Below are positions 1 to 64,000 of a DNA stretch of 64,000 bases, piece by piece. The notes beneath the pieces are model-generated. The model searched no databases. It was not told the origin of the DNA and saw only the letters and a program-made list of their open reading frames with translations. Within the stretch, counting starts at the first letter, position 1. Each line of letters begins with the position of its first letter. The DNA lies in NCBI RefSeq assembly GCF_010729895.1, contig NZ_AP022612.1, forward strand, positions 3,348,001 through 3,412,000, in the 5' to 3' direction. This DNA comes from Mycolicibacterium confluentis. Lineage in GTDB: Bacteria; Actinomycetota; Actinomycetes; Mycobacteriales; Mycobacteriaceae. A program made the translations under genes and the position numbers.

Positions 1-131
1 GGAGAACTCAGTGGTGTACCTGCCGGTGCATTTCGTCTCCGGCGTGCGTCAGTTCGGCCCAGACCAGGGGCTGGGTCGACACCACCAATTCGGCTCTCCT
101 GTCGGGCTTTACGTGAGCGGCGGGAACAACA
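1..131. other. left-edge sequence without an assignable gene
   Basis: The plus strand is open from the window edge to a TGA at 230-232 in one frame (about 77 codons), but the sense of that frame runs straight into the repeat arm of the HNH element and matches no family I recognise. It may be the tail of a gene that starts outside the window or chance coding potential. I make no functional call. Confidence 0.3.
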
Positions 132-1814
132 TTGTGGTTTCTGGCGGCGCCACGAAAGCGGTCACCGGCTCAGACCCGGGCGCGGCGATCTCGATGTTCG
201 CCTCGGTGGTCGGGCATCTGGTCGACGCCTGAACCGGTCAGCCTCAGCTCGTATCCCGTTTTGCGCGTCGGCTTTTGATGCGTTGAATTCGTTCTTCCTC
301 ACGGGTGCGCCGACGGCCGGGCATCTGCACACCCTTGTCGAGGCTTGGCGTGCTCGACGGTGCGAGCTTCGACAGTGGCGCGGTGGTGGTGTCCCAGTTG
401 GGGAAGAACAACCGACTGCCCGGAGACGTGGTGTAGGTGTGACCCGTGGGCGAAGTCCATTCGATGCGGCCGTCGGGATACTGGATGTCTGACCAGCCAT
501 CCTCGCCGACAAAGAACGTCTTGAGCAGATGATTTTTGCGGCACAGGCACCGTAGATCCGACGGATGCGTGGGCCCCGCCGGATACGGAATGGCGTGGTC
601 GATATCGCAGGCTTGCGCTGGGGTGGTGCAGCCCGGGAACCGGCACCACATATCCCGGCTGCGCACGAACGCCGCCAACGCCGCCGACGGCCGATAGTGC
701 GGCTCCGGCTCCGCCGAGGGAGTCTTGAGCGGGGTGACCTTGGCGTCGCCCAGAAGCAGCTCCCGCAACAGCCGGTTGGGAATGATACGGCCGTCCTCCA
801 GCACCGCGGCCGGACGCCGCACCGGCGTGCTTGGAGGCGTCGCCGGCAGACTGGGTGATGATGCGCCAGGCCGAGACGCCGCCGACCGCGCTTCACCGGC
901 ACCAGTGGCATTCTCGGCCCGGGCCGAAGCCACAGCAGCCTCATCCGCCACCACATGAATCACCACCGGACTGCGAACTGGCTTCACCGAGGCGCCCGCA
1001 CACTCAGGCCTGCCACACCGACACGCCAACGGCCCCGCATCAGCGGCCAACGCACCCAACGCATCAGCCCGACGCTCCCCCGCACTGCGCGGATCATCGG
1101 AGCACAGATGGCGAGCGAGCTCAGCGAGGCGTTTCCTCAACACCGCGGCATCAGTGCTGTAGATCCGCCCCCACATCGAGCAGGTCCCCGTCGCATCATC
1201 CTGCTTGCCGAACTCGACGTCGCGCCGGCGGGCGACCTCCTCAAACGTCGCCAGGGCCAGCGGGTCGTACTCGGCCAACACATGATCGATGACGGCATCC
1301 AACCTGGCATCCGACAAAGCACCCCAGCTCGCGGCCTGGGCGGCGATCACCCGATCGATGGCCTCCATCGGCTCGTCGTCGAGGACATCCCGCGTGCGAA
1401 ACGAAATGGCCGAGGCCGTCCGGACCGACACCACCCCCGACTTGAGCAACTCGAACACCCGCGGCAGCCGGCTGAGCATGGCGCGGGCGAAACACATCTG
1501 ACTTGACGCCTTCCGGCGGCTGATACCCATCGCCGCGCCGACCTCGGCGACCGTGAAATCCCACAGATCGCAGGAGCGGTGATTGCGCTCGTCGTCCGGG
1601 GTCAGACGCAACTCCATCAAGGCAAAGATCGCCGCCAGCCGCCCAGCAGTCGCGGCAGCCTCAGCACAAGTGGCGACACTGATCGCGGACACGACAGCCA
1701 CGTCGTCACCCGGATCAAACACCACTTCGCACATACGTTCGATTCTCGTCATCTAAGACGCCGACCGCCACCCCCGACCGCCAACCTGTGGATGAAAACG
1801 CAACTGTGGACAAC
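132..1814 (-). mobile_element. REP13E12-type repeat, copy 1
   Basis: This segment is closely similar to 44837-46583 in both coding and flanking sequence. The shared part begins near TTGTGGT followed by CTGGCGGCGCC and ends with CAACTGTGGA at 1801-1810 (matching AACTGTGGATAAC in copy 2). The similarity therefore extends about 110 bp past the gene on its 3' side and about 80 bp on its 5' side. REP13E12 repeats encoding DUF222/HNH proteins are known multicopy elements of mycobacteria. No terminal inverted repeats or target-site duplication are obvious by eye. Confidence 0.75.
244..1734 (-). CDS. 13E12-repeat DUF222/HNH endonuclease
   Basis: This 496-residue protein belongs to the mycobacterial 13E12 repeat family. 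It has an N-terminal DUF222 helical region (about residues 10-300) and a C-terminal HNH nuclease motif (CRFPGC, then CDIDHAIPYPAG, then CRKNHLLK). The cysteine pairs would bind a structural metal and the His/Asn residues form the nuclease centre. I chose the ATG at 1734 (MCEVVFDPG) because the paralogue at 44920-46503 has no earlier in-frame ATG at this point and GAGAAT lies upstream in both. An ATG at 1752 (MTRIER) is the alternative. Family members are associated with multicopy repeats, but their activity is not established. It stands alone, divergent from the SDR at 1953. Confidence 0.85.
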   Translation of the reverse strand: MCEVVFDPGDDVAVVSAISVATCAEAAATAGRLAAIFALMELRLTPDDERNHRSCDLWDFTVAEVGAAMGISRRKASSQMCFARAMLSRLPRVFELLKSGVVSVRTASAISFRTRDVLDDEPMEAIDRVIAAQAASWGALSDARLDAVIDHVLAEYDPLALATFEEVARRRDVEFGKQDDATGTCSMWGRIYSTDAAVLRKRLAELARHLCSDDPRSAGERRADALGALAADAGPLACRCGRPECAGASVKPVRSPVVIHVVADEAAVASARAENATGAGEARSAASRPGASSPSLPATPPSTPVRRPAAVLEDGRIIPNRLLRELLLGDAKVTPLKTPSAEPEPHYRPSAALAAFVRSRDMWCRFPGCTTPAQACDIDHAIPYPAGPTHPSDLRCLCRKNHLLKTFFVGEDGWSDIQYPDGRIEWTSPTGHTYTTSPGSRLFFPNWDTTTAPLSKLAPSSTPSLDKGVQMPGRRRTREEERIQRIKSRRAKRDTS

Positions 1815-1952
1815 CACCAGCCACGACCTGGTTATAGTAGAACTGAAATTAACAACACTGGCTCAGGCGGTGCCCCAACGCACGCCCACCGAGTCAACGC
1901 GCTCCCCACCCGGTTGCGCACGAAAATTCTTATCTGACAGAGGGAGTCAGCG

Positions 1953-2723
1953 TTGACCGAGAATTCCTACGCAATCGTCGTCGGCGGGGCGTCCGGTCTG
2001 GGCGCCGAGATCGCCCGCACCATGGCCGCTCACGGCTATGCGGTGGTCATCGGAGACCGGAACCTTGGGGCCGCCCAGGAACTGGTGGCCCAACTCGGCG
2101 ACGGCGGGCACGCCGCGGCCGCCGTCGACGTCTCCGACGAGGACAGCGTCGCAACATTTTTCGAGTCGGTGACCCAGCGCCCCGACAACTTCGACGTCGC
2201 GGTCAACTGCGCTGGCATCACCGCGCTCGGACTGGTCACCGAACTGCCGGTCGCGAAGTTCCGCCGCGTCGTCGATGTGTGCCTGACCGGCGCGTTCCTC
2301 TTCACGCAATACGCCGGCAGGCACATCGCCGACGGCGGCGCCATCATCTCCCTGAGCTCACTGAACGCCCGCCAGCCCGCGGTCGGGATGAGTGCCTACT
2401 GCTCCGCCAAGGCCGGCCTGTCGATGCTGACCCAGGTCGCGGCACTGGAACTCGGCTCCCGCGGGGTCCGGGTCAATGCCGTCGCGCCAGGACTGGTGCG
2501 CACCCCGTTGACCTCGGGCGCGCTGGGCGTTCCCGGCGTGGAGAGCGAGTACGTCGAGAACATCCCTCTCGGCCAGCCGGGCACTCCCCAGGACATCGCC
2601 CAGGCCGTGCTGTACATGGCCCAGGCGCAATGGCTCACGGGCGAGGTGCTCGACCTCAACGGCGGCGCCCACATGATGCGCTACCCGAACGTCAAGGCGC
2701 ACTTCGAGGCCGCACAGGGCTGA
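1953..2723 (+). CDS. SDR-family oxidoreductase
   Basis: This 256-residue classical short-chain dehydrogenase has a Gly-rich NAD(P) motif (GGASGLGAE) at residues 11-19, an NAG-like motif (NCAGI) near residue 90, and catalytic Ser and Tyr-x3-Lys (SSL ... YCSAK) near residues 134-152. Such enzymes oxidise hydroxyl groups or reduce ketones on lipid-type substrates, and this one may act on a hydroxyacyl-CoA or alicyclic alcohol. The start is TTG, chosen because AGAGGGAG sits six to eight bases upstream and the Rossmann strand begins immediately after it. It is monocistronic, converges on the SDR at 2788, and is closed by a strong hairpin. The substrate is unknown. Confidence 0.85.
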   Translation: MTENSYAIVVGGASGLGAEIARTMAAHGYAVVIGDRNLGAAQELVAQLGDGGHAAAAVDVSDEDSVATFFESVTQRPDNFDVAVNCAGITALGLVTELPVAKFRRVVDVCLTGAFLFTQYAGRHIADGGAIISLSSLNARQPAVGMSAYCSAKAGLSMLTQVAALELGSRGVRVNAVAPGLVRTPLTSGALGVPGVESEYVENIPLGQPGTPQDIAQAVLYMAQAQWLTGEVLDLNGGAHMMRYPNVKAHFEAAQG

Positions 2724-2733
2724 CCCCCCAACC

Positions 2734-2773
2734 ACAGGAACTCCGGACCAGACAGTCCGGAGTTCCTGTTTTT
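2734..2773. terminator. bidirectional intrinsic terminator
   Basis: A perfect 15-bp stem (2734-2748 with 2755-2769) encloses a six-base loop and is followed by a run of five T residues on the plus strand. It lies between two convergent SDR genes, so it can end both transcripts. This is the only hairpin among the convergent junctions here with a clear T-tract. Confidence 0.85.
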
Positions 2774-2787
2774 CAGATGTTCTCAGA

Positions 2788-3549
2788 TCACAGCCGAGTG
2801 GCGGCGTCCAGCCGGACGACCTCACCGTTGAGCAGCGTGGTCTCCATGAAGGTCGCGACCAGCGACGAGAAGTCGTCGGGGCGGCCGAGGCGCTTGGGGA
2901 ACACGTGGATGTCCATCAGCGCTTCGCGACGCTTCTCATCGGTGCCGGCCAACATTCCGGTGTCCATGATGCCCGGGCACACCGTCATCACGCGGATGCC
3001 CCAGATGGCCAGGTCGCGGGCGAGCGGAAGGGTCAGCGCGACAATGCCTCCCTTGGACGCGGCGTAGGCGGCCTGTCCGACCTGCCCCTCCAAAGCTGCC
3101 GCCGACGACACGTTGACGATCAGTCCGCGTTCGCCGTCCGGGCCGGGCTCGTTCTGCGACATGACCCGAACCGCATGGCGCAGAACGTCGAACGTGCCGA
3201 TCAGGTTGACCTCGACTGTCTTGCGGAAGACGTCCAGCGGGTGCATGTCACCCTTGCGGGACAGCACCCGGGAGGCCGGGCTGATGCCCGCGGCGTTCAC
3301 GCACACGTCGATGCGGCCGAACTTCTCAGCCACCGCGTCGACGGCAGCGGCCACCGAGGCCTCATCGGCGACGTCAGCCTCCACGAAGAACGCGTTGTCG
3401 CCGAGCTCTGCGGCAAACTCCACACCGTTCGAGCTCGGCAGATCCAGGATGCCGACGCGACCACCCCGCTCGACGAGCATGCGGGCCGTCCCGGCCCCAA
3501 GGCCCGATGCGCCACCGGTGACCAGTCCGACCGACTTGGCGATTTCCAC
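2788..3549 (-). CDS. SDR-family oxidoreductase (3-hydroxyacyl-CoA dehydrogenase-like)
   Basis: This 253-residue classical SDR has TGGASGLGAG at residues 10-20, a NAAGIS motif, a catalytic Ser in VNVSSAAA, YAASK, and a CPGIMDTGM segment after the active site. The pattern resembles type-II 3-hydroxyacyl-CoA dehydrogenases. The start is GTG at 3549, supported by GGAGGAAA a few bases upstream. It diverges from the thiolase/MaoC operon across a 203-bp spacer carrying two TAACTA-type sites, so the two units are probably co-regulated. Its likely role is oxidation of a beta-hydroxyacyl-CoA ahead of the thiolase, inferred from the context. Confidence 0.85.
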   Translation of the reverse strand: MEIAKSVGLVTGGASGLGAGTARMLVERGGRVGILDLPSSNGVEFAAELGDNAFFVEADVADEASVAAAVDAVAEKFGRIDVCVNAAGISPASRVLSRKGDMHPLDVFRKTVEVNLIGTFDVLRHAVRVMSQNEPGPDGERGLIVNVSSAAALEGQVGQAAYAASKGGIVALTLPLARDLAIWGIRVMTVCPGIMDTGMLAGTDEKRREALMDIHVFPKRLGRPDDFSSLVATFMETTLLNGEVVRLDAATRL

Positions 3550-3636
3550 TGCTTTCCTCCATTTCGGCCCCTGGGCGACAGATCTCGGGGCGTGCTGAAC
3601 CCGGAGCGGACAGTAGTTTCAGCCGCACCGCCAGTC

Positions 3637-3714
3637 AACCCGATAGTTATCTGCGATATCAGCCCGCATCCCGACCCAATGGTTGCATTAGTGCAGGGAG
3701 TATCCATATAGTTA
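3637..3714. promoter_or_regulatory. divergent control region with two TAGTTA/TAACTA sites
   Basis: Between the divergent SDR (2788-3549) and thiolase (3753-) lie AACCCGATAGTTAT at 3637-3650 and CATATAGTTATTAC at 3705-3718. The same hexamer, TAGTTA or its complement, recurs at 8081, 20342, 22924 and 35690, always next to catabolic promoters. I infer a shared operator, possibly for the tandem TetR proteins. No promoter was assigned. Confidence 0.5.
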
Positions 3715-3752
3715 TTACTGATTCTAGTGGTAACCCGAATGTGAGGGTGGGT

Positions 3753-4943
3753 ATGGAACGCAAGGTATGCGTCGCAGGGGTCGGCATGACCCCCTTCGCC
3801 AAGCCAGGCAAGAGCCGGGACTATCAGGAGATGGGTGCCGACGCCGCGCGCGCCGCCCTCGCCGATGCCGGGGTGGACTACACCAAGGTGCAGCAGGCCT
3901 ACGCCGGCTACGTCTACGGCGACTCGACGTCGGGGCAGGCGACGCTGTACCACCTGGGGCTCACGGGCATCCCGGTGGTCAACGTCAACAACAACTGCTC
4001 GACGGGTTCGTCGGCACTGTGGCTGGCCCGCCAGGCCGTGGCCTCGGGTGCAGCCGAATGTGTTCTCGCAGTGGGCTTCGAACAGATGCGTCCGGGCGCG
4101 CTCGCCGCGGTGTGGGATGACCGGCCCAGTTCGACCGGCAAGTTCGAAGAGGTCGCGCTGGGCCAGCCCGGCGCCGACCCGAAGGCGCCGATGGCCGCTC
4201 AGCTGTTCGGCGGCGCCGGTGTCGCACACATGGAGCGCTTCGGCACCAAACCAGAGACGTTCGGCCGCATTTCGGTCAAGGCACGCCAGCACGCCGCACG
4301 CAATCCGTTCGCCGTCTTCCGCGACACCGTGACGCTGGAGGAGGTGATGGCCTCACCGACGATCTGGGGACCCCTGACGCGACTGCAGTGCTGCCCTCCC
4401 ACGTGCGGTGCGGCTGCCGCAGTGGTGTGCAGCGAGGAGTTCGCTGCCGCCAACGGAATCGCGCAGACCGTCCACATCCGGGCCCAGTCCCTGGTCACCG
4501 ACCTCCCGGGTGCCTACAACGGCGAGGACATGCGCCGCGTGGTCGGCTATGACATGTCGGCGAAGGCCGCCCAGGACGTCTACGAGGCCGCAGGCGTTGG
4601 CCCCGAGGACATTCCGGTGGTCGAACTGCACGACTGCTTCACCACCAACGAGCTGATCACCTACGAGGCGCTCGGCCTGACCCCTGAGGGCACCGCCGAG
4701 AAGTTCATCCTCGACGGCGACAACACCTACGGCGGGCGCGTGGTGACCAACCCCTCCGGCGGTCTGTTGTCGAAGGGTCATCCGCTCGGTGCGACGGGCC
4801 TGGCCCAGTGCGCCGAACTGGTGTGGCAGTTGCGCGGCCAGGCCGGTGACCGTCAGGTCGAAGGTGCCCAGCTCGCCCTGCAGCACAACCTCGGTCTCGG
4901 TGGGGCCTGCGTCGTCACGCTGTACGAAAGGACTTCTCGATGA
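3753..4943 (+). CDS. thiolase-fold lipid-transfer protein (Ltp/SCPx-type acyltransferase)
   Basis: This 396-residue thiolase-superfamily protein carries the nucleophilic Cys in NNNCSTGSSAL (about residue 82), a His in VELHDCFTTNE (about residue 290), and the C-terminal GHPLGATG loop. This places it in the non-decarboxylating SCPx/Ltp branch rather than the classical FadA branch. Ltp proteins carry out thiolytic or retro-aldol cleavage of side-chain or ring-derived acyl-CoAs. The start ATG at 3753 follows GAGGGTGG; an in-frame GTG at 3741 is possible. Its stop overlaps the next gene by ATGA, giving a thiolase-MaoC-MaoC operon. Whether it is a thiolase or an aldolase cannot be decided from sequence. 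Confidence 0.85.
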   Translation: MERKVCVAGVGMTPFAKPGKSRDYQEMGADAARAALADAGVDYTKVQQAYAGYVYGDSTSGQATLYHLGLTGIPVVNVNNNCSTGSSALWLARQAVASGAAECVLAVGFEQMRPGALAAVWDDRPSSTGKFEEVALGQPGADPKAPMAAQLFGGAGVAHMERFGTKPETFGRISVKARQHAARNPFAVFRDTVTLEEVMASPTIWGPLTRLQCCPPTCGAAAAVVCSEEFAAANGIAQTVHIRAQSLVTDLPGAYNGEDMRRVVGYDMSAKAAQDVYEAAGVGPEDIPVVELHDCFTTNELITYEALGLTPEGTAEKFILDGDNTYGGRVVTNPSGGLLSKGHPLGATGLAQCAELVWQLRGQAGDRQVEGAQLALQHNLGLGGACVVTLYERTSR

Positions 4944-5389
4944 GCGCCGAATCCCTCAAGGGCTACCAGTGGCCGGAGAGCAGCGTCGACGTCGAACGGG
5001 GCCGTGTGGCCATGTTCGCCAAGGCGATCGGTGAAACCGATCCGGTCTACTTCGACGTCGAGGCCGCTCGTGCCGCCGGTCACCGAGACCTGCTCGCACC
5101 TCCGACGTTCGTGTTCGGGCTTGATCTCGAACACTCCGACACGCTCGGCGTCCTCGAGGCCAACGGCGTGGACGTGTCGTCCGTCCTGCACGGCGAACAG
5201 AAGTTCGTCTACCACCGGCCCGTGTATGCCGGCGACACGCTTGAACTGCAGGCCGAGTTCACCGACTACTTCTCAAAGAAGAACGGCGCCTTGGAGTTTC
5301 TGGTGCGTCGTTCCCAGCTGTCCTCCGGCGGCGAACTGGTCGCCGAGATGGAGAGTGTGTCCGTCATCCGGAATGGAGCACCATCGTGA
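4940..5389 (+). CDS. MaoC-like dehydratase, FAS1-type N-half
   Basis: This 149-residue hot-dog-fold protein resembles the N-terminal dehydratase family, with GETDPVYFD and LLAPPTFVFGL segments typical of the non-catalytic partner in heterodimeric MaoC hydratases such as HadA or ChsH2. It lacks the full hydratase-2 motif carried by the next gene. It is translationally coupled on both sides: ATGA with the thiolase upstream and a four-base overlap with the second MaoC gene. I infer a heterodimeric enoyl-CoA hydratase acting between an acyl-CoA dehydrogenase and the SDR or thiolase. Confidence 0.82.
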   Translation: MSAESLKGYQWPESSVDVERGRVAMFAKAIGETDPVYFDVEAARAAGHRDLLAPPTFVFGLDLEHSDTLGVLEANGVDVSSVLHGEQKFVYHRPVYAGDTLELQAEFTDYFSKKNGALEFLVRRSQLSSGGELVAEMESVSVIRNGAPS

Positions 5390-5802
5390 CCACCGCCACC
5401 ACTGAGATCCAGGTCGGAACCGAACTGCCACCGCTGGTGGTGGAGCCGATCTCCCGAACCACGTTGGCGCTCTTCGCCGGTGCGTCGGGTGACCACAACC
5501 CGATCCACGTCGACATCGACGCCGCCAAGGCCGCGGGTTTCGACGACGTGTTCGCGCACGGGATGCTGTCGATGGCCTACCTGGGACGTCTTGTGACGTC
5601 ATGGGTCCCGCAGTCGCAGTTGCGCGCGTTGAGCACGCGGTTCACCTCCATCACCCCGGTGCTCGCGCAACCGACGTGCACTGGGACAGTCGTGGGCGTC
5701 GACGATGTCGACGGCGAGAAGCGGGCCACCGTCGAGGTGAAGATCACCCTGGCCGACGGCACCGTGACGCTCAGCGGCGAAGCCGTGGTGGCGCTGCCGT
5801 AG
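5386..5802 (+). CDS. MaoC-like (R)-enoyl-CoA hydratase subunit
   Basis: This 138-residue hot-dog-fold protein contains the hydratase-2 signature, ASGDHNPIHVD followed by GFDDVFAHGM. The Asp and His of this signature are the catalytic pair in MaoC and HadB-type hydratases. The start is GTG, overlapping the stop of the FAS1-type partner, so the two are very likely subunits of one enzyme. It would hydrate a trans-2-enoyl-CoA to a 3-hydroxyacyl-CoA in the cytoplasm. A short spacer holding GGAGG separates it from the tandem TetR gene, so they may be cotranscribed. Confidence 0.88.
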   Translation: MTTATTEIQVGTELPPLVVEPISRTTLALFAGASGDHNPIHVDIDAAKAAGFDDVFAHGMLSMAYLGRLVTSWVPQSQLRALSTRFTSITPVLAQPTCTGTVVGVDDVDGEKRATVEVKITLADGTVTLSGEAVVALP

Positions 5803-5836
5803 ATCCGGACGAGGCCTGGAGGAGTGGACTATAATC

Positions 5837-7081
5837 ATGGTTCACTCTTCCGGGGTTCGATGGCCGCCGGAGGGCAGAAAAGGGAGGACCGCCGACGTGG
5901 CGCAGCCCGTTCGACAACACGCGCGAAGTTCGGTGCGCAAACTGCAGTTGTCTCAGGCTGCCGCCCGCCTGTTCACCGAACGCGGCTACCACAACGTCAG
6001 CATGGACGACGTCGCCTCGGCGGTCGGACTCACCGGTCCGGCACTCTATCGGCACTTCCGCAAGAAACACGACATTCTCGCGCAGGCGATCTCTGAGCAG
6101 TTGGGAGCAGTCGAAGCCGTTGCGGCCAAGGCCGCCGAAGCCGACCTGGAGCCCGACAAGCGCGCCACGATGTTCCTTTCCGACCTCGCCGACCTGGTCT
6201 TGGAGCGCGAGGAGGTCCTGCTGTGGAAGCGTGAGCGCCGGCAACTCGCCGAGAGCGAGCAGGACGAATTCCGGGCGAAGCTCAACGAGGTTCTCCGCCT
6301 GACGGTCAAGGCACTCGGCCTCGGAGACGGCGGCCAGCCCAGCAGCGATGCCGAACTGCGGGCGTGGAGCGTGCTGGCGATCTACTCCACCGTCGCCCCC
6401 GCCCGCAAGCGCCTCGACGACTCCGCGATCAAGCGCCTTCTGCAGACCATGGCCGAGGGCATCCTGCAGTGCAACCTGAAAGGCGCCGCGACGACGTCCG
6501 GACTGCCTGTGGCCCTGCAGCGCCGCCCACCGGGCCGCCGCGAGCGAATCCTGGCCACCGCCACGCGTCTGTTCCACGCGCAGAGCTACCATGCGGTCGG
6601 CATCGAAGAGATCGCGGCCGAGTCGGACACCGCGATCGCCACGTTCTATCAGTACTTCAGCGGTAAGGCCGAACTGCTGCAGGCCGTGTTGAGCCGCGGC
6701 GCCGAGGGGCTTCACTACGTCACCAATCACCGCCTCCCCTCCGCGAGCACACCGCAGGAGGCCATCGACACGATCGTCTGCACGCTCATCGAACTGGCCC
6801 TCGGCCCGCATCAGCCGATTCTGGCGATCCTCGCCGCGGATCTGATCTACCTCCCGGAGAACGCCCAGGACGCGATTCGGATGAGCGAGCGCGAGTACGT
6901 CGATGAGTGGGTGGCTGCCATTCTCGCTGTGCGGCCAGAACTTTCGGCGCCGCACGCGCGCCTGCTGGCGCAGGCGTCCATCGGGTTGGTCACCGACATC
7001 ACCCAGACGCAGAGCATGCGCAGCCGTCCGGGCATCGCGGAGGAACTGCACCGGCTCGTGTCGGCCGTTCTCGCCGCCTAA
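5837..7081 (+). CDS. single-chain tandem TetR regulator (Mce3R-type architecture)
   Basis: This 414-residue protein contains two complete TetR units in one chain. The first helix-turn-helix is near residues 45-85 (SMDDVASAVGLTGPALYRHF) and the second near 245-285, with FYQYFSGK closing its recognition region. Each HTH is followed by a helical ligand-type domain. M. tuberculosis Mce3R, the repressor of mce3, has this two-repeat layout, whereas ordinary TetR proteins are half the length and dimerise. The gene follows the MaoC pair and sits beside an mce operon, so control of lipid import and catabolism is a fair inference. The start may lie later than 5837, since about 30 residues precede the first helix. 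A second paralogue lies at 35794-37059. Confidence 0.85.
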   Translation: MVHSSGVRWPPEGRKGRTADVAQPVRQHARSSVRKLQLSQAAARLFTERGYHNVSMDDVASAVGLTGPALYRHFRKKHDILAQAISEQLGAVEAVAAKAAEADLEPDKRATMFLSDLADLVLEREEVLLWKRERRQLAESEQDEFRAKLNEVLRLTVKALGLGDGGQPSSDAELRAWSVLAIYSTVAPARKRLDDSAIKRLLQTMAEGILQCNLKGAATTSGLPVALQRRPPGRRERILATATRLFHAQSYHAVGIEEIAAESDTAIATFYQYFSGKAELLQAVLSRGAEGLHYVTNHRLPSASTPQEAIDTIVCTLIELALGPHQPILAILAADLIYLPENAQDAIRMSEREYVDEWVAAILAVRPELSAPHARLLAQASIGLVTDITQTQSMRSRPGIAEELHRLVSAVLAA

Positions 7082-7118
7082 GCTCCTGCGGCGCGGCCGC
7101 GGCCCGACCCTCGGACCG

Positions 7119-8039
7119 TCACTTCAGAACCTTGCGAACGAACTCGCCGATCTCCCCCGCCGCGTGCTGTGCGCGCGGCATGTACGTCGTGAACATCGTC
7201 CAGGCATGGCAGACACCGGAGTACACCGAGAGTGTCGACGGCGACCCGTCGCGCTCCATCCCGGCGTGCAGCATCCTGGCGTCGTCGAGGAGCACCTCGC
7301 GGTCGCTGACCAGGATGAGGGTTTCCGGAAGTCCATCGAATCGCCCGAACACCGGCGACGCCAGCGGATCTCGGGGATCGTGACCCTGCAGAACCGCCAT
7401 CGCCAATGACTGCACCGAACGACGTGAGATCGCCTTGTCGGTGCCCGCGTGGACGTCGAAACTCTCCCCCGATGCGGTGAAGTCCGCCAGGGGTGACATC
7501 AGGACCGCGCCGGCCGGCGCAGATGTCTTCTGGTCGCGGGCCCGCATGAGCGAGGCCATGGTGAGACCGCCACCGGCCGAGTCACCCGCGAGCACCCAAC
7601 GACCGTCGAAGCTCTCGGCGGCCCAGCCCATCACGGCCTGCGCATCCTCGACGGCTGCCGGGAAGGGAGATTCGGGAGCAAGGCGATAGTCGGGCACGAC
7701 GACGGGGTGCCCACACGCCGCCGAGATCGCCGCAGCCACGCCGCGATAGCCAGCTGCCGAGCCCATGACGTACCCGCCGCCGTGCAGCCAGACGACCGCG
7801 GCGCTGTCGTCGACGCCCCCCGCGGCGACGCGAAGCGCGGGGACGCCCCCGGCGGACACCTCGGTGAAGGTCACCCCCTCGGGAAGCCCGAAGGAGGACA
7901 TCATCTCGTCGAGGCTCTCGCGCATGACGGGCAGCGGCCTGCGTCCATCACCGAACACCCTGGCGAGGTCGCCATCGGCGCGCTCCAGAGCCTGCGCGTC
8001 GACCTCCGACACGTCCTGTCCCGTCAGCGACGACCCCAT
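7119..8039 (-). CDS. alpha/beta-hydrolase, hormone-sensitive-lipase family esterase
   Basis: This 306-residue hydrolase carries the HSL-family oxyanion motif HGGGYVMGS near residue 85, the nucleophile elbow GDSAGGG near residue 155, a downstream Asp in SDREVLLDD, and a His in VCHAWTMF. No signal peptide is visible, so it should be cytoplasmic. Mycobacterial Lip proteins of this family hydrolyse short-chain esters, including lactones or acetates left by Baeyer-Villiger oxidation, which fits the BVMO at 24040. It is convergent with the tandem TetR gene and divergent from the SDR at 8196. The related hydrolase at 30524 shares the LQGHDP-DPLASPVF segment. Confidence 0.87.
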   Translation of the reverse strand: MGSSLTGQDVSEVDAQALERADGDLARVFGDGRRPLPVMRESLDEMMSSFGLPEGVTFTEVSAGGVPALRVAAGGVDDSAAVVWLHGGGYVMGSAAGYRGVAAAISAACGHPVVVPDYRLAPESPFPAAVEDAQAVMGWAAESFDGRWVLAGDSAGGGLTMASLMRARDQKTSAPAGAVLMSPLADFTASGESFDVHAGTDKAISRRSVQSLAMAVLQGHDPRDPLASPVFGRFDGLPETLILVSDREVLLDDARMLHAGMERDGSPSTLSVYSGVCHAWTMFTTYMPRAQHAAGEIGEFVRKVLK

Positions 8040-8080
8040 GTCGACACACCACCCATCTCAGTTCAAGCAAGAATAGAAAC

Positions 8081-8101
8081 TAACTACAACCCGATAATAA
8101 C
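8081..8101. promoter_or_regulatory. TAACTA plus CCCGATA operator-like element
   Basis: TAACTA at 8081-8086 is followed directly by AACCCGATAATAAC at 8088-8101, which matches AACCCGATAGTTAT at 3637-3650 in its first eight bases. It lies in the spacer between the divergent esterase (7119) and SDR (8196) genes. Regulation by the tandem TetR proteins is inferred from recurrence only. Confidence 0.45.
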
Positions 8102-8195
8102 TCGTCAGCGGACCATTGACGCTCATCTTCGATGAAGTTAACCTTCACACAAGGGTCCCTGCAACGAAGCCCGGACAGAACACGTGAGGAACGAC

Positions 8196-9023
8196 ATGCC
8201 ACGACTCTCCGACAAGATCGCCCTGGTGACAGGTGCCACGACCGTGGAGCCGGGCGGGCTCAACATCGGCGGTGCCGCGGCCACCGAACTGGTCGCCGGA
8301 GGCGCCCGTGTGGCGCTGGCCGACATCAACATCGAGGGCGCGTCCGCACTGGCCGACCAGCTCAACCAGAAGTATGGCCCGGACGTCGCGATCGCGGTCC
8401 ACACCGACCTCCGCGACGAGGCCGCGATCGCAGAACTCGTCGCCACCACCGTCTCGACCTTCGGCGGACTCAACGTCCTGCTCAACATCGCGGGTGTGTT
8501 CCCCGCCGGGGACGGTGACGTCGCCACCATGCCGATCGAGGTCTGGGACGACGTGATGGCAGTCAACCTGCGCAGCGCACTGCTCACCACCAAGCATTCG
8601 CTGCCCCATCTCCGCGCCGCGGGCGGTTCCATCGTGAACACCGCATCCACCCACGCCTTCGCCGGGGACACCAGCCTGACCGGATACGGCGCGACCAAGG
8701 CCGCACTGTTGGCGCTGACCAAGTACACCGCGACCCAGTACGGCCGAGAAGGTGTGCGGTGCAATGCCATCTGCCCCGGCACCACCACGACCCCACCGGC
8801 CCAGCAGCTGCCGAAGGTGGTCACCGACGTCTACCGGCGCCATACGCCCGCCGCTGACCTGAACGCCCCCGACGATCTGGCCAAGGTGTACGCCTTCCTC
8901 GCCTCGGACGACTCGCGCGGCATCAACGGCGAATCCATCAGGGTCGACGGTGGTCTGCTCGCCCATCAGCCGTTCGTCCCGGACATGGACTCCCTGGGAG
9001 CCTCGACGGCCACCTCGCAGTAG
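8196..9023 (+). CDS. SDR-family oxidoreductase
   Basis: This 275-residue SDR has an unusual insertion in the dinucleotide loop: VTGATTVEPGGLNIGGA replaces the compact TGxxxGxG, adding several residues before the final glycines. The catalytic Ser (IVNTAST) and YGATK motif are intact, as is the NIAGVF strand. It is followed by a C-terminal VDGG segment. The ATG at 8196 is preferred over a GTG at 8184 because AGGAA lies at the right distance. It is monocistronic and ends in a 17-bp hairpin shared with the mce operon. The substrate is unknown. Confidence 0.82.
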   Translation: MPRLSDKIALVTGATTVEPGGLNIGGAAATELVAGGARVALADINIEGASALADQLNQKYGPDVAIAVHTDLRDEAAIAELVATTVSTFGGLNVLLNIAGVFPAGDGDVATMPIEVWDDVMAVNLRSALLTTKHSLPHLRAAGGSIVNTASTHAFAGDTSLTGYGATKAALLALTKYTATQYGREGVRCNAICPGTTTTPPAQQLPKVVTDVYRRHTPAADLNAPDDLAKVYAFLASDDSRGINGESIRVDGGLLAHQPFVPDMDSLGASTATSQ

Positions 9024-9036
9024 CCGAACACAGCAC

Positions 9037-9080
9037 AGAACTGGCGCGCCGGCCTGAAGCAGCCGGCGCGCCAGTTCTTT
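9037..9080. terminator. bidirectional stem-loop terminator
   Basis: A perfect 17-bp inverted repeat (9037-9053 and 9062-9078) has an eight-base loop and a short T run after the right arm. It lies between the SDR and the convergent end of the mce operon. Confidence 0.8.
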
Positions 9081-9088
9081 TCGTGCAG

Positions 9089-9589
9089 TCAGTCCGGACG
9101 TCCGAACATCGCGACGACGACGGTGCGATCCAGACTGTTCTCCGACCACACCCCGATCCGGGTGTTGGCACAGTCGGCCATCATCGAGTAGTACGCGGGG
9201 TTGTGGTACCAGAGGTTGATCAGTTCGATCCCGCTGATCGCCAAGGCGGGATGGATGGCCACCGCCTCGGACACCGCCCCGCGGAACCCCGCGGCCTCCG
9301 CCCGCTGCTGGGGTGTGGATCCGTCGGTGCCGGCATCTCCCCCCAGGCTGCGATTCGCCATGAGATCACGGGCGTGCCATTCGGCCGCCAACAGCAGTTG
9401 CGGACTCACGGTCAGCTCACCTGTGCATTCCGCTTGGCGCTGAACCGCATACACGTTGGCGACCACACTGCTGTTGAACCGTCTGTTGTCTGCATGCGCC
9501 GCAGGCAAGGCGGCCGTCGAGGCGATCGTCACGCCGAGCGCCGTGGCCAGAACTGCTTTCAGAGGGGTTCGAACCCTGAGATCAACCAT
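9089..9589 (-). CDS. secreted CAP-domain protein at the end of the mce operon
   Basis: This 166-residue protein has a Sec signal peptide (about residues 1-33, ending AAHA) and a CAP/SCP-like domain. The recognisable parts are the AAEWHARDLMANRSLG helix, the GAVSEAV segment and the NLWYHNPAYYSMMADCANTRIGV strand region. CAP proteins are secreted lipid- or sterol-binding or peptidoglycan-associated proteins. Two cysteines could form a disulphide. Its start lies 31 bp inside the preceding Mce-associated gene, with GGAG upstream, so it is part of the operon. A lipid-binding role alongside the Mce transporter is inference. Confidence 0.75.
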   Translation of the reverse strand: MVDLRVRTPLKAVLATALGVTIASTAALPAAHADNRRFNSSVVANVYAVQRQAECTGELTVSPQLLLAAEWHARDLMANRSLGGDAGTDGSTPQQRAEAAGFRGAVSEAVAIHPALAISGIELINLWYHNPAYYSMMADCANTRIGVWSENSLDRTVVVAMFGRPD

Positions 9590-10131
9590 CGGTCTCCGAC
9601 CTTCTCCAAATCGACTCGTGCGCTGGACCGCGTGTCTGTGGGCGGGTCCGCCCCCACGGTCGTGGTCTGGTTGACGTACACGAGAACCTGCGCGCGATCG
9701 GCGTCGGCCGACAGCAGTGCCGCGGCAGGGACCGTGGCGACGGCCGAGATGCGCTTCTGTTCGGCGCCGGGGATCACCAGGTCATTGATCAGCGTGGTGT
9801 ACTCGTTGCGGAAATCGCCGGTCATCCGCTGCGTGGCGGCGGTCAGATCCTCCTGCACGTGGTCGGCACGGTAGGACAGCATCGCGCCGGCGCCCTCGGT
9901 CGCGGCGACCACAGCCTGCGCGGCGACCCCCTGAGACACCGACACCGAATTGGCTTGCCACTTCAGGTATCCCACGCCAAGGGCCATCGCCAGCACCGCC
10001 AGTGGCAATACCACACAGACGAGCACGTGACCGCGGTTGCGGGGCTTGTCCTCGGTCTCGATTGCCTCGGTCTCCGTGACCTCAGCCTCGGGAGCCTCGG
10101 TCTCTGTGGCCTCACTCTCAAGCACGGTCAT
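9559..10131 (-). CDS. Mce-associated membrane protein (Mas-type)
   Basis: This 190-residue protein has an acidic N-terminus built of repeated EATETE-like runs (residues 4-28), one membrane segment (about 34-54, VLVCVVLPLAVLAMALGVGYL), then a NTF2-like periplasmic domain ending in DRWLISGFEPL. This is the standard form of the Mce-associated proteins found after mceF (for example the Rv1973-like proteins), thought to stabilise or assist Mce complexes. The start forms an ATGA overlap with the preceding paralogue, so the two are translationally coupled. Confidence 0.82.
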   Translation of the reverse strand: MTVLESEATETEAPEAEVTETEAIETEDKPRNRGHVLVCVVLPLAVLAMALGVGYLKWQANSVSVSQGVAAQAVVAATEGAGAMLSYRADHVQEDLTAATQRMTGDFRNEYTTLINDLVIPGAEQKRISAVATVPAAALLSADADRAQVLVYVNQTTTVGADPPTDTRSSARVDLEKVGDRWLISGFEPL

Positions 10132-10646
10132 GACACGAACTGAACGTCGGAGACCCGGGCGGTGTCGCCGGTCTGCTGCACCCCGATGCGCATCCGCCAG
10201 ACCCGTGGATCTGGCTCCGCGGCACCGGCATTGGACATCTTGACTGACATCACCACCAGAACCTGCGCACCGTCTCCGTCGCGGGATTCCAGCGCGGCCG
10301 AGCTCACAGTGCCCTCCGAGGTGGACTGGGCCTGCTTGACGACGTCGGCGAAGGGTTGCGAACGCTTCTCGAAGTCCTCGTGGAACGTGCCGGTCGAGGA
10401 ATCGAGGATGCGCTTGATATCCGCGTCCACGGTGCTGTGGTCGATGGTGGTCAGGTTGATCGCACCCTGCCGCGCGGCCTCGACGAACATGCTCTGCTGC
10501 GCTTGGTCCCGCCGGTCCTCGACCAGACGGTAGCCCAGCCAACCTCCGATGGAACCCAACGCGACGAATGCCACCGCACACACCGCAACCACGGCCTTGG
10601 TGGTCGAACCCGTCAGCCCATCGGCGGGATCAACATGCTCTGCCAT
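10128..10646 (-). CDS. Mce-associated membrane protein (Mas-type)
   Basis: This 172-residue protein has a short cytoplasmic N-terminus, a single transmembrane helix (about residues 16-40, TTKAVVAVCAVAFVALGSIG onward), then an extracytoplasmic alpha/beta domain that closes with RVSDVQFVS. It is the first of two tandem Mce-associated genes after mceF, an arrangement typical of mycobacterial mce operons. It begins 34 bp inside the 3' end of mceF. It is distant in sequence from its neighbour but has the same topology. Confidence 0.82.
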   Translation of the reverse strand: MAEHVDPADGLTGSTTKAVVAVCAVAFVALGSIGGWLGYRLVEDRRDQAQQSMFVEAARQGAINLTTIDHSTVDADIKRILDSSTGTFHEDFEKRSQPFADVVKQAQSTSEGTVSSAALESRDGDGAQVLVVMSVKMSNAGAAEPDPRVWRMRIGVQQTGDTARVSDVQFVS

Positions 10647-12064
10647 GTCCTGCCTTCCGTCTTCGCGCCCAGGTCGGCCTGGGTGTAGATCTTCCCGTCA
10701 GGTGCGACGTACTCGCCGGTGTCCGGGTTGTACTCGGCCACCGCGACAGGTGCCGGGGCCGGAGCCGGAGCGGCGGCGGGCGGCTGATCGGCCGTCGGCA
10801 ACAACTGCGGGACGCCCTGGCCGGTCAACGTCGCGTTCGGGTCGCCCTTCCAGTTGAAGCCCTCGTTGAGGGGTACGTACTCCTCGTCGCTCTCACACAT
10901 GCGTGCCGTCGGCGCGCGCTTGCCCGGGCGGTTCAGGCACGGGTAGTTGCGGTTGCCGCGCACCACATTCCAGGAGTCCTGCGGGATCCGGCAGTACAGA
11001 TCGCCGGGCGGGAGATCCGCCGACGTCTCCACATTCGGGGTGAGCTGCTGGTGCACAGGCAGGAACCCGGTGGTGCATGGTGGCGGCAGGTTGAGGTTGA
11101 GGTTGAAGCTCACGTACAGGCCGGGGGTCTTGCGCTTGGAGTCACGGTTGGCCAGAAGTGCACCCTGAAGGCCCGCGACGAGTTGCGGCTCGAGGACCAG
11201 CACCTGCTCGATCGCGGGCTGGTACACCACCGCGACTTCACCGACGCTGACGAGGTTCGCCATCAGCACCGGCAGTGTCGGCTTCAGCGTGTCGAACAGC
11301 GCCCGCGCCTCCTCGGTCGCCGCAGCGCCGCGCTCGAGCAGGCCGGCGACCGCGGGGTCGGCATCGCGGACCTGACCGGTCAGGTTGGCCAGGTTGGCGG
11401 CCCAGGCGTTGATGGAGTCCGCCGTCTCGCTCTGCGCGTCCATCAGCGGCTTGGCCTTGTCGATCAGCGCGAGCAGCGGATCGAGGTTGGCGCGTGCATC
11501 CGAAGCCAGGCGCGTGGAGCCCTGCACGATGCGGGACAACTCAGGCCCGAGACGCCCGACCGCGGTATAGCTCTCGTCGACAACGGTTTTGACGTTGTCG
11601 CGCGGGATGGCCTGAATTCCCTCATTCGCGGCGTCCAGCAGTTTGTTGATCGGCGGGGGCACCGTCGCCCGATCCAGCGGAATGACATCGCCATTCGCCA
11701 AGGGCGCCGCACCGGCACTGCGCGGCACCAGGGCGACGTACTGCTCGCCGATCGCCGAGGTGCTGTGCACCTCCGCGGTCAGATCCGACGGGATGTCGAT
11801 TCCGGAGTTCAGCGACAGCACCGCCTCGACCCCGCCGGTCCGGGTCAGGCGCACCTCGGTGACCCGTCCGACCGTGGTGCCGCGGTAGGAGACGTTGGCG
11901 GTCTCGTACAGTCCGGCGGCCTGCGGGAGTTCCACGGTGACGGTGTACTGACCGACGCCGAACATCGCGGGCACCTTGATGTATCCGAACGCCATGATCC
12001 CGCCCGCGACCACGGAGACGATCGCAAAGAGCGCCAGTTGGAGCTTGATTCGCCTGGTCAACAT
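10613..12064 (-). CDS. mceF: Mce family protein MceF
   Basis: This 483-residue protein has one N-terminal membrane helix (residues 6-28), an MlaD/MCE domain (residues 37-115, with YETANVSYRGTTVGRVTEV), a long helical region, and a Cys- and Pro/Ala-rich C-terminal part with repeated PAPAPAP. It is the sixth and last Mce subunit of the operon. Mce proteins form a hexameric tunnel that carries lipids across the periplasm to the YrbE permease. It starts one base after the mceE stop. The substrate is unknown; mce4 takes cholesterol and mce1 takes fatty acids in M. tuberculosis. Confidence 0.9.
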   Translation of the reverse strand: MLTRRIKLQLALFAIVSVVAGGIMAFGYIKVPAMFGVGQYTVTVELPQAAGLYETANVSYRGTTVGRVTEVRLTRTGGVEAVLSLNSGIDIPSDLTAEVHSTSAIGEQYVALVPRSAGAAPLANGDVIPLDRATVPPPINKLLDAANEGIQAIPRDNVKTVVDESYTAVGRLGPELSRIVQGSTRLASDARANLDPLLALIDKAKPLMDAQSETADSINAWAANLANLTGQVRDADPAVAGLLERGAAATEEARALFDTLKPTLPVLMANLVSVGEVAVVYQPAIEQVLVLEPQLVAGLQGALLANRDSKRKTPGLYVSFNLNLNLPPPCTTGFLPVHQQLTPNVETSADLPPGDLYCRIPQDSWNVVRGNRNYPCLNRPGKRAPTARMCESDEEYVPLNEGFNWKGDPNATLTGQGVPQLLPTADQPPAAAPAPAPAPVAVAEYNPDTGEYVAPDGKIYTQADLGAKTEGRTWQSMLIPPMG

Positions 12065-12065
12065 G

Positions 12066-13211
12066 TCAGGGCCCCTGGTTGAACTGGTAGGGAGCGACCA
12101 GCGGGTTCACCGCGGTGTAAGGACTGGGCAGTTGGCCGATGGTCCGCCCCCACTGCATCTCCAACTCAGTGAGATCACCTTCGAAGCGGGTGCCGTTGAG
12201 CAGGCCGTCTCCAAGCCGGCTCAGGGTGAGGTCGAAGATCACCGACGTGTTGAGGTAGTCGCCGCGGACCACCTTGTCGATGTTCTCGATCGGCCACGGG
12301 AACGTCGCCAGCAGACTCAACGACCGGGTCATGGCCGGTCCCGCGTCGGCCAGCGACTTGAGCACCGGGCCGACGGATCGGATCTCGGAGACCAGGTTCT
12401 GCTTCGTCTGGTTGACCGTGTCCGCCGCCAGTGCGCTGAACTTTCCGAAGCCGTCCACGGCCTCGGTCAGGTTCTCACGGCGCTCGCTGAGGACGGCCAA
12501 CGCATCCGGAATCGTCCGCATCGCGTTGTCCAGGATGGGTTTCTGGTCCGCCAACTGGCCGACGAGATTGTTGAAGCTGTCACTGGCGGCGATGATGTCA
12601 CCCGTCTGGGTGTTGAGGCGTCCCACGAACAGATCCACCTGCTCGATGAGGCTGCGCAGATCGCTCTCGCGGCCCGCGAACGCGGTGGCCAGGGCCGCGG
12701 TGATGTCCTGAATCTGGCCGACCCCGCCGCCGTTGAGCAGCAGCGACAACGCCGCCAGGGTCTGATCGGTGCTCGGATACGACGACCCGGCATCCAACGG
12801 GATCAACGACCCCTCACGCAGCCTGCCCTCCGGCGGCACGTTCGTCGGCGGTGCCAGTTCGACGTGCAGCGAGCCGAGCAGGCTGGTCTGCCCCACGGTC
12901 GCGGTGGTGTTGGCCGGCAGTTCCACATCGCCGTTGAGCCTGATGGTCACCAGCGCGTGCCACCCCTGGCGCTCGATCTTGGTGATCGTGCCGACGTTGA
13001 CATCACCCACTCGCACCCGGGAGTTCGGTTCGATCGTGCCGATGTCGGGCAGCTGAGCCTGCACCAGATATGAGCCGTCCCCACCGCCTTGGGTGCCCGG
13101 CATGGGCAGCGAGTTCAGACCTTTCCATTGGCAGCCGGACAGCGCGAGCGCGGTGACGGCGACGAGCGCGGCGACACTCTTGGCACGCAATGTGATTCGA
13201 CGAATGTCCAC
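12066..13211 (-). CDS. mceE: Mce family lipoprotein MceE (LprN-like)
   Basis: This 381-residue protein has a lipobox, LALSGC, with the acylated Cys at residue 27, followed by an MCE domain (about 45-125, NSRVRVGDVNVGTITKIE) and a helical region. The fifth Mce subunit is the lipoprotein in mycobacterial operons, so position and sequence agree. The GTG at 13211 is chosen because AGGAGG lies six bases upstream. A GTG at 13217, overlapping the mceD stop, would leave no room for that site. It is anchored in the outer leaflet of the plasma membrane and takes part in the lipid-transfer tunnel. Confidence 0.9.
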   Translation of the reverse strand: MDIRRITLRAKSVAALVAVTALALSGCQWKGLNSLPMPGTQGGGDGSYLVQAQLPDIGTIEPNSRVRVGDVNVGTITKIERQGWHALVTIRLNGDVELPANTTATVGQTSLLGSLHVELAPPTNVPPEGRLREGSLIPLDAGSSYPSTDQTLAALSLLLNGGGVGQIQDITAALATAFAGRESDLRSLIEQVDLFVGRLNTQTGDIIAASDSFNNLVGQLADQKPILDNAMRTIPDALAVLSERRENLTEAVDGFGKFSALAADTVNQTKQNLVSEIRSVGPVLKSLADAGPAMTRSLSLLATFPWPIENIDKVVRGDYLNTSVIFDLTLSRLGDGLLNGTRFEGDLTELEMQWGRTIGQLPSPYTAVNPLVAPYQFNQGP

Positions 13212-13213
13212 GC

Positions 13214-14449
13214 TCACCCTCCTGCGCCTGGAAGAAGCATTCCGGGCAGCCCGGCCTGCTCTGCGGGCACCTGCGGCGGCACGTAGTCGGGCCGCAACCA
13301 GTTCTCGCTGTAGGTGATCTCGTTCGGTCGGGCCTGCTGCCCGACGAACAGGTTCTCCCCCAGCGGCGGGAAGTTCATCTGCCGGTTCTTGACGATCGGC
13401 GCGAGGTACTGCGCGCACAGCTTCGACGAGTACACCGAATTGAGCCGCGATGCCGCCTCGACGGATCCGCACAGGAACTGCACGGGGTCGGCGAGGTTGT
13501 TGACCGCGAGCATGCCCGTCAGTGCGGCCTGAGAGGGCTGGTAGACGTTCGCGAAGTTCTGTGCAGCGTTGGGGAACGCGTGCAGTGCCTGCTTGATGTC
13601 GTCGAGGCTGCCGTGCACCGCTGTCGAGATCGATGCGAGCTTCTCGGTCGCGATCCCGGCGGCCTCGCGGTTGTCCTTGACGAACTGCGTCGCCTCGGCG
13701 ACAACCGAATTCAGATCGTTGACGGCGTCGCTGACGGCGCCCGGATCGTCGGCCACCAATCCCGTGACGGCGGCCATGTTCCGGTTCAGCTGCGCCAGCA
13801 GGTCCGAGCTGTCCTCCAGCGCCGTCACCACCACCGACAGATTCTTCAGCGTGGAGAAGGTGTCATCACTGTGGTCGCCCAACGCCGACATGGCCTTACC
13901 CATCGTCGTGACGGTCTCGCGGATGTTCGCGCCCTGCCCGCGCAGGTTGTCGGCCGCGGTGTTGACGAACTGGCCCAGCGTGCTGACGCCGCCCGGTTGA
14001 GTGGGCGCAAGCGCATCGGTGAGCTTCTCCAACTGCGTTCGCAGGTCATCCCATTCGAGCGGAACGGCGGTCCGGTCCAGAGGAATCTCCGCGCCGCTGT
14101 CAAGCACGGGACCGGACTCATAGGCCGGGGTGAGCTGAATGGCTCGGGCGGTCACCAACTGCGGTGACACGATGACGGCCTTGGCGTCGGCGGGCACCTT
14201 GTGCTTGGCGTCAATCCAGAACGTGACCTTGACCCGCTCCGGTTGAGGCTCAATGGTCTCGATCGCCCCCACCGGGACACCGAGGATGCGCACCTCGTCG
14301 CCGATGAAAAGGCCGTTGCTGTTGTCGAAGTACGCGACGATCTGGTTGCGGCCGGCGTGGTTGAACGCACGCACAGCGACCACCCCACCGACGACCAACG
14401 CCACGGCGAGGGCCGCCACCAGCATGGTGCGCAGAGACGGCTTACGCAT
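13214..14449 (-). CDS. mceD: Mce family protein MceD
   Basis: This 411-residue protein has a membrane helix (about residues 8-28), then an MCE domain containing GDEVRILGVPVGAIETIEP, a helical stretch with repeated DDTFSTL-type heptads, and a C-terminal segment ending in a Gly/Pro-rich tail. The ATG at 14449 has GGAG seven bases upstream, and a GTG one codon earlier is possible. The start overlaps the mceC stop, indicating coupled translation. It is the fourth of six subunits. Confidence 0.9.
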   Translation of the reverse strand: MRKPSLRTMLVAALAVALVVGGVVAVRAFNHAGRNQIVAYFDNSNGLFIGDEVRILGVPVGAIETIEPQPERVKVTFWIDAKHKVPADAKAVIVSPQLVTARAIQLTPAYESGPVLDSGAEIPLDRTAVPLEWDDLRTQLEKLTDALAPTQPGGVSTLGQFVNTAADNLRGQGANIRETVTTMGKAMSALGDHSDDTFSTLKNLSVVVTALEDSSDLLAQLNRNMAAVTGLVADDPGAVSDAVNDLNSVVAEATQFVKDNREAAGIATEKLASISTAVHGSLDDIKQALHAFPNAAQNFANVYQPSQAALTGMLAVNNLADPVQFLCGSVEAASRLNSVYSSKLCAQYLAPIVKNRQMNFPPLGENLFVGQQARPNEITYSENWLRPDYVPPQVPAEQAGLPGMLLPGAGG

Positions 14450-15738
14450 CACTGTTCTCCGTCCTGCCCTTGTGGTGCGGGATCCGGGATCGGGGTCGGC
14501 TGCTGACCTTCGGGCCAGAGCGCCGGCGGTCCAGGAGCGGGTCCCCCCGGTGGCGGCGCGGGATCGGGCTCACGGTAGGGATAGCGCGGGTCACCCGGGT
14601 TGCCGGTGATCGCATCGGGAATCGTCAGGTGCGGGTCACCGCCCTGACCGGTACGCGGGAAGGGCTGGGGCAGCGCCGGCGTGCCGGGCTGGCCGGTCTG
14701 CGGATCCGAAAGCTGCGACGGGGGAAGCACATTGGGGTCCAACCCCAGGTCGGAGAAGGCCGCATCGATGAAGGGCTGCACCAGTTGACCCGGCAGGTTG
14801 GCCAGATAGGCCTTGAAGAACGGCCCCGAACCCACCGTTTCGCCCAATCCCATTGTGTACTGGTTGAGGTACTTGATCGCCAGCATCACCCGTTCCTTGC
14901 GGTTGTCGACGATCGTCAGCACTCCATTGAGTCTGTCCAGTGCGCCGCGCATCTGGTCACGGTTGTCGTCGATGAACCCCGACAGCTGCTGGGCGAATGT
15001 CGAGAGGTTGCGAGAGATCTGCTCCAGCGCCGCGCTCTGCTCGCGAAGCTTGCCCAAGAGTGCGTTGCTGTTGGCGACGAGTTCGGCGACCTGCTCCGCA
15101 CGTTCGGACAACACACCCGTGGCTTTACTCGCGTTGCTCAGCAGCGAGCGCAGTTCCTCGTCCCGCTGGCCGAGGGTGTTCGAGAACCGGCCCACCCCCT
15201 CCACCGCGGCCCGCAGGTCCGGCGGCGTGCTCTGGAAGGTCTCCGCCAGAGTCGCCAGGGACTCCGACACCGTGTCGGTGTCCAGACCACTGATGGTGCT
15301 GGACAGGTCTCCCAGCGCATCTGGCAGCTGGTACGGGGATCGGGTCCGCTCGATCGGGATGGTCCCGGCCAGTTCACCGTCGCCACGGGGGGTCACCTCG
15401 AGAACCTTGGAACCGAGCAGACTCTTGGTTCGGACATGCACTTCGGTCAGGTCACCGAGATGGACGTCCTTGTCCACATCGAAGTCGATCCGAACCTGGT
15501 TGCCCTCCAACTCAACCGACGACACCTGGCCGACCCGGAATCCAGCGACCTGCACCGGCGCACCGGTCCGCAGACCGCCGGCCTCGGCGAAGTACGCCGA
15601 ATAGTCCTCGGTCGAACCGTTGAACGGCAGCTTGTCGTACTGCAGGGCGAGCACGGCGATGCCCGCGGTCAGCGCCATACCGGTGAGGCCGACCAGAAAC
15701 GGATTGCGTTCAGCGAAGGGTTTCACTTGGGTGAACAC
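14449..15738 (-). CDS. mceC: Mce family protein MceC
   Basis: This 429-residue protein has an N-terminal membrane segment (about 14-32), an MCE domain with GAPVQVAGFRVGQVSSVE, a long helical region, and a C-terminal tail of about 90 residues that is very rich in Pro and Gly (segments such as PAPPPGGPAPGPPALWP). A Pro-rich tail is usual in MceC. It starts with GTG 16 bp inside the end of mceB. Confidence 0.9.
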   Translation of the reverse strand: MFTQVKPFAERNPFLVGLTGMALTAGIAVLALQYDKLPFNGSTEDYSAYFAEAGGLRTGAPVQVAGFRVGQVSSVELEGNQVRIDFDVDKDVHLGDLTEVHVRTKSLLGSKVLEVTPRGDGELAGTIPIERTRSPYQLPDALGDLSSTISGLDTDTVSESLATLAETFQSTPPDLRAAVEGVGRFSNTLGQRDEELRSLLSNASKATGVLSERAEQVAELVANSNALLGKLREQSAALEQISRNLSTFAQQLSGFIDDNRDQMRGALDRLNGVLTIVDNRKERVMLAIKYLNQYTMGLGETVGSGPFFKAYLANLPGQLVQPFIDAAFSDLGLDPNVLPPSQLSDPQTGQPGTPALPQPFPRTGQGGDPHLTIPDAITGNPGDPRYPYREPDPAPPPGGPAPGPPALWPEGQQPTPIPDPAPQGQDGEQ

Positions 15739-16751
15739 CGTCCTGTCGTCTGCTCGGCGATCTTGACGTAGACCGGCTGTCCGCCCTTGCCGTTCAACTT
15801 CAGCGACATCGCACAGAGATACTCCGGGAGGAAGTCACCGCGGCTGCCCAGACGGGCCAGCTTCTTGTAGGCGTCCGGCAGCATGTTGAGCAGGCCGTCG
15901 AAGTACTCGTGATCGGCCAAGACGGTCGAGCTCACACGGTCCGACTGCGCCACAGCCTCTTTGAAGGGCTGACGGGCCTGCATCAGCAGGTCGGCAACCG
16001 TCGCCGAGGCGGCATTGGTATAGGCGACCGCGTTGACCACGTCGGTTTCTCGTTCTTCGAGTGCCTCCACCAACTGCGACAGCGAGTCCACGGCCTTGCC
16101 GAACTGCTCGGTCTGACCGCCGAAGGTCCCCAGAACCGAATTGAGGTTCCCGATCACCTGGCCGACCAACTCGTCCCGGTCGGCCAGGGTGTTGGTGACG
16201 GCCGCTGCCTGACGCATAAACGAACCGATGGTCGCACCCTCCCCCTGGAACGCCTGGATCAGCGCGCTGGACAGCGTGTTCACCTGCTCGGGATCCAGTG
16301 CCCGGAACAGGGGGCGGAACCCGCCGAGCAGGGTGTCGAGATCCAAGGCGGGTTCGGTGCGCGTCGCCGGGATGGTTTCGCCAGCGGCGAGCCTCTGGGG
16401 CTCGCCCGGGCCCTCCAGCAGGGCCATGTAACGGTCGCCGATCGGGTTCTCCCAACGGATCTGGGCCTTGGTGCCCTCGGTGAGCACCACCGAGGGGTCG
16501 GCGGAGAACTCGACGATGGCGCGTGCGTCCGGACCGATGGAGATGTTCTTGACCTGACCGACCTCGACACCGGCGATGCGGACGAAGTCGTTCACCTCAA
16601 GGCCGCTGACGTCGGTGAACTCGGCGCGATAGTTCTGCTCGTCCGAGAACCGCAGGTTCGCGAAGATCGCCATCAGCCCGAATGCGGACAGGACACAGGC
16701 CATCACGAATGCGGTCAGGTTGATGACAACCCTTCTGAGGCTGTTGTTCAC
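15723..16751 (-). CDS. mceB: Mce family protein MceB
   Basis: This 342-residue protein has a membrane helix (about residues 8-30), an MCE domain with VNDFVRIAGVEVGQVKNI, and a helical domain. The C-terminal part has a Cys in PEYLCAMSL and another near the end, as in other MceB proteins. The GTG at 16751, after GAGGA, is the natural start. The frame remains open much further upstream inside mceA, but that part has no Mce sequence. Confidence 0.9.
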   Translation of the reverse strand: MNNSLRRVVINLTAFVMACVLSAFGLMAIFANLRFSDEQNYRAEFTDVSGLEVNDFVRIAGVEVGQVKNISIGPDARAIVEFSADPSVVLTEGTKAQIRWENPIGDRYMALLEGPGEPQRLAAGETIPATRTEPALDLDTLLGGFRPLFRALDPEQVNTLSSALIQAFQGEGATIGSFMRQAAAVTNTLADRDELVGQVIGNLNSVLGTFGGQTEQFGKAVDSLSQLVEALEERETDVVNAVAYTNAASATVADLLMQARQPFKEAVAQSDRVSSTVLADHEYFDGLLNMLPDAYKKLARLGSRGDFLPEYLCAMSLKLNGKGGQPVYVKIAEQTTGRCSPK

Positions 16752-16767
16752 TGCTGATCCTCGATGC

Positions 16768-18147
16768 TCATGGTGACGGTGCCGCCGCTTCTGCCGGCAG
16801 CGGAGCCTCCGGCGCCGGTGCGGGCAGTTCCGGCACGCCCGGCCACAGCGGGGTTCCGTCCGGTCCGTACAGCGGCGCACCGTAGGGCGCTCCACCGGGC
16901 ACGGCCGGCGCCGGGCCAGGGGCGGGGCCACCGGGGTGGCGCAGCTTCGGCGGTTCCGGCACACCCTTGGTCACCGGGAAGTAGTTGACCCAGCCTGGGA
17001 ACCCGATGCCCGGGTTCGGCCGGACGTCCATCCCGGTACCGAATCCCGTGTCGGTGACCAGGTAGCGCACCGGGAAGTTCTTGCTGACGTCGGGAAGCGA
17101 ACCGCAGCCCGGCTGGCCACCCGGGCCACCCTTGGCGCCCACCTTGGGCAGGTTCTCGGGGAAGCGGTAGGGGTCGTCGCCGAGCAGCAGTCCGACGTCC
17201 TGCACCACCGAATACCCGTTGCCACCGATGTTCTCGTATGCGCCGTGGTCAAGCGCATACTTCGCACCCTGCAACAGGCAGGTGTAGATCGGGTCGTACT
17301 TCAGCAGCAGACTGGTGGTCGGCTCGAGGACGTTGATGCCCTTGATGATGTTGTCCCGGTTCGGCCCGATCAGGTCGATCCCGCTGTTGGAGAAGCCGAT
17401 CGAGCTCAACAGCAGCGCGTCGAGATCCTGCGCGTGGCCGGCGATCGTCTCACTGGTCCCGCTCGCCGCATCCAAGGTGTTCAGGATGTCTCGCGCGGCG
17501 GTGCTGTAGGCGTCGCTCACGTTCTTGAGAGACACCCAGTTGGCGCCCACCTGGTCCATCTTCGGATTGATCGCCAGCAGAACCTCGTTGGCGTCGGTGG
17601 TCGCCTGACCGATTCGCTCCCCCTGGCCGCGGACACCGTCGGCCACCGCGGTCAGCACCGCGCTGAGCTTCGCGACGTCGATCTGGTTCAGCAGGCCGAC
17701 CAGGTTGTCGAACACCGTGTTCACCTCAGTGGTCACGTTGCGTGACCGCAGGACGGCGCCCGCCGTGATCCGTTCGGTGGTGGGCTCGTTCGGATAGATG
17801 AGGTCGACGTACTTGGTGCCGAACGCCGTGGTGGCGGCGATCTCGGCCTCGACGTTGGCCGGAATGTAGGAGACCTGGTCCGGGTCGATCTCCAGCTTCA
17901 GGGCGACGGGATGCCGGCCACCGGCGATACCGGCCACGCGGCCGACCTCGACGCCGTTCATCTTGACCTTCGCGCCCGACTCCATCACCAGGCCGGAACG
18001 GTCGGAGGTCAACGTGACTGGCACATAACGACGGAACGTGCCGGCGAAGATCGCTGAACACACCACGACCAACGCGATGACGGCGGCGAACAGGGCTGCG
18101 GTCCACCAGATCGGGTGGACGCCGACACGACTGCTTCTGTGTTCCAT
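16768..18147 (-). CDS. mceA: Mce family protein MceA
   Basis: This 459-residue first Mce subunit has a membrane helix (about residues 14-36), an MCE domain (GLVMESGAKVKMNGVEVGRV), the helical cholesterol-uptake-like domain typical of MceA, and a long Pro/Ala-rich C-terminus. It begins five bases after the yrbEB stop. No catalytic role is expected; the protein forms part of the periplasmic lipid tunnel. Confidence 0.92.
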   Translation of the reverse strand: MEHRSSRVGVHPIWWTAALFAAVIALVVVCSAIFAGTFRRYVPVTLTSDRSGLVMESGAKVKMNGVEVGRVAGIAGGRHPVALKLEIDPDQVSYIPANVEAEIAATTAFGTKYVDLIYPNEPTTERITAGAVLRSRNVTTEVNTVFDNLVGLLNQIDVAKLSAVLTAVADGVRGQGERIGQATTDANEVLLAINPKMDQVGANWVSLKNVSDAYSTAARDILNTLDAASGTSETIAGHAQDLDALLLSSIGFSNSGIDLIGPNRDNIIKGINVLEPTTSLLLKYDPIYTCLLQGAKYALDHGAYENIGGNGYSVVQDVGLLLGDDPYRFPENLPKVGAKGGPGGQPGCGSLPDVSKNFPVRYLVTDTGFGTGMDVRPNPGIGFPGWVNYFPVTKGVPEPPKLRHPGGPAPGPAPAVPGGAPYGAPLYGPDGTPLWPGVPELPAPAPEAPLPAEAAAPSP

Positions 18148-18151
18148 GCGT

Positions 18152-19006
18152 CTACCCGGCGAGATGGAAGTTGCCCGACTGACCGTAGATGGCCAGCGAG
18201 AGGAACAGGACGACGAGGACCGCGGCGATCAGGGATGTGCGAACGGCGCGACCGACAGCCTCGCCGACACCCGCGGGACCACCGGATGCGGTGAACCCGT
18301 AGTAGGTGTGCACGAGCATGATCACGACCGCCATCACCACCGCCTGGAAGAACGACCAGATGATGTCGGTGCTGTTCAGGAACGTGGTGAAGTAGTGGTC
18401 GTAGACACCGGAGGACTGCCCGTAGATCACGATCGTGCCGAATCTCGCGGCCCAGAAGGCCGACAGGACGGCCACGCAGTACAGCGGAACCACGACGATG
18501 ACGCCAGCGAGGACCCGACTCGACGCCAAGTAGGCCACTGAGCGGACACCCATGACCTCCAGTGCGTCGATCTCCTCGTTGATCCGCATCGCGCCGAGTT
18601 GCGCTGTCGCACCGGCACCGATGGTCGCCGCCAACCCGATGCCCGCGATCACTGGTCCGATCAGTCGGACGTTGAAGTACGCCGAGGCGAATCCGGTCAG
18701 GGCCTCGACGCCGACTTCGGCGAACTGGTTGTAGCCCTGCACCGCGACCAGTGCGCCGGTCGACAGGGTGAGGAAGCCGACGATCACGACAGTCCCACCG
18801 ACCACCGCCAGAGCGCCTACGCCGAGGCTCATCTGGGCGATCAGCCGAAGCAGTTCGACCTTGTAGTGGATCAGGACGTCCTTGATGGAGCCCAACGTCT
18901 GGAAGTAGAACTGCGCCTGGGTGCCGATGCGGGTCAGCCCGTCCACCCAACCCTTGACGGTGCGGTGGATCTGCGGATGAACCCTGCTCGGGTCGCCGGC
19001 GGTCAC
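18152..19006 (-). CDS. yrbEB: YrbE/MlaE-type permease subunit B
   Basis: This 284-residue integral membrane protein belongs to the MlaE family. It has about five to six hydrophobic helices and the EQ-loop-like signature INEEIDALEVMGV, which contacts the MceG/MlaF ATPase. The GTG start at 19006 overlaps the yrbEA stop by GTGA. YrbEA and YrbEB form the heterodimeric permease of Mce importers. The MceG ATPase is not in the window, as is usual, since it is encoded elsewhere and shared. Confidence 0.92.
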   Translation of the reverse strand: MTAGDPSRVHPQIHRTVKGWVDGLTRIGTQAQFYFQTLGSIKDVLIHYKVELLRLIAQMSLGVGALAVVGGTVVIVGFLTLSTGALVAVQGYNQFAEVGVEALTGFASAYFNVRLIGPVIAGIGLAATIGAGATAQLGAMRINEEIDALEVMGVRSVAYLASSRVLAGVIVVVPLYCVAVLSAFWAARFGTIVIYGQSSGVYDHYFTTFLNSTDIIWSFFQAVVMAVVIMLVHTYYGFTASGGPAGVGEAVGRAVRTSLIAAVLVVLFLSLAIYGQSGNFHLAG

Positions 19007-19806
19007 AGTGTCGCCTTGATGCCGACCGCGGACGCGATGATGTTGATGGCAAACAGCGCGACGAACGTGAACACGACCGTCTCGTTGACCGCGATCCCGA
19101 CACCTGCCGGACCGCCGCCCACGGAAATGCCCTTGTAGCAGGCGATCAGACCGGCGGCCAGACCGAAGAGCGCGGCCTTGATCAGCGAGATGATCACGTC
19201 GGCGGCCCCGGTGATGACCGTGAGTCCACCGACGAACGCGCCGGGGGTGACGTCCTGGACGAAGACCGAGAAGATGAATCCCCCAACCAGACCCACGAGG
19301 ATCACCACCGACGACAGCAGGGTCGCCACCAGAGTCGCGGCCAGCACCCGGGGCACCACCAACGACTGAATCGGGTCGACGCCCATCACCCGCAGCGCAT
19401 CGAGTTCGTCGCGAATGGTGCGCGCTCCGAGATCGGCGCACATTGCCGTCGCTCCCGCTCCGGAGACCACAAGCACCGTCACCACCGGACCGATCTGCGT
19501 GACGGTTCCGTACGCGGCGCCCGTGCCCGCGAAGTCAGCCGCACCGAACTCCAGCAACAGGATGTTGAAGGTGAAGATCAGCAGGACCGTGAAGGGGATC
19601 GCGAGCATCAACGTCGGCACCAGCGACACCCGCGCGACAAACCACGACTGCTCCAGGAATTCACGCCACGCGAACGGCCTGCGGGGAATCGTCACCAGGG
19701 TGTCGAGCGCCATCGCGAAGAACCCGCCGAGCGCGTTCACGGGCTTCGCGCCCCGCGACGACGAGATGGCTTCGAGCGACGAACGCGGTGACTCAGTGGT
19801 GGTCAT
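19003..19806 (-). CDS. yrbEA: YrbE/MlaE-type permease subunit A
   Basis: This 267-residue MlaE-family permease has the conserved cytoplasmic signature TIRDELDALRVMGVDP and a C-terminal GGGPAGVGIAVNETVV helix junction. It is the first gene of the eleven-gene operon running to 9089. It is transcribed from the 792-bp control region shared with the P450 gene. Orthology to mce3 rather than another mce locus is suggested only by the nearby tandem TetR genes. Confidence 0.92.
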   Translation of the reverse strand: MTTTESPRSSLEAISSSRGAKPVNALGGFFAMALDTLVTIPRRPFAWREFLEQSWFVARVSLVPTLMLAIPFTVLLIFTFNILLLEFGAADFAGTGAAYGTVTQIGPVVTVLVVSGAGATAMCADLGARTIRDELDALRVMGVDPIQSLVVPRVLAATLVATLLSSVVILVGLVGGFIFSVFVQDVTPGAFVGGLTVITGAADVIISLIKAALFGLAAGLIACYKGISVGGGPAGVGIAVNETVVFTFVALFAINIIASAVGIKATL

Positions 19807-19928
19807 GGCGCCACCGTGAGCTGCAGCAGGTCAGATTGTGAAGAACAATTCTGCGCTTCCTCGGACAACCTGCCGCCTTTCATTCGGATCACGATGGGGG
19901 TCTCACACCGCGGAGCTGGAGTGTTCCC

Positions 19929-19944
19929 GATCACAACTGTGATC
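19929..19944. promoter_or_regulatory. GATCACA-AC-TGTGATC palindrome upstream of yrbEA
   Basis: A perfect inverted repeat with 7-bp arms and a two-base spacer lies about 120 bp upstream of yrbEA. The size and dyad fit a dimeric repressor site. The regulator is not identified, and a GntR- or Crp-type protein is as likely as a TetR. Confidence 0.5.
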
Positions 19945-20341
19945 CGCGATAGCATCGCATAGCGTCATTTCGACCGTCAAGCAGCGCTCGCCATCGGCGC
20001 CCCAGCGGGCGTACCAATCCCGTCGCCACGGGACGATCAAATGGCTTCGAACTGCACTTATTGCAGGCATTCCGGATGCCCAGAGCGCAGAGGCCGCCGA
20101 CGCCCGGAGGCGTCAGTTCGCACCCCATTTGTAAATGTTGATTCTGCGCTGTCTTTTACAGCCGACATGGGATGGTCAGACCGGGAGCAGTCGGGACAAC
20201 ACCCCGCCGCTTCCCTGAACCAGTTAGTTCCCCTTGAGGAATGATCGTCACGGCCACCTCATCTAGACGCAGGATCTGCCAATATCGCGCCCAATCCCCC
20301 CACCGATCATGGCCCGAGCTCCTCGGTGACAGAACTGACAT

Positions 20342-20412
20342 TAACTATCAACGCCAGCATCGACAGCCGAAGCCATGGCCTGTGACGTTCTCCAGCTACC
20401 TCGTATAACGAG
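20342..20412. promoter_or_regulatory. TAACTA element and CTCGT-ATA-ACGAG repeat
   Basis: TAACTAT at 20342-20348 matches the recurrent hexamer found at five other catabolic promoters. Fifty bases on, CTCGT ATA ACGAG (20400-20412) is a perfect 5-3-5 inverted repeat. Both lie about 190-260 bp upstream of the P450 start. Confidence 0.4.
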
Positions 20413-20598
20413 TATTTCTCCAGCATATCGAACGTGCAGCGCCCCTGATGGCTACCTGCGACCGCGGCCCAATTCCGTCCCCGACACACCACGTCTTGAC
20501 GCCCGAAGAAGTTCTATGTGATGCTATCGCCAATCACTGATGTGATCGAGATCATTCACTTCGGACATCGTGTTCGAGCTTTCCAAGGAGGCCTCAGA

Positions 20599-21792
20599 GT
20601 GACGACCAGCGAGCAGATTTCGGCCCAAGAGGCGCCGGTATTCCCGTTCACGCGGACGTGTCCGTTCGCGCCCGCGGCCGACTACGCCGATGGCGGTTCT
20701 ATCCGCAAGGTTTCGTTCAAGAACATCGTCCCGGCCTGGCTGGTCACCGACTACAGCGATGTCAAAGCGGTGCTCGGCGATCGGCGCTCCAGTGTCCGGA
20801 ACATCCCCGACCCATCCCGGGGCGACGAGGGCGGCGAGCCACTGCCCGGCTTCTTCGTCGCGATGGATCCGCCGGACCAGACCCGGCTGCGCAAGATGCT
20901 CTCCCGCGAATTCACCCCGCGCCGCATGGAAGCCATGCGGCCCGCGGTGGAGCGGATCACGAACAAGCTGATCGATCAGATGCTCGAGCAGGACGGGCCG
21001 GTCGACCTGGTCCAGGCCTTGGCGCTCCCGTTGCCGTCATTGGTGATCTGCGAATTGTTGGGCATCCCCTACGACCGGCACGACTGGTTCCAGGAAGAGA
21101 CCGTGAAGTTCCTGCGCCTCGATACCTCACCGGAAGAGGCGGCCCAGACGGTCGCATCGGTGATGGGGTATCTCGGCGAACTCACCGTCTCCAAGATGGA
21201 TGATCCCGGCGACGATCTGATCAGCTTGCTGCTCAACCACGTTCGCAGCGGCGACCTGACCATCCCGGAGGTGGCTGGCATGGCCGCGTTCCTGCTGATG
21301 GCCGGGCACGAGACGACCGGCAACATGATCTCATTGGGCGTGTACGCCCTCCTGGAGCATCCCGATCAACTCGAATTGCTGCGCCAGGACCCGTCCCGGG
21401 TGCCGGCTGCGGTGGAGGAACTGCTGCGCTTCCTCGACATCATCGGAAATCTGCCGCGCTACCTGACCGAGGACATCGAACTCGCGGGTCAGACCATCCC
21501 GGCCGGCGACATCGTCATGGTGGCCATGGACAAGGCCAACCGCGACCCCAAACAATTCGAGGATGCGGACACGCTGAACATCCTGCGCACGGACGCCAAA
21601 GGCCACGTCGCCTTCGGGCACGGCATCCACGTGTGCCTCGGCGCGCCGCTGGCCCGGGTGGAACTGCAGTCGGTGATCAGCACGCTGTTCAGCCGGATTC
21701 CGACACTCAAGGTCGCGGTCCCCTCCGACGAGATCCAGGTGAAGACCGACGCCAAGATCTTCGGGCTGAAGTCGCTGCCCGTCACGTGGTAG
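20599..21792 (+). CDS. cytochrome P450
   Basis: This 397-residue bacterial class P450 has an I-helix MAGHETTGN (about residue 234), a K-helix ELLRF, and the haem loop FGHGIHVCLGAPLARVE with the axial Cys at residue 346. Soluble P450s of this size hydroxylate hydrophobic substrates such as steroids, terpenes or fatty acids. The GTG at 20599 is preceded by AAGGAGG at seven bases, which rejects the longer frame opening at 20518. The next gene, five bases after its stop, encodes an FMN/[2Fe-2S] reductase that probably supplies its electrons. The CYP family cannot be assigned by eye. Confidence 0.9.
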   Translation: MTTSEQISAQEAPVFPFTRTCPFAPAADYADGGSIRKVSFKNIVPAWLVTDYSDVKAVLGDRRSSVRNIPDPSRGDEGGEPLPGFFVAMDPPDQTRLRKMLSREFTPRRMEAMRPAVERITNKLIDQMLEQDGPVDLVQALALPLPSLVICELLGIPYDRHDWFQEETVKFLRLDTSPEEAAQTVASVMGYLGELTVSKMDDPGDDLISLLLNHVRSGDLTIPEVAGMAAFLLMAGHETTGNMISLGVYALLEHPDQLELLRQDPSRVPAAVEELLRFLDIIGNLPRYLTEDIELAGQTIPAGDIVMVAMDKANRDPKQFEDADTLNILRTDAKGHVAFGHGIHVCLGAPLARVELQSVISTLFSRIPTLKVAVPSDEIQVKTDAKIFGLKSLPVTW

Positions 21793-21797
21793 ACCGC

Positions 21798-22799
21798 ATG
21801 GCCAACGTTGACTGCCGGGAACAGGCAAGCACCGTGCGTCTGGTCATGCGGGAGTACGAGGCCGACGTCGTCGTCGCCGGCAAGGATGTCATCGCCGACG
21901 GCATCGCCGCACTGACCTTGAAAGAGGTTGGGGGCCATCCGCTCCCGGAGTGGACACCCGGATCGCACATCGACCTGATCATGTCCTCAGGCCTGGTGCG
22001 CCAGTACTCGCTGTGCGGTGACCCCGCCGACCGGGGCACCTGGCGCATCGCGGTGCTCCGCGAGCCCGATGAGCGTTCCCGCGGCGGATCGGTTTACGTG
22101 CACGACACCCTTGAACAGGGCGCCGAGATCCGTATTCGCGGTCCTCGCAACCATTTCCAGCTCGCGCCGTCACCGAATTACCTGTTCATCGCCGGCGGCA
22201 TCGGTATCACGCCGATCCGGGCGATGCTGGCCGAGGCCGAGGCGGTGGGCGCGAACTGGAAGTTGTTCTACGGCGGTCGCAGCACCGAATCCATGGCATT
22301 CCTCGACGAACTGGCCCCGTACGGTGACCGGGTCGAGTTCTGGGCGCAGGATCAGCGTGGGCTGCTGGACCTGGAGTACATCCTCGGCGCCCCACAGGCA
22401 GACACCTTGGTGTACTGCTGCGGTCCGCAGGGTCTGCTCGCCGCGGTCGAAGAACGCTGCACAACCTGGCCCGCCGGCGCGCTGCGGCTGGAACGATTCA
22501 GCTCCAGCACTGTCGAGACCGAATGGGTCAACACCCCGATCGAGGTCGAATTGGCCCGCCACGGTGTGACATTGACCGTGTCCGCGGACCAGAGCGTGCT
22601 CGAGGCGATCGAGGCGCACGGTGTCGACGTGATGTCCTCGTGCCAGTCCGGCATGTGCGGAACCTGCGAAACACCGGTCCTCGACGGCATTCCCGAACAC
22701 CGCGATGACGTCCTCACCCACGAGGAGCGTGAACGCAATGACTGCATGATGATTTGCGTCTCCCGGAGCCGCGGCGACAGGCTCGTCCTCGACATCTGA
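21798..22799 (+). CDS. phthalate-dioxygenase-reductase-type FMN/NAD/[2Fe-2S] reductase
   Basis: This 333-residue protein has the PFOR domain order: an FMN domain (RQYSLCGD near residue 73), an NAD domain (IAGGIGITPIRAML near 135), and a C-terminal plant-type ferredoxin with SCQSGMCGTCE and a final Cys in MMICVS. Such reductases pass electrons from NAD(P)H to oxygenases. In self-sufficient CYP116 enzymes the same module is fused to the P450. Here it is a separate gene immediately after the P450, so partnership is very likely. The ATG at 21798 is the first start after the P450 stop. Confidence 0.9.
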   Translation: MANVDCREQASTVRLVMREYEADVVVAGKDVIADGIAALTLKEVGGHPLPEWTPGSHIDLIMSSGLVRQYSLCGDPADRGTWRIAVLREPDERSRGGSVYVHDTLEQGAEIRIRGPRNHFQLAPSPNYLFIAGGIGITPIRAMLAEAEAVGANWKLFYGGRSTESMAFLDELAPYGDRVEFWAQDQRGLLDLEYILGAPQADTLVYCCGPQGLLAAVEERCTTWPAGALRLERFSSSTVETEWVNTPIEVELARHGVTLTVSADQSVLEAIEAHGVDVMSSCQSGMCGTCETPVLDGIPEHRDDVLTHEERERNDCMMICVSRSRGDRLVLDI

Positions 22800-22816
22800 A
22801 ACCAGCCGACTCCACC

Positions 22817-22856
22817 GAAACCGGCGGGACCCTCCTAAGAGGATCCCGCCGGTTTC
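22817..22856. terminator. stem-loop at the end of the P450 operon
   Basis: A perfect 13-bp inverted repeat (22817-22829 and 22844-22856) is extended inside by further pairing around one mismatch. No T-tract follows, as is common for mycobacterial terminators. Confidence 0.65.
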
Positions 22857-22920
22857 GCGTCTACCGCCCAGGTTTCGCGCCGATGAAGAATCTTGCCTAA
22901 CAATTGGGCCTTAAGTCCCT

Positions 22921-22942
22921 TTATAGTTAGGTAATATCGGGT
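22921..22942. promoter_or_regulatory. TAGTTA/TATCGGG operator-like element
   Basis: TATAGTTAGG at 22922-22931 is followed by TATCGGG at 22935-22941, which is the complement of the CCCGATA element at 3639 and 8090. It lies 50-70 bp upstream of the LLM oxidoreductase start, where an operator would block transcription. Confidence 0.5.
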
Positions 22943-22990
22943 CATACTACTGAAGTTGACCCTCACAACGGGAGAGAAAGGGCTTCGCAC

Positions 22991-24043
22991 ATGCGCATCG
23001 GCACCGTCCTCGACTTCGGCAGGCCGATGGCCGCCGTCGGCGAGGAGATCGCAGCGTGGGAGGAGGCCGGCCTCGCGTCAGTGACCCTCGGAGAGGCCTA
23101 CTCGCTTGACGCCCCCACCCAACTGGCCTACCTCGCGGCGCGGACGACCTCGGTCGAACTGGCCACGGGCGTACTGCCATTGGACACCCGCACGCCGACC
23201 CTCATCGCGACGACCGCCGCCGGACTCGACTACGTGTCCAACGGCAGGGCACGACTGGGCCTGGGTCCGTCAGGGCCGCAGGTGGTCGAGGGCTTCCACG
23301 GGATTCCCTTTGCGGACATCCTCGGAAAGACCCGGGAGACCATCGAGATCTGCCGGTCGGTCTGGCGGCGCGAAACGCTCAAACATGACGGACGGCACTA
23401 TCAGATCCCGATGGACCCGAGCCGCGGCACAGGTCTCGGCAAGCCGCTCAAGCTCATCAACCGCCCGGTGCGCAGCGACATCCCGATCTCGATCGCGTCG
23501 CTCGGACCCCGCATGGTCGAACTGACCGCCGAGCTCGCACAGGGCTGGGAGCCGATCTTCTTTTATCCCGAGAAGCTTCCACACGTCTGGGGCGAGGCAC
23601 TCGCGAAGGGCAACGCCAAGCGCAGTGACGATCTCGGTCCGCTGGAGATCATCGTGCGGGCTCCACTGGCCATCACCGAGGGCGATCCATCCCAGTGGAT
23701 CGACGCCGCCAAACCTCAACTGGCGCTGTACGTGGGCGGAATGGGCTCGCGGGAGAAGAACTTCTACAACCAACTGGTGTCGGCCTACGGTTTCGCCGAC
23801 GAGGCCGCCGTCATCCAGGACCACTTCCTGGCCGGCCGCATCGCGGAGGCCACCGCCGCCGTGCCGGACGAACTGGTCCGGGCCACCTCCCTGATCGGCG
23901 ACGCCGATCACATTCGTCAGCGTCTCACCGTGCTGCGGGACGCGGGCGTGACATTGGTCAACGTCACCCCCATGACAACCGATCCCACCGAACGCCTCGA
24001 GGCCGTACGGACGGCCGCCACCCTGAGCAAGGAGATCTCGTGA
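22991..24043 (+). CDS. LLM-class (luciferase-like) F420/FMN oxidoreductase
   Basis: This 350-residue TIM-barrel protein of the bacterial-luciferase family begins MRIGTVLDFG and contains LATGVLPLDTRTPTLIATTAAGLDYVSNGR and RLGLGPSGPQVVEGFHG, typical of mycobacterial F420-dependent LLM enzymes. It probably reduces or oxidises a lipid-derived substrate, or supplies a reduced flavin-type reaction to the next gene. GGGAGAGAAAGGG lies upstream of the ATG. Its stop overlaps the GTG of the BVMO gene, so the two proteins are made in a coupled way. Confidence 0.87.
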   Translation: MRIGTVLDFGRPMAAVGEEIAAWEEAGLASVTLGEAYSLDAPTQLAYLAARTTSVELATGVLPLDTRTPTLIATTAAGLDYVSNGRARLGLGPSGPQVVEGFHGIPFADILGKTRETIEICRSVWRRETLKHDGRHYQIPMDPSRGTGLGKPLKLINRPVRSDIPISIASLGPRMVELTAELAQGWEPIFFYPEKLPHVWGEALAKGNAKRSDDLGPLEIIVRAPLAITEGDPSQWIDAAKPQLALYVGGMGSREKNFYNQLVSAYGFADEAAVIQDHFLAGRIAEATAAVPDELVRATSLIGDADHIRQRLTVLRDAGVTLVNVTPMTTDPTERLEAVRTAATLSKEIS

Positions 24044-25962
24044 GCCAAGTCCTGGAACCCAGCGTCACCATCGACGCCGAGGAACTGCGCGACGCCCTGG
24101 CAGAGGCCAATGTGCCCTGCCTGATCGGCGTCCTGTATCAGCTCACCGGAGATGCCCGGTGGCTGGCGGAGCCATACACGGTCACCCCGACCCTCGGCTT
24201 CGAGAGCCACGACGACGGTGGGCTGCCCGCCGAGCGCGTCGCCGAAGTTCGCGACGCCGCCTTCGCCGCAATCATGGAGTGGAGCACCGGAACTCCGGTC
24301 GCCCACCCCTCCCCCAACGGCGCAGAACTGGTCAAGCTGATGTCCGCGGTGATGGGTGAACCGGTCACCGAGAAGTATGTTCCGCTGGCCGCCGAGCAGC
24401 TCGGGTTCGCGCCGTTCGTCGCCGATGACGTCACCGATCAGTGTGCAGATACCGGTTTTTCGGTGATCGTCGTCGGTGCCGGCTTCTCCGGCCTGGCGGC
24501 GGCGGTGCACCTCAAGCGGGCCGGCATCCCGTTCCGGGTGCTCGAGCGCAACGACCACGTCGGCGGCACCTGGTACGAGGCCAACTACCCCGGCGCCCGC
24601 GTCGACGTCCCGAACGATCTGTACTCGTACTCGTTCTTCCCTCGCGAGTGGAGCCAGAACTTCGCCCAGCCCGACGAGATCCGGCAGTACATCGACGATG
24701 TGATCGCCCACTTCGGCCTGGCGCCGCACATCGAGACTTCAGTCAGCGTCGAAGGCGCCGAATGGGACGCCGATGCCAGCGCGTGGGCGGTGAAGATCAA
24801 CTCGGGCAACGGATCCGAGACCGTGCGCTGCTCCGCGCTGATCACCGCCGCGGGGCTGCACAACACTCCGAACATCCCGCAGTTCCCCGGAATGGACGAG
24901 TTCTCGGGACAGGTGCTGCACTCGGCCCGGTGGTCACCGGAGACCGACCTGCGCGGCAAGAAGGTCGCCGTCGTCGGCGCCGGGGCCAGCGCGATGCAGG
25001 TGGTCTGCGCGATCGCCGACGACGTCGAGCAGATGGTCGTCGTGCAGCGCGAACCACACTGGACCACACCGAATGAGCAGTACTACCGCAAGCAATCCCC
25101 TGCCCGGCACTGGCTGTACCGCAATGTGCCGTTCTACCGCGCCTGGTTCCGGTTCCGCCTCTACTGGATCTACACCGAGCGCAACTACCCGGCGCTGCGG
25201 GTGGACCCGAAGGCCGCCGAGAAGGGCAGGCTCGTCAGCGGGCTCAACGATGCCTACCGGCGCAACCTGACCGCGTATCTGCGCGCCCAGTTGGAGGGCC
25301 GCGAGGACCTCATCGAGAAGTCGCTGCCCAAGTACCCGCCGTTCGGCAAGCGCCTGCTGATGGACAACGGCTGGTTCGCCACGTTGCGCCGACCGAATGT
25401 CAGCCTGGTCGCCGAGGGTGTCGACCACCTCACCGAGAACGGGCTGGTGACCGATTCCGGGGAGACCTTCGACGTCGACATCCTGATCCTGTGCACCGGA
25501 TTCCAGCAGCAGCGCTACCTCTATCCGATGGAGTTGCGCGGTCGCGACGGCGTCGAGCTGCGGGAGTCGTGGAGCGATGACAACGCCCGGGCCTACCTCG
25601 GCATCACCGCGCCCGGTTTCCCCAACCTGTTCTTCCTGTACGGCCCCAACACCAACCCGCCGGGCGGCAGCTGGCTGACCGTCGCCGAGGCGCAGGTGCG
25701 CTACGTGGTGGAGATGCTGACCGAGATGGTCCGCGACGATCTGGCCACCGTCGAGGTCCGCGAGGAACCGTTCGAGGCCTACAACCGTGAACTCGACGAC
25801 ACCAACAACGCCATGGTGTACGCGATGGACGGCGTCGAAAGCTACTACCGCAACAGCACCGGCCGGGTCGTCACGAACTCACCGTGGGCCGTTCCCGACT
25901 ACTTCGCCCGCACCTCGGCCCTGAACCTGGCGGACTACGAGGTCAGTCCGCGCACCGACTGA
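24040..25962 (+). CDS. Baeyer-Villiger monooxygenase, HAPMO-type with N-terminal extension
   Basis: This 640-residue flavoprotein has the type-I BVMO fingerprint FSGQVLHSARW (F-x-G-x3-H-x3-W) near residue 288, flanked by two Rossmann motifs, VVGAGFSGL (about 143) and VVGAGASAM (about 309). About 140 residues precede the first Rossmann fold, the size and domain layout of 4-hydroxyacetophenone monooxygenase, which is also 640 residues. It would insert oxygen beside a ketone to give an ester or lactone using FAD and NADPH. The GTG at 24040 follows GGAG and overlaps the LLM stop; the frame is open further upstream but that part is out-of-frame LLM sequence. The esterases at 7119 and 30524 could cleave its products. 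Confidence 0.92.
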   Translation: MSQVLEPSVTIDAEELRDALAEANVPCLIGVLYQLTGDARWLAEPYTVTPTLGFESHDDGGLPAERVAEVRDAAFAAIMEWSTGTPVAHPSPNGAELVKLMSAVMGEPVTEKYVPLAAEQLGFAPFVADDVTDQCADTGFSVIVVGAGFSGLAAAVHLKRAGIPFRVLERNDHVGGTWYEANYPGARVDVPNDLYSYSFFPREWSQNFAQPDEIRQYIDDVIAHFGLAPHIETSVSVEGAEWDADASAWAVKINSGNGSETVRCSALITAAGLHNTPNIPQFPGMDEFSGQVLHSARWSPETDLRGKKVAVVGAGASAMQVVCAIADDVEQMVVVQREPHWTTPNEQYYRKQSPARHWLYRNVPFYRAWFRFRLYWIYTERNYPALRVDPKAAEKGRLVSGLNDAYRRNLTAYLRAQLEGREDLIEKSLPKYPPFGKRLLMDNGWFATLRRPNVSLVAEGVDHLTENGLVTDSGETFDVDILILCTGFQQQRYLYPMELRGRDGVELRESWSDDNARAYLGITAPGFPNLFFLYGPNTNPPGGSWLTVAEAQVRYVVEMLTEMVRDDLATVEVREEPFEAYNRELDDTNNAMVYAMDGVESYYRNSTGRVVTNSPWAVPDYFARTSALNLADYEVSPRTD

Positions 25963-25979
25963 GGGCCGATCAGTTCAGC

Positions 25980-26029
25980 CCAACGCAATGTGGTCCGCGC
26001 CGATGACGTCGCGGACCACATTGCGTTGG
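25980..26029. terminator. 20-bp perfect stem-loop between convergent genes
   Basis: A 20-bp arm (25980-25999) is repeated exactly in inverted form at 26010-26029 around a ten-base loop. It has no T-tract. It is placed to end both the BVMO operon and the fadD gene. Confidence 0.75.
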
Positions 26030-26036
26030 CGTCCGA

Positions 26037-27584
26037 TCAGGACACTGAGCGCGATTCGTCTTTCCAATACGTCTCGCGCAGTTCGACTTTGGACACCTTC
26101 TGCGCCGCGGTCAACGGCAGCGCCTCGACGAAGTCGACGCTGCGGGGTGCCTTGTAGCGCGCGATCAGGGCACCGCAGTGCTCCCGCAGCTCCTCGAACG
26201 TGGCGGTCGCACCCTCATGCAGCACCACAACCGCATGAACGCGCTCACCCCAGTCAGCGTCCGGGACGCCGATCACCGCGCAGGTGGCCACACTCGGGTG
26301 CTGGGCGAGGGCGTTCTCGACCTCCGCGGAGTACACGTTCTCACCACCGGTGACGATCATGTCCTTGATTCTGTCGACGATGAACAGGTAGCCGTTCTGG
26401 TCCATGTAGCCGCCGTCGCCGGTGTGCATCCATCCGCCGCGCAGCGCCTGCGCGGTCTCCTGCGGCCGGTTCCAGTAGCCGAGCATCACGTGCGGACCTC
26501 GGGCGACGACCTCGCCGACGGTGCCGAGCGGCACCTCGTTGTCGTCCTCGTCGACCACCTTCACCTCGGCGATCGGCACGGCACGGCCCGCCGACCTCAG
26601 CAGCTCCGGGGTCTGGTGATCCTCGGCCGTGAGGACCGTGGTCGTCGGCGAAAGCTCCGTCATCCCGTACGCCTGAAGGGGCTTCACGAGAGGCAGCAGC
26701 CGCATGGTGCGCTCCAGCAGTGCCTGTGAGATCGGTGAGGCGCCGTAGAGCAGATGCCGCAGGCTCGACAGATCGTGCGCGCGTGCCGCCGACGAGTCGA
26801 CCAGCATCTGAATCATCGTGGGCGCCAAAAACATATCGGTGATCTGATGCTGCTCGACGGCGGCCGCGACGGTCTCCGCGCTGAATCCCGGCAGGATGAC
26901 ATGTGTGCCGCCGACGAGGTTGCGGGCGACCCAGCCGGAACCATCGGCGAGGTGGAACATGGGCGCGCTGTGCAGCAGGCGTCCACGCGGTGCGAGGAAC
27001 TGTCCCGTGGCCAGCGCGCCCAGGGCCGCCGACATCAGGTTGGCCTGACTGAGCATCACCCCCTTCGGGGTTCCCGTCGTGCCGCCGGTGTAGTAGATCG
27101 CGGCCAACGAGTCACCGCCACGACGCGCGTCCTCGATCGGGTCATGCGCGGCGATGAGGTCCTCGAAGCCGTGGAGGTCGGCAGGCCGGGTCCGGTCGCC
27201 ACTGTGGACGAAGGCTTTGACAACGGGCGCCAGGTGCTTGAGTTCGTCGACCATGTCGAGGAACGCGTCATCGACCACCAGGGCCACCACTCCGGCGTCC
27301 TCAAGCGAGAACGCGATCTCGCGCGCGCTCCATCGCGTGTTGACCGGCACCGCCACCGCATCGGCCCAGGGCACCGCGAACAGGAAGTCGTGGTAGTCGT
27401 CGCAGTTCTGCGCAAGGATCGCGACACGGTCGCCACTGTGGACTCCCAGACCCTTCAGAGCCGCCGCCAGGCGCGCCGCGCGGTCTGCGCTCTGCGCCCA
27501 TGTCCGCACTCGTTCACCGAACACCGTGGCCGGCAGGTCGGGGGTCTGCTGCACCGCTCTGTGCAACGCTTGCGTCAGATGCAT
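26037..27584 (-). CDS. acyl-CoA synthetase (AMP-forming, FadD-type)
   Basis: This 515-residue ANL-superfamily enzyme has the P-loop YYTGGTTGTPKGVMLS near residue 168, the A4 YGMTELSPTT segment, HTGDGGYMDQNGYLFIVDR (the adenylate-binding Asp and hinge), and a C-terminal catalytic Lys in AQKVSK. It would activate a carboxylic acid as acyl-adenylate then acyl-CoA. Small-molecule rather than long-chain specificity is suggested by length, but this is weak. It diverges from the monooxygenase-like gene at 27740. Confidence 0.9.
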   Translation of the reverse strand: MHLTQALHRAVQQTPDLPATVFGERVRTWAQSADRAARLAAALKGLGVHSGDRVAILAQNCDDYHDFLFAVPWADAVAVPVNTRWSAREIAFSLEDAGVVALVVDDAFLDMVDELKHLAPVVKAFVHSGDRTRPADLHGFEDLIAAHDPIEDARRGGDSLAAIYYTGGTTGTPKGVMLSQANLMSAALGALATGQFLAPRGRLLHSAPMFHLADGSGWVARNLVGGTHVILPGFSAETVAAAVEQHQITDMFLAPTMIQMLVDSSAARAHDLSSLRHLLYGASPISQALLERTMRLLPLVKPLQAYGMTELSPTTTVLTAEDHQTPELLRSAGRAVPIAEVKVVDEDDNEVPLGTVGEVVARGPHVMLGYWNRPQETAQALRGGWMHTGDGGYMDQNGYLFIVDRIKDMIVTGGENVYSAEVENALAQHPSVATCAVIGVPDADWGERVHAVVVLHEGATATFEELREHCGALIARYKAPRSVDFVEALPLTAAQKVSKVELRETYWKDESRSVS

Positions 27585-27739
27585 GGTTAGTGCTCGTTTC
27601 GGTCTAGAGTCGGACTGCTCAGGCTTCTGGCCTGCAAACTAGCCTCTTGACATTAGCATTAATTTCGTTACCTTGGTCACAGCAGTGCATTCACGAGGCA
27701 TCCACGCGGTCCCGCCCGAACCTGCAAGAAAGGCACGAT

Positions 27740-28942
27740 ATGACAGACACGCTGACCCACGAATCCTCCGTAGACGGCGACCGGCTGGCCGACTATCTCG
27801 AGCGAGTTCGTTCGATCACGCCGCTGATCCGAGCCGAGGCCGAGGCCATGGAGCGGGCACAGTCGCTGACCGACACCGTTCGCGAGGCGATCTCCGAGCA
27901 GGGCCTGCACCGCATGCTGGTCCCGACCGAACTGGGTGGCGGCGGCCTGCTGCCGAGTGAGGGCCTGCGGGTCTACGAGGAGATGGCCAAGGCCGACGCG
28001 TCCACTGCGTGGGCGTTCATGGCGACCTCCTGGTCGACTGCCGAGGTGCTCGGCTACCTCAAGCCCGAGGTGGCCAAGGACCTCATGAGCCGGGACGAGG
28101 ACTTCCGCGTCGCCGGTCAGCTGCTCCCCCGCTACCCGGCCAAGCAGGTCGAGGGCGGTCTGATCGTCGAGGGCGATTTCGCTTTCGCCAGCGGGTCGGA
28201 CCATGCCACCTGGATCGGCGCCGGTGTGTTCGTCGCCGACGAGGACGGCAACCCGATCCTCGGCGAGGACGGGCAGCCGCAGCCCCGGGTGGCCATGTTC
28301 CCCAAGGCCGAGATCGACCTCAAGCAGAACTGGGATGTCTGGGGTCTCGGCGCCACCGGCAGCCACGACTACCGGGTCGACAAGAAGTTCGCACCTGACG
28401 AGCACACCATCGTCACCTTCGGCGGCACTCCCTACCGGTCGGAGACGATCTACAAACTGTCCAACGAGTTCGTCGGCCCGCTGCCGCACGTTCCGGTGGT
28501 GCTCGGTATCGCGACCCGCGCGCTGGAACTGCTTGCCGCAGTGGCCATCAAGAAGTTCCGGCCCAACTACGGGGGGCCGATCGGAGAGGCCGAAATCTTC
28601 AAGCTCGAGTTCGCCCGGATGGAGGCGCTGCTGCACGCAGTCCGATTGGCGTTCTACGACCTCGTCGAGTCGGCAGAAGCCACGGTGAACGCCGGTCACA
28701 CCCGCACACCCGAACAGATGGCCCGGATGCGTCAGCAGCTGGCCTTCAGCCATGAGGCCATGGACACCATCGTGGGCTTCGCGCATCGCTGGAGCGGCAG
28801 CCAGAGCATCGGCCGCACAAGCACATTGGGCCGGTACGTGCGCGATATGCAGGTTGCCACCCAGCATCTGCTGGTGGACCCGAAGTTCTTGGCCGACGCG
28901 GCCACCGATCTGCTCCCGATCTACGCGGCAGCAGGAGCCTGA
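27740..28942 (+). CDS. acyl-CoA dehydrogenase-fold flavin monooxygenase (HsaA/DszC-like)
   Basis: This 400-residue protein has the acyl-CoA dehydrogenase fold but lacks the catalytic YEG-type Glu. It carries EMAKADASTAWAFM, the motif of the group-D flavin monooxygenases such as HsaA and DszC, and ends with GRYVRDMQVATQHLLVDP. These use reduced FMN or FAD from a partner reductase to hydroxylate substrates. The ATG at 27740 follows AAGAAAGG; the frame opens earlier at 27647 without an SD site. No flavin reductase is encoded adjacently. It is monocistronic and ends at a hairpin. Confidence 0.8.
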   Translation: MTDTLTHESSVDGDRLADYLERVRSITPLIRAEAEAMERAQSLTDTVREAISEQGLHRMLVPTELGGGGLLPSEGLRVYEEMAKADASTAWAFMATSWSTAEVLGYLKPEVAKDLMSRDEDFRVAGQLLPRYPAKQVEGGLIVEGDFAFASGSDHATWIGAGVFVADEDGNPILGEDGQPQPRVAMFPKAEIDLKQNWDVWGLGATGSHDYRVDKKFAPDEHTIVTFGGTPYRSETIYKLSNEFVGPLPHVPVVLGIATRALELLAAVAIKKFRPNYGGPIGEAEIFKLEFARMEALLHAVRLAFYDLVESAEATVNAGHTRTPEQMARMRQQLAFSHEAMDTIVGFAHRWSGSQSIGRTSTLGRYVRDMQVATQHLLVDPKFLADAATDLLPIYAAAGA

Positions 28943-28963
28943 TCCCCCTCCCCAAGATATGAG

Positions 28964-28995
28964 GAAGGCGCCCAATCGACCGATTGGGCGCCTTC
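28964..28995. terminator. short-looped hairpin between convergent genes
   Basis: Arms of 15 bp (28964-28978 and 28981-28995) are separated by two bases, giving a nearly continuous 32-bp palindrome. It lies between the monooxygenase-like gene and the convergent phosphatase gene. Confidence 0.7.
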
Positions 28996-29007
28996 GTCAT
29001 TCAGGGG

Positions 29008-30366
29008 TCAGTCCTCGCTGCCGCCGCTGTCACCAGCAGAGCCCGAAACGGAGCCGGAATCCGAACCGGAACCGGTGCCGGAACCGGTGCCGGAACCGGA
29101 GTCGGCCTCGACAGCAGAGCCCGCGGTGCCACGCTTGGAGTCGTTCCCCAACCGCGACTTCACGGCCTCCGCCCGTTCGGCCCGCTTGGCCTCACGATCA
29201 GCCTTGAGAGCCGCACGATCGGCTTTCACGGTCTCACGCTTGAGTTCGAAGCTGGACTTCACCGTGTCGATGGCCGAGGCACCCTTGTCCGCAACCACAC
29301 GGCCGACCAGTTCCTTTGCCGGGCTTGAGGTCTCAGCAGGTTCACTGAGCTCCTTGACCGACTGTCGGTTGACCTCGGTGATCTCGTTCCGCTGCGCCGG
29401 CGCACTGCGCGTGAACGCCTTCTCCAACCGTTCGATGGCCTCCGCGGCCACGGCACGGTTGAACTTGACCACCGAGAAGGCCGCCTCACTGACCGCGTGA
29501 TTGAGCGCGGTCGCGATGGTCACGGGATCACGCGTGCCCAGCGCCTGGCCCACCGAGTCCACCACGACCTTGAGCTGCCGAGCCAGTGTCCGGATCTGGA
29601 GCTTCACCTCGGCCCCGAAGGTCCGCTGCTGGCTGAACTCCTGGCCGTTCCAGTTGACCAGCTTCCAGCCGTCCTCCGGATTGCCCTCGATCACGACGTA
29701 CCCGGTGTTCGGCATCGAGCCACCCAACAGGGCGAGCTTCTGGGGCAGGGTGAGGTTGTCGACGCTCATGAACGTCCAGAACATGATCGCCGCCCCATGG
29801 GAGAAGACGATGGCGTTGCGGTCACCGTTGTCGTACATGTTCTGCAACGCGCCGTCCATCCGAGCCTTGAACTCGTGCCCGTCGAGCGACCCTGGAAGGC
29901 GAGCGTCCAGGTCGCCCTGCAACGCCCAGGCCATCGGTGCCAGCATGTAACCGCTGCCCGCATCGCGCTCCGGCGTGCCCTCGTAATCGCCGGCTTCGAT
30001 CTCCTGAATGCCGGGGACCACCTGGATGGGCAGGCCCAGGTACCGCGACATGGGCGCCGCCGTCAGCTGGGTTCGCACCATCGTGGATGCGTAGATGGCG
30101 TCATAGTTGTTGTCGCCCAGCCTGCCGATCAGTGATTCGGCCTGCTGGTGCCCCAACTCGCTGAGCACCGGACCCGGTGTCGACGAATCGATGGTGCCGG
30201 AAGCGTTTCCGAGCGACTGCCCGTGACGTACGAACGTCACGCGCATCAACTCGGCGGCCGCCGCCGGAATCGCCGCTCCAACGAGCAGAGCGAGTGCCGC
30301 GACGACCGAGCCCAGCCAGAGTGTGAATCTTCGCCGGCCCGACCTCGTGTCGGATGCATTGTTCAT
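29008..30366 (-). CDS. exported histidine phosphatase with repetitive C-terminus
   Basis: This 452-residue protein has a signal peptide or membrane anchor (about residues 12-37, ending AAAA), then a histidine phosphatase/phosphoglycerate-mutase domain with the phospho-accepting VRHGQSLGN near 46 and the second catalytic His in FSHGAAI near 188. The last 180 residues have a helical, Lys/Glu/Arg-rich part with repeated KADRAALKADREAKRAERAE, then a tail of Gly-Ser-Thr-Asp repeats such as GSGTGSGTGSG. The domain is exported, so the likely substrates are extracytoplasmic phosphate esters. AAGGAG precedes the ATG. The tail is unusual and may attach the enzyme to the cell wall. Confidence 0.85.
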   Translation of the reverse strand: MNNASDTRSGRRRFTLWLGSVVAALALLVGAAIPAAAAELMRVTFVRHGQSLGNASGTIDSSTPGPVLSELGHQQAESLIGRLGDNNYDAIYASTMVRTQLTAAPMSRYLGLPIQVVPGIQEIEAGDYEGTPERDAGSGYMLAPMAWALQGDLDARLPGSLDGHEFKARMDGALQNMYDNGDRNAIVFSHGAAIMFWTFMSVDNLTLPQKLALLGGSMPNTGYVVIEGNPEDGWKLVNWNGQEFSQQRTFGAEVKLQIRTLARQLKVVVDSVGQALGTRDPVTIATALNHAVSEAAFSVVKFNRAVAAEAIERLEKAFTRSAPAQRNEITEVNRQSVKELSEPAETSSPAKELVGRVVADKGASAIDTVKSSFELKRETVKADRAALKADREAKRAERAEAVKSRLGNDSKRGTAGSAVEADSGSGTGSGTGSGSDSGSVSGSAGDSGGSED

Positions 30367-30523
30367 GGACTTCTCCTTTCGACGATGAACGGAATGCCCG
30401 GAAGTGAACGCAGGAACATTTCGTCACTTCCCACCGACGTGACGACATGCAGTGCAGGCAACGAGAATCACCCAGGGCCCGGTGTCAGGGCTCTGGGGGC
30501 AGAGATCGAGATGCTGTGTGCGC

Positions 30524-31420
30524 CTAGAAGCTCAGGTGCTTACGAACGAACAGACCCGCCTCCTCGGCGGCGGCGATGCCCTCGGGGAGGATCGACGAGA
30601 ACAGGGGCCAGACGTGGACCATGTCGTCATACAGCGACACCGTTGCGGTGCCGCCACTCTCGGTGATCGACATGGCCGCGCGGTTGGAGTCGTCAAGCAG
30701 AACCTCGTGGGACCCGACCATGAACAACGCCGGCGGCAGGCCCGCCAGATCAGCGAACACCGGTGACGCGAGGGGGTCCTGCGGATCGTGGCCCTGCAGA
30801 TAGGCCTCCCGCAGATTCGCGATCGAACCACGCGAGACGGCAACGTCTTTGCCGTCGTACAGGTCGACGCTCGCGCCACTTGCGGTGAAGTCCAGCAGGG
30901 GCGAGACGAAGACCGCCGCGGCGGGAAGTGGCGCACCTCGGTCACGCAGTGCCGTCAACGCGGCGAGCGTCAGGCCGCCACCGGCGGAGTCCCCGCCGAC
31001 CGCGACGTTCTCCGCGCCATAGGTCGACACCAGATGTTCGATCGCGGCGACACCGTCATCGACCGCCGCCGGGAACTTGCACTCCGGTGCGCGGCGATAG
31101 TCCGGCAGGACGACTGTCATACCGGAGGCCGCGGACAGTGTGTGTCCGAGTTCCTGGAACCCCCTGGCGCTGCCGAGCACGTACCCGCCACCGTGGAACC
31201 ACACCAGCACCTTGTCCTGGGCCGCTCCCTCGGCGCTCACGTACAGGGCCGGGATGCCCCCGACCACGCCCTCGGAGGGTTCGACGCCGGCGGGCAGCGG
31301 GAACTGAAGGAGCAGATCGTCGTAGGCCCTGCGCAGATCCTCGACCGTCGCGGTCGCCGGGTCCGGGAAGCCGTTCACATACATATGCTCGACGCGTTCG
31401 AGTGCCTCAGTCCTCGCCAT
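30524..31420 (-). CDS. alpha/beta-hydrolase, hormone-sensitive-lipase family esterase
   Basis: This 298-residue hydrolase has HGGGYVLGS near residue 74, GDSAGGG near 143, an Asp in SHEVLLDD and a His in MVHVWPLF. It closely resembles the esterase at 7119 in the LQGHDPQDPLASPVF segment, so they are paralogues. No signal peptide is visible. The role is probably hydrolysis of short acyl esters or lactones. It is divergent from the acyl-CoA synthetase at 31587. Confidence 0.87.
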   Translation of the reverse strand: MARTEALERVEHMYVNGFPDPATATVEDLRRAYDDLLLQFPLPAGVEPSEGVVGGIPALYVSAEGAAQDKVLVWFHGGGYVLGSARGFQELGHTLSAASGMTVVLPDYRRAPECKFPAAVDDGVAAIEHLVSTYGAENVAVGGDSAGGGLTLAALTALRDRGAPLPAAAVFVSPLLDFTASGASVDLYDGKDVAVSRGSIANLREAYLQGHDPQDPLASPVFADLAGLPPALFMVGSHEVLLDDSNRAAMSITESGGTATVSLYDDMVHVWPLFSSILPEGIAAAEEAGLFVRKHLSF

Positions 31421-31586
31421 GAATCCTCCGTTGCTGCTCGTCAGCCCGGTTCACCTCACCACCGGGACGATGTGATGCTACATAGCGGGTCTTAACTTTT
31501 TCGCTACTTTGCAGCATTTTTCTGGAGTTTCTCGTGATCGCCTACCATAATCAGAGTTCACACTTCCCGATTGAAGGGCAGCAGCG

Positions 31587-33668
31587 ATGACCCTCGTTGA
31601 CCATCGGCTCGACCGGCTGATGAATCCTGCGACGATCGCCGTGGTCGGCCTGAGCGACAAGTCACCGTACGCGGACTTCATCGCACCGACACTCAAGAGC
31701 GGGGCCACGGTCCACTTCGTCCATCCCACCGCCGACACGGTCCTCGGGGCACCCGCCGTCCGATCGATCCGCGACATCGCCGGACCGATCGACGCCGTGC
31801 TCTCGGTGATGTCCGCAGAGCGCACCGTCGCACTCGCCGAGGAGTGCGCAGACCTCGACTGCGGCGGCCTGGTGGTCTACGCCGCGGGGTTCTCCGAACT
31901 CGGCGACGAGGGCGCAAGCCTGCAGGCTCGCCTGGTGGACGCCGCCACGCGTGGCGGCATGGCCGTGATCGGCCCCAACAGCCTGGGATACATCAGCGTC
32001 CCCCGCAGCCTGCACCTGACCGCCTCGGCCGACTATCACCCCGCGCCGGGCGGCATCTCCATCGTGTCCCACAGCGGCGCGATGATCGGTGGCATCGCGA
32101 TCGCCGCGCGAGCGCGCACCGGGGTCGGGATCTCCCGGCTGATCTCGGCCGGCAACGAGGCCGCCACGGACATCGCCGACTACCTCGACTTCCTCGCCAC
32201 CGACCCGGACACCAACGCGGTCGGCCTCGTGATCGAGGGAATCCGACGGCCCGCCGAGTTCTTCGCGGCCGCCCGTCGTTGCATCGCGGCGGGCAAACCT
32301 ATCGTCGCGGTCAAGCTCGCGCGTAACGCGCGCACCCAGCAGATGGCGGCCTCCCACACCGGCGCACTGGCGGGCAACGCGTGGGCGTACGACGTGGCCT
32401 TCCGTCAGGTGGGGATTCAACTGGCCTTCGACCTCGAGGAACTCGTCGACCGTCTCTCGATCGTCAGCCAACTCGACCCCGCGGTGTGGAATCCCGTGCA
32501 GCGCATCGGCGTCGTCGCGGGCACCGGAGGATTCGCCTCCCTGGCCTTCGACGTCGCCGAGGAGGAGGGACTCACGCTCCCGCCGCTGGAGAGCCTCGCG
32601 GACTGGGTCGCATCGACGATCCCCGGCATCACTGTGCCGAACCCCCTGGACACCACCGGTTTCGGGGCGACTTTCTGGACCGACATCGTCGAGAAGTACG
32701 TGGGCTCAGACGAACTCGACGCCGTGGTGTTCGTCAACATGTGGAGCGACTCACCGCTGTACCGACGTCTGATCGACGACGTGGCCGTCGCCGCGCGGCG
32801 ACACCGTAAACCCGTCGCGATCGCCGCGGGCGCAGGCGAGGTCGGTGAGTTCGCCAAGGAGGTCATCGGTGACGACGGGGCCGTCGCACTCGGGTACGGC
32901 ATCCGGGGCACGCTGCGCGGCTTGCACGCTCTCGGCAGCGTCGTCCGCGACCGACAGAACATCGGAGACCTCGCCGACACCCCCGCACCCGTGCCGTGCC
33001 CATCCGAGCCCGTCACCGATGCCGCGGGCACCCGGTTCCTGCCGTTCCGCGACGTCATGGAACTGCTTGGCCGGTTCGACATTCCGACTGCACCGTACGC
33101 CGTGATCGACGAGGACGACTCGGACATCAGCGCCCCGTTCCCCGGGCCGTATGCCGTCAAACTCGCCGACGTGGCCCACCGGACCGAGTTGGGCGCGGTG
33201 GCCCTGAACATCAGCGCCGACGGACTCCCGGAGGCCGTGGCCCACATGCGCGACATCGCAGCGCAACACGGCGTCGCGTCGGCCGTGGCCGTGCAGCCGA
33301 TGACCGCCTCGCGCGGTGAACTGCTCATCGGGGTCGACGGGCGCAGTGAACTGGGCCCGATCGTGATGCTCGGTCTCGGCGGCGTCTTCGTCGAGGTGTT
33401 GCAGCGCGTCGGTGGTCGGCCCGCGCCGTTGACGACCGCCGACGCCGAGACCCTGATCGAGGAGTTCCGGGACGTGCGGTTGTTGCACGGCTTCCGCGGA
33501 TCGCAGCCGTGGCACCTCGACCAACTCGCGCAGACACTGGTGGGCTTCGGGAATCTGGCCGCGGCGGGCCATGACTGGATCGAATCACTGGACGTCAACC
33601 CACTTCTGGTCACCGAGGACGGTCTCGTGGCAGTCGACGCGCTGTGTATCGTGCGCCAGTCGGAATAG
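31587..33668 (+). CDS. NDP-forming acyl-CoA synthetase (acetate--CoA ligase family)
   Basis: This 693-residue protein has a CoA-binding Rossmann domain (residues 1-130), a succinyl-CoA ligase-like flavodoxin domain with SHTGALAGN, the active-site His region, near residue 255, and a C-terminal ATP-grasp domain with a MTASRGELLIGVD segment near 572. Such fused alpha-beta enzymes make or break acyl-CoA with ADP formation and, unlike FadD, conserve energy. In actinobacteria they often sit in aromatic or terpenoid degradation clusters. It starts after AAGGGCAGCAGCG and ends at a 19-bp hairpin. Confidence 0.88.
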   Translation: MTLVDHRLDRLMNPATIAVVGLSDKSPYADFIAPTLKSGATVHFVHPTADTVLGAPAVRSIRDIAGPIDAVLSVMSAERTVALAEECADLDCGGLVVYAAGFSELGDEGASLQARLVDAATRGGMAVIGPNSLGYISVPRSLHLTASADYHPAPGGISIVSHSGAMIGGIAIAARARTGVGISRLISAGNEAATDIADYLDFLATDPDTNAVGLVIEGIRRPAEFFAAARRCIAAGKPIVAVKLARNARTQQMAASHTGALAGNAWAYDVAFRQVGIQLAFDLEELVDRLSIVSQLDPAVWNPVQRIGVVAGTGGFASLAFDVAEEEGLTLPPLESLADWVASTIPGITVPNPLDTTGFGATFWTDIVEKYVGSDELDAVVFVNMWSDSPLYRRLIDDVAVAARRHRKPVAIAAGAGEVGEFAKEVIGDDGAVALGYGIRGTLRGLHALGSVVRDRQNIGDLADTPAPVPCPSEPVTDAAGTRFLPFRDVMELLGRFDIPTAPYAVIDEDDSDISAPFPGPYAVKLADVAHRTELGAVALNISADGLPEAVAHMRDIAAQHGVASAVAVQPMTASRGELLIGVDGRSELGPIVMLGLGGVFVEVLQRVGGRPAPLTTADAETLIEEFRDVRLLHGFRGSQPWHLDQLAQTLVGFGNLAAAGHDWIESLDVNPLLVTEDGLVAVDALCIVRQSE

Positions 33669-33679
33669 CTTCTGACACA

Positions 33680-33720
33680 ACGACGAAGGCCACCACCCGA
33701 TGGGTGGTGGCCTTCGTCGT
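33680..33720. terminator. 19-bp stem-loop between convergent genes
   Basis: Perfect 19-bp arms (33680-33698 and 33702-33720) are separated by a GAT loop. It lies between the NDP-forming synthetase and the convergent fadE5 gene. Confidence 0.75.
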
Positions 33721-33730
33721 CAGCGGCTGA

Positions 33731-35572
33731 TCAGAACGCCGCCTCGTCGAGTTCCATCACGAAGTTGTCCACCCGCAGCGCCGCCTCGCGCTGGGCCGCG
33801 ACCAGCGGCAGGATCTCACGGGCGAAGAACCGTGCCGCGGCCACCTTGCCCTGGTAGAACGCCACATCGGACGCACTCGGGTCGGCTCCCAGTGCACGCA
33901 GGGCGACCTGGGCTCCGCGCAGAAGCAGCCAGCCGACGACCACATCGCCCAGTACGTAGAGCAACCGCGTGGCGTTGAGTCCGACCCGATAGATCTGCTC
34001 GGCGCTGTCCTTGGATGCGGCGAGATCACCGGTCATCTTCTCGATGATCGCCTCGACATCGGCCACAGCCGTGCCGAGCAGTTCCCGTTCGAGAGCCAGC
34101 TCGGCGGCGCCGTCGGCCACCAGTTGATTGATCTCACCGAACACGTGACCCAAAGCCTTGCCGCGGTTGCGAATGACCTTGCGGAAGAACAGGTCCTGAG
34201 CCTGAATCGCCGTGGTGCCCTCGTAGACGGTGTCGATCTTCGCGTCGCGCACATACTGCTCGATGGGGTACTCGCGCAGATAGCCGGAACCGCCGTAGGT
34301 CTGCAGCGACTCGGTTCCCAGCACGACCCAGGTCCGTTCCGAACCGTAACCCTTGACCAGCGGCAGCAGCAGATCGTTGACCGCCTCGGCCAGCGCGGCG
34401 TCCTCACCGGCGGCGGTCTTGATCGCGACCTCGTCCTGCCAGGCGGCGGTGTAGAGGATCAGTGAGCGCAAACCCTCGGCGAAGGCCTTCTGCGTCAGCA
34501 GCGAACGGCGGACATCGGGGTGACGGGTGATGGTCACCCGGGGCGCCGCCTTGTCCGAGGACTGCGCCAGATCCGAACCCTGGATGCGCTGCTTCGCGTA
34601 GTCCAGCGCGTTGAGGTAACCACTGGACAGGGTGGCGACGGCCTTGCTGCCCACCATCATCCGGGCATCCTCGATCACGTCGAACATCTGCGCGATGCCG
34701 TCGTGCACCTCGCCCAGCAGCCAGCCCCGAGCCGGGGTGTCCTCGCCGAGGGTCACCTCGCATGTGGTGGACACGTTCATGCCCATCTTCTTCTCGACGT
34801 TGGTCGCATAGGCGCCGTTGCGCTCCCCGGTGAGCTCGCCGGTCTCCAGATCGAAGTGGTACTTCGGCACCAGGAACAGGCTCAGGCCCTTGGTGCCGGG
34901 CCCGCCGACGCCGTCGACGCCGACCGGGCGGGCCAGCACCAGATGCAGGATGTTGTCCGCCAAATCGTGCTCGGCGGCCGTGATGAACCTCTTGACGCCT
35001 TCGATGTTCCAGGAGCCGTCCTCGTTCGGAATGGCCCGAGTGCGGCCGGCGCCAACATCCGAGCCGGCATCCGGTTCCGTGAGGAGCATCGTTGCGCCCC
35101 AGTGGTTGTCGATAGCGAACTGGGCGATCTTCTTGTCCCGTTCGGTCCCGTGCTTCCACACCACCCGGGCGGCGGTCGGCACACCGACATAGGTCCACAG
35201 GGCCGGATTGGCACCCTGGACAAACTCCGCCAGGGCCCAGTTCAGCGAGCTCGGTGCGTGCGTGCCCCCGAGTTCGGGAAGCACCCGCAGTCGCCACCAT
35301 TCGGCGTCCATCCAGGTCTTGTACGTCGCGGCGAAGGCTGGCGTGACGGTGACCGACTTGGTCACCGGGTCGTAGACCGGCGGGTTGTGGTCGCCCTCCT
35401 CGAAGGACTCGGCGAGGTCTTCACGCGCGAGGCGGTCCACCTCCCGAAGGATGAACTTCGCGGTGTCGAGGTCGATCTCCGCATACGGCTGCGCGCCGAA
35501 GATGTTCTCGCGGTCGAGCAGTTCGAACAGGTTGAACTCGATGTCGCGCAGGTTGCTCTTGTAATGGCCCAT
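33731..35572 (-). CDS. fadE5: acyl-CoA dehydrogenase, FadE5-type
   Basis: This 613-residue dehydrogenase starts MGHYKSNLRDIEFNLFELL, the characteristic N-terminus of mycobacterial FadE5, and has the same length. It has the FAD/substrate motif LLTEPDAGSDVGAG, the catalytic Glu in TVYEGTTAIQ near residue 440, and a large C-terminal helical domain. It introduces the 2,3-double bond into acyl-CoA in the first beta-oxidation step. The ATG at 35572 fits this family N-terminus, although the frame remains open for about 35 codons upstream. It is divergent from the second tandem TetR gene. Confidence 0.88.
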   Translation of the reverse strand: MGHYKSNLRDIEFNLFELLDRENIFGAQPYAEIDLDTAKFILREVDRLAREDLAESFEEGDHNPPVYDPVTKSVTVTPAFAATYKTWMDAEWWRLRVLPELGGTHAPSSLNWALAEFVQGANPALWTYVGVPTAARVVWKHGTERDKKIAQFAIDNHWGATMLLTEPDAGSDVGAGRTRAIPNEDGSWNIEGVKRFITAAEHDLADNILHLVLARPVGVDGVGGPGTKGLSLFLVPKYHFDLETGELTGERNGAYATNVEKKMGMNVSTTCEVTLGEDTPARGWLLGEVHDGIAQMFDVIEDARMMVGSKAVATLSSGYLNALDYAKQRIQGSDLAQSSDKAAPRVTITRHPDVRRSLLTQKAFAEGLRSLILYTAAWQDEVAIKTAAGEDAALAEAVNDLLLPLVKGYGSERTWVVLGTESLQTYGGSGYLREYPIEQYVRDAKIDTVYEGTTAIQAQDLFFRKVIRNRGKALGHVFGEINQLVADGAAELALERELLGTAVADVEAIIEKMTGDLAASKDSAEQIYRVGLNATRLLYVLGDVVVGWLLLRGAQVALRALGADPSASDVAFYQGKVAAARFFAREILPLVAAQREAALRVDNFVMELDEAAF

Positions 35573-35689
35573 TCTGGCTGCCTCTCGATTCTGTCGGCCT
35601 GTCTGACGTCCACGCCAGCGCCATCTGTGAACTTTAACTCCGGCATATATCCCGGTCAATAACGGCCTATCCGGCACTGATGGCTTCTT

Positions 35690-35713
35690 TAGTTAATTCA
35701 GACTATAGTCGGG
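35690..35713. promoter_or_regulatory. TAGTTA/ACTATAGTCGGG operator-like element
   Basis: TAGTTA at 35690-35695 and CTATAGTCGGG at 35703-35713 lie in the divergent spacer of fadE5 and the tandem TetR gene. The order matches that upstream of the LLM gene, TAGTTA then TATCGGG, with a similar spacing. This suggests an autoregulatory operator. Confidence 0.5.
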
Positions 35714-35793
35714 TGGGATAGTGGGCACTGCTGTCGGCGCGCCCGGAACCTTCAGGGCGGGCTGGTCTGCAGCGTGGATGCGAAACTGGAGCC

Positions 35794-37059
35794 ATGCCCC
35801 AGCCGATGGGAAAGAGTGAGATGCCACGATCGACGGCAGCGCGCGTGGAGAACGTGAAGAAGACTCTGCACTCGTCCGCCCGGGGCAGTCATCGGACCGA
35901 ACAGGTCGCGCGTGCTGCGGCCCACCTCTTCCAGGACTACGGCTACCAGAACGTCAGCATCGATCGGATCGGCGCCGCGGTCGGCCTGACCGGACCGGCC
36001 GTCTACCGGCACTTCAAGGGCAAGCACGAGATCCTGGTGCACGCGCTCATGAGCCAGGTGCGCCTCGCCGAGGATCTGCACGCGGCGGTCAACGACCAGG
36101 GCACGACGGCCGAGGAGAGACTGCATCTTCTGCTGGCCGGTTTCGGGGATCTCACGGCCAACGGCAACGAGGCCACCCTGTGGCGACGTGAACAGCGACA
36201 CCTCGACCCCGCCGAACGCGAGATCTTCCGAAAGTACTTCGCCGACAATCAGGAACAGATCGCCGCACACATCAACGCTTTCAAGCCCGAACTCGGCGAG
36301 TACAAGTCCGAGCTCCTGGGCTTCGCGGTGCTGGCGATGTTCTCGAGCACACCCGACATTCGAGGATCCCTCTCCGCCGATCGGCTGCAGGAGATCCAGC
36401 GGGCACTCGCGTGGTCGATCATCGAATGCCCACTGCCCGAACATGATCCGGACGTCGCCCCTGATCCCGCACCCACGCACCGCCAGCCCGCGGGCCGCCG
36501 GGAACGCATCATCGACGCCGCCGCGCGACTGTTCGACGAGCGCGGTTTCTACGATGTGCACATCGACGACATCGCCAAGGCCTCCGAGATGTCCACCGCC
36601 ACGCTCTACCAGCATGTGGCGAGCAAGACCGAGGTGCTGCGCGCGGTCCTGGACCGGGGCGCCGAGGGTCTGCTCTACGTCACCGCCGATGCGCTGGCCT
36701 ACGCGGCCACTCCGCAGGAGACGCTCGACGCGCTCGTCGGCACCTACATCCGGCAGGCCGTGGGCCCATACGGCCGGCTCATGCACATCCTCGCCTCGGA
36801 TCTGCTGTACCTGCCCGAGGAGGAACAGCAGACGCTGCGCAACGCGCAACGGGAGTATGTGGCCGAGTGGGTCGAAGCCATCGAGACGCTGTCCGACGGG
36901 CTCAGCACCGGTGACGCCCGCGCGCTCGCCCAGGCCGCGATCGGCGTCGTCACGGATGTCACCCAGAACCCGAGGCTGCGTCACCGTCCGAAGATCACCG
37001 AGGAGCTCACGGCCCTGGTGCTCGCGATGGTGCGGCCCGAAGGACTGACCTCCGCCTAG
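35794..37059 (+). CDS. second single-chain tandem TetR regulator
   Basis: This 421-residue protein has two TetR repeats. The first HTH is near residues 50-85 (SIDRIGAAVGLTGPAVYRHF) and the second near 255-290 (HIDDIAKASEMSTATLYQHV). It is clearly paralogous to the 5837-7081 protein, since both share the GLTGPA(L/V)YRHF segment and the DRGAEGLLYVT-like / SRGAEGLHYVT-like stretch after the second HTH. It is likely to repress fadE5 and other catabolic promoters. Start codons at 35794 or 35821 are both possible. Its TAG stop shares the CTAG palindrome with the stop of the convergent small gene at 37056. Confidence 0.85.
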   Translation: MPQPMGKSEMPRSTAARVENVKKTLHSSARGSHRTEQVARAAAHLFQDYGYQNVSIDRIGAAVGLTGPAVYRHFKGKHEILVHALMSQVRLAEDLHAAVNDQGTTAEERLHLLLAGFGDLTANGNEATLWRREQRHLDPAEREIFRKYFADNQEQIAAHINAFKPELGEYKSELLGFAVLAMFSSTPDIRGSLSADRLQEIQRALAWSIIECPLPEHDPDVAPDPAPTHRQPAGRRERIIDAAARLFDERGFYDVHIDDIAKASEMSTATLYQHVASKTEVLRAVLDRGAEGLLYVTADALAYAATPQETLDALVGTYIRQAVGPYGRLMHILASDLLYLPEEEQQTLRNAQREYVAEWVEAIETLSDGLSTGDARALAQAAIGVVTDVTQNPRLRHRPKITEELTALVLAMVRPEGLTSA

Positions 37060-37454
37060 TCCGGGAGGCCGGGCAGCAGGCCCCGCGAGATCTCGGACTT
37101 GACGTCGGCCGCCGTGAATTCGGCGACCGCACGGGCGATCTCCGGGCCGGAACCGTCGGCATACGCCGATGCCAGCGCATCGCCGATCGCGACGCGACCG
37201 CTGCGCAGTGCCTCGAGACCGTCACCCTCGACGTCGCGGCCGAGCAGTTCGGCCAGCGCCCTGGTCTGGGAGACGCTCTCCGACAACGGCGCCGAAGCCC
37301 AGGCCAGCCGCCCGTCGAGGTTGTCCAGCATCTCGATGACGGCGTGCAGTTCGCCTCGGGCGCTCTCCGATTCGATCGCGGGCAGCACGCTGTTGACCAG
37401 CGTCTCCCGGATCGTGTGCTGCACCTTGTTCAGATCCAGTGCATAGATCGTCAT
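37056..37454 (-). CDS. small helical protein, possible LvaB-type kinase partner
   Basis: This 132-residue protein has no clear catalytic motif. It is predominantly helical, with RETLVNSVLPAIESESARGELHAVIEM and LAELLGRDVEG segments. It is the last gene of an eight-gene operon, one base after the APH-type kinase. In Pseudomonas levulinate catabolism, a small protein of this type (LvaB, DUF6285-like) is needed by the kinase LvaA. Position and size suggest the same role here, but the sequence match was not tested. Function should be treated as unknown. Confidence 0.6.
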   Translation of the reverse strand: MTIYALDLNKVQHTIRETLVNSVLPAIESESARGELHAVIEMLDNLDGRLAWASAPLSESVSQTRALAELLGRDVEGDGLEALRSGRVAIGDALASAYADGSGPEIARAVAEFTAADVKSEISRGLLPGLPD

Positions 37455-37455
37455 C

Positions 37456-38499
37456 TCAGGATCCCCACTCTCCGTCGCGCAGCATCTGATTGAGCCATCC
37501 GAGGCTGTAGTACACGCTGTGCGCCATGTTTGCGTAGCGCAGTTCGGGCCGGTCTCCGCGTTCGTAGATCGCGACGGCCTGCAGGCACCCGATGGCGGTC
37601 TTGGTCAGGGACTGCACGGCCCACCAGGTGAGGCTCGCCGGCTCCGGACGCCATCCGGCGGCCTCGGCGTAGACGTCGAGGAACTCGTCGACCGGGAGCA
37701 GCTTGCAGGCCAGCGGTGAGCGACCACGCGAGGTGCGCTGGAAGAACCAGGCCAGATCGGCGATCGGGTCACTGAAATGTGCAGTCTCCCAGTCGAGGAC
37801 GCCGACAAGGGACCCGTCGTCCGGGCTGACCACGAGGTTGCCCACCCTGAAATCGTTGTGCACCAGCGCGACCCGGCCCGAGACCTGATCGGCACGGTGG
37901 TCCAGCCACGCCAGTGCCAGATCCAGGACAGGTATCCGGACCGTGGCGACTTCGTCGTAGGTCTTGCGCCACTGGTCGTTCTCGACCCGTCCCGTGTCCC
38001 CGGGTGCCGGCGGCGCGTCGAGTTCGGGCAGGGTCAGCGACTCAGGTGCTGCCGCGTGCAGGGTCGCCATCTCACGCGCCACCCGGCGGCCGAGCGCCGC
38101 GCGGTCCGCGGCGTCGGTGACCATGCGGGACACGTTGTGCGGCATGGGAACCACGCCGACCAGGCGCTCCATCACGAAGAACCCGCGATTGCCGGGCTCA
38201 CCGACACGATGCGCGACCACGCCGGGCACCGGCAGGCCCAGGCCGTCGGCGGCGCGCAGCAGCGCAACCTCACGACCCACGTCGTAACTGCCCACAATGC
38301 CGCTGAGGGGTTCACGCTTGACGGCGTATGACGCACTCTTGGCCCCGGAATCCCAGGACGCGGTGATCAGATAGGTCTCCCACGAGTTGCCCTCGCCGCG
38401 CTGATCGACGTCGACCAACTCGACCGGACTGCCGTCGGCCACACGGGCACTGAGGACCGCGGCCAACTCCTCGAGGAATTCCGAAGTTCCCTCACTCAT
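37456..38499 (-). CDS. APH-family phosphotransferase (ACAD10/LvaA-type acyl-CoA kinase candidate)
   Basis: This 347-residue aminoglycoside-phosphotransferase-fold protein has the catalytic loop LVHNDFRVGNL (H-x-D-x4-N) near residue 215 and the metal motif VLDWETAHFSDPIADLAWFF near 238. The latter is close to the VLDWE...GDP pattern of the ACAD10/11 and LvaA kinases that phosphorylate 4-hydroxyacyl-CoAs. Antibiotic resistance is unlikely, since the neighbours are fatty-acid genes. AGGAGGGTG precedes the ATG. It follows an SDR and an acyl-CoA dehydrogenase, as expected for that pathway. Confidence 0.82.
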   Translation of the reverse strand: MSEGTSEFLEELAAVLSARVADGSPVELVDVDQRGEGNSWETYLITASWDSGAKSASYAVKREPLSGIVGSYDVGREVALLRAADGLGLPVPGVVAHRVGEPGNRGFFVMERLVGVVPMPHNVSRMVTDAADRAALGRRVAREMATLHAAAPESLTLPELDAPPAPGDTGRVENDQWRKTYDEVATVRIPVLDLALAWLDHRADQVSGRVALVHNDFRVGNLVVSPDDGSLVGVLDWETAHFSDPIADLAWFFQRTSRGRSPLACKLLPVDEFLDVYAEAAGWRPEPASLTWWAVQSLTKTAIGCLQAVAIYERGDRPELRYANMAHSVYYSLGWLNQMLRDGEWGS

Positions 38500-38512
38500 C
38501 TCTGCACCCTCC

Positions 38513-39289
38513 TCAGATCACGCTGACCGGACGGCCGCCACCGTCGACGGTGACCCGCTGCCCGGTGACATAGCCCGCGTCGGCCGACACCAGGAATGCC
38601 ACGACCCCGGCGATGTCCTCCGGCGTGCAGACCCGGCCGAACGGATAGGTGCGGGCGAGATCCTCGATCGACCCACCGCCGGTGGCCGCACGGACCAGGC
38701 GTCGTCCCATCTCGGTCTCGACCAGGCCGGGCGCCACGATGTTGGCGCGGATGCCGTGCTCGCGCTCCTCCTGCGCCAGCGTGCGGACGCACATCTCCAT
38801 GGCGGCCTTGGCCATGGTGTAGGGAGCCGACAGCGCCGGCGCCTCGGTCACGGTGCTGCTCGAGATCATCACCACGTCACCGCGTTCCGCGGCCCGCATG
38901 TCCGGCAGGACTCTCTGCACCAGGTGGATGGGGCCCAACGCATGCACCTGCAGCAGCGACACGAAGTCAGCGCCCGGCGTGTCACTGACGGGTTGCCCCT
39001 TGCTCGCGGTGCCCGCGTTGCTGACCACGATGTCCACCGGGCCGAGGTCCTCGCGCACCGCGTCCACCATCGCGTCGACGGCGTCGTGATCGTCGATCGC
39101 CGCGCAGTACGCCTTGGCTCGGCCACCTGCCGACACGATCTCGGAGACCACCTCGTCGGCGGCCTCAGCGCCGCGACGGTAGTTCACCGCGACCGCCGCC
39201 CCGTTGCGCGCCAGGCGCAGGGCGATACCGCGGCCCACTCCTCGAGAACTGCCGGTGACCACTGCCACCCGTCCATCCAACGTCGACAT
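38513..39289 (-). CDS. SDR-family oxidoreductase
   Basis: This 258-residue classical SDR has VTGSSRGVGRGIAL at residues 12-25, SNAGTAS near 90, a catalytic Ser in MISSST and YTMAK near 157-161. In the operon it precedes the kinase and follows the acyl-CoA dehydrogenase, so it may reduce a 4-oxoacyl-CoA to the 4-hydroxy form, as LvaD does. Its ATG overlaps the stop of the dehydrogenase gene (ATGA), and the kinase gene starts 13 bases after it. Confidence 0.85.
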   Translation of the reverse strand: MSTLDGRVAVVTGSSRGVGRGIALRLARNGAAVAVNYRRGAEAADEVVSEIVSAGGRAKAYCAAIDDHDAVDAMVDAVREDLGPVDIVVSNAGTASKGQPVSDTPGADFVSLLQVHALGPIHLVQRVLPDMRAAERGDVVMISSSTVTEAPALSAPYTMAKAAMEMCVRTLAQEEREHGIRANIVAPGLVETEMGRRLVRAATGGGSIEDLARTYPFGRVCTPEDIAGVVAFLVSADAGYVTGQRVTVDGGGRPVSVI

Positions 39290-40428
39290 CAACCCACCAC
39301 CGCTCGTCCGACGAGGTCCTTCATGACCTCGTTCGATCCGCCATAGATCCGCTGGATGCGCGCATCGCGCCACATCCGGGCGATCGGATACTCCTCCATG
39401 TAGCCGTAGCCACCGAACAACTGCAGCACGCGGTCGAGAACCTCCCACTGCAGTTCAGTCGCCTTGTACTTCGCGCCGGCGGCCTCGGCGGCGGTGAGCT
39501 CACCGTCGTTGAGGGCCACCACACAGCGGTCGACGTACTCCTGCAGCACGGCGATGTCGGTGTGCATGTCCGCGATCTGCATCCGGACGGACTGCAGATT
39601 CGTCAGCGGTCCACCGAACGCGTTGCGCGCGCGGGTGTGGTCGAGTCCCAACTCCAGTGCGTGACGCGCGGAGGCGACCGCCGCGACGGCGATCGACAGC
39701 CGTTCGCGTGGGAGATTCGCTATCGCAGAACCGAATCCGCGTCCCGGCTCGCCGATGATGTTGGACACCGGCACCCGGCAGTCGTCGAAGAACAGTTCGG
39801 CGGTGTCCTGAGCCTTGCGGCCGATCTTGTGCATGGGACGGCCGCGCTCGAAGCCCGGCGTGCCGTTCTCGACGGCCACGAACGTCGTGCCGCGGCCGTC
39901 ACGTTCACCCGTGCGCACCAAGACGATCGCCAGATCGCAGGTGGCGCCGCTGGTGATGAAGGTCTTCTGGCCGTTGATCACCAGATGATCGCCGTCTCGG
40001 CGTGCGGTCGTCTTGATCGCCGCGAGATCGGATCCGGCACCCGGTTCGGTCATGCCCAGGGCCGTGACGCAGTCACCACGCGTGAACGCGGGAAGCCAAC
40101 GCTCCTGCTGTTCGGGGGTGGCCAGATCGCGCAGGTAGGGCACGATGATGTCGTTCTGCATCGAGAAGAGGTCACCGGCCATACCCGAGGCGACGACCTC
40201 TTCGGTCATCACCGCGTTGTAGCGGAAGTCCTCGATGCCCAGACCGCCGTACTCGGCACCGAATTCAAAACCGAGGAAACCGTTTTCGCCGGCGGCCCGG
40301 ATGAACTCCCGGTCGACGGTTCCGGCCTCCTCCCACGCGTCGACGTGGGGCACCGCGGCATGGTCGATGAACGCGCGGAACGCCTGCCGGAACGCCTCGT
40401 GCTCCTCGGTGTAGAGCGTCCTACGCAC
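39289..40428 (-). CDS. acyl-CoA dehydrogenase
   Basis: This 379-residue dehydrogenase has the FAD-binding GMTEPGAGSDLAAIKT and the C-terminal RIYGGSNEVMKDLV. The residue usually acting as base (Glu in YEG) is Gly here, as in LCAD and isovaleryl-CoA dehydrogenases, where the base is a Glu in helix G; an ER pair occurs in NLPRERLSIAV. It oxidises an acyl-CoA, or acts like LvaC on a phosphorylated 4-hydroxyacyl-CoA. The GTG at 40428 with GGAGA upstream overlaps the synthetase stop by eight bases. Confidence 0.87.
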   Translation of the reverse strand: MRRTLYTEEHEAFRQAFRAFIDHAAVPHVDAWEEAGTVDREFIRAAGENGFLGFEFGAEYGGLGIEDFRYNAVMTEEVVASGMAGDLFSMQNDIIVPYLRDLATPEQQERWLPAFTRGDCVTALGMTEPGAGSDLAAIKTTARRDGDHLVINGQKTFITSGATCDLAIVLVRTGERDGRGTTFVAVENGTPGFERGRPMHKIGRKAQDTAELFFDDCRVPVSNIIGEPGRGFGSAIANLPRERLSIAVAAVASARHALELGLDHTRARNAFGGPLTNLQSVRMQIADMHTDIAVLQEYVDRCVVALNDGELTAAEAAGAKYKATELQWEVLDRVLQLFGGYGYMEEYPIARMWRDARIQRIYGGSNEVMKDLVGRAVVG

Positions 40429-41977
40429 TCGTCTTCTCCTTCTGGTCCTGCCAGTACTTGTCGCGAAGTTGGCGCTTGTACAACTTTCCGGTCGGCAGCC
40501 GGGGCATCTCATCAATGAAGTCAAAGGACTTGGGACACTTGAACTTGGCAATGTGTTCGGTGCAGAACTCAAGAAGCCGCTGCGCGAGTTCTTCTGTCCC
40601 GCCGTCTGGATCGACAGGCTGGATGACCGCCTTCACGGCCTCCCCGAAGTCCTCGTCCGGGACACCGAACACCGCGGCGTCCATGACCTCGGGATGGGTG
40701 ATCAGCAGGTTCTCAATCTCCTGCGGGTAGATGTTGACTCCGCCGGAGATGATCACGAACGCCTGCCGGTCGGTGAGGAACAGATAGCCTTCCTCGTTGA
40801 CGTAGCCGATGTCGCCGATCCTCGACATCGTGCCGGTGGAATCCTGTGCCTGCGCGGTCTTCTCAGGGTCGTTCAGATACTCGAACGAGCTGTTGCCGCC
40901 ACGGAACCAGATGGTTCCCGGAACTCCCGCGGGAAGTTCGTTGCCGTCGTCGTCCCGGATGACGATCTCGCCGAAGAACGCCTTGCCGACGGTGCCCGGG
41001 TTGGCCAGCCACTCCTGCGGGGTGCAGCCACAGGTTCCGTTCGCCTCGGTGCCGCCGTAGTACTCGTAGATCACCGGGCCCCACCAGTCGAGCATGGCCT
41101 GCTTGACCTGGCGCGGGCACGGTGCGGCGCCGTGTACGACGGCTTCCAGCGAGGAGTGGTCGTACTTCTCCCGGATCTCCTTGGGCAGCTTGAGCGCTCG
41201 GGAGAACATCGTCGGCACCACCATCGTGTGGGTGACCCCGAACTCCTCGATGAGCGCCAGGAACTGCTCGGTGTCGAACTTCTCCATCACGATGTGGGTG
41301 GCGCCAAGGCGCAGGCCGATCGAGATGCTGGACTGCGGGCCGGAATGATAAAGCGGGGCGGTCGACAGGAACGTCATACCCTCGCGCATCCGGAAAAGCC
41401 GCTTTCCCATCTCCTCGATGCCGAGCTGTTCCTGCGGCGACACATCGGGAAGCTGGCGCTTGACCGCCTTGGGCCGGCCCGTGGTGCCCGAGGAGTAGAA
41501 CATCGGGGTGCCGAGTCGCTCGTCATCGGCGGGTGTCGACGGGTACTGCTCGATGACCGCTGCGAAGTTCTCAAACGGCTGCGGCGGGTCGGCCAGGTCG
41601 ATGACGAGCCAGTGCTCGACCTTCGGGCAGTGCTGCGGAAGCTGCTTCGCCACATCGAATTTGGCGGCGCTGGTGACCAGCAGTCTGGCGCCGCAGTCAT
41701 CCGCGATGTAGGCCGCCTCCTCCACCGAGAGGAACGAGTTGATCGGGGTGTAGTACAGCCCGCAGCGTTCGGCTGCCGACATCGTCACGATCATGTCGAG
41801 GTGGTTCTCGGTGAAGATCGCGATGGGGTCGGTGCGCCGCAGACCGAGTGCGCGGAAGTGGTTGGCGACTCGGTTGGCGCGCTCGTCGAACTGCCGGTAG
41901 GTGAGTGTCTCTCGGCTGCCCGCCATGATCAGCGCGGGACGGTCGGGATTCTCCTGTACGTGACGTCCGGGGTACAT
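40421..41977 (-). CDS. acyl-CoA synthetase (AMP-forming, FadD-type)
   Basis: This 518-residue ANL enzyme has the P-loop FYSSGTTGRPKAVKR near residue 166, an EYYGGTEANG segment near 305, GDIGYVNEEGYLFLTDR near 400, and the catalytic Lys in LPTGKLYKR near 502. It activates the carboxylic-acid substrate of this operon, the role LvaE plays in the lva cluster. It overlaps the dehydrogenase gene and starts 22 bases after the AttH-like gene. Confidence 0.9.
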   Translation of the reverse strand: MYPGRHVQENPDRPALIMAGSRETLTYRQFDERANRVANHFRALGLRRTDPIAIFTENHLDMIVTMSAAERCGLYYTPINSFLSVEEAAYIADDCGARLLVTSAAKFDVAKQLPQHCPKVEHWLVIDLADPPQPFENFAAVIEQYPSTPADDERLGTPMFYSSGTTGRPKAVKRQLPDVSPQEQLGIEEMGKRLFRMREGMTFLSTAPLYHSGPQSSISIGLRLGATHIVMEKFDTEQFLALIEEFGVTHTMVVPTMFSRALKLPKEIREKYDHSSLEAVVHGAAPCPRQVKQAMLDWWGPVIYEYYGGTEANGTCGCTPQEWLANPGTVGKAFFGEIVIRDDDGNELPAGVPGTIWFRGGNSSFEYLNDPEKTAQAQDSTGTMSRIGDIGYVNEEGYLFLTDRQAFVIISGGVNIYPQEIENLLITHPEVMDAAVFGVPDEDFGEAVKAVIQPVDPDGGTEELAQRLLEFCTEHIAKFKCPKSFDFIDEMPRLPTGKLYKRQLRDKYWQDQKEKTSA

Positions 41978-41999
41978 CGTTGTTGCCCTCCGTCGTTCG

Positions 42000-42983
42000 C
42001 TAGGTGAGGGGCCGCAGGAACTCTGCGATGCCCCAGCCGCCTTGGCCGCCCGCGTAACGGACGGACATCTGCCCCATGCGCGCGGCGCGGTCGGCGGTGC
42101 GCTGAGTGACCGGCACGAAGTGGTTGATCGACCCGTCGAGCACCAGCGTCGGAAGACCGTCGGCGGTGATCACTCCGACGTTGCGCCCGTCGTAGGTGGC
42201 CTCACCCGCGTAGTCGGTGTAGACGGTGTAGTCCCGGATGGGGTGGAAGACCCCGTCCGGGGTGACCACGACGCCGCCCGACGCGCGTTCACCGTTCGGT
42301 TCGAACTCGCCGTACGCAGTGATCGCCGTGCCGTCGGCCAGCCATGCGGCGAGCCACTCCCCTGTGTAGGACGCCCACTCCCGCGGGCCCCACGAGTGGT
42401 CGCGGAAGGAGGTCGCGCGGTCGATGGTCCACGTCGTCGACCCCAGCCGCACGGTCCCGCTGACATGACCGAACTGCTCGTAGTGGTCGGTGGCGATCTG
42501 CGAACTGCCCGGCGTGCAGTCCCCGTCCTCGGCGATGGTGAACATCGGCACCGACGCCTCGAACGTCAGCGAGATCTCGCACTCCACCGACGGGGAGTTC
42601 TTCAGCGCCTGCCTGCCCCGCTCAGCCAGCAGCGACGGCGTGCTGATGAGCGCCACAGTGTTGCGGTAGGTCACCTCCCACGACCGAGTCGGATCCTTGG
42701 GCTTGATGGTGAGGCCCTGGGTCGACCACTGCTCGTTGGACTCGTTGGGCTTACGCCCGGCGCGCAGCGCGATGCGCCCACCCGGCAGCGTCAACTGCAC
42801 CGTGGCCTCCGAGTACCCCATCGTCGGCCGGTTGCCGATGCGCATCAGAGCGCTCACTTCGCTGATCGGGTCGACGAAGTTGACGTAGACGCTCTCGTTG
42901 TAGTTGGCGATACCCGCTGGATCGTGGGTGAATTCGGCATCCGTGCCGTACTGGCATGCCGTGAACGGCGCTGAGGTGTCCAT
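42000..42983 (-). CDS. AttH/CrtC-like lipocalin-fold protein (DUF7064/7065-type)
   Basis: This 327-residue protein lacks a known catalytic motif but has the TSFRDHSWGPREW segment (about residues 180-192) typical of the AttH/carotenoid 1,2-hydratase-like beta-barrel family, together with an N-terminal DPISEVSALMRIGNRP segment. Such proteins are found in actinobacterial lipid and steroid clusters and may hydrate or bind isoprenoid or other hydrophobic ligands. Membership of this fold is a motif-level judgement. It lies in the middle of the operon, so a role in the same catabolic pathway is likely. Confidence 0.65.
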   Translation of the reverse strand: MDTSAPFTACQYGTDAEFTHDPAGIANYNESVYVNFVDPISEVSALMRIGNRPTMGYSEATVQLTLPGGRIALRAGRKPNESNEQWSTQGLTIKPKDPTRSWEVTYRNTVALISTPSLLAERGRQALKNSPSVECEISLTFEASVPMFTIAEDGDCTPGSSQIATDHYEQFGHVSGTVRLGSTTWTIDRATSFRDHSWGPREWASYTGEWLAAWLADGTAITAYGEFEPNGERASGGVVVTPDGVFHPIRDYTVYTDYAGEATYDGRNVGVITADGLPTLVLDGSINHFVPVTQRTADRAARMGQMSVRYAGGQGGWGIAEFLRPLT

Positions 42984-43002
42984 GCAGGGGCCTCCGGGGG
43001 TG

Positions 43003-43872
43003 TCAGAAGTGGTCGGCGGGATGGTCGTTGAGTGGCGGGAACACCGCGGGGCGGCGCTCCAGGAACGACATCACGCCTTCGTGGACATCGGCGGTACGCA
43101 GCCGGCTGGCGTACACACGGGACTCGTCCTCGCATGCCGCCCTCGGGGTGGCGTGCCCCCAGCTGCGGCCGAGGAGTCGCCGAGACAACGCGACCGATGC
43201 CGGTGAAGTCTCGGTGACGAACACCCGGGCGTAGGTCATCGCTTCGTCGAGAACGGCATCGGCCGCCACGACGCGGGTCAGCAGACCGGCCTCGTAGGCC
43301 TCCGCGGCCCCGAACACCCGCCCGGACAGCACCCAGTCGGTGGCCCGGGTCAGGCCCACCAGTCGTGGCAGGAACCACGAGGAGGCGCTCTCCGGAACCA
43401 CACCGCGACGGGTGAACACGAACCCGAAACGCGAACGCTCACCGGCGATCCGCACGTCGGTGGCCGCCATGATCGACGCTCCCCCACCCACTGCGTCGCC
43501 GTTGACCGCGGCGATCACCGGGGTGCGCATGTCGAACAACCGTTCACTGACACGGCCACCCGGCTCACGGTACCCCGTCGGCGTGTGGCCCTGGACGTCC
43601 TCCTCGAGAGCCTCGAGGAGGGTGTCCGGTCCGTTGAGCTCAGCTCCGACGCAGAAGTGGTCACCCGCACCGGTCAGGACGACCGCACGCACGGCCGGGT
43701 CCCGATCGGCGATGTCGAGCGCATCCCACAGGTCACGCAACATCTGGTTGCGCAACGCGTTTCGGCGTTGAGGCGCGTTGAAGCTGATGACCGCGACGCC
43801 GTCGTCGAAGCGGTAGTCGACCTCTTCGTACGCCGGCGGCGCGATGTGGGCCGCCGGCTCCGCGCCGGTCAC
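43003..43872 (-). CDS. enoyl-CoA hydratase/isomerase family (crotonase)
   Basis: This 289-residue crotonase-fold protein has the oxyanion segment FCVGAELNG near residue 75 and AAVNGDAVGGGASIMAATDVRIA near 130, the second oxyanion loop with the family Gly repeats. The usual catalytic Glu after GGG (as in GGGCELA) is not obvious, but a VPESASSW segment near 164 carries a Glu. The GTG at 43872 overlaps the SDR stop by GTGA. It hydrates or isomerises an enoyl-CoA in this operon. Confidence 0.85.
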   Translation of the reverse strand: MTGAEPAAHIAPPAYEEVDYRFDDGVAVISFNAPQRRNALRNQMLRDLWDALDIADRDPAVRAVVLTGAGDHFCVGAELNGPDTLLEALEEDVQGHTPTGYREPGGRVSERLFDMRTPVIAAVNGDAVGGGASIMAATDVRIAGERSRFGFVFTRRGVVPESASSWFLPRLVGLTRATDWVLSGRVFGAAEAYEAGLLTRVVAADAVLDEAMTYARVFVTETSPASVALSRRLLGRSWGHATPRAACEDESRVYASRLRTADVHEGVMSFLERRPAVFPPLNDHPADHF

Positions 43873-44696
43873 GCTCCGCCGCTGCAGACCAGCGTCTGAG
43901 CGGTGATGTAGCTCGACTCCGGGGCGCACAGCAGGTACACCGCACCGGCCGCCTCTTCGACGCTGCCGCCGCGGCCGAGCGCGATCTGGGTGGTGACGGC
44001 TTCGTAGACGTCCGGGTTGACGCCGACCTTGATCTCGCGGCCGTCGACGTCGATGGTCTTCGCCTCGGTGGTGATCGTGGTCAGCCGAGTGTTGATGACG
44101 CCGTAGGCGATGGCGTTGACGGTGACGTTGTAGCGGCCCCACTCCTTGGCCAGCGTCTTGGTCATGCCGATCAAGCCCGCCTTGGCCGTCGAGTAGTTGA
44201 CCTGTCCGGGGTTGCCCAGCAGGCCCGAGGTCGACGACGTGTTGACGATGGCACGGCGGGACGCCTGCCCGTTTTCGGCCTTCTCCTTCTTGGCCAGACC
44301 GGAGATCACCGGCTGGGCGGCCCGCAGGATGCGGAACGGCGCGGTGAGGTGCACGTCGATGATGTCGTTCCACTGCTGGTCGGTCATCTTCTGGATGACG
44401 TTGTCCCAGGTGTAGCCGGCGTTGTTGACGATGATGTCCAGACCGCCGAAGTTGTCGACCGCCGCCGCAACGAAACGATCCGCGAACTCAGGGTCGGTGA
44501 CGCTGCCCGTGCACGCGACGGCCTGGCCGCCGGCGGCCTCGATCGCGGCAACCACTTCCTTGGCCGGTTCGGCGTCGAGATCGTTGATGACCACCTTGGC
44601 ACCCTCGGCGGCCAGCTTCTCCGCGACCGCACGCCCAATTCCGCGGCCCGAACCCGAAACCAGCGCGACCTTTCCGTCAAGTCGTCCTGTGGTCAC
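43869..44696 (-). CDS. SDR-family oxidoreductase (FabG-like), first gene of the operon
   Basis: This 275-residue classical SDR has SGSGRGIGRAVAE at residues 14-26, NNAGYTWD near 91, a catalytic Ser in VNTSSTSG and YSTAK near 167. Before the catalytic core it has a short insertion (AKKEKAENGQASRR). The GTG at 44696 follows GAGAGGACG. It opens the lva-like operon and has an inverted repeat just upstream. Confidence 0.88.
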   Translation of the reverse strand: MTTGRLDGKVALVSGSGRGIGRAVAEKLAAEGAKVVINDLDAEPAKEVVAAIEAAGGQAVACTGSVTDPEFADRFVAAAVDNFGGLDIIVNNAGYTWDNVIQKMTDQQWNDIIDVHLTAPFRILRAAQPVISGLAKKEKAENGQASRRAIVNTSSTSGLLGNPGQVNYSTAKAGLIGMTKTLAKEWGRYNVTVNAIAYGVINTRLTTITTEAKTIDVDGREIKVGVNPDVYEAVTTQIALGRGGSVEEAAGAVYLLCAPESSYITAQTLVCSGGA

Positions 44697-44740
44697 TGCA
44701 ACGTCCTCTCAAGTGGTGAAATCCCTACGTTGTTGTGAAC

Positions 44741-44763
44741 CCTAACTCTATAGCGTGGTTAGG
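44741..44763. promoter_or_regulatory. CCTAAC-n11-GTTAGG operator-like repeat
   Basis: A perfect 6-bp inverted repeat with an 11-base spacer (CTATAG in the middle) lies about 45-67 bp upstream of the first gene of the lva-like operon. CCTAAC resembles the CCTAACTATA found upstream of the LLM gene (reverse strand of 22921-22931). It is a candidate operator for the tandem TetR proteins. Confidence 0.5.
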
Positions 44764-44836
44764 TCAACTACCTGTTTACCTGGGGTTATGTGCATTTGGT
44801 GAATCATGAGTATGCATTGACGCGGCGGCTCGCCCT

Positions 44837-46583
44837 TTGTGGTGTCTGGCGGCGCCATGAAGCCGACGCTGGCCAACACCAGCGCGTGGTCAGGCATCTG
44901 GTCGATGCCTGAACGACTGTCAGCTCGTGTCCCGCTTTGCGCGTCGGCTTTTGATGCGTTGAATTCGGTCTTCCTCACGGGTGCGCCGACGGCGGGGCAT
45001 CTGCAGGCCCCGATTGCTCGTGGGCGCGTCCTTCGGTGCCGGTCTCGGCGGTGGCAATGGCGCGGTGGTGGTGTTCCAGTTGGGGAAGAACAGCCGACTG
45101 CCCGGATAGGTCGTGTAGGTGTGACCCGTCGGTGAAGTCCATTCGATGCGACCGTCGGGATACTGGATGTCTGACCAGCCACCCTCACCGACGTAGAACG
45201 TCTTGAGAAGATGATTTTTGCGGCACAGACACCGCAGGTCCGACGGATGCGTGGGCCCCGCCGGATACGGGATGGCGTGGTCGATATCGCAGGACTGCGC
45301 CGGAGTGGTGCAGCCCGGAAACCGGCACCACATGTCCCGGCTGCGCACGAACGCCGCCAACGCCGCTGATGGGCGATAACCCGGTTCGGGTTCGGCCGAC
45401 GGCATCTTCAACGGGGTGACCTTCGCCCCGCCCAGCAGCACCTCGCGCAGCAGGCTATTGGGAATGATGCGGCCGTTCTCCATCACCGCCGCCGGACGCC
45501 GCCGCGGTGCCGCGGGTGCCGCGGACGGTGCCGAAGGCGCGGACGGTGCCGAAGGCGCGGAGCCGGCTGAGGGACCGGTGGCAACGGCAGGTGCTGGTGT
45601 GGCAGGCGCGGCCGCGTCAGAAGATGTGAGATCAGGACCGGGCTGACACGCCGCCGATCGCGCGTCGACGGCAGCAGCGTTCTCGGCCACCGCCGCCGCC
45701 ACCGCAGCCTCATCAGCCACCACATGAATCACCACCGGACTGCGCTCCGGCCTCACCTGCATACCCGCACACTCGGGCTTGCCGCACCGGCACGCCAACG
45801 GCCCGGCATACGCCGCCAACGCCCCGAATACATCCGAACGGCGTTCCCCGGCACTGCGCGGGTCGTCGGCGCACAGGTGCTTGGTCAACTCCACAAAACG
45901 TTTGCGCAACACCGCCCCATCGGTGCTGTAGATCCGGCCCCACACCGAACAGGTGCCGGTCTCGTCGTCCTCTTTGCCCAGACAGACATCACGCCCGCGG
46001 GCGGCCTCGGCGAAGGCCTCCAAAGCCAACGGATCATATTCGGCCAACACATAATCGATCGCGGCATCCAGCCTGGCATCCGACAGACCACCCCAGGTGC
46101 CGGCCTCAGTGGCGAGCACCCGGTCGACAGCCTCCATAGGCGCCTCATCAAGCACATAGCGGGTACGAAACGAGATGGTCGAGGCCGTCCGGACCGACAC
46201 CACCCCCGACTTGAGCAACTCGAACACCCGCGGCAGACGCGTGTGCATGGCGCGGGCGAAACACATCTGACTTGACGCCTTCCGGCGGCTGATGCCCATC
46301 GCCGCGCCGACCTCGGCGACCGTGAAATCCCACAGATCGCAGGCATAGAGATGCCGCTCATCGTCAGGGGTCAGACGCAACTCCATCAACGCAAAGATCG
46401 CCGCCAGACGCCCAGCAGTCGCGGCAGCCTCAGCACGAGTGGCAGCACTGATCGCGGACACGACAGCCACGTCGTCACCCGGATCGAACACCACTTCGCA
46501 CATACGTTCGATTCTCCTCAGCAGACAAGCCCCACACCACCCCCGACCACCAACCTGGGGATGGAGTCGCAACTGTGGATAAC
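44837..46583 (-). mobile_element. REP13E12-type repeat, copy 2
   Basis: This repeat is in direct orientation with copy 1 (132-1814) about 43 kb away. Similarity covers the whole gene and both flanks: TTGTGGTGTCTGGCGGCGCC at one end and AACTGTGGATAAC at the other. The pair brackets the lipid-catabolic region and could serve as a recombination substrate. Confidence 0.75.
44920..46503 (-). CDS. 13E12-repeat DUF222/HNH endonuclease, second copy
   Basis: This 527-residue paralogue of the 244-1734 protein has the same DUF222 N-terminus and HNH motif (CRFPGC ... CDIDHAIPYPAG ... CRKNHLLK), plus an inserted Ala/Pro/Ser-rich linker (repeated APSAPSAP) before the HNH part. It starts at the ATG at 46503 (MCEVVFDPG), since GAGGAGAAT lies upstream. 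The open frame continues a further 150 codons across the antigen 85 gene on the other strand, which cannot be coding. Confidence 0.85.
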   Translation of the reverse strand: MCEVVFDPGDDVAVVSAISAATRAEAAATAGRLAAIFALMELRLTPDDERHLYACDLWDFTVAEVGAAMGISRRKASSQMCFARAMHTRLPRVFELLKSGVVSVRTASTISFRTRYVLDEAPMEAVDRVLATEAGTWGGLSDARLDAAIDYVLAEYDPLALEAFAEAARGRDVCLGKEDDETGTCSVWGRIYSTDGAVLRKRFVELTKHLCADDPRSAGERRSDVFGALAAYAGPLACRCGKPECAGMQVRPERSPVVIHVVADEAAVAAAVAENAAAVDARSAACQPGPDLTSSDAAAPATPAPAVATGPSAGSAPSAPSAPSAPSAAPAAPRRRPAAVMENGRIIPNSLLREVLLGGAKVTPLKMPSAEPEPGYRPSAALAAFVRSRDMWCRFPGCTTPAQSCDIDHAIPYPAGPTHPSDLRCLCRKNHLLKTFYVGEGGWSDIQYPDGRIEWTSPTGHTYTTYPGSRLFFPNWNTTTAPLPPPRPAPKDAPTSNRGLQMPRRRRTREEDRIQRIKSRRAKRDTS

Positions 46584-46594
46584 GTGCGGCATAA

Positions 46595-47617
<1,023 letters not shown>

Positions 47618-47731
47618 GCGTGCGCGCTGAACCGCGGGTGGCCACGAGACGAACAGTGACCACCCGACGATTCGGCGAACACCGGGCTCAATATGCTGCC
47701 GAGGGCTTGCCGTCGCCCGAAGGAGTTGCCG

Positions 47732-49114
47732 ATGAGTCCCACCGACACCACCGAACCCGCAGTCAGCGTCCGACAGGCCATTGCCCTGCGCACCACCAAG
47801 GCCGTGCAGCTGTGGCTGGAGATCATCGACGATCCCGCGGAGCGGGAACGTGAACTCAACGCGCTCTCCAAAGCCGATCTGAGAGACCTCGGCGAACTGC
47901 TGGACACCGACACCGGCGTCGATCTGCTGGAGAGCGTCAGCGAAGACTCTGGGGCGACACTTCTGCGGGTGCTGCCGACACCGCGCGCGGCCGGATATCT
48001 CGACCTCCTCAACTCCGACCACGCGGCCGACCTCCTGCGTGAAGTCGACGCCGGCACTCGCGAGGAATGGCTCACGGCAATGCCGCACGAACGCTCGCAG
48101 GTGCTCCGCGGCCTGCTGTCGTGGCCGCAGGACTGCGCCGCGGCGCACATGGTGCCGGAGACCCTGACGGTGCACCCGGACATGACCGCTGCCGAGGCAG
48201 TGGAGGCGATTCGGGGCCACGCCTGGAGACTGCGCGGCGATTCCCGCACCAGCGCCTACGTTTACGTCACCGATGCCGATGCCCGCCTGCTCGGCGTGGT
48301 GCCGTTTCGAAATCTCGTGCTGGCCGAAGCCGATCAGGCCGTGGCCGACATGATGAAGCGCGACATCGTCACGGTGTCGCCGCTCACCGATCAGGAGGAT
48401 GCAGCGACCCTGCTGACCGATCACCGCCTGGTGGCGCTGCCGGTGGTCGACGCCGACGACAGGCTGCTCGGTGTGCTGACCGAGGACGGCGCGGCCGGAA
48501 TCGCCGAGGAGGAGGCCACCGAAGACGCCGAGAAGCAGGGCGGCTCGGCGCCATTGGAGGTGCCCTACCTCAAGGCCTCACCATGGTTGTTGTGGCGCAA
48601 GCGGATCGTCTGGCTGCTGGTGTTGTTCATCGCCGAGGCCTACACCGGGACGGTGCTGCGTCACTTCGAGGAGGAGATGGAAGCCGTTGTGGCGCTGGCG
48701 TTCTTCATCCCACTGCTGATCGGCACGGGCGGCAACACCGGGACTCAGATCACCACCACGTTGGTGCGCGCGATGGCCACCGGAGACGTGCGCCTGCGGG
48801 ATCTCCCCCAGATCCTGGGCAAGGAGATGACGACCGGGTCCATGATCGCGTTGGCGATGGCCGTCGCCGCCACGATCCGGGCCTGGACCCTGGGTGTCGG
48901 CCCGGAGGTGACGGTGACGGTCGCGCTGACCGTTGCCGCGATCGTGTTGTGGGCGTCGTTGGTGTCATCGATCCTGCCGATGGTGCTCAAGAAGCTTCGG
49001 ATCGACCCGGCTGTGGTGTCGGCGCCCATGATCGCCACGATCGTCGACGGCACAGGGCTGATGATCTACTTCTGGATCGCGCACCTGACCCTGCCGCAGT
49101 TGGCCGGTCTCTAG
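47732..49114 (+). CDS. mgtE: magnesium transporter MgtE
   Basis: This 460-residue protein has an MgtE N-domain (about residues 30-130), tandem CBS domains (130-260), and a C-terminal five-helix membrane domain with GTGGNTGTQITTTLVRAM, the conserved ion-pore motif of the family. It transports Mg2+ into the cell. AAGGAG precedes the ATG. Its TAG stop overlaps the stop of the convergent oxidoreductase through a CTAG palindrome. Confidence 0.9.
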   Translation: MSPTDTTEPAVSVRQAIALRTTKAVQLWLEIIDDPAERERELNALSKADLRDLGELLDTDTGVDLLESVSEDSGATLLRVLPTPRAAGYLDLLNSDHAADLLREVDAGTREEWLTAMPHERSQVLRGLLSWPQDCAAAHMVPETLTVHPDMTAAEAVEAIRGHAWRLRGDSRTSAYVYVTDADARLLGVVPFRNLVLAEADQAVADMMKRDIVTVSPLTDQEDAATLLTDHRLVALPVVDADDRLLGVLTEDGAAGIAEEEATEDAEKQGGSAPLEVPYLKASPWLLWRKRIVWLLVLFIAEAYTGTVLRHFEEEMEAVVALAFFIPLLIGTGGNTGTQITTTLVRAMATGDVRLRDLPQILGKEMTTGSMIALAMAVAATIRAWTLGVGPEVTVTVALTVAAIVLWASLVSSILPMVLKKLRIDPAVVSAPMIATIVDGTGLMIYFWIAHLTLPQLAGL

Positions 49115-50190
49115 ATCTTGAACCGCCCCGCAAACCCGCGCAGCGGCACGTCGGCGCTGGTCAGCAGACCCGGCGGTGCGGCCACCACCGAACGTATGGA
49201 GTTCAACGCCGGAAGCCCGGTGACGGTCATGCCAATCGAGGCGAAGTTCGTCGGATCCGACAGGTCCACACCGGGTTTGGGGAAGATCATGTGCTTGTTG
49301 TACACACACGGATCGCCCTTGATCTGGGTGATGTAGCAGCCCTTGATGTTCCAGCTCGGGTCGGTGTGCGGCGTCATCTGCCACTCCAGGTGGGTCTCCA
49401 CGCGCGGAACACCGTCGACCATGCCCTCGTACTTGATGTAGTTGCCACCCAACGACCCCTTCGGCAGCTGATACCAGCCGAGGTCGACGTCCTTGGTGCA
49501 CGCGCCGAGTTCGGCGCTGAACTTCACCTCGTCCAATGTCAGGTCGAAGCAGTCCGCCATCATCAGCACACTGTCGGCGAAGACGCGCGTGTACTTCTCC
49601 AGCTTCCCAGGGATCGACGGATCGTCGACCGGTTGGCCGTAACCGACCTCGATCCAGGTGTCGCGCGAGTGGTGACAGGACACGTCGACCGACTCGATGG
49701 TGGTGACGTTCTCGATCTCGGCGACGTCGGCCGAACACGCCACGCCCAGAATCTGATTCACCCCGGGGTTCATGCCCGTGCCGTAGAACGTCGAGCCACC
49801 CTTCTCGCACGCCTCGGCCAGGAGTTGGGAGACGGGCCTGCCCGACGGATGCGGATGGTTGGTGTCGCGGTGCCATCCGGTGATCCAGTCGGCCGTCGTG
49901 ACGATGTTGATGCCGGCCTCGAGCACCCGCACATACAGGTCCTCGTCGGGGAACACCCCGTGGAAGGTCAGCACATCCGGCTTGGCGGCGATGATCTCCT
50001 CGACCGATCCGGTGGCCGTCACGCCGACGGGTCCGATGCCGACCAGTTCACCAACGTCTCGGCCCACCTTGTCCGCCGAATAGCAGTGCACACCAACCAG
50101 TTCCAGATCAGTGCGGTGCTGCAGGCGTTTGATCATCTCGGAGCCGACGTTGCCGGTGGCCACCTGGAAGATCCGGATCGGTGCGGTCAT
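49111..50190 (-). CDS. DapB-like NAD(P)-dependent oxidoreductase
   Basis: This 359-residue protein begins MTAPIRIFQVATGNVGSEM, a Rossmann NAD(P) motif of the dihydrodipicolinate-reductase type, and continues with GVHCYSADKVGRDVGEL and a C-terminal substrate-type domain. It is not a lysine-pathway DapB, being longer and placed with a Rieske oxygenase. Relatives occur in mycobacterial steroid or lipid clusters. It follows the oxygenase by five bases, so they form one operon. The substrate is not known. Confidence 0.78.
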   Translation of the reverse strand: MTAPIRIFQVATGNVGSEMIKRLQHRTDLELVGVHCYSADKVGRDVGELVGIGPVGVTATGSVEEIIAAKPDVLTFHGVFPDEDLYVRVLEAGINIVTTADWITGWHRDTNHPHPSGRPVSQLLAEACEKGGSTFYGTGMNPGVNQILGVACSADVAEIENVTTIESVDVSCHHSRDTWIEVGYGQPVDDPSIPGKLEKYTRVFADSVLMMADCFDLTLDEVKFSAELGACTKDVDLGWYQLPKGSLGGNYIKYEGMVDGVPRVETHLEWQMTPHTDPSWNIKGCYITQIKGDPCVYNKHMIFPKPGVDLSDPTNFASIGMTVTGLPALNSIRSVVAAPPGLLTSADVPLRGFAGRFKI

Positions 50191-50195
50191 GCTGG

Positions 50196-51221
50196 TCAGC
50201 CTCTCTGCTGTGCGGCATAGACTTCGGCGGCACTGCCCCCGATGCCGTCGGGATAGAACTGCTTGGCCCAGTTACGGATTGCGGTGAACCCTTCGTATTC
50301 GGAACTGGACAGCGCGGGCGGGTCGGAGTAGCGCTGGTGCGCCCAGATGGCGATGTCCTGACTGAACTGTCGGATGACCTCGAGGCCGAACTCCTCGGCC
50401 TTGACCTGCGCCCGTTCGGGATTCCGGCTGGGGGTGCGTCCGATGTAGACCATGAACCGCACGTCGGAAGTGAACTCGTCGACGGGGGTGATCGCGGAGA
50501 TCGTGCGGTTGTCGATCATTCCCCAACTCTTGGTGACCGCGATGCCCAGTCCGCCGTTGATGGCCTCGACACCGCTCTTGACGTCGTCGATGCTCTGCTG
50601 ATCGTCGCCTTCGAAGGTGATGGTGAAGTCGACGTAGGACACCGGTTCGGCGAAGTCGTGCCGCGTGAACACGGGCACGATCGGCGTGTTGTGCACGTAC
50701 TTGAAATGCGCGAAGTCGACGCCGTTTTCGAGCACGTACTGCGGATGCATCTCCAGGCCGCGTTCGAACAGGCGTTGTTGCGGGTAGTAGTCGTCGACAC
50801 TGCTGCCGTCACCGAAACTGGCGAACACGTCCGGGGCGTCAAAGTAGGGGTCACGGCCGTGCACGTCGTGCCAGATGTAGATCGACTGATTGCGCTCGGC
50901 CACCGGGTAGGTCGTGATGCGCCTGCCGCGATTGGGCCGGTCCTCGTACGGGATACAGACGTTGCGGCCCTCGGCATTCCACTGCCACCCATGGAACGGA
51001 CACTGCAGCACCTCGCCGACGACTTTGCCGCCGTGCCCAAGATGCGCGCCGAGATGCTCGCAGTAGGCGTTCATCACCGTCACCTGACCGGACTCCGCGC
51101 GCCAGGCGATCATCTCCTGGCCGAAGTACGTCATCCGGTGCACGTCACCGACTGAGACCTCGTCGGACCACGCGACCTGGAACCATCCCGTCGGCTTCAT
51201 CGACAGTGGCGGTTTTGCCAT
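50196..51221 (-). CDS. Rieske non-haem iron oxygenase (KshA-like)
   Basis: This 341-residue protein has a Rieske [2Fe-2S] motif, CEHLGAHLG then LQCPFHGW (C-x-H...C-x2-H), near residues 54-76. The catalytic iron site is in ENGVDFAHFKYVH (about residues 166-178). The size and layout resemble 3-ketosteroid 9-alpha-hydroxylase KshA and related monooxygenases. It needs a reductase, and none is adjacent. It shares a promoter region with a divergent TetR. Confidence 0.87.
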   Translation of the reverse strand: MAKPPLSMKPTGWFQVAWSDEVSVGDVHRMTYFGQEMIAWRAESGQVTVMNAYCEHLGAHLGHGGKVVGEVLQCPFHGWQWNAEGRNVCIPYEDRPNRGRRITTYPVAERNQSIYIWHDVHGRDPYFDAPDVFASFGDGSSVDDYYPQQRLFERGLEMHPQYVLENGVDFAHFKYVHNTPIVPVFTRHDFAEPVSYVDFTITFEGDDQQSIDDVKSGVEAINGGLGIAVTKSWGMIDNRTISAITPVDEFTSDVRFMVYIGRTPSRNPERAQVKAEEFGLEVIRQFSQDIAIWAHQRYSDPPALSSSEYEGFTAIRNWAKQFYPDGIGGSAAEVYAAQQRG

Positions 51222-51245
51222 GCCTGAAGATGATAGGGGTCACTG

Positions 51246-51256
51246 TGAAACTTTCA
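51246..51256. promoter_or_regulatory. TGAAA-C-TTTCA palindrome in the Rieske/TetR spacer
   Basis: A perfect inverted repeat lies 25-35 bp upstream of the Rieske gene start and about 50 bp upstream of the TetR start. A second GTGAAAA half-site lies at 51268-51274. It is probably the operator of the TetR protein encoded at 51301. Confidence 0.5.
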
Positions 51257-51300
51257 TAGAGGGCGCTGTGAAAACCCGCGAACAGAACTACCATCGCTGC

Positions 51301-51933
51301 ATGACCGTCGCGGGCACCGAGGGCAGGCGCAGCAACCGCCGCGGTATGGCGACCCGGGAGAACATGCTCGACGCGGCCCTGCGGTCGCTGGCCTCCGGGG
51401 ATCCGGGCGCGGTCTCGGCCAGTCGCATCGCCAAGGAGATCGGGGCCACCTGGGGCGCGGTGAAGTACCAGTTCGGTGACGTCGACGGGTTCTGGGCAGC
51501 CGTGCTGCACCACTCCGCACAACGACGGGGCGACATCCCGGCCACGGTGACAGCCGTCGGCGCACCCCTGGACACCCGCGTCGCGGCGATCATCGACACG
51601 CTCTACGACGGCCTGACGTCACACCACTCTCGCGCGATCGAGAACCTGCGCGCCGCGCTGCCCAGCGACCGCACCGAACTCGAACGACTCTTCCCCCGCA
51701 CCGCCGCCGAACTGTCGTCCTGGGGCGACACCTGGCTGCTGGCCTGTCAGCACGCCTTCGCCGACCTCGACGTCGACCCGCGCCGGGTGCGCGAAGTGGC
51801 CGCATTCATCCCAGGCGCCATGCGCGGCATCGTCTCCGAACGCCAACTCGGCAGCTACTACGACCCCGATGAGGCCAAGCGGGGGCTGACAAACGCGATC
51901 GTCGCGTATTTGGAGCAGTCGCAACAACGCTGA
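51301..51933 (+). CDS. TetR-family regulator
   Basis: This 210-residue protein has an N-terminal HTH (VSASRIAKEIGATWGAVKYQFGD, about residues 40-62) and a helical C-terminal domain. The ATG at 51301 is chosen because an upstream start at 51220 would overlap the divergent Rieske gene and add an unrelated tail. It is likely to repress the Rieske/DapB-like operon. It is the usual single-unit size, in contrast to the tandem TetR proteins. Confidence 0.8.
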   Translation: MTVAGTEGRRSNRRGMATRENMLDAALRSLASGDPGAVSASRIAKEIGATWGAVKYQFGDVDGFWAAVLHHSAQRRGDIPATVTAVGAPLDTRVAAIIDTLYDGLTSHHSRAIENLRAALPSDRTELERLFPRTAAELSSWGDTWLLACQHAFADLDVDPRRVREVAAFIPGAMRGIVSERQLGSYYDPDEAKRGLTNAIVAYLEQSQQR

Positions 51934-51980
51934 AACTCCCACGACATCGGAATTCACCGCAACTGTCGGATTCTTGTCCG

Positions 51981-53885
51981 ATGTCGGCACCCACCAGCAG
52001 CCAGAAACTGAACCGCCAGCATCCCGTCGACGAGGTGCTGCCGATTCCGAAACTCGCGACCTACGGTTTCCAACACGTCGTGGCGTTCTACGCCGGTGCG
52101 GTGCTGGTGCCGATCATCATCGCCGGCGCGGTCGGGTTGTCCGAGCAGGAACTGGTCATGCTCATCACGGCGGACCTGTTCACGTGCGGTATCGCCTCGA
52201 TCATCCAGGCCGTCGGGTTCTGGAAGATCGGTGTGCGCCTGCCACTGCTGCAGGGTGTCACCTTCGCCGGCGTCTCCCCCATCATCGCGATCGGCCTCGC
52301 CAACGGCGGCGGCGCGGCCAGCATGTTGTACGTCTATGGCGCGGTGATCGTCGCGGGCATCTTCACGTTCTTGATCGCGCCGATCTTCATCAAGCTGCTG
52401 AAGTTCTTCCCACCCGTGGTGACAGGCACCCTCATCACGATCATCGGCCTGTGCCTGGTGCCGGTGGGCGCCCTGGACGCCGTGACGAATCCCCACACCC
52501 ATGAGATCGATCCGACCAACATCCGCTGGTTCCTGTACGCGCTTGGCACCATCGCGATCATCGTCGCGATCCAGCGCCTCTTCCGGGGCTTCCTGGCCAC
52601 CATCGCGGTGCTGCTCGGCCTGGTGATCGGCTGTGTGGTGGCATATGCGTTGGGCGACATGAACTTCGACAAGGTCGGCGACGCCGCGATGCTCGGTTTC
52701 ACGCCGCCGTTCCTGTTCGGCATGCCCAAGTTCGACTTCGTCGCGTGCCTCACCATGATCATCGTGCTGATGATCACGGCCGTGGAGTCGACGGGATCCA
52801 CCATCGCCACCGGCGAGATCGTCGGCAAGCGCGTCAAGCCCTCCGACATCGGCAACGTGCTGCGCGCCGACGGTGTGGCCACCGCGATCGGCGGCGTGTT
52901 CAACTCGTTCCCCTACACCGCGTTCTCCGAGAACGTCGGCCTGGTGCGCCTGACCGGGGTCAAGAGTCGCTGGGTCGTGGCCGCCGCCGGCGTGATCATG
53001 ATCCTGCTGGGCTTCCTGCCCAAGGTGGCCGCCGTCGTCGCCTCCATCCCGAACCCGGTGCTCGGCGGTGCGGCGTTGACGCTGTTCGCCACGGTTGCCG
53101 TCGTCGGAATCCAGACGTTGGGCAAGGTCGACTTCACCGACCACCGCAACCTGATCATCGTCACCACCAGTCTGGCGCTGGCGCTGTGGGTGACGTCGTA
53201 CCCCGACATCGCCAAGGCCATGCCGACGGGCCTGGACCTGATCTTCGGCAGCGGCATCAGCATCGGCGCGGTCAGTGCGATTCTGCTGAATATCGTGTTC
53301 TTCCACACCGGTTCACGCGGCCCCCGCGTCGCCGGCGGTGGATCGATCACCCTTGACGAGGTCAACTCCATGACCAGGGAGCGCTTCACGTCGATCTTCG
53401 GCCACGTGGTGCAGGACGTTCCGTGGGCCATCGAGCGCGCCTTCGACCAGCGTCCCTTCGCCGACACCACCGCGTTGCGTGAGGCGTTCCAGGACGCGGT
53501 GCTCACCGGCTCCTCCGAACAGCAGCACGAACTGCTCAACGCCTTCCATGACCTCGGCGCCGAGGATGAGACGGGTCAGGTGCTGGCCGTCGACCATGTC
53601 GCGCTGTCCAACCTCGACGAGGACGACCACAATGACGTCGTGGAGTTGGCGACGGCCTATCGGGAACACTTCGGCTTCCCGCTGATCATCTGTGCCCGTG
53701 AGACCGAACGCTTCGACCGGGTGCTGCGCAACGGGTGGTCGCGGATGGACAACTCCCCGGCCACCGAGAAGGCGTTCGCGTTGATCGAGGCCGCCAAGAT
53801 CGCGAACTACCGGTTCACCGATCTGGTCGCCGACGCCAACCCGATCGCCGCCGCCCGCTTCAGCCGCTTCAGTGAATTGTCGTGA
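51981..53885 (+). CDS. NCS2 purine permease fused to an OHCU decarboxylase-like domain
   Basis: This 634-residue protein has an N-terminal NCS2 (uracil-xanthine/urate) permease of about 455 residues, with LLQGVTFAGVSPI near residue 90, VESTGSTIATGEIVGKRV near 271, and NSFPYTAFSENVGLVRLTG near 307. Residues from about 464 to the end match the OHCU decarboxylase fold (FGHVVQDVPWAIERAF ... YREHFGFPLIICAR). In this fused domain the HP(R/E)LG-type motif reads AFHDLGAED, so the family's conserved His appears replaced and activity is doubtful. The intact OHCU decarboxylase gene follows immediately. It would import urate or xanthine. Confidence 0.87.
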   Translation: MSAPTSSQKLNRQHPVDEVLPIPKLATYGFQHVVAFYAGAVLVPIIIAGAVGLSEQELVMLITADLFTCGIASIIQAVGFWKIGVRLPLLQGVTFAGVSPIIAIGLANGGGAASMLYVYGAVIVAGIFTFLIAPIFIKLLKFFPPVVTGTLITIIGLCLVPVGALDAVTNPHTHEIDPTNIRWFLYALGTIAIIVAIQRLFRGFLATIAVLLGLVIGCVVAYALGDMNFDKVGDAAMLGFTPPFLFGMPKFDFVACLTMIIVLMITAVESTGSTIATGEIVGKRVKPSDIGNVLRADGVATAIGGVFNSFPYTAFSENVGLVRLTGVKSRWVVAAAGVIMILLGFLPKVAAVVASIPNPVLGGAALTLFATVAVVGIQTLGKVDFTDHRNLIIVTTSLALALWVTSYPDIAKAMPTGLDLIFGSGISIGAVSAILLNIVFFHTGSRGPRVAGGGSITLDEVNSMTRERFTSIFGHVVQDVPWAIERAFDQRPFADTTALREAFQDAVLTGSSEQQHELLNAFHDLGAEDETGQVLAVDHVALSNLDEDDHNDVVELATAYREHFGFPLIICARETERFDRVLRNGWSRMDNSPATEKAFALIEAAKIANYRFTDLVADANPIAAARFSRFSELS

Positions 53886-54379
53886 AAGCCGTTGGCCTGA
53901 GGGACTTCAACGCGGCCTCAGAGCGTCAGCGGATGCACCTGCTGTTCGAGGTGTGCTCGTCGACGATCTGGGCGCGCCGAGTGCTCGCGGGCGCCCCGTT
54001 CCGTGACGTCGATGCACTCTACGACCGCGCCGAACGGGTGCTCGCCGAGCTTCCCGACGCTGAGATCGACGCGGCCCTTGACGGGCATCCCCGCATCGGC
54101 GCCAAGGCCGACAACCCTTCGTCGGCGCAGGAACAGGCCCGGGTTGCCGATGCCGACGCCGCGGTGAAGGCCGAGCTTGCGGCCAAGAACCGCGAGTACG
54201 AGGACCGGTTCGGGTACGTGTACCTGGTGTGCGCCAGCGGTCGTTCGGCCGAGGAACTGCTGGCGATCCTCACCGACCGGTTGGGCAACGACCCGGACAC
54301 GGAGCGACGGGTGATGCGCAGCGAGTTGGCGAAGATCAATCGGCTGAGGTTGGAGCGGCTGATGAGCGAACCGACATGA
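53882..54379 (+). CDS. uraD: 2-oxo-4-hydroxy-4-carboxy-5-ureidoimidazoline decarboxylase
   Basis: This 165-residue OHCU decarboxylase has the conserved GHPRIGAKAD with the catalytic His, SAQEQARV with the conserved Glu, and YEDRFGYVYLVCASGRSAEELL near the end. It converts OHCU to S-allantoin and CO2, the last step from urate. The GTG start overlaps the permease stop. The complete motifs contrast with the degenerate fused domain upstream. Confidence 0.9.
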   Translation: MKAVGLRDFNAASERQRMHLLFEVCSSTIWARRVLAGAPFRDVDALYDRAERVLAELPDAEIDAALDGHPRIGAKADNPSSAQEQARVADADAAVKAELAAKNREYEDRFGYVYLVCASGRSAEELLAILTDRLGNDPDTERRVMRSELAKINRLRLERLMSEPT

Positions 54380-54476
54380 TCACTGACGTGAACGTCCCCG
54401 CGAGCGGCCTCTTTTGTACGCGATCTGCGGCGTGTCGGCGTACCAACACGGGCGCTCGCGGAATAGGGAGGAGGGC

Positions 54477-54794
54477 ATGAGCCTCTCGACGCACGTCCTG
54501 GACGCCAGCACGGGCCGCCCGGCCTCCGGAGTGACGGTCACGCTGTCGCACTCAGGCGCCGAACTCGCCACGGGGGTCACCGACGGCGACGGCCGCATCA
54601 GCGGTCTGGGCGGTGAGCTGTCCGCGGGCATCTACCGACTGCGGTTCGACACCGGCGCGTACTTCGCGGCGCAGCGCGTGACGGGCTTCTACCCCGAGGT
54701 CGTGATCACCTTCGAGATCACCGACTCCGCGGCCCATCACCACGTGCCCCTGCTGCTGTCCCCGTACTCGTACTCCACCTACCGAGGGAGCTGA
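54477..54794 (+). CDS. uraH: 5-hydroxyisourate hydrolase (transthyretin-like)
   Basis: This 105-residue protein matches HIU hydrolases in length and motifs: STHVLDASTGRPA at residues 4-16 (His), and the family C-terminus YSTYRGS. It hydrolyses 5-hydroxyisourate to OHCU. GGAGGAGG precedes the ATG. It lies one base before the urate hydroxylase gene. Confidence 0.93.
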   Translation: MSLSTHVLDASTGRPASGVTVTLSHSGAELATGVTDGDGRISGLGGELSAGIYRLRFDTGAYFAAQRVTGFYPEVVITFEITDSAAHHHVPLLLSPYSYSTYRGS

Positions 54795-55973
54795 ATGAAG
54801 GCCGTGATCATCGGCGCGGGCATGGGCGGGATGAGCGCCGCAATCGCGTTGCGCCAGATCGGCATCGAGACCCACGTCTACGAGCGGGTCAGTGAGAACA
54901 AGCCCGTCGGTGCGGCGATCTCGGTGTGGTCCAACGGCGTCCTGTGCCTCAACCACCTCGGCCTGGAGCAGCAGACCGCCGAACTCGGCGGCATCGTCGA
55001 CTCCATGAGCTACATCGACGGCCACACGGGCGACACCATGTGCCGGTTCTCGATGCAGCCACTGATCGACGAGGTCGGGCAGCGCCCCTACCCCATCGCG
55101 CGCGCCGAACTGCAGCAGATGCTCATGGACGCCTACGGCATGGACGCCATCAACTTCGGCATGAAGATGGTCGCGGTCGAGAACAGCGCAGGCGGCGACC
55201 GCGCGGTGGCCACGTTCGCCGACGGCACCACGGTGTCGGCCGACCTCATCATCGGTGCGGACGGCGCCAATTCGATCACCCGCGAGTACGTGCTGGGTGG
55301 CCCCGTCGAGCGACGCTACGCCGGCTACGTCAACTTCAACGGCCTGGTGGACGTCGACGAGGAGATCAGCCCGGCCAGCGAGTGGACCACCTATGTGGGT
55401 GACGGCAAGCGTGCGTCGGTGATGCCCGTGGCCGGCGGCAGGTTCTACTTCTTCTTCGACGTCGTCGAACCACAGGGCCTGCCCTACGAAAAGGGCAGCG
55501 CGCGTGAAGTTCTGCGCCACCACTTCGCCGGTTGGGCGCCCGGGGTGCAGAAGCTGATCGACACCCTCGACCCGGACACCACCAATCGGGTGGAGATCCT
55601 CGACCTCGACCCGTTCGACACCTGGGTCAAGGGCCGGGTCGCGGTGCTGGGCGACGCCGCACACAACACCACCCCCGACATCGGCCAGGGCGGGTGCTCG
55701 GCCATGGAGGACGCCGTGGCGCTGCAGTGGGCGTTCCAGGACCACCCCGACGACGTCCACGCCGCACTGGCCAGCTATCAGACCGCCCGCACCGAACGCG
55801 CAGGCGATCTGGTGCTCCGCGCCAGGAAGCGCTGCGACGTCACCCACGCGAAGGATCCGCAGGCCACCGCGCGGTGGTACGACGAACTGCGAAAAGAGAC
55901 CGGTGACAACATCATCCGCGGCATCGTCGGCAACATCATGGGCGGGCCCCTGACCCCGATCAGCCCGGGCTGA
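54795..55973 (+). CDS. hpxO: FAD-dependent urate hydroxylase (HpxO-type)
   Basis: This 392-residue flavoprotein hydroxylase has GAGMGGMSAA at residues 7-16, an internal RAELQQMLM motif, GADGANSITR and the FAD-binding LGDAAHNTTPDIGQGGCSAMEDA near residue 283. Length and motifs fit HpxO, which turns urate into 5-hydroxyisourate using NADH and O2. The start follows directly on the HIU hydrolase stop. This replaces the usual urate oxidase in the pathway. Confidence 0.87.
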   Translation: MKAVIIGAGMGGMSAAIALRQIGIETHVYERVSENKPVGAAISVWSNGVLCLNHLGLEQQTAELGGIVDSMSYIDGHTGDTMCRFSMQPLIDEVGQRPYPIARAELQQMLMDAYGMDAINFGMKMVAVENSAGGDRAVATFADGTTVSADLIIGADGANSITREYVLGGPVERRYAGYVNFNGLVDVDEEISPASEWTTYVGDGKRASVMPVAGGRFYFFFDVVEPQGLPYEKGSAREVLRHHFAGWAPGVQKLIDTLDPDTTNRVEILDLDPFDTWVKGRVAVLGDAAHNTTPDIGQGGCSAMEDAVALQWAFQDHPDDVHAALASYQTARTERAGDLVLRARKRCDVTHAKDPQATARWYDELRKETGDNIIRGIVGNIMGGPLTPISPG

Positions 55974-57291
55974 CCCGCCGGCCCCGCACGTAGACCTCGG
56001 CGATCGCCGCTTCACGCATCCCAAGCAGCAGCGCGAACAGCAGCCGGTCGGCGTCCTCGACGTCGATCTGCTCGAGAAGCTCGGGCAGCAGCAGCTGCCG
56101 CTGCGGGTCGATCACCAGGAAGTCGGCCTCCTTGCCGACGTCGAGGTTGCCGATTCGGTCCTCGAGGTCCAGCGCACGCGCACCCGCGAGGGTGCCGGTG
56201 AACAGCAGATCCGCGGGCGGTATCGACAGACCCGCGGGTTCGCTGATGTGCACCTTGTAGCAGTCGTTGAGCACCCGCGCCAGCAGCCACTCGTCGCCGG
56301 CGCCGACGTCGCTGCCGAGCGCCACGTTCACCCCGCTGGCCGTGGTGCGTCGCCACGGCATGGTGCCCGATCCGAGGAACTGCTGCGATGTCGGACAGTG
56401 CGCGATCGACGTGCCGGTTTCGGCCATGCGCGCCAGTTCGTGGTCGGTGCAGTGCACGGCGTGGGCCAGCACGCTGCGCGGGCCGAGCAGGCCCTCATAG
56501 GTGTCCAGATAGTGCTGCACGCCGTGCACCTCGTGGACCGCGGCGACCTCATGCACGTTCTCCGACAGGTGCGTGTGGAAGTACACCCCGGCGTCGCGGG
56601 CCGAGGAGTACAGCTCACCCAGAGCACCCAGCGTCTGGCGGGTGACCGACAGCGCGAACCTCGGCACCACCGCGACGTGCAGCAGCGACGTCGCGGGATC
56701 GCCCGTGTCGGCGCCGTGCCAGCGCGTGATCTCGGCCTCGGTCAAGGTGATCGCGGCGTGCTCATCGGTCAGCAGCGGGGTCGCCGACTCGGGTCCCACG
56801 GTCTGGATGGCCCGCCCGGACACCGTGCGCAGGCCTGCCCGCATCGACTCTTCGTAGAGTGCGTCCTGTGCGTCGGGGAACGCCGATCCGAACACCAGCG
56901 CGGCCGTGGTGCCTGCGCTGATCCGGCCCGCGCAGAACGCCTGGGCGACGCGGCGCGCGTACTGCGGGTCGGCGAGTTTGGCCTCGGCGGGAAAGATGCA
57001 GCGCTGCAACCAGTCCAGCAGCTGTCCCCCACCGTAGGAGTCGGTGCAGAAGGTCTGGGGGTAGTGGATGTGGGTGTCGACGAATCCCGGCAGCAGGAAC
57101 CCCGGGCGGCAGTCCACGACGTCGACGTGGCTGAGTTCATCAGGCACCGCCGCGTGCGCACCGCTGAACACGATGACGCCGTCGGCGTCGACGATCAGGG
57201 CACCGTCGGGGACGCTCACCAGATGCTCGCTGGCCTGCGCGAGCCGGGGTGCACCGCCGATGTGGAACAGGTGCCCCCGGTATGCGCGCAT
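55960..57291 (-). CDS. guaD: guanine deaminase
   Basis: This 443-residue amidohydrolase has the Zn motif VDTHIHYPQTF near residue 80, GGGQLLDWLQ, FHTHLSEN near 240, LAHAVHCTDHE near 276 and GSDVGAGDEW near 325, all typical of guanine deaminases. It converts guanine to xanthine. The start at 57291 (MRAYRGHLFH) gives the family N-terminus. It runs opposite to the neighbouring urate genes and overlaps the hpxO 3' end by 14 bases. Confidence 0.9.
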   Translation of the reverse strand: MRAYRGHLFHIGGAPRLAQASEHLVSVPDGALIVDADGVIVFSGAHAAVPDELSHVDVVDCRPGFLLPGFVDTHIHYPQTFCTDSYGGGQLLDWLQRCIFPAEAKLADPQYARRVAQAFCAGRISAGTTAALVFGSAFPDAQDALYEESMRAGLRTVSGRAIQTVGPESATPLLTDEHAAITLTEAEITRWHGADTGDPATSLLHVAVVPRFALSVTRQTLGALGELYSSARDAGVYFHTHLSENVHEVAAVHEVHGVQHYLDTYEGLLGPRSVLAHAVHCTDHELARMAETGTSIAHCPTSQQFLGSGTMPWRRTTASGVNVALGSDVGAGDEWLLARVLNDCYKVHISEPAGLSIPPADLLFTGTLAGARALDLEDRIGNLDVGKEADFLVIDPQRQLLLPELLEQIDVEDADRLLFALLLGMREAAIAEVYVRGRRVSPG

Positions 57292-57376
57292 CCTGTGATT
57301 GTCACAGTGTCCCCGCCCACCCGCAGTTCGGCGATTTCGGCCTGCGGGCGAACCCGCGGGCAACTACGGTCGGGCC

Positions 57377-58204
57377 ATGGACCTCAACACCGTCGAAGAG
57401 GTGCGGACACCCGCCCGCCGTGAAGACGTGTGGCCACTCGGTCCAGCCGACGCGATCCTGGCGGGCGGCACCTGGCTGTTCTCGGAGCCCCAACCCGACG
57501 TGCATCGCCTCATCGACATCACCGGCCTGGGCTGGCCTCCGATCACCCTGACCGACAATGGAATCGAACTCGCCGCGACCTGCACGCTGGCGGAGGTGGC
57601 CCGGCTGTCGACCACTCTGCCCGCGCAGCGCCCCGACTGGGCGGCCGCGCCGCTGTTCCGGCAGTGCTGCACGGCATTGTTGGCGTCGTTCAAGATCTGG
57701 GGCACCGCGACCGTCGGTGGCAACATCTGCCTGTCGTTTCCGGCGGGGTCCATGATCTCACTCACCTCCGTCCTCGACGGCGCCGTCACGGTGTGGCGCG
57801 CCGACGGCACCGACTACGCCGTCCCGGTGACCGATTTCGTCACGGGGCAGGCCAGCAACATCCTGGAACCCGGTGACGTGCTGCGCGCCGTGCACCTGCC
57901 CGCCGCGGCGTTGCGGGCGCGCACCGCCTACCGCAAGCTCGCCCCCTCACCGTTGGGCCGCTCCGCCGTCGTCGTCCTTGGTCGCCGCGCCACCGACGGC
58001 ACCGGCTTCGTCCTGTCCGTCACGGCCGCCACCGTCCGCCCCTACGTGTTCTCCTTCCCCACCACCCCGGACTCAGCGGCACTGCGCCACGCCCTGTCCG
58101 CGATCCCGGACGACGCCTGGACACTCGACGCTCCCGGGGACCCAGACTGGCGCCGCGCGATGTCCTCGACACTGGCCGAGCAGATCCGCACCGAGCTGTC
58201 ATGA
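57377..58204 (+). CDS. xanthine dehydrogenase FAD-binding subunit
   Basis: This 275-residue protein has the PCMH FAD fold of the molybdenum hydroxylase medium subunit, with AILAGGTWLFSE, CTLAEVARL and TATVGGNICLSFPAGSM (the second FAD-binding loop). It overlaps the large subunit gene by ATGA. Together they oxidise xanthine to urate. The ATG at 57377 is the first good start; the frame is open slightly further upstream. Confidence 0.9.
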   Translation: MDLNTVEEVRTPARREDVWPLGPADAILAGGTWLFSEPQPDVHRLIDITGLGWPPITLTDNGIELAATCTLAEVARLSTTLPAQRPDWAAAPLFRQCCTALLASFKIWGTATVGGNICLSFPAGSMISLTSVLDGAVTVWRADGTDYAVPVTDFVTGQASNILEPGDVLRAVHLPAAALRARTAYRKLAPSPLGRSAVVVLGRRATDGTGFVLSVTAATVRPYVFSFPTTPDSAALRHALSAIPDDAWTLDAPGDPDWRRAMSSTLAEQIRTELS

Positions 58205-60897
58205 AGTTCGAGCTCAACGGGGAGAGCCGAGACGACGAACCGCGGCCGGGTCAGTGCCTGCGCACCTTCCTGCGTGATCTGGGCCGGTTCGAGGTCAAGA
58301 AAGGCTGCGACGCCGGGGACTGCGGCGCCTGCTCGGTGCTGATCGACGGATCCGCCGTGCATTCGTGCGTGTATCCGGCGTTCCGGGCCGCGGGCCACAC
58401 CGTGACCACTGTCGCCGGCCTCGGCACGCCCGAGGATCTGCACCCAGTCCAGCGTCGGTTCGTCGAGTCGGGCGGATTCCAGTGCGGGTTCTGCACGGCC
58501 GGTATGGTCACGACGGCGAGCACGCTGTCCGACGAGCAGGCCGCCGACCTGCCGCAGCATCTCAAGGGAAACCTGTGCCGCTGCACCGGATATCGCGCCA
58601 TCTGCGACGCGCTGTCGGGCACGGTGAACGTCGAGAAACCCAGTGGCGGCGACGCTGGGCGGTCGATCGGCGCCCCCGCCGGGGTACGCGTGGTCACCGG
58701 CACCGAGGAGTACACCATGGACCGCGACCCGCCGGGTCTGCTGCACATGGCCGTGCTGCCCAGCCCGATCGCGCACGCCCGGATCACCTCGATCGACACC
58801 TCGGCGGCGGCATCGATCCCCGGTGTGCGCCTGATCCTGACGCATCACGACAGCCCGTCGGTCGCGTTCTCCACTGCGCGGCACCAGTTCCGCGACGACG
58901 ACCCCGACGACACCGTGATCCTCGACGACACCGTGCGTTTCGTCGGCCAACGGGTGGCCGCGGTGGTCGCCGACTCGCTGGCGACGGCGGAGGCCGCCTG
59001 CCGCGCCATCGTCGTCGACTTCGACCCGTTGCCCGCGGTGTTCGACCCCGACGAGGCCCGCGCCCCCGGTGCACCGCTGGTGCACGGCGACAAGGGGTCG
59101 CAGGCCCGCATCGCCGACCCGAGTCGCAACATCGTGGCCGAACTGCACGGCGAAGTCGGTGACGTCGCCTCGGCGGTGACGGCCGCCGACGCGGGCGGTG
59201 CGGTGGTGCGAGGACGGTGGACCACCCAGCGCGTACAGCACGTGCACCTGGAGACCCACGGCTGCACAGGATGGCGGGATGGGCTGGGCAGGTTGACGAT
59301 TCGGACCAGTTCGCAGGTGCCGTTCCTGGTGCGCGACGAACTGTGCCACGTCCTCGGCCTGGCTCCCGCCGAGGTGCACGTCTTCACCAAACGACTGGGC
59401 GGCGGGTTCGGTGCCAAACAGGAGATGCTCGTCGAAGATCTGGTGGCACTGGCGGTGCTGCGCCTGGGCGAACCGGTGCGTTACGAGTTCACCCGCAGTG
59501 ACCAGTTCACGGTCGCCCCGTGCCGGCACCCGTTCCGCGTCGACGTCACCGCAGCGGCCGACCCGGCCGGAACTTTGACCGCGTTGGCCGTCGACGTGCT
59601 GATCGACGCCGGGGCCTACGGAAACCACAGTCCCGGAGTGATGTTCCACGGGTGCGGCGAGTCGCTGTCGATCTATCGCTGTGCGAACAAACGCGTTGAC
59701 GCGCAGGTGGTGTACACCAACAATCTGCCGTCGGGTGCGTTCCGCGGTTATGGCCTGGGGCAGGTGATGTTCGCGGTCGAGTCAGCGCTCGACGAACTCG
59801 CCTCGCAGTTGAGTATCGATCCCTTCGAATTCCGCCGCCGCAACGTCGTGGTTCCGGGCGACCCGTTCGTCGACGCGCATGTTCTCGACGACGACTTGAC
59901 GTTCGGCAGTTACGGTTTGGACCAGTGCCTGGACCTCACCGAGGCTGCCCTGAAGCGCGGCAACGGCATCACGGCCCCCGACGATCCGCAGTGGCGCGTG
60001 GGTGAGGGTATGGCCGTTTCGATGATCGCGACGATTCCCCCGCGCGGGCATTTCGCGGATGCGTCGGTGTCCGTCGACCCGGACGGCGTCTACACCCTGC
60101 GGGTCGGCACCGCGGAGTTCGGCAACGGCACCACGACGGTGCACACCCAGTTGGCGGCTACCGAACTCAGCACCGTCGCCGACCGCATCGATGTGAGTCA
60201 ATCTGACACCGATACAGCCGATTTCGATACAGGAGCGTTCGGTTCCGCAGGCACCGTGGTCGCGGGCCAAGCGGTGCTGCTGGCGTGCCGGGACCTGCGC
60301 ACAGCCATGATCGACGCTGCCGCCGAACTCACCGGGGCGTCACCGGCATCCTGCGTGTTGGGCCGCAACGGCGTGCAGTGCGGCGACCGCCTGGTCGACT
60401 TCGCAGCCCTGCCCGCCCTGACCGGTCACGGAAGCCATGACGGCACACCGCGTTCGGTGGCGTTCAACGTGCACGCCTTCCGGGTCGCGGTGAACACCGA
60501 GACCGGCGAGGTACTGATCCTGCAGAGTGTGCAGGCCGCCGACGCCGGCGTGGTGCTCAACCCGCAGCAGTGCCGCGGGCAGGTCGAAGGTGGTGTGGCC
60601 CAAGCGATCGGTTCAGCGCTCTACGAGGAGATGCTGATCGGCCCCGACGGAACCGTGCTCACCCAGACCCTGCGCAACTACCACATCCCGCAGATGGCCG
60701 ACGTGCCCGTGACCGAGGTGTACTTCGCCGACTCCCACGACGAACTCGGCCCGTTGGGCGCGAAGTCGATGAGCGAGTCACCGTACAACCCCGTGGCACC
60801 GGCACTGGCCAACGCGATCGCCCGGGCCTGCGGCGCGCGCCTGCGCGAACTGCCCATGACTCCCGCCCGAGTGTGGCGGGCGCTGGTCACTGCGTGA
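58201..60897 (+). CDS. xanthine dehydrogenase, fused [2Fe-2S] and molybdopterin subunit
   Basis: This 898-residue protein has two [2Fe-2S] clusters at its N-terminus (CDAGDCGACSV and CGFCTAGM ... CRCTGYR), then an aldehyde oxidase/xanthine dehydrogenase Moco domain with GGGFGAKQE near residue 400, SGAFRGYGLGQ near 512 with the active-site Arg, and GAKSMSESPYNPV near 855 with the catalytic Glu. In many bacteria these are separate small and large subunits; here they are fused, with the FAD subunit separate. No XdhC-type sulfur insertion factor is seen nearby. Confidence 0.9.
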   Translation: MKFELNGESRDDEPRPGQCLRTFLRDLGRFEVKKGCDAGDCGACSVLIDGSAVHSCVYPAFRAAGHTVTTVAGLGTPEDLHPVQRRFVESGGFQCGFCTAGMVTTASTLSDEQAADLPQHLKGNLCRCTGYRAICDALSGTVNVEKPSGGDAGRSIGAPAGVRVVTGTEEYTMDRDPPGLLHMAVLPSPIAHARITSIDTSAAASIPGVRLILTHHDSPSVAFSTARHQFRDDDPDDTVILDDTVRFVGQRVAAVVADSLATAEAACRAIVVDFDPLPAVFDPDEARAPGAPLVHGDKGSQARIADPSRNIVAELHGEVGDVASAVTAADAGGAVVRGRWTTQRVQHVHLETHGCTGWRDGLGRLTIRTSSQVPFLVRDELCHVLGLAPAEVHVFTKRLGGGFGAKQEMLVEDLVALAVLRLGEPVRYEFTRSDQFTVAPCRHPFRVDVTAAADPAGTLTALAVDVLIDAGAYGNHSPGVMFHGCGESLSIYRCANKRVDAQVVYTNNLPSGAFRGYGLGQVMFAVESALDELASQLSIDPFEFRRRNVVVPGDPFVDAHVLDDDLTFGSYGLDQCLDLTEAALKRGNGITAPDDPQWRVGEGMAVSMIATIPPRGHFADASVSVDPDGVYTLRVGTAEFGNGTTTVHTQLAATELSTVADRIDVSQSDTDTADFDTGAFGSAGTVVAGQAVLLACRDLRTAMIDAAAELTGASPASCVLGRNGVQCGDRLVDFAALPALTGHGSHDGTPRSVAFNVHAFRVAVNTETGEVLILQSVQAADAGVVLNPQQCRGQVEGGVAQAIGSALYEEMLIGPDGTVLTQTLRNYHIPQMADVPVTEVYFADSHDELGPLGAKSMSESPYNPVAPALANAIARACGARLRELPMTPARVWRALVTA

Positions 60898-62041
60898 CCG
60901 AACGCTCCAGGGTGGCAAGCGATTCGGTGAGGTAGCTCTCCCCGAAGGGCGGCATGCCTCCGATCTCGTCACGGAAGCTCTGCGGGGTGGCGCTCCAGTC
61001 GTAGGTCAGGGTGACCTCGGTGCCCGTCCCGACTGGCCTCAGGTCGTAGCGCCAATTCCAGCCGCCGGGTTGATGCTGGCCGGATTCATCGAGTGAACCG
61101 GTCAACCAACCGATGGCGCGGTCCTGCTCGAAGACGTTGACCAGGTTGTGCGTCACGTAATGCCCGCCGGCTTTGTCGAAGAACATGTTCATCTCGAACA
61201 TCTGCCCGGCGCCGGTGATCGGCTTCGGATCCACCGCGTCGCGCACCCAGTCGCCGGGCTCAGTCTCGTGGTGACGGGCCGGATCGGCCAGCAGGGCGAA
61301 GACCTGTGCCGGCGGGGCCGCGATCGTTCGGGTGGCGACGAAGTGTTCGGGACCGTAGGCGCGGGCGACGTCGGGGCTGTCCAGCCAGCCCGAATACGTC
61401 GGGCGAGACGGCCATCCGGCCGGCGAGTCCTGCCACTCCTCCTGGCGCCCCCACGGCAGGAGGTCGATCAATGCGAAGGAGTGGCTCAACTGCTCGGTGC
61501 CGCGGCCGTTGGTGTGCCACGTGCGGTAGACGGTGTCGCCGTCGCGCAGGAACACGTTGACCGCGAACCCCTCGCCGGGCGCGGCGTCGACGTCGGACCC
61601 GAACGAACTGCCCGCCGACGAGTACCACTCCATCTTGTTGCCCACCTTCTCGCGGTAGGCCAGGGCCTCCTCGATGGGCCCGTTGGTGACGATGACGAAT
61701 CGGGCGTCGTAGTTGTCCAGGAACTCCAGCCTGGTGAACTGCGACGTGAATCCCGTGCACCCGCCGCACTGCCAGTCCGCGCCGTCGGTCCACATGTGGT
61801 TGTAGACGATCAGCTGGGACCGCCCGCGGAACACGTCGGCCAGCTTCACGGAGCCCTCCGCACCGACCAGGGTGTACTCGGGCAGTTCCACCATCGGCAG
61901 TCGTCGCCGCTCGGCCGCGATAGCGTCGAGTTCCCGGGTGGCCGCCTTCTCGCGCGCGCGCAGCTGCGCCAAGGCCTGTGACCAGGTGTTTTTGTCGACA
62001 ACCGGCGGCAACGCCGTCGCGACGGGGGCTTCTGTGCTCAT
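60887..62041 (-). CDS. DUF899 thioredoxin-like protein fused to an SRPBCC domain
   Basis: This 384-residue protein has an N-terminal DUF899 thioredoxin-like domain (about residues 15-240) with a CGGC in WQCGGCTGF and GRSQLIVYNHMW. It is followed by an SRPBCC (START-like) domain (about 250-384) with TIAAPPAQVFALLADPARHHE. The ATG at 62041 has GAGGAG upstream; a longer frame begins at 62113 without an SD site. DUF899 has no assigned reaction. It converges on xdh and overlaps it by 11 bases. Confidence 0.75.
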   Translation of the reverse strand: MSTEAPVATALPPVVDKNTWSQALAQLRAREKAATRELDAIAAERRRLPMVELPEYTLVGAEGSVKLADVFRGRSQLIVYNHMWTDGADWQCGGCTGFTSQFTRLEFLDNYDARFVIVTNGPIEEALAYREKVGNKMEWYSSAGSSFGSDVDAAPGEGFAVNVFLRDGDTVYRTWHTNGRGTEQLSHSFALIDLLPWGRQEEWQDSPAGWPSRPTYSGWLDSPDVARAYGPEHFVATRTIAAPPAQVFALLADPARHHETEPGDWVRDAVDPKPITGAGQMFEMNMFFDKAGGHYVTHNLVNVFEQDRAIGWLTGSLDESGQHQPGGWNWRYDLRPVGTGTEVTLTYDWSATPQSFRDEIGGMPPFGESYLTESLATLERSVTQ

Positions 62042-62173
62042 CGACGACTCCTCAACTTCTCTGGTGGTCTCCACCCAATACAGACACAGGTGAGGGCCGA
62101 AAATCATCGCCAACTTGCCGCCAGGTAGATTCCCGTCACAAAGGATGCCCTAACACGAAGGCAGGTCACCTGC

Positions 62174-62953
62174 ATGAGCGGTCAACTGCAAGACGCGGCC
62201 GGGTTGCGGATCCTGGTGGTCGGCGCGTCGTCCGGAATCGGCCACGCCGTCGCCACGAGCGCGGCCGAACGCGGCGCCAAGGTCGCGGTCGCGGCGCGCC
62301 GGATGGAACTGTTGACTCAACTGGCGAAGTCGATCGACGGCACGGCCTTCGAACTCGACGTCGAGGACCTCAAAGCCATCGAACGGGTGGTCGGCGAGGC
62401 GGCGAGCGCTCTGGGTGGCCTGGACGCGGTGGTGTTCACCAGCACCGTGGTGCCGTTCGCCTACATCGAAGACACCGACGTCGCCACCTGGCTGCATGCC
62501 TTCGCGGTCAACACGATCGGCGCCAACAACGTGCTGCGCGCCGCGCTGCCGCACCTGTCGGAGAACGGCGTCGCGCTGATCACCTCCAGTCGTGATGTCG
62601 GCCGTCCCCGCGCCGGCGTCGCGGCCTACGACGCCAGCAAGGCCGCACTCGACGAGATCCTGCACTCGTGGCGCAGTGAGCATCCCGAACTGTCGGTCAT
62701 CCGCGTCGGCATGGGACCCACCGAGGACACCGAGATCCTCCGAGGGGCGGACCGCGACCTGCTCGAAGAGCTGTTCAAGTCGTGGGTCGAGCATGGTCAG
62801 CTGCCCGCGCAGATGTCCGCACTGCGCGACGTCGCCGAAACCCTGGTCTCGCTGGTGACCACCGCGTACGCCAATCCGAGCGTGGTGCCGGAGATCGTGC
62901 AGTTGGCACCGCGCATCCGGCCACGCACGAAGAATGCCGCCGACCAGCAGTGA
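62174..62953 (+). CDS. SDR-family oxidoreductase
   Basis: This 259-residue SDR has VVGASSGIGHAVA at residues 15-27, a Ser in LITSSRD and YDASK near 156-160. Unusually, the NAG strand motif reads VVFTSTVV, so the family Asn is missing. It otherwise follows the classical fold. It starts with ATG at 62174 and stands alone. Confidence 0.78.
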   Translation: MSGQLQDAAGLRILVVGASSGIGHAVATSAAERGAKVAVAARRMELLTQLAKSIDGTAFELDVEDLKAIERVVGEAASALGGLDAVVFTSTVVPFAYIEDTDVATWLHAFAVNTIGANNVLRAALPHLSENGVALITSSRDVGRPRAGVAAYDASKAALDEILHSWRSEHPELSVIRVGMGPTEDTEILRGADRDLLEELFKSWVEHGQLPAQMSALRDVAETLVSLVTTAYANPSVVPEIVQLAPRIRPRTKNAADQQ

Positions 62954-63061
62954 CCACACCGGTCACTGTGTCGCATGTGGCAGATTACGATTCCTGTGAA
63001 TTCGCTGCGCAAAACTGACGCGGCCGACTACCGTTCTGCTTTCGACCAGAGAGGGTTCTCC

Positions 63062-63400
63062 ATGACCAAGCACGTTGCAGGGATCTCCACGCTCAGCGCG
63101 GTGCTGGCGGCAGGCGCGCTGATGTTCGCCGGCCCGGCCTCCGCCGCTGACGAAGAGGGCACCGTGGAGATGCCGGACGTGCGGGGCATGAGCCTTGCCG
63201 CGGCTTATGCCGAGGTCGCGGGCCTGGACGAGAGCGTCCGGATCCCCACCGGCACCCTGGACATGAACGGCTTGGCCCGCCAGCAGTTGAGCCCCGCGAA
63301 CTGGACCGTGTGCGCCACCGCGCCGCGCGCCGGTAAGGCGTTCGTGCCTCAGGAGGGCGTGCTGTTCGGCGTGGTGCGCCGCGGCCTCGAGTCCTGCTGA
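63062..63400 (+). CDS. small secreted protein, PASTA-like
   Basis: This 112-residue protein has a signal peptide (residues 1-29, ending ASA) and a short domain with VEMPDVRGMSLAAAYAEVAGL, resembling a PASTA repeat opening, and two Cys (WTVC ... ESC) that could pair. The ATG at 63062 follows AGAGAGGG. A single PASTA-like repeat is found in small mycobacterial secreted proteins of unknown role. I do not assign a function. Confidence 0.65.
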   Translation: MTKHVAGISTLSAVLAAGALMFAGPASAADEEGTVEMPDVRGMSLAAAYAEVAGLDESVRIPTGTLDMNGLARQQLSPANWTVCATAPRAGKAFVPQEGVLFGVVRRGLESC

Positions 63401-63416
63401 GTTCGTCTCACCCCTC

Positions 63417-64000
63417 TCACCCGGCGACGTAGGCCGCCAGGTGCTCCCCCGTCAGCGTCGTCGCGTTGGCCACCAGGTCTTCGGGCGTGCCCTCAAAGAC
63501 CACCCGGCCGCCGTCATGGCCGGCACCCGGCCCCAGATCGATGATCCAGTCGGCATGCGCCATCACCGCCTGATGGTGCTCGATCACGATGACCGATCTG
63601 CCGCCGTCGACGAGCCGGTCCAACAGGCCCAGAAGCTGCTGGACGTCGGCCAGGTGCAGACCCGAAGTCGGCTCGTCGAGGACGAAGACGTCCGCCTTGT
63701 CCTTGTCGCCGAGGCGGGTCGCCAGTTTGAGGCGTTGACGCTCGCCGCCTGACAGCGTGGTGAGCGGTTGGCCCAGTTGCAGATACCCGAGTCCGACATC
63801 CGCGAGGCGTTCCAGGATGCTGTGCGCCGCCGGTGTCCGTGCCTCACCGTCGCCGAAGAAAGCCTGCGCCTCGGCCACGGGCATCGCCAGCACCTCGGCG
63901 ATGTTGCGGCCCCCCAGGGTGTGCTCCAGCACCGACGCCTGGAACCGACGGCCCTCGCACTCCTCACACGGGGATTCGACGGTGGCCATGACACCGAGTT
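63417..64000 (-). CDS. UvrA-family ABC protein, 3' end only
   Basis: The C-terminal part of a UvrA-family ATPase runs off the right edge, about 194 residues being visible. It contains [11 protein letters not shown] (zinc-type Cys pair), [16 protein letters not shown] (signature), [19 protein letters not shown] (Walker B) and [25 protein letters not shown], all typical of UvrA. The variant spacing near the zinc motif and context suit a UvrA2-like copy as well as UvrA, and I cannot choose without the missing part. Confidence 0.82.

Follow-up and report, generated by a model that had tools for sequence, protein, structure and literature searches.

A half-shared asymmetric operator in a catabolic and mce-import cluster, and its probable double-TetR regulators

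The window (the whole 64,000-nt stretch of DNA analysed here) holds a catabolic and mce lipid-import cluster of about 45 kb, together with two candidate regulators, dTetR1 and dTetR2 (Table 1). The first-pass annotation had described two tandem TetR proteins. Two regulators are indeed encoded, but each is itself a double TetR, with two TetR_N stretches within one polypeptide, and they lie 29 kb apart. A PDB search with the P450 matched many hydroxylases and indicated no substrate.

Table 1. Genes, operators and other elements of the window
Feature	Position	Strand	Remarks
Class I operator, upstream of SDR2 (1953-2723)	1836..1857	-	20.2 bits, matrix from other promoter and species; 12/12 genomes; alignment
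Operator A, ltp promoter	3642..3663	+	Holds TAACTA 3644; 11.0 bits; right half ATATCAGC, neither class
Probable ltp core promoter, TTGCAT-N18-TATAGT	3683..3712	+	Both boxes largely conserved
Class I operator B, ltp promoter	3707..3728	+	Holds TAACTA 3709; 35.1 bits (matrix: same site, 11 other species); alignments
ltp (SCP2-thiolase-like), FAS1-type dehydratase, MaoC; operon with dTetR1	3741..5802	+
Operator-like site over dTetR1 -10 and start codon	5828..5849	-	9.2 bits site-B matrix; 18.1 bits class II
dTetR1, double-TetR (Mce3R-type) regulator, fourth gene of ltp operon	5837..7081	+	Two TetR_N domains
Class I operator, lip1/SDR_C divergent spacer	8067..8088	-	Holds TAACTA 8081; 26.7 bits; 11/12 genomes
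Third element, TGAAGTTA-NN-CTTCACA, over SDR_C -10	8133..8149	+	Cross-species conservation
mce lipid-import operon: two MlaE permeases, six MlaD/Mce proteins	10613..19806	-
Class I-like operator, GTGAAGAnCAATTCTG	19834..19855	+	16.4 bits; island in 9/11 genomes
Class I operator, upstream of P450/ferredoxin reductase	20328..20349	-	Holds TAACTA 20342; 16.4 bits
P450, ferredoxin-reductase-like protein, F420-type LLM oxidoreductase, FAD monooxygenase	20518..25962	+
Class I operator, LLM/FMO promoter	22884..22905	-	17.3 bits; 6/7 genomes; alignment
Third element, LLM promoter	22951..22967	+
Acyl-CoA synthetase, acyl-CoA dehydrogenase, phosphatase-like, lip2, acyl-CoA ligase	26037..33668	.
Class I operator, ACS start/acad27 spacer	27582..27603	+	12.1 bits; 21.4 bits wider class I matrix; 11/11 genomes
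Class II operator, lip2/sucCoA divergent spacer	31479..31500	-	19.5 bits; alignment
Second class II-like site, sucCoA promoter	31544..31565	-	15.0 bits; CATAATC-n3-GTTCACA conserved
Class II operator, acad33/dTetR2 divergent spacer	35688..35709	+	Holds TAACTA 35690; 27.4 bits class II, 17.5 class I
dTetR2, paralogous double-TetR regulator, divergent from acyl-CoA dehydrogenase	35794..37059	+	Two TetR_N domains
APH-like, SDRs, acyl-CoA dehydrogenase, ACS, enoyl-CoA hydratase operon	37056..44696	-
Third element, SDR44 promoter	44732..44748	-	Overlaps 44741 palindrome
Class II operator, upstream of SDR44-ech-ACS-acad operon	44795..44816	+	17.7 bits, matrix from other promoters; island conserved

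The entry point is a short word. TAACTA or its complement had been reported at 3644, 3709, 8081, 20342, 22924 and 35690; all six positions are exact, they are the only occurrences in the window, and all fall in spacers, which make up 8.3% of its length by a hand-edited ORF table. The reported enrichment also holds: 100 dinucleotide shuffles of the window gave a mean of 0.54 occurrences and a maximum of 3. The whole genome (5.88 Mb) contains 55, so about 0.6 would be expected per 64 kb (Poisson P ~4e-5 for the six observed). In a post hoc check restricted to words expected less than once (49 six-mers), TAACTA tops the list of over-representation (P 7e-5); among all six-mers it ranks 170th in a list headed by GC-rich words.

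TAACTA had been described as an operator-like motif; it makes up one half of a larger, asymmetric element, TAGTTA(G/A)T-N4-ATTCTAG, which accommodates five of the six occurrences (all except 22924). A matrix trained on site B of one promoter (ltp) from 11 other species matched seven further sites in the window. The earlier site list was incomplete: it lacked the operators with no exact TAACTA at 1836, 19834, 22884, 27582, 31479 and 44795, including the one in front of the mce operon. The operators share the left half, (TA)TAGTTA(G/A)T-N4-, and their right halves form two classes: ATTCTAG (class I) and A(A/C)TATG (class II). Scores for the two classes overlap, site 3707 reaching 18.9 bits in class II and site 35688 reaching 17.5 bits in class I. 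Sites of both classes are asymmetric in sequence, not palindromic like the operators of a classical (KstR-like) TetR regulon.

Such sites precede most operons of the cluster. At the ltp promoter, operator A (conserved island GTTA-n-ATATCAGC in the alignment) precedes site B at a distance of 65 bp in 11 of 12 genomes, the expression having missed G068; the gap between the two sites is 43 bp, and site B overlaps the -10 box. The class I-like operator of the mce operon stands 28 bp ahead of the ORF for the first permease (19003-19806, on the minus strand). Conservation elsewhere varies: the P450 operator has a matrix match in 6 of 11 genomes and satisfies the strict expression in 4 of 11; the lip2/sucCoA spacer satisfies the strict class II expression in 6 of 12, the window's own site not among them; and the acad33/dTetR2 operator, which places a class II site at dTetR2's own promoter, is found in 12 of 13, two of them set by hand. 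The operator-like site over the dTetR1 start makes autoregulation of dTetR1 possible.

Genome-wide, the strict class II pattern has a single match, and it therefore misses 31479 and 44795. The class I pattern occurs 4-13 times per genome in cluster-bearing genomes versus 2-9 times in ten others (7 in G245, 0 in G140); cluster-bearing genomes are set apart only by the position of the matches, not by their whole-genome number. Sequence comparison thus shows a composite site that is conserved, is concentrated in this cluster and divides into two classes.

Several companions of the word fared less well. CCCGATA, considered here as a second half-site, is indeed present at 3639 and 8090 and as TATCGGG at 22935 (with further copies at 33985 and 53658), but it lies outside the operator and is poorly kept in relatives: the upstream regions with the word number 3/12 for ltp, 1/12 for SDR_C, 1/7 for LLM and 0/13 for dTetR2. 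The CGGG placed at 35711 begins at 35710. As an LLM operator, 22924 fails: neither TAGTTA nor TAACTA occurs within 90 bp before LLM in any of 6 orthologues, which have at most a TATA-like stretch there. What is conserved at that promoter is AGAATC-n-CTnAC some 20-40 bp further upstream; the conserved site in the window is 22884-22905. The inverted repeat CCTAAC-n11-GTTAGG is present at 44741-44763 but is no part of the operator; in an alignment of 12 genomes only the closest relative (G166) has the same, and it overlaps both a promoter and a third conserved element. That element, GTGAAG-N5-CTTCAC, is a 17-bp palindrome of the same span as the operator. Three promoters of the cluster carry it, which leaves room for more than one regulator.

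The best PDB match of dTetR2 is Mce3R (9b7y), with a best stretch of 62-413 (E 3.5e-24); dTetR1 residues 19-413 are colinear with Mce3R 2-397 (E 5e-34). The predicted model of dTetR1 superposes on DNA-bound Mce3R over 379 residues, with about 25% identity in the structural alignment, and would place both TetR units within one chain as in the solved structure. In a midpoint-rooted tree with long branches, dTetR1 and dTetR2 form sister groups, supported at 99/92 and 100/100 and united at 100/100, whereas Mce3R and five orthologues stand apart (100/100); the two proteins lie outside the Mce3R clade and so are not Mce3R orthologues proper. Their first recognition helix is nearly identical (GLTGPA-YRHF); the second separates the two types completely. 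Two chains were left out of this helix count: one from Nakamurella (first helix GVTGPALYRHF), and one in G422, which belongs to neither counted type, is 39% identical to dTetR1, has the first helix GIRGPALYRHF and lies near a 20.3-bit class I match.

Does operator class follow regulator type? The orthologous ltp promoter is class I in all 14 dTetR1 genomes examined, and clearly class II in 4 of the 7 genomes that have only dTetR2-type genes, these four coming from three genera: a clear correspondence in 18 of 21. Right-half scores (class I/class II, in bits) for the other three are 3.0/3.5 (G662), -3.5/1.1 (G558, whose regulators lie outside the ltp operon) and 5.9/3.2 (G675, leaning to class I); for most members of this genus the left halves, too, favour class I, by up to 7 bits. 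The genomes are not independent points, because the regulator swap may reflect one or a few evolutionary events. The count covers loci with ltp, and thus omits G506 and G517 (a dTetR2-type gene, but an ltp cluster is missing from the retrieved stretch) and G140, G245 and Nocardia locus L008 (dTetR1-type genes, no ltp nearby). In G140, a 73% dTetR1 is present, the cluster is absent, and the class I pattern has no match genome-wide. The dTetR2-type gene sits within the ltp operon in 6 of the 7 ltp-bearing genomes, with sites upstream of ltp; in other genera, no operators were seen directly upstream of dTetR2. Overall, the operator accompanies dTetR1- or dTetR2-type genes in three families, its class mostly tracking the second helix. 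The helix pattern, the predicted dTetR1 fold and the association of regulator with class at the ltp promoter can all be read from the sequences.

These results suggest a model, which we consider probable, in which paralogous repressors, each a single asymmetric chain, control one catabolic and mce regulon through operators that have one half in common. Each operator would be bound by one chain of dTetR1 or dTetR2, built like Mce3R. The nearly identical first HTH would read the shared GTTA half, and the differing second HTH would read the discriminating half: ATTCTAG for dTetR1, A(A/C)TATG for dTetR2. Sites lie over or adjoin promoter boxes (the ltp -10 box at 3707), and repression is therefore implied; it would be lifted by a substrate or CoA-ester ligand. 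We infer the binding by dTetR1 and dTetR2, the assignment of HTH to half, the sign of regulation and the ligand. The earlier idea of one regulon of lipid-catabolic promoters, its operators probably read by the two TetR proteins, is well supported by cross-species conservation, the matrix test and the co-variation of operator class with regulator type; the extent of its motif and some of its sites required revision.

Alternatively, one regulator, most likely dTetR1, serves all sites, the classes being variants of a loose motif and dTetR2 acting elsewhere. The overlapping class scores, the common first helix and the three dTetR2-only genomes without clear class II would fit this; the complete split in the second helix, the class II site at dTetR2's own promoter and the tracking of regulator by ltp class make it unlikely. 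Quite unlikely is a third regulator encoded elsewhere, with the double-TetR genes mere neighbours. TetR genes are abundant in this genome (at least 148 TetR_N matches, with 150 of 260 candidates scored) and the palindromic element marks three cluster promoters, but the company that operator and regulator genes keep in three families argues otherwise, as does the asymmetry of the site, which suits a single-chain protein with two HTHs better than a homodimer. Still more doubtful is a promoter element, with TATAGT as the -10 box of a shared promoter class and no operator. TATAGT does occur within site B and the dTetR2 site, a -35-like TTGCAT lies 18 bp upstream at ltp, and the 22924 TAACTA coincides with a TATA-like stretch; yet orientation varies (the sites of SDR2, SDR_C, P450 and LLM point opposite to their gene), a distinct promoter, TTGACG-N17-TAACCT, lies downstream of the site at SDR_C, and the conserved unit extends past the -10 box to a right half at fixed N4 spacing. 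Chance occurrence in AT-richer spacers, which the shortness and modest overall rank of the word might suggest, is contradicted by the conserved composite islands, the matrix results and the genome-wide concentration, and is negligible.

The single-chain repressor model has a broader implication, on which our judgment is evenly poised: a modular operator code, in which duplicated single-chain TetRs retain a common operator half (first HTH, GTTA) while the half assigned to the second HTH diverges. Paralogues would thereby divide, and perhaps compete for, the promoters of one pathway, and rewriting half an operator would re-assign a promoter, as at ltp from one genus to another. The palindrome GTGAAG-N5-CTTCAC could likewise belong to this code. 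Free of the symmetry that a homodimer imposes, regulons might then be rewired by changes to one operator half at a time. The cluster offers a natural experiment: two paralogues with a shared and a divergent helix, and, across several genera, orthologous promoters whose operator halves match this pattern. The assignment of HTH to half becomes a question for a simple helix-swap and half-site-swap test, and a large catabolic and lipid-import cluster gains an operator consensus.

A search of the open-licence literature found no paper on dTetR1, dTetR2 or their operator. The closest known system is Mce3R, the double-TetR repressor of the mce3 regulon (PDB 9b7y, PMC11667970), which its authors present as the first protein of the double-TetR kind to have its structure solved (PMC11667970). 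The likenesses are a single chain with two non-identical TetR HTHs (a fold predicted also for dTetR1), an asymmetric operator and two sites in one promoter (both at the level of sequence here), and a regulon that joins an mce operon to lipid-metabolism enzymes. The differences are the separate clade of dTetR1 and dTetR2 on its long branch, the presence of two paralogues and two operator classes, and a gap between sites of 43 bp at ltp as opposed to the published 53 bp. Nor are the operators the same. In an alignment of 20 Mce3R-orthologue loci, the promoter islands, GTACTA-n-CAAGATACAT and GTATTGGCTATGGACAT, are unlike those described here. Upstream of the yrbE-type gene, the site-B matrix found nothing of 8 bits or more at 17 of the 20 loci; the exceptions were L187 (13.2 bits, upstream of the permease gene) and L182 and L193 (up to 10.4). 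Two of those islands lie about 53-54 bp apart, in agreement with the published system by spacing only; alignment directly upstream of the Mce3R orthologues was uninformative, since contexts differ. Given how its promoter islands diverge in sequence, Mce3R lends support to the geometry alone.

BkaR and Fad35R have a single TetR unit per chain, and the motif given for them in PMC4482099 is palindromic, as are those given there for KstR and KstR2. The latter two are likewise of the TetR family and repress sterol-catabolic genes within this genus; their sequences are distant from those of dTetR1 and dTetR2. To our knowledge, the monomeric mycobacteriophage immunity repressor is a protein unrelated to dTetR1 and dTetR2. 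As described in PMC9283540, it serves phage immunity instead of catabolism, and it offers a parallel in design: one chain, two DNA-binding domains and an asymmetric site.

The window encodes an mce import operon, a P450, LLM and FAD monooxygenases, acyl-CoA synthetases and dehydrogenases, lipases, and SDRs, along with a thiolase that resembles SCP2-thiolase type 1. The nearest homologous loci are in named Mycobacterium and Mycolicibacterium species, such as M. peregrinum, M. vaccae, and M. aurum. A first-pass annotation proposed TAACTA as the operator motif of one lipid-catabolic regulon here, perhaps read by two tandem TetR proteins. The six TAACTA/TAGTTA sites it listed are indeed present, against 0.54 expected, and all six are in spacers; the whole genome (5,876,557 bases) contains 55. 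In a post hoc ranking, TAACTA tops the six-mers expected less than once (49 words; P 7e-5), and is only 170th in over-representation among all six-mers. Judged by the word alone, the enrichment is real but modest. The regulon idea is largely right; what needs redefining is the motif, since TAGTTA is only part of conserved islands, reaching about 22 bp, in aligned orthologous promoters.

Regulators and conserved promoter elements of the lipid-catabolic cluster (islands from promoter alignments)
Feature	Sequence or content	Window positions
dTetR1	two TetR_N domains	5837-7081
dTetR2	two TetR_N domains	35794-37059
ltp island	TATAGTTA(G/T)T-N4-ATTCTAGT	
lip1/SDR_C island	as ltp island, opposite strand	
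SDR2 island	GTTAATTnCAGTTCTAC	
P450 island	GTTAATnnCAGTTCTG	
LLM island	GT(T/G)AGT-N4-ATTCT	
ACS/acad27 island	GGTTAGTnCTCATTTCAG	
Third element	TGAAGTTA-NN-(C/G)TTCACA; conserved in promoter alignments	8133-8149, 22951-22967, 44732-44748
dTetR1 promoter element	AGTGAAC-N10-GTTCACT; conserved, first arm altered in window	5824-5847

A matrix trained on ltp site B from 11 other species matches the window at eight positions, in score order 3707, 8067, 1836, 35688, 20328, 27582, 3642, and 5828, the first scoring 35.1 bits and the last 9.2 bits. Matrices with permuted columns gave a mean of 2.3 matches of at least 8 bits (largest 8 in 200) and best scores averaging 10.1 (largest 19.7). The two weakest matches, 3642 and 5828, thus rest on conservation, not score. 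A broader matrix for these class I sites, likewise from other species, gives nine window matches of at least 11 bits (permuted mean 0.77, maximum 3), all nine in spacers, which by a hand-edited ORF table make up 8.3% of the window. This matrix adds three sites: 22884; 19834, directly upstream of the mce operon, with an island in 9 of 11 genomes; and 20127, a candidate by class I matrix score alone.

A second class of predicted operator, GTKA(A/G)-N-N4-A(A/C)TATG, is found at the dTetR2/acad33 spacer, the lip2/sucCoA spacer, and the SDR44 promoter. Its left half is similar to that of class I, whereas its right half is different. A strict class I expression finds 56 sites in total, distributed by promoter (genomes) as ltp, 12/12; SDR_C, 11/12; SDR2, 12/12; P450, 4/11; LLM, 6/7; and ACS, 11/11. 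Strict class II, counted with two strings set by hand, gives 18 sites: the dTetR2 promoter in 12 of 13 genomes, and lip2/sucCoA in 6 of 12. The class II matrix, from other species, has nine window matches of at least 11 bits, eight in spacers (permuted mean 1.1, maximum 5); the classes overlap, because some of these matches are class I sites.

The regulators offer a parallel. In every full-length chain of either type (39 of 39), the first recognition helix is G(L/I)TGPA-YRHF; the second is A(I/L)AT(F/V)YQ in 16 of 16 dTetR1 rows and (M/I)S-(A/S)T(L/F)YQ in 24 of 24 dTetR2 rows, counts that leave out the chains of genomes G771 (GLTGPALYRHF and GVTGPALYRHF in the first helix) and G422 (more distant; GIRGPALYRHF). 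A passage in PMC11667970 reports that changing Mce3R R53 to alanine abolished high-affinity binding; by the present alignment, R53 corresponds to the YRH arginine of the first unit. The common first and divergent second helices thus parallel the common and divergent halves of the predicted operators.

The parallel predicts that the operator class at an orthologous promoter follows the regulator that the genome encodes. Seven genomes from further genera of the family combine ltp with dTetR2-type genes only (their best dTetR1 matches, at 39-43%, are the dTetR2 loci); in six of the seven the gene is within the ltp operon, at the place of dTetR1 in the window. Scored with matrices whose training excluded every ltp site, the ltp promoter belongs to class I in 12 of 12 genomes from the window's genus and in Pseudonocardia. 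It is clearly class II in G639, G476, G549, and G614, which represent three genera (right half 14.3 versus -3.3 bits), is ambiguous in G662 and G558, and leans to class I in G675. G771, which has dTetR1-type genes, scores 20.2 bits for class I at ltp and 23.6 bits before its SDR-dTetR1 operon, by a matrix that did include ltp sites, and a search there for class II matches of at least 10 bits found none. Agreement is thus clear in 14 of 14 genomes that have both dTetR1 and ltp, and in four of the seven others, genomes whose shared ancestry makes them fewer independent points than their number.

Within the genus, a dTetR1 orthologue is present in 14 of 396 sampled genomes, 13 of which also have dTetR2 (G140 has dTetR1 alone; in G317, dTetR1 is broken across two reading frames, L081 and L082). 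Twelve of the 14 contain the catabolic cluster, on separate contigs in two and rearranged in G290. In G245 (L005), dTetR1 and dTetR2 are adjacent, without the cluster, and one class I-like site lies 141 bp upstream of dTetR1. A third double-TetR paralogue is within the cluster in G027 (C12:89077-90246) and G262 (C1:4082974-4084140), where the mce-P450 interval is longer. A more distant double-TetR gene in G422 (C8, L241; 39% to dTetR1) adjoins an acyl-CoA dehydrogenase gene, and the nearby ACS/lipase spacer contains a class I-like site (20.3 bits).

The pattern TNGTTANNNNNNRTTYY, written so as to cover the window sites, has nine matches genome-wide, six of them in the window. Among the matches listed for the other carriers except G099 and G386, the in-cluster share is G021, 6/10; G200, 5/8; G317, 5/6; G153, 5/9; G027, 5/8; G068, 4/13; G290, 3/11; G262, 2/9; G166, at least 3/7 (on the contig examined); G245, 1/7; and G140, 0/0. 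Ten regulator-less genomes have 2 to 9 matches apiece. The matches at genome positions 1083609 and 2112098 (L137, L138) share an identical 17 bases and the same secondary match in their flanks; the word is found again in several other genomes, suggesting an element that is repeated and perhaps mobile.

Two further elements are conserved. The third element, a near-palindrome (GTGAAG-N5-CTTCAC), overlaps the -10 at three promoters of the cluster; in orthologues, TTGAC lies about 17 bp upstream. Related genera have the element in their SDR44/ltp spacer as well. The dTetR1 promoter element spans both TATAAT and the start codon, and the dTetR1 mRNA may therefore be leaderless and autoregulated.

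The best solved relative of both regulators is Mce3R (9b7y). Mce3R orthologues (67-87% identity; L146-L175) were found in 69 of the 396 genomes, most of them 5-7 Mb in size, a distribution hard to reconcile with the statement in PMC11667970 that only a subset of pathogenic mycobacteria has them. In a midpoint-rooted tree of 59 rows, with several long branches, dTetR1 (99/92) and dTetR2 (100/100) are sister groups, separate from Mce3R and five orthologues; moreover, promoter islands of 20 Mce3R-orthologue loci differ in sequence from the cluster sites. Neither regulator is thus Mce3R itself. The novelty is a paralogue pair with half-shared predicted operators.
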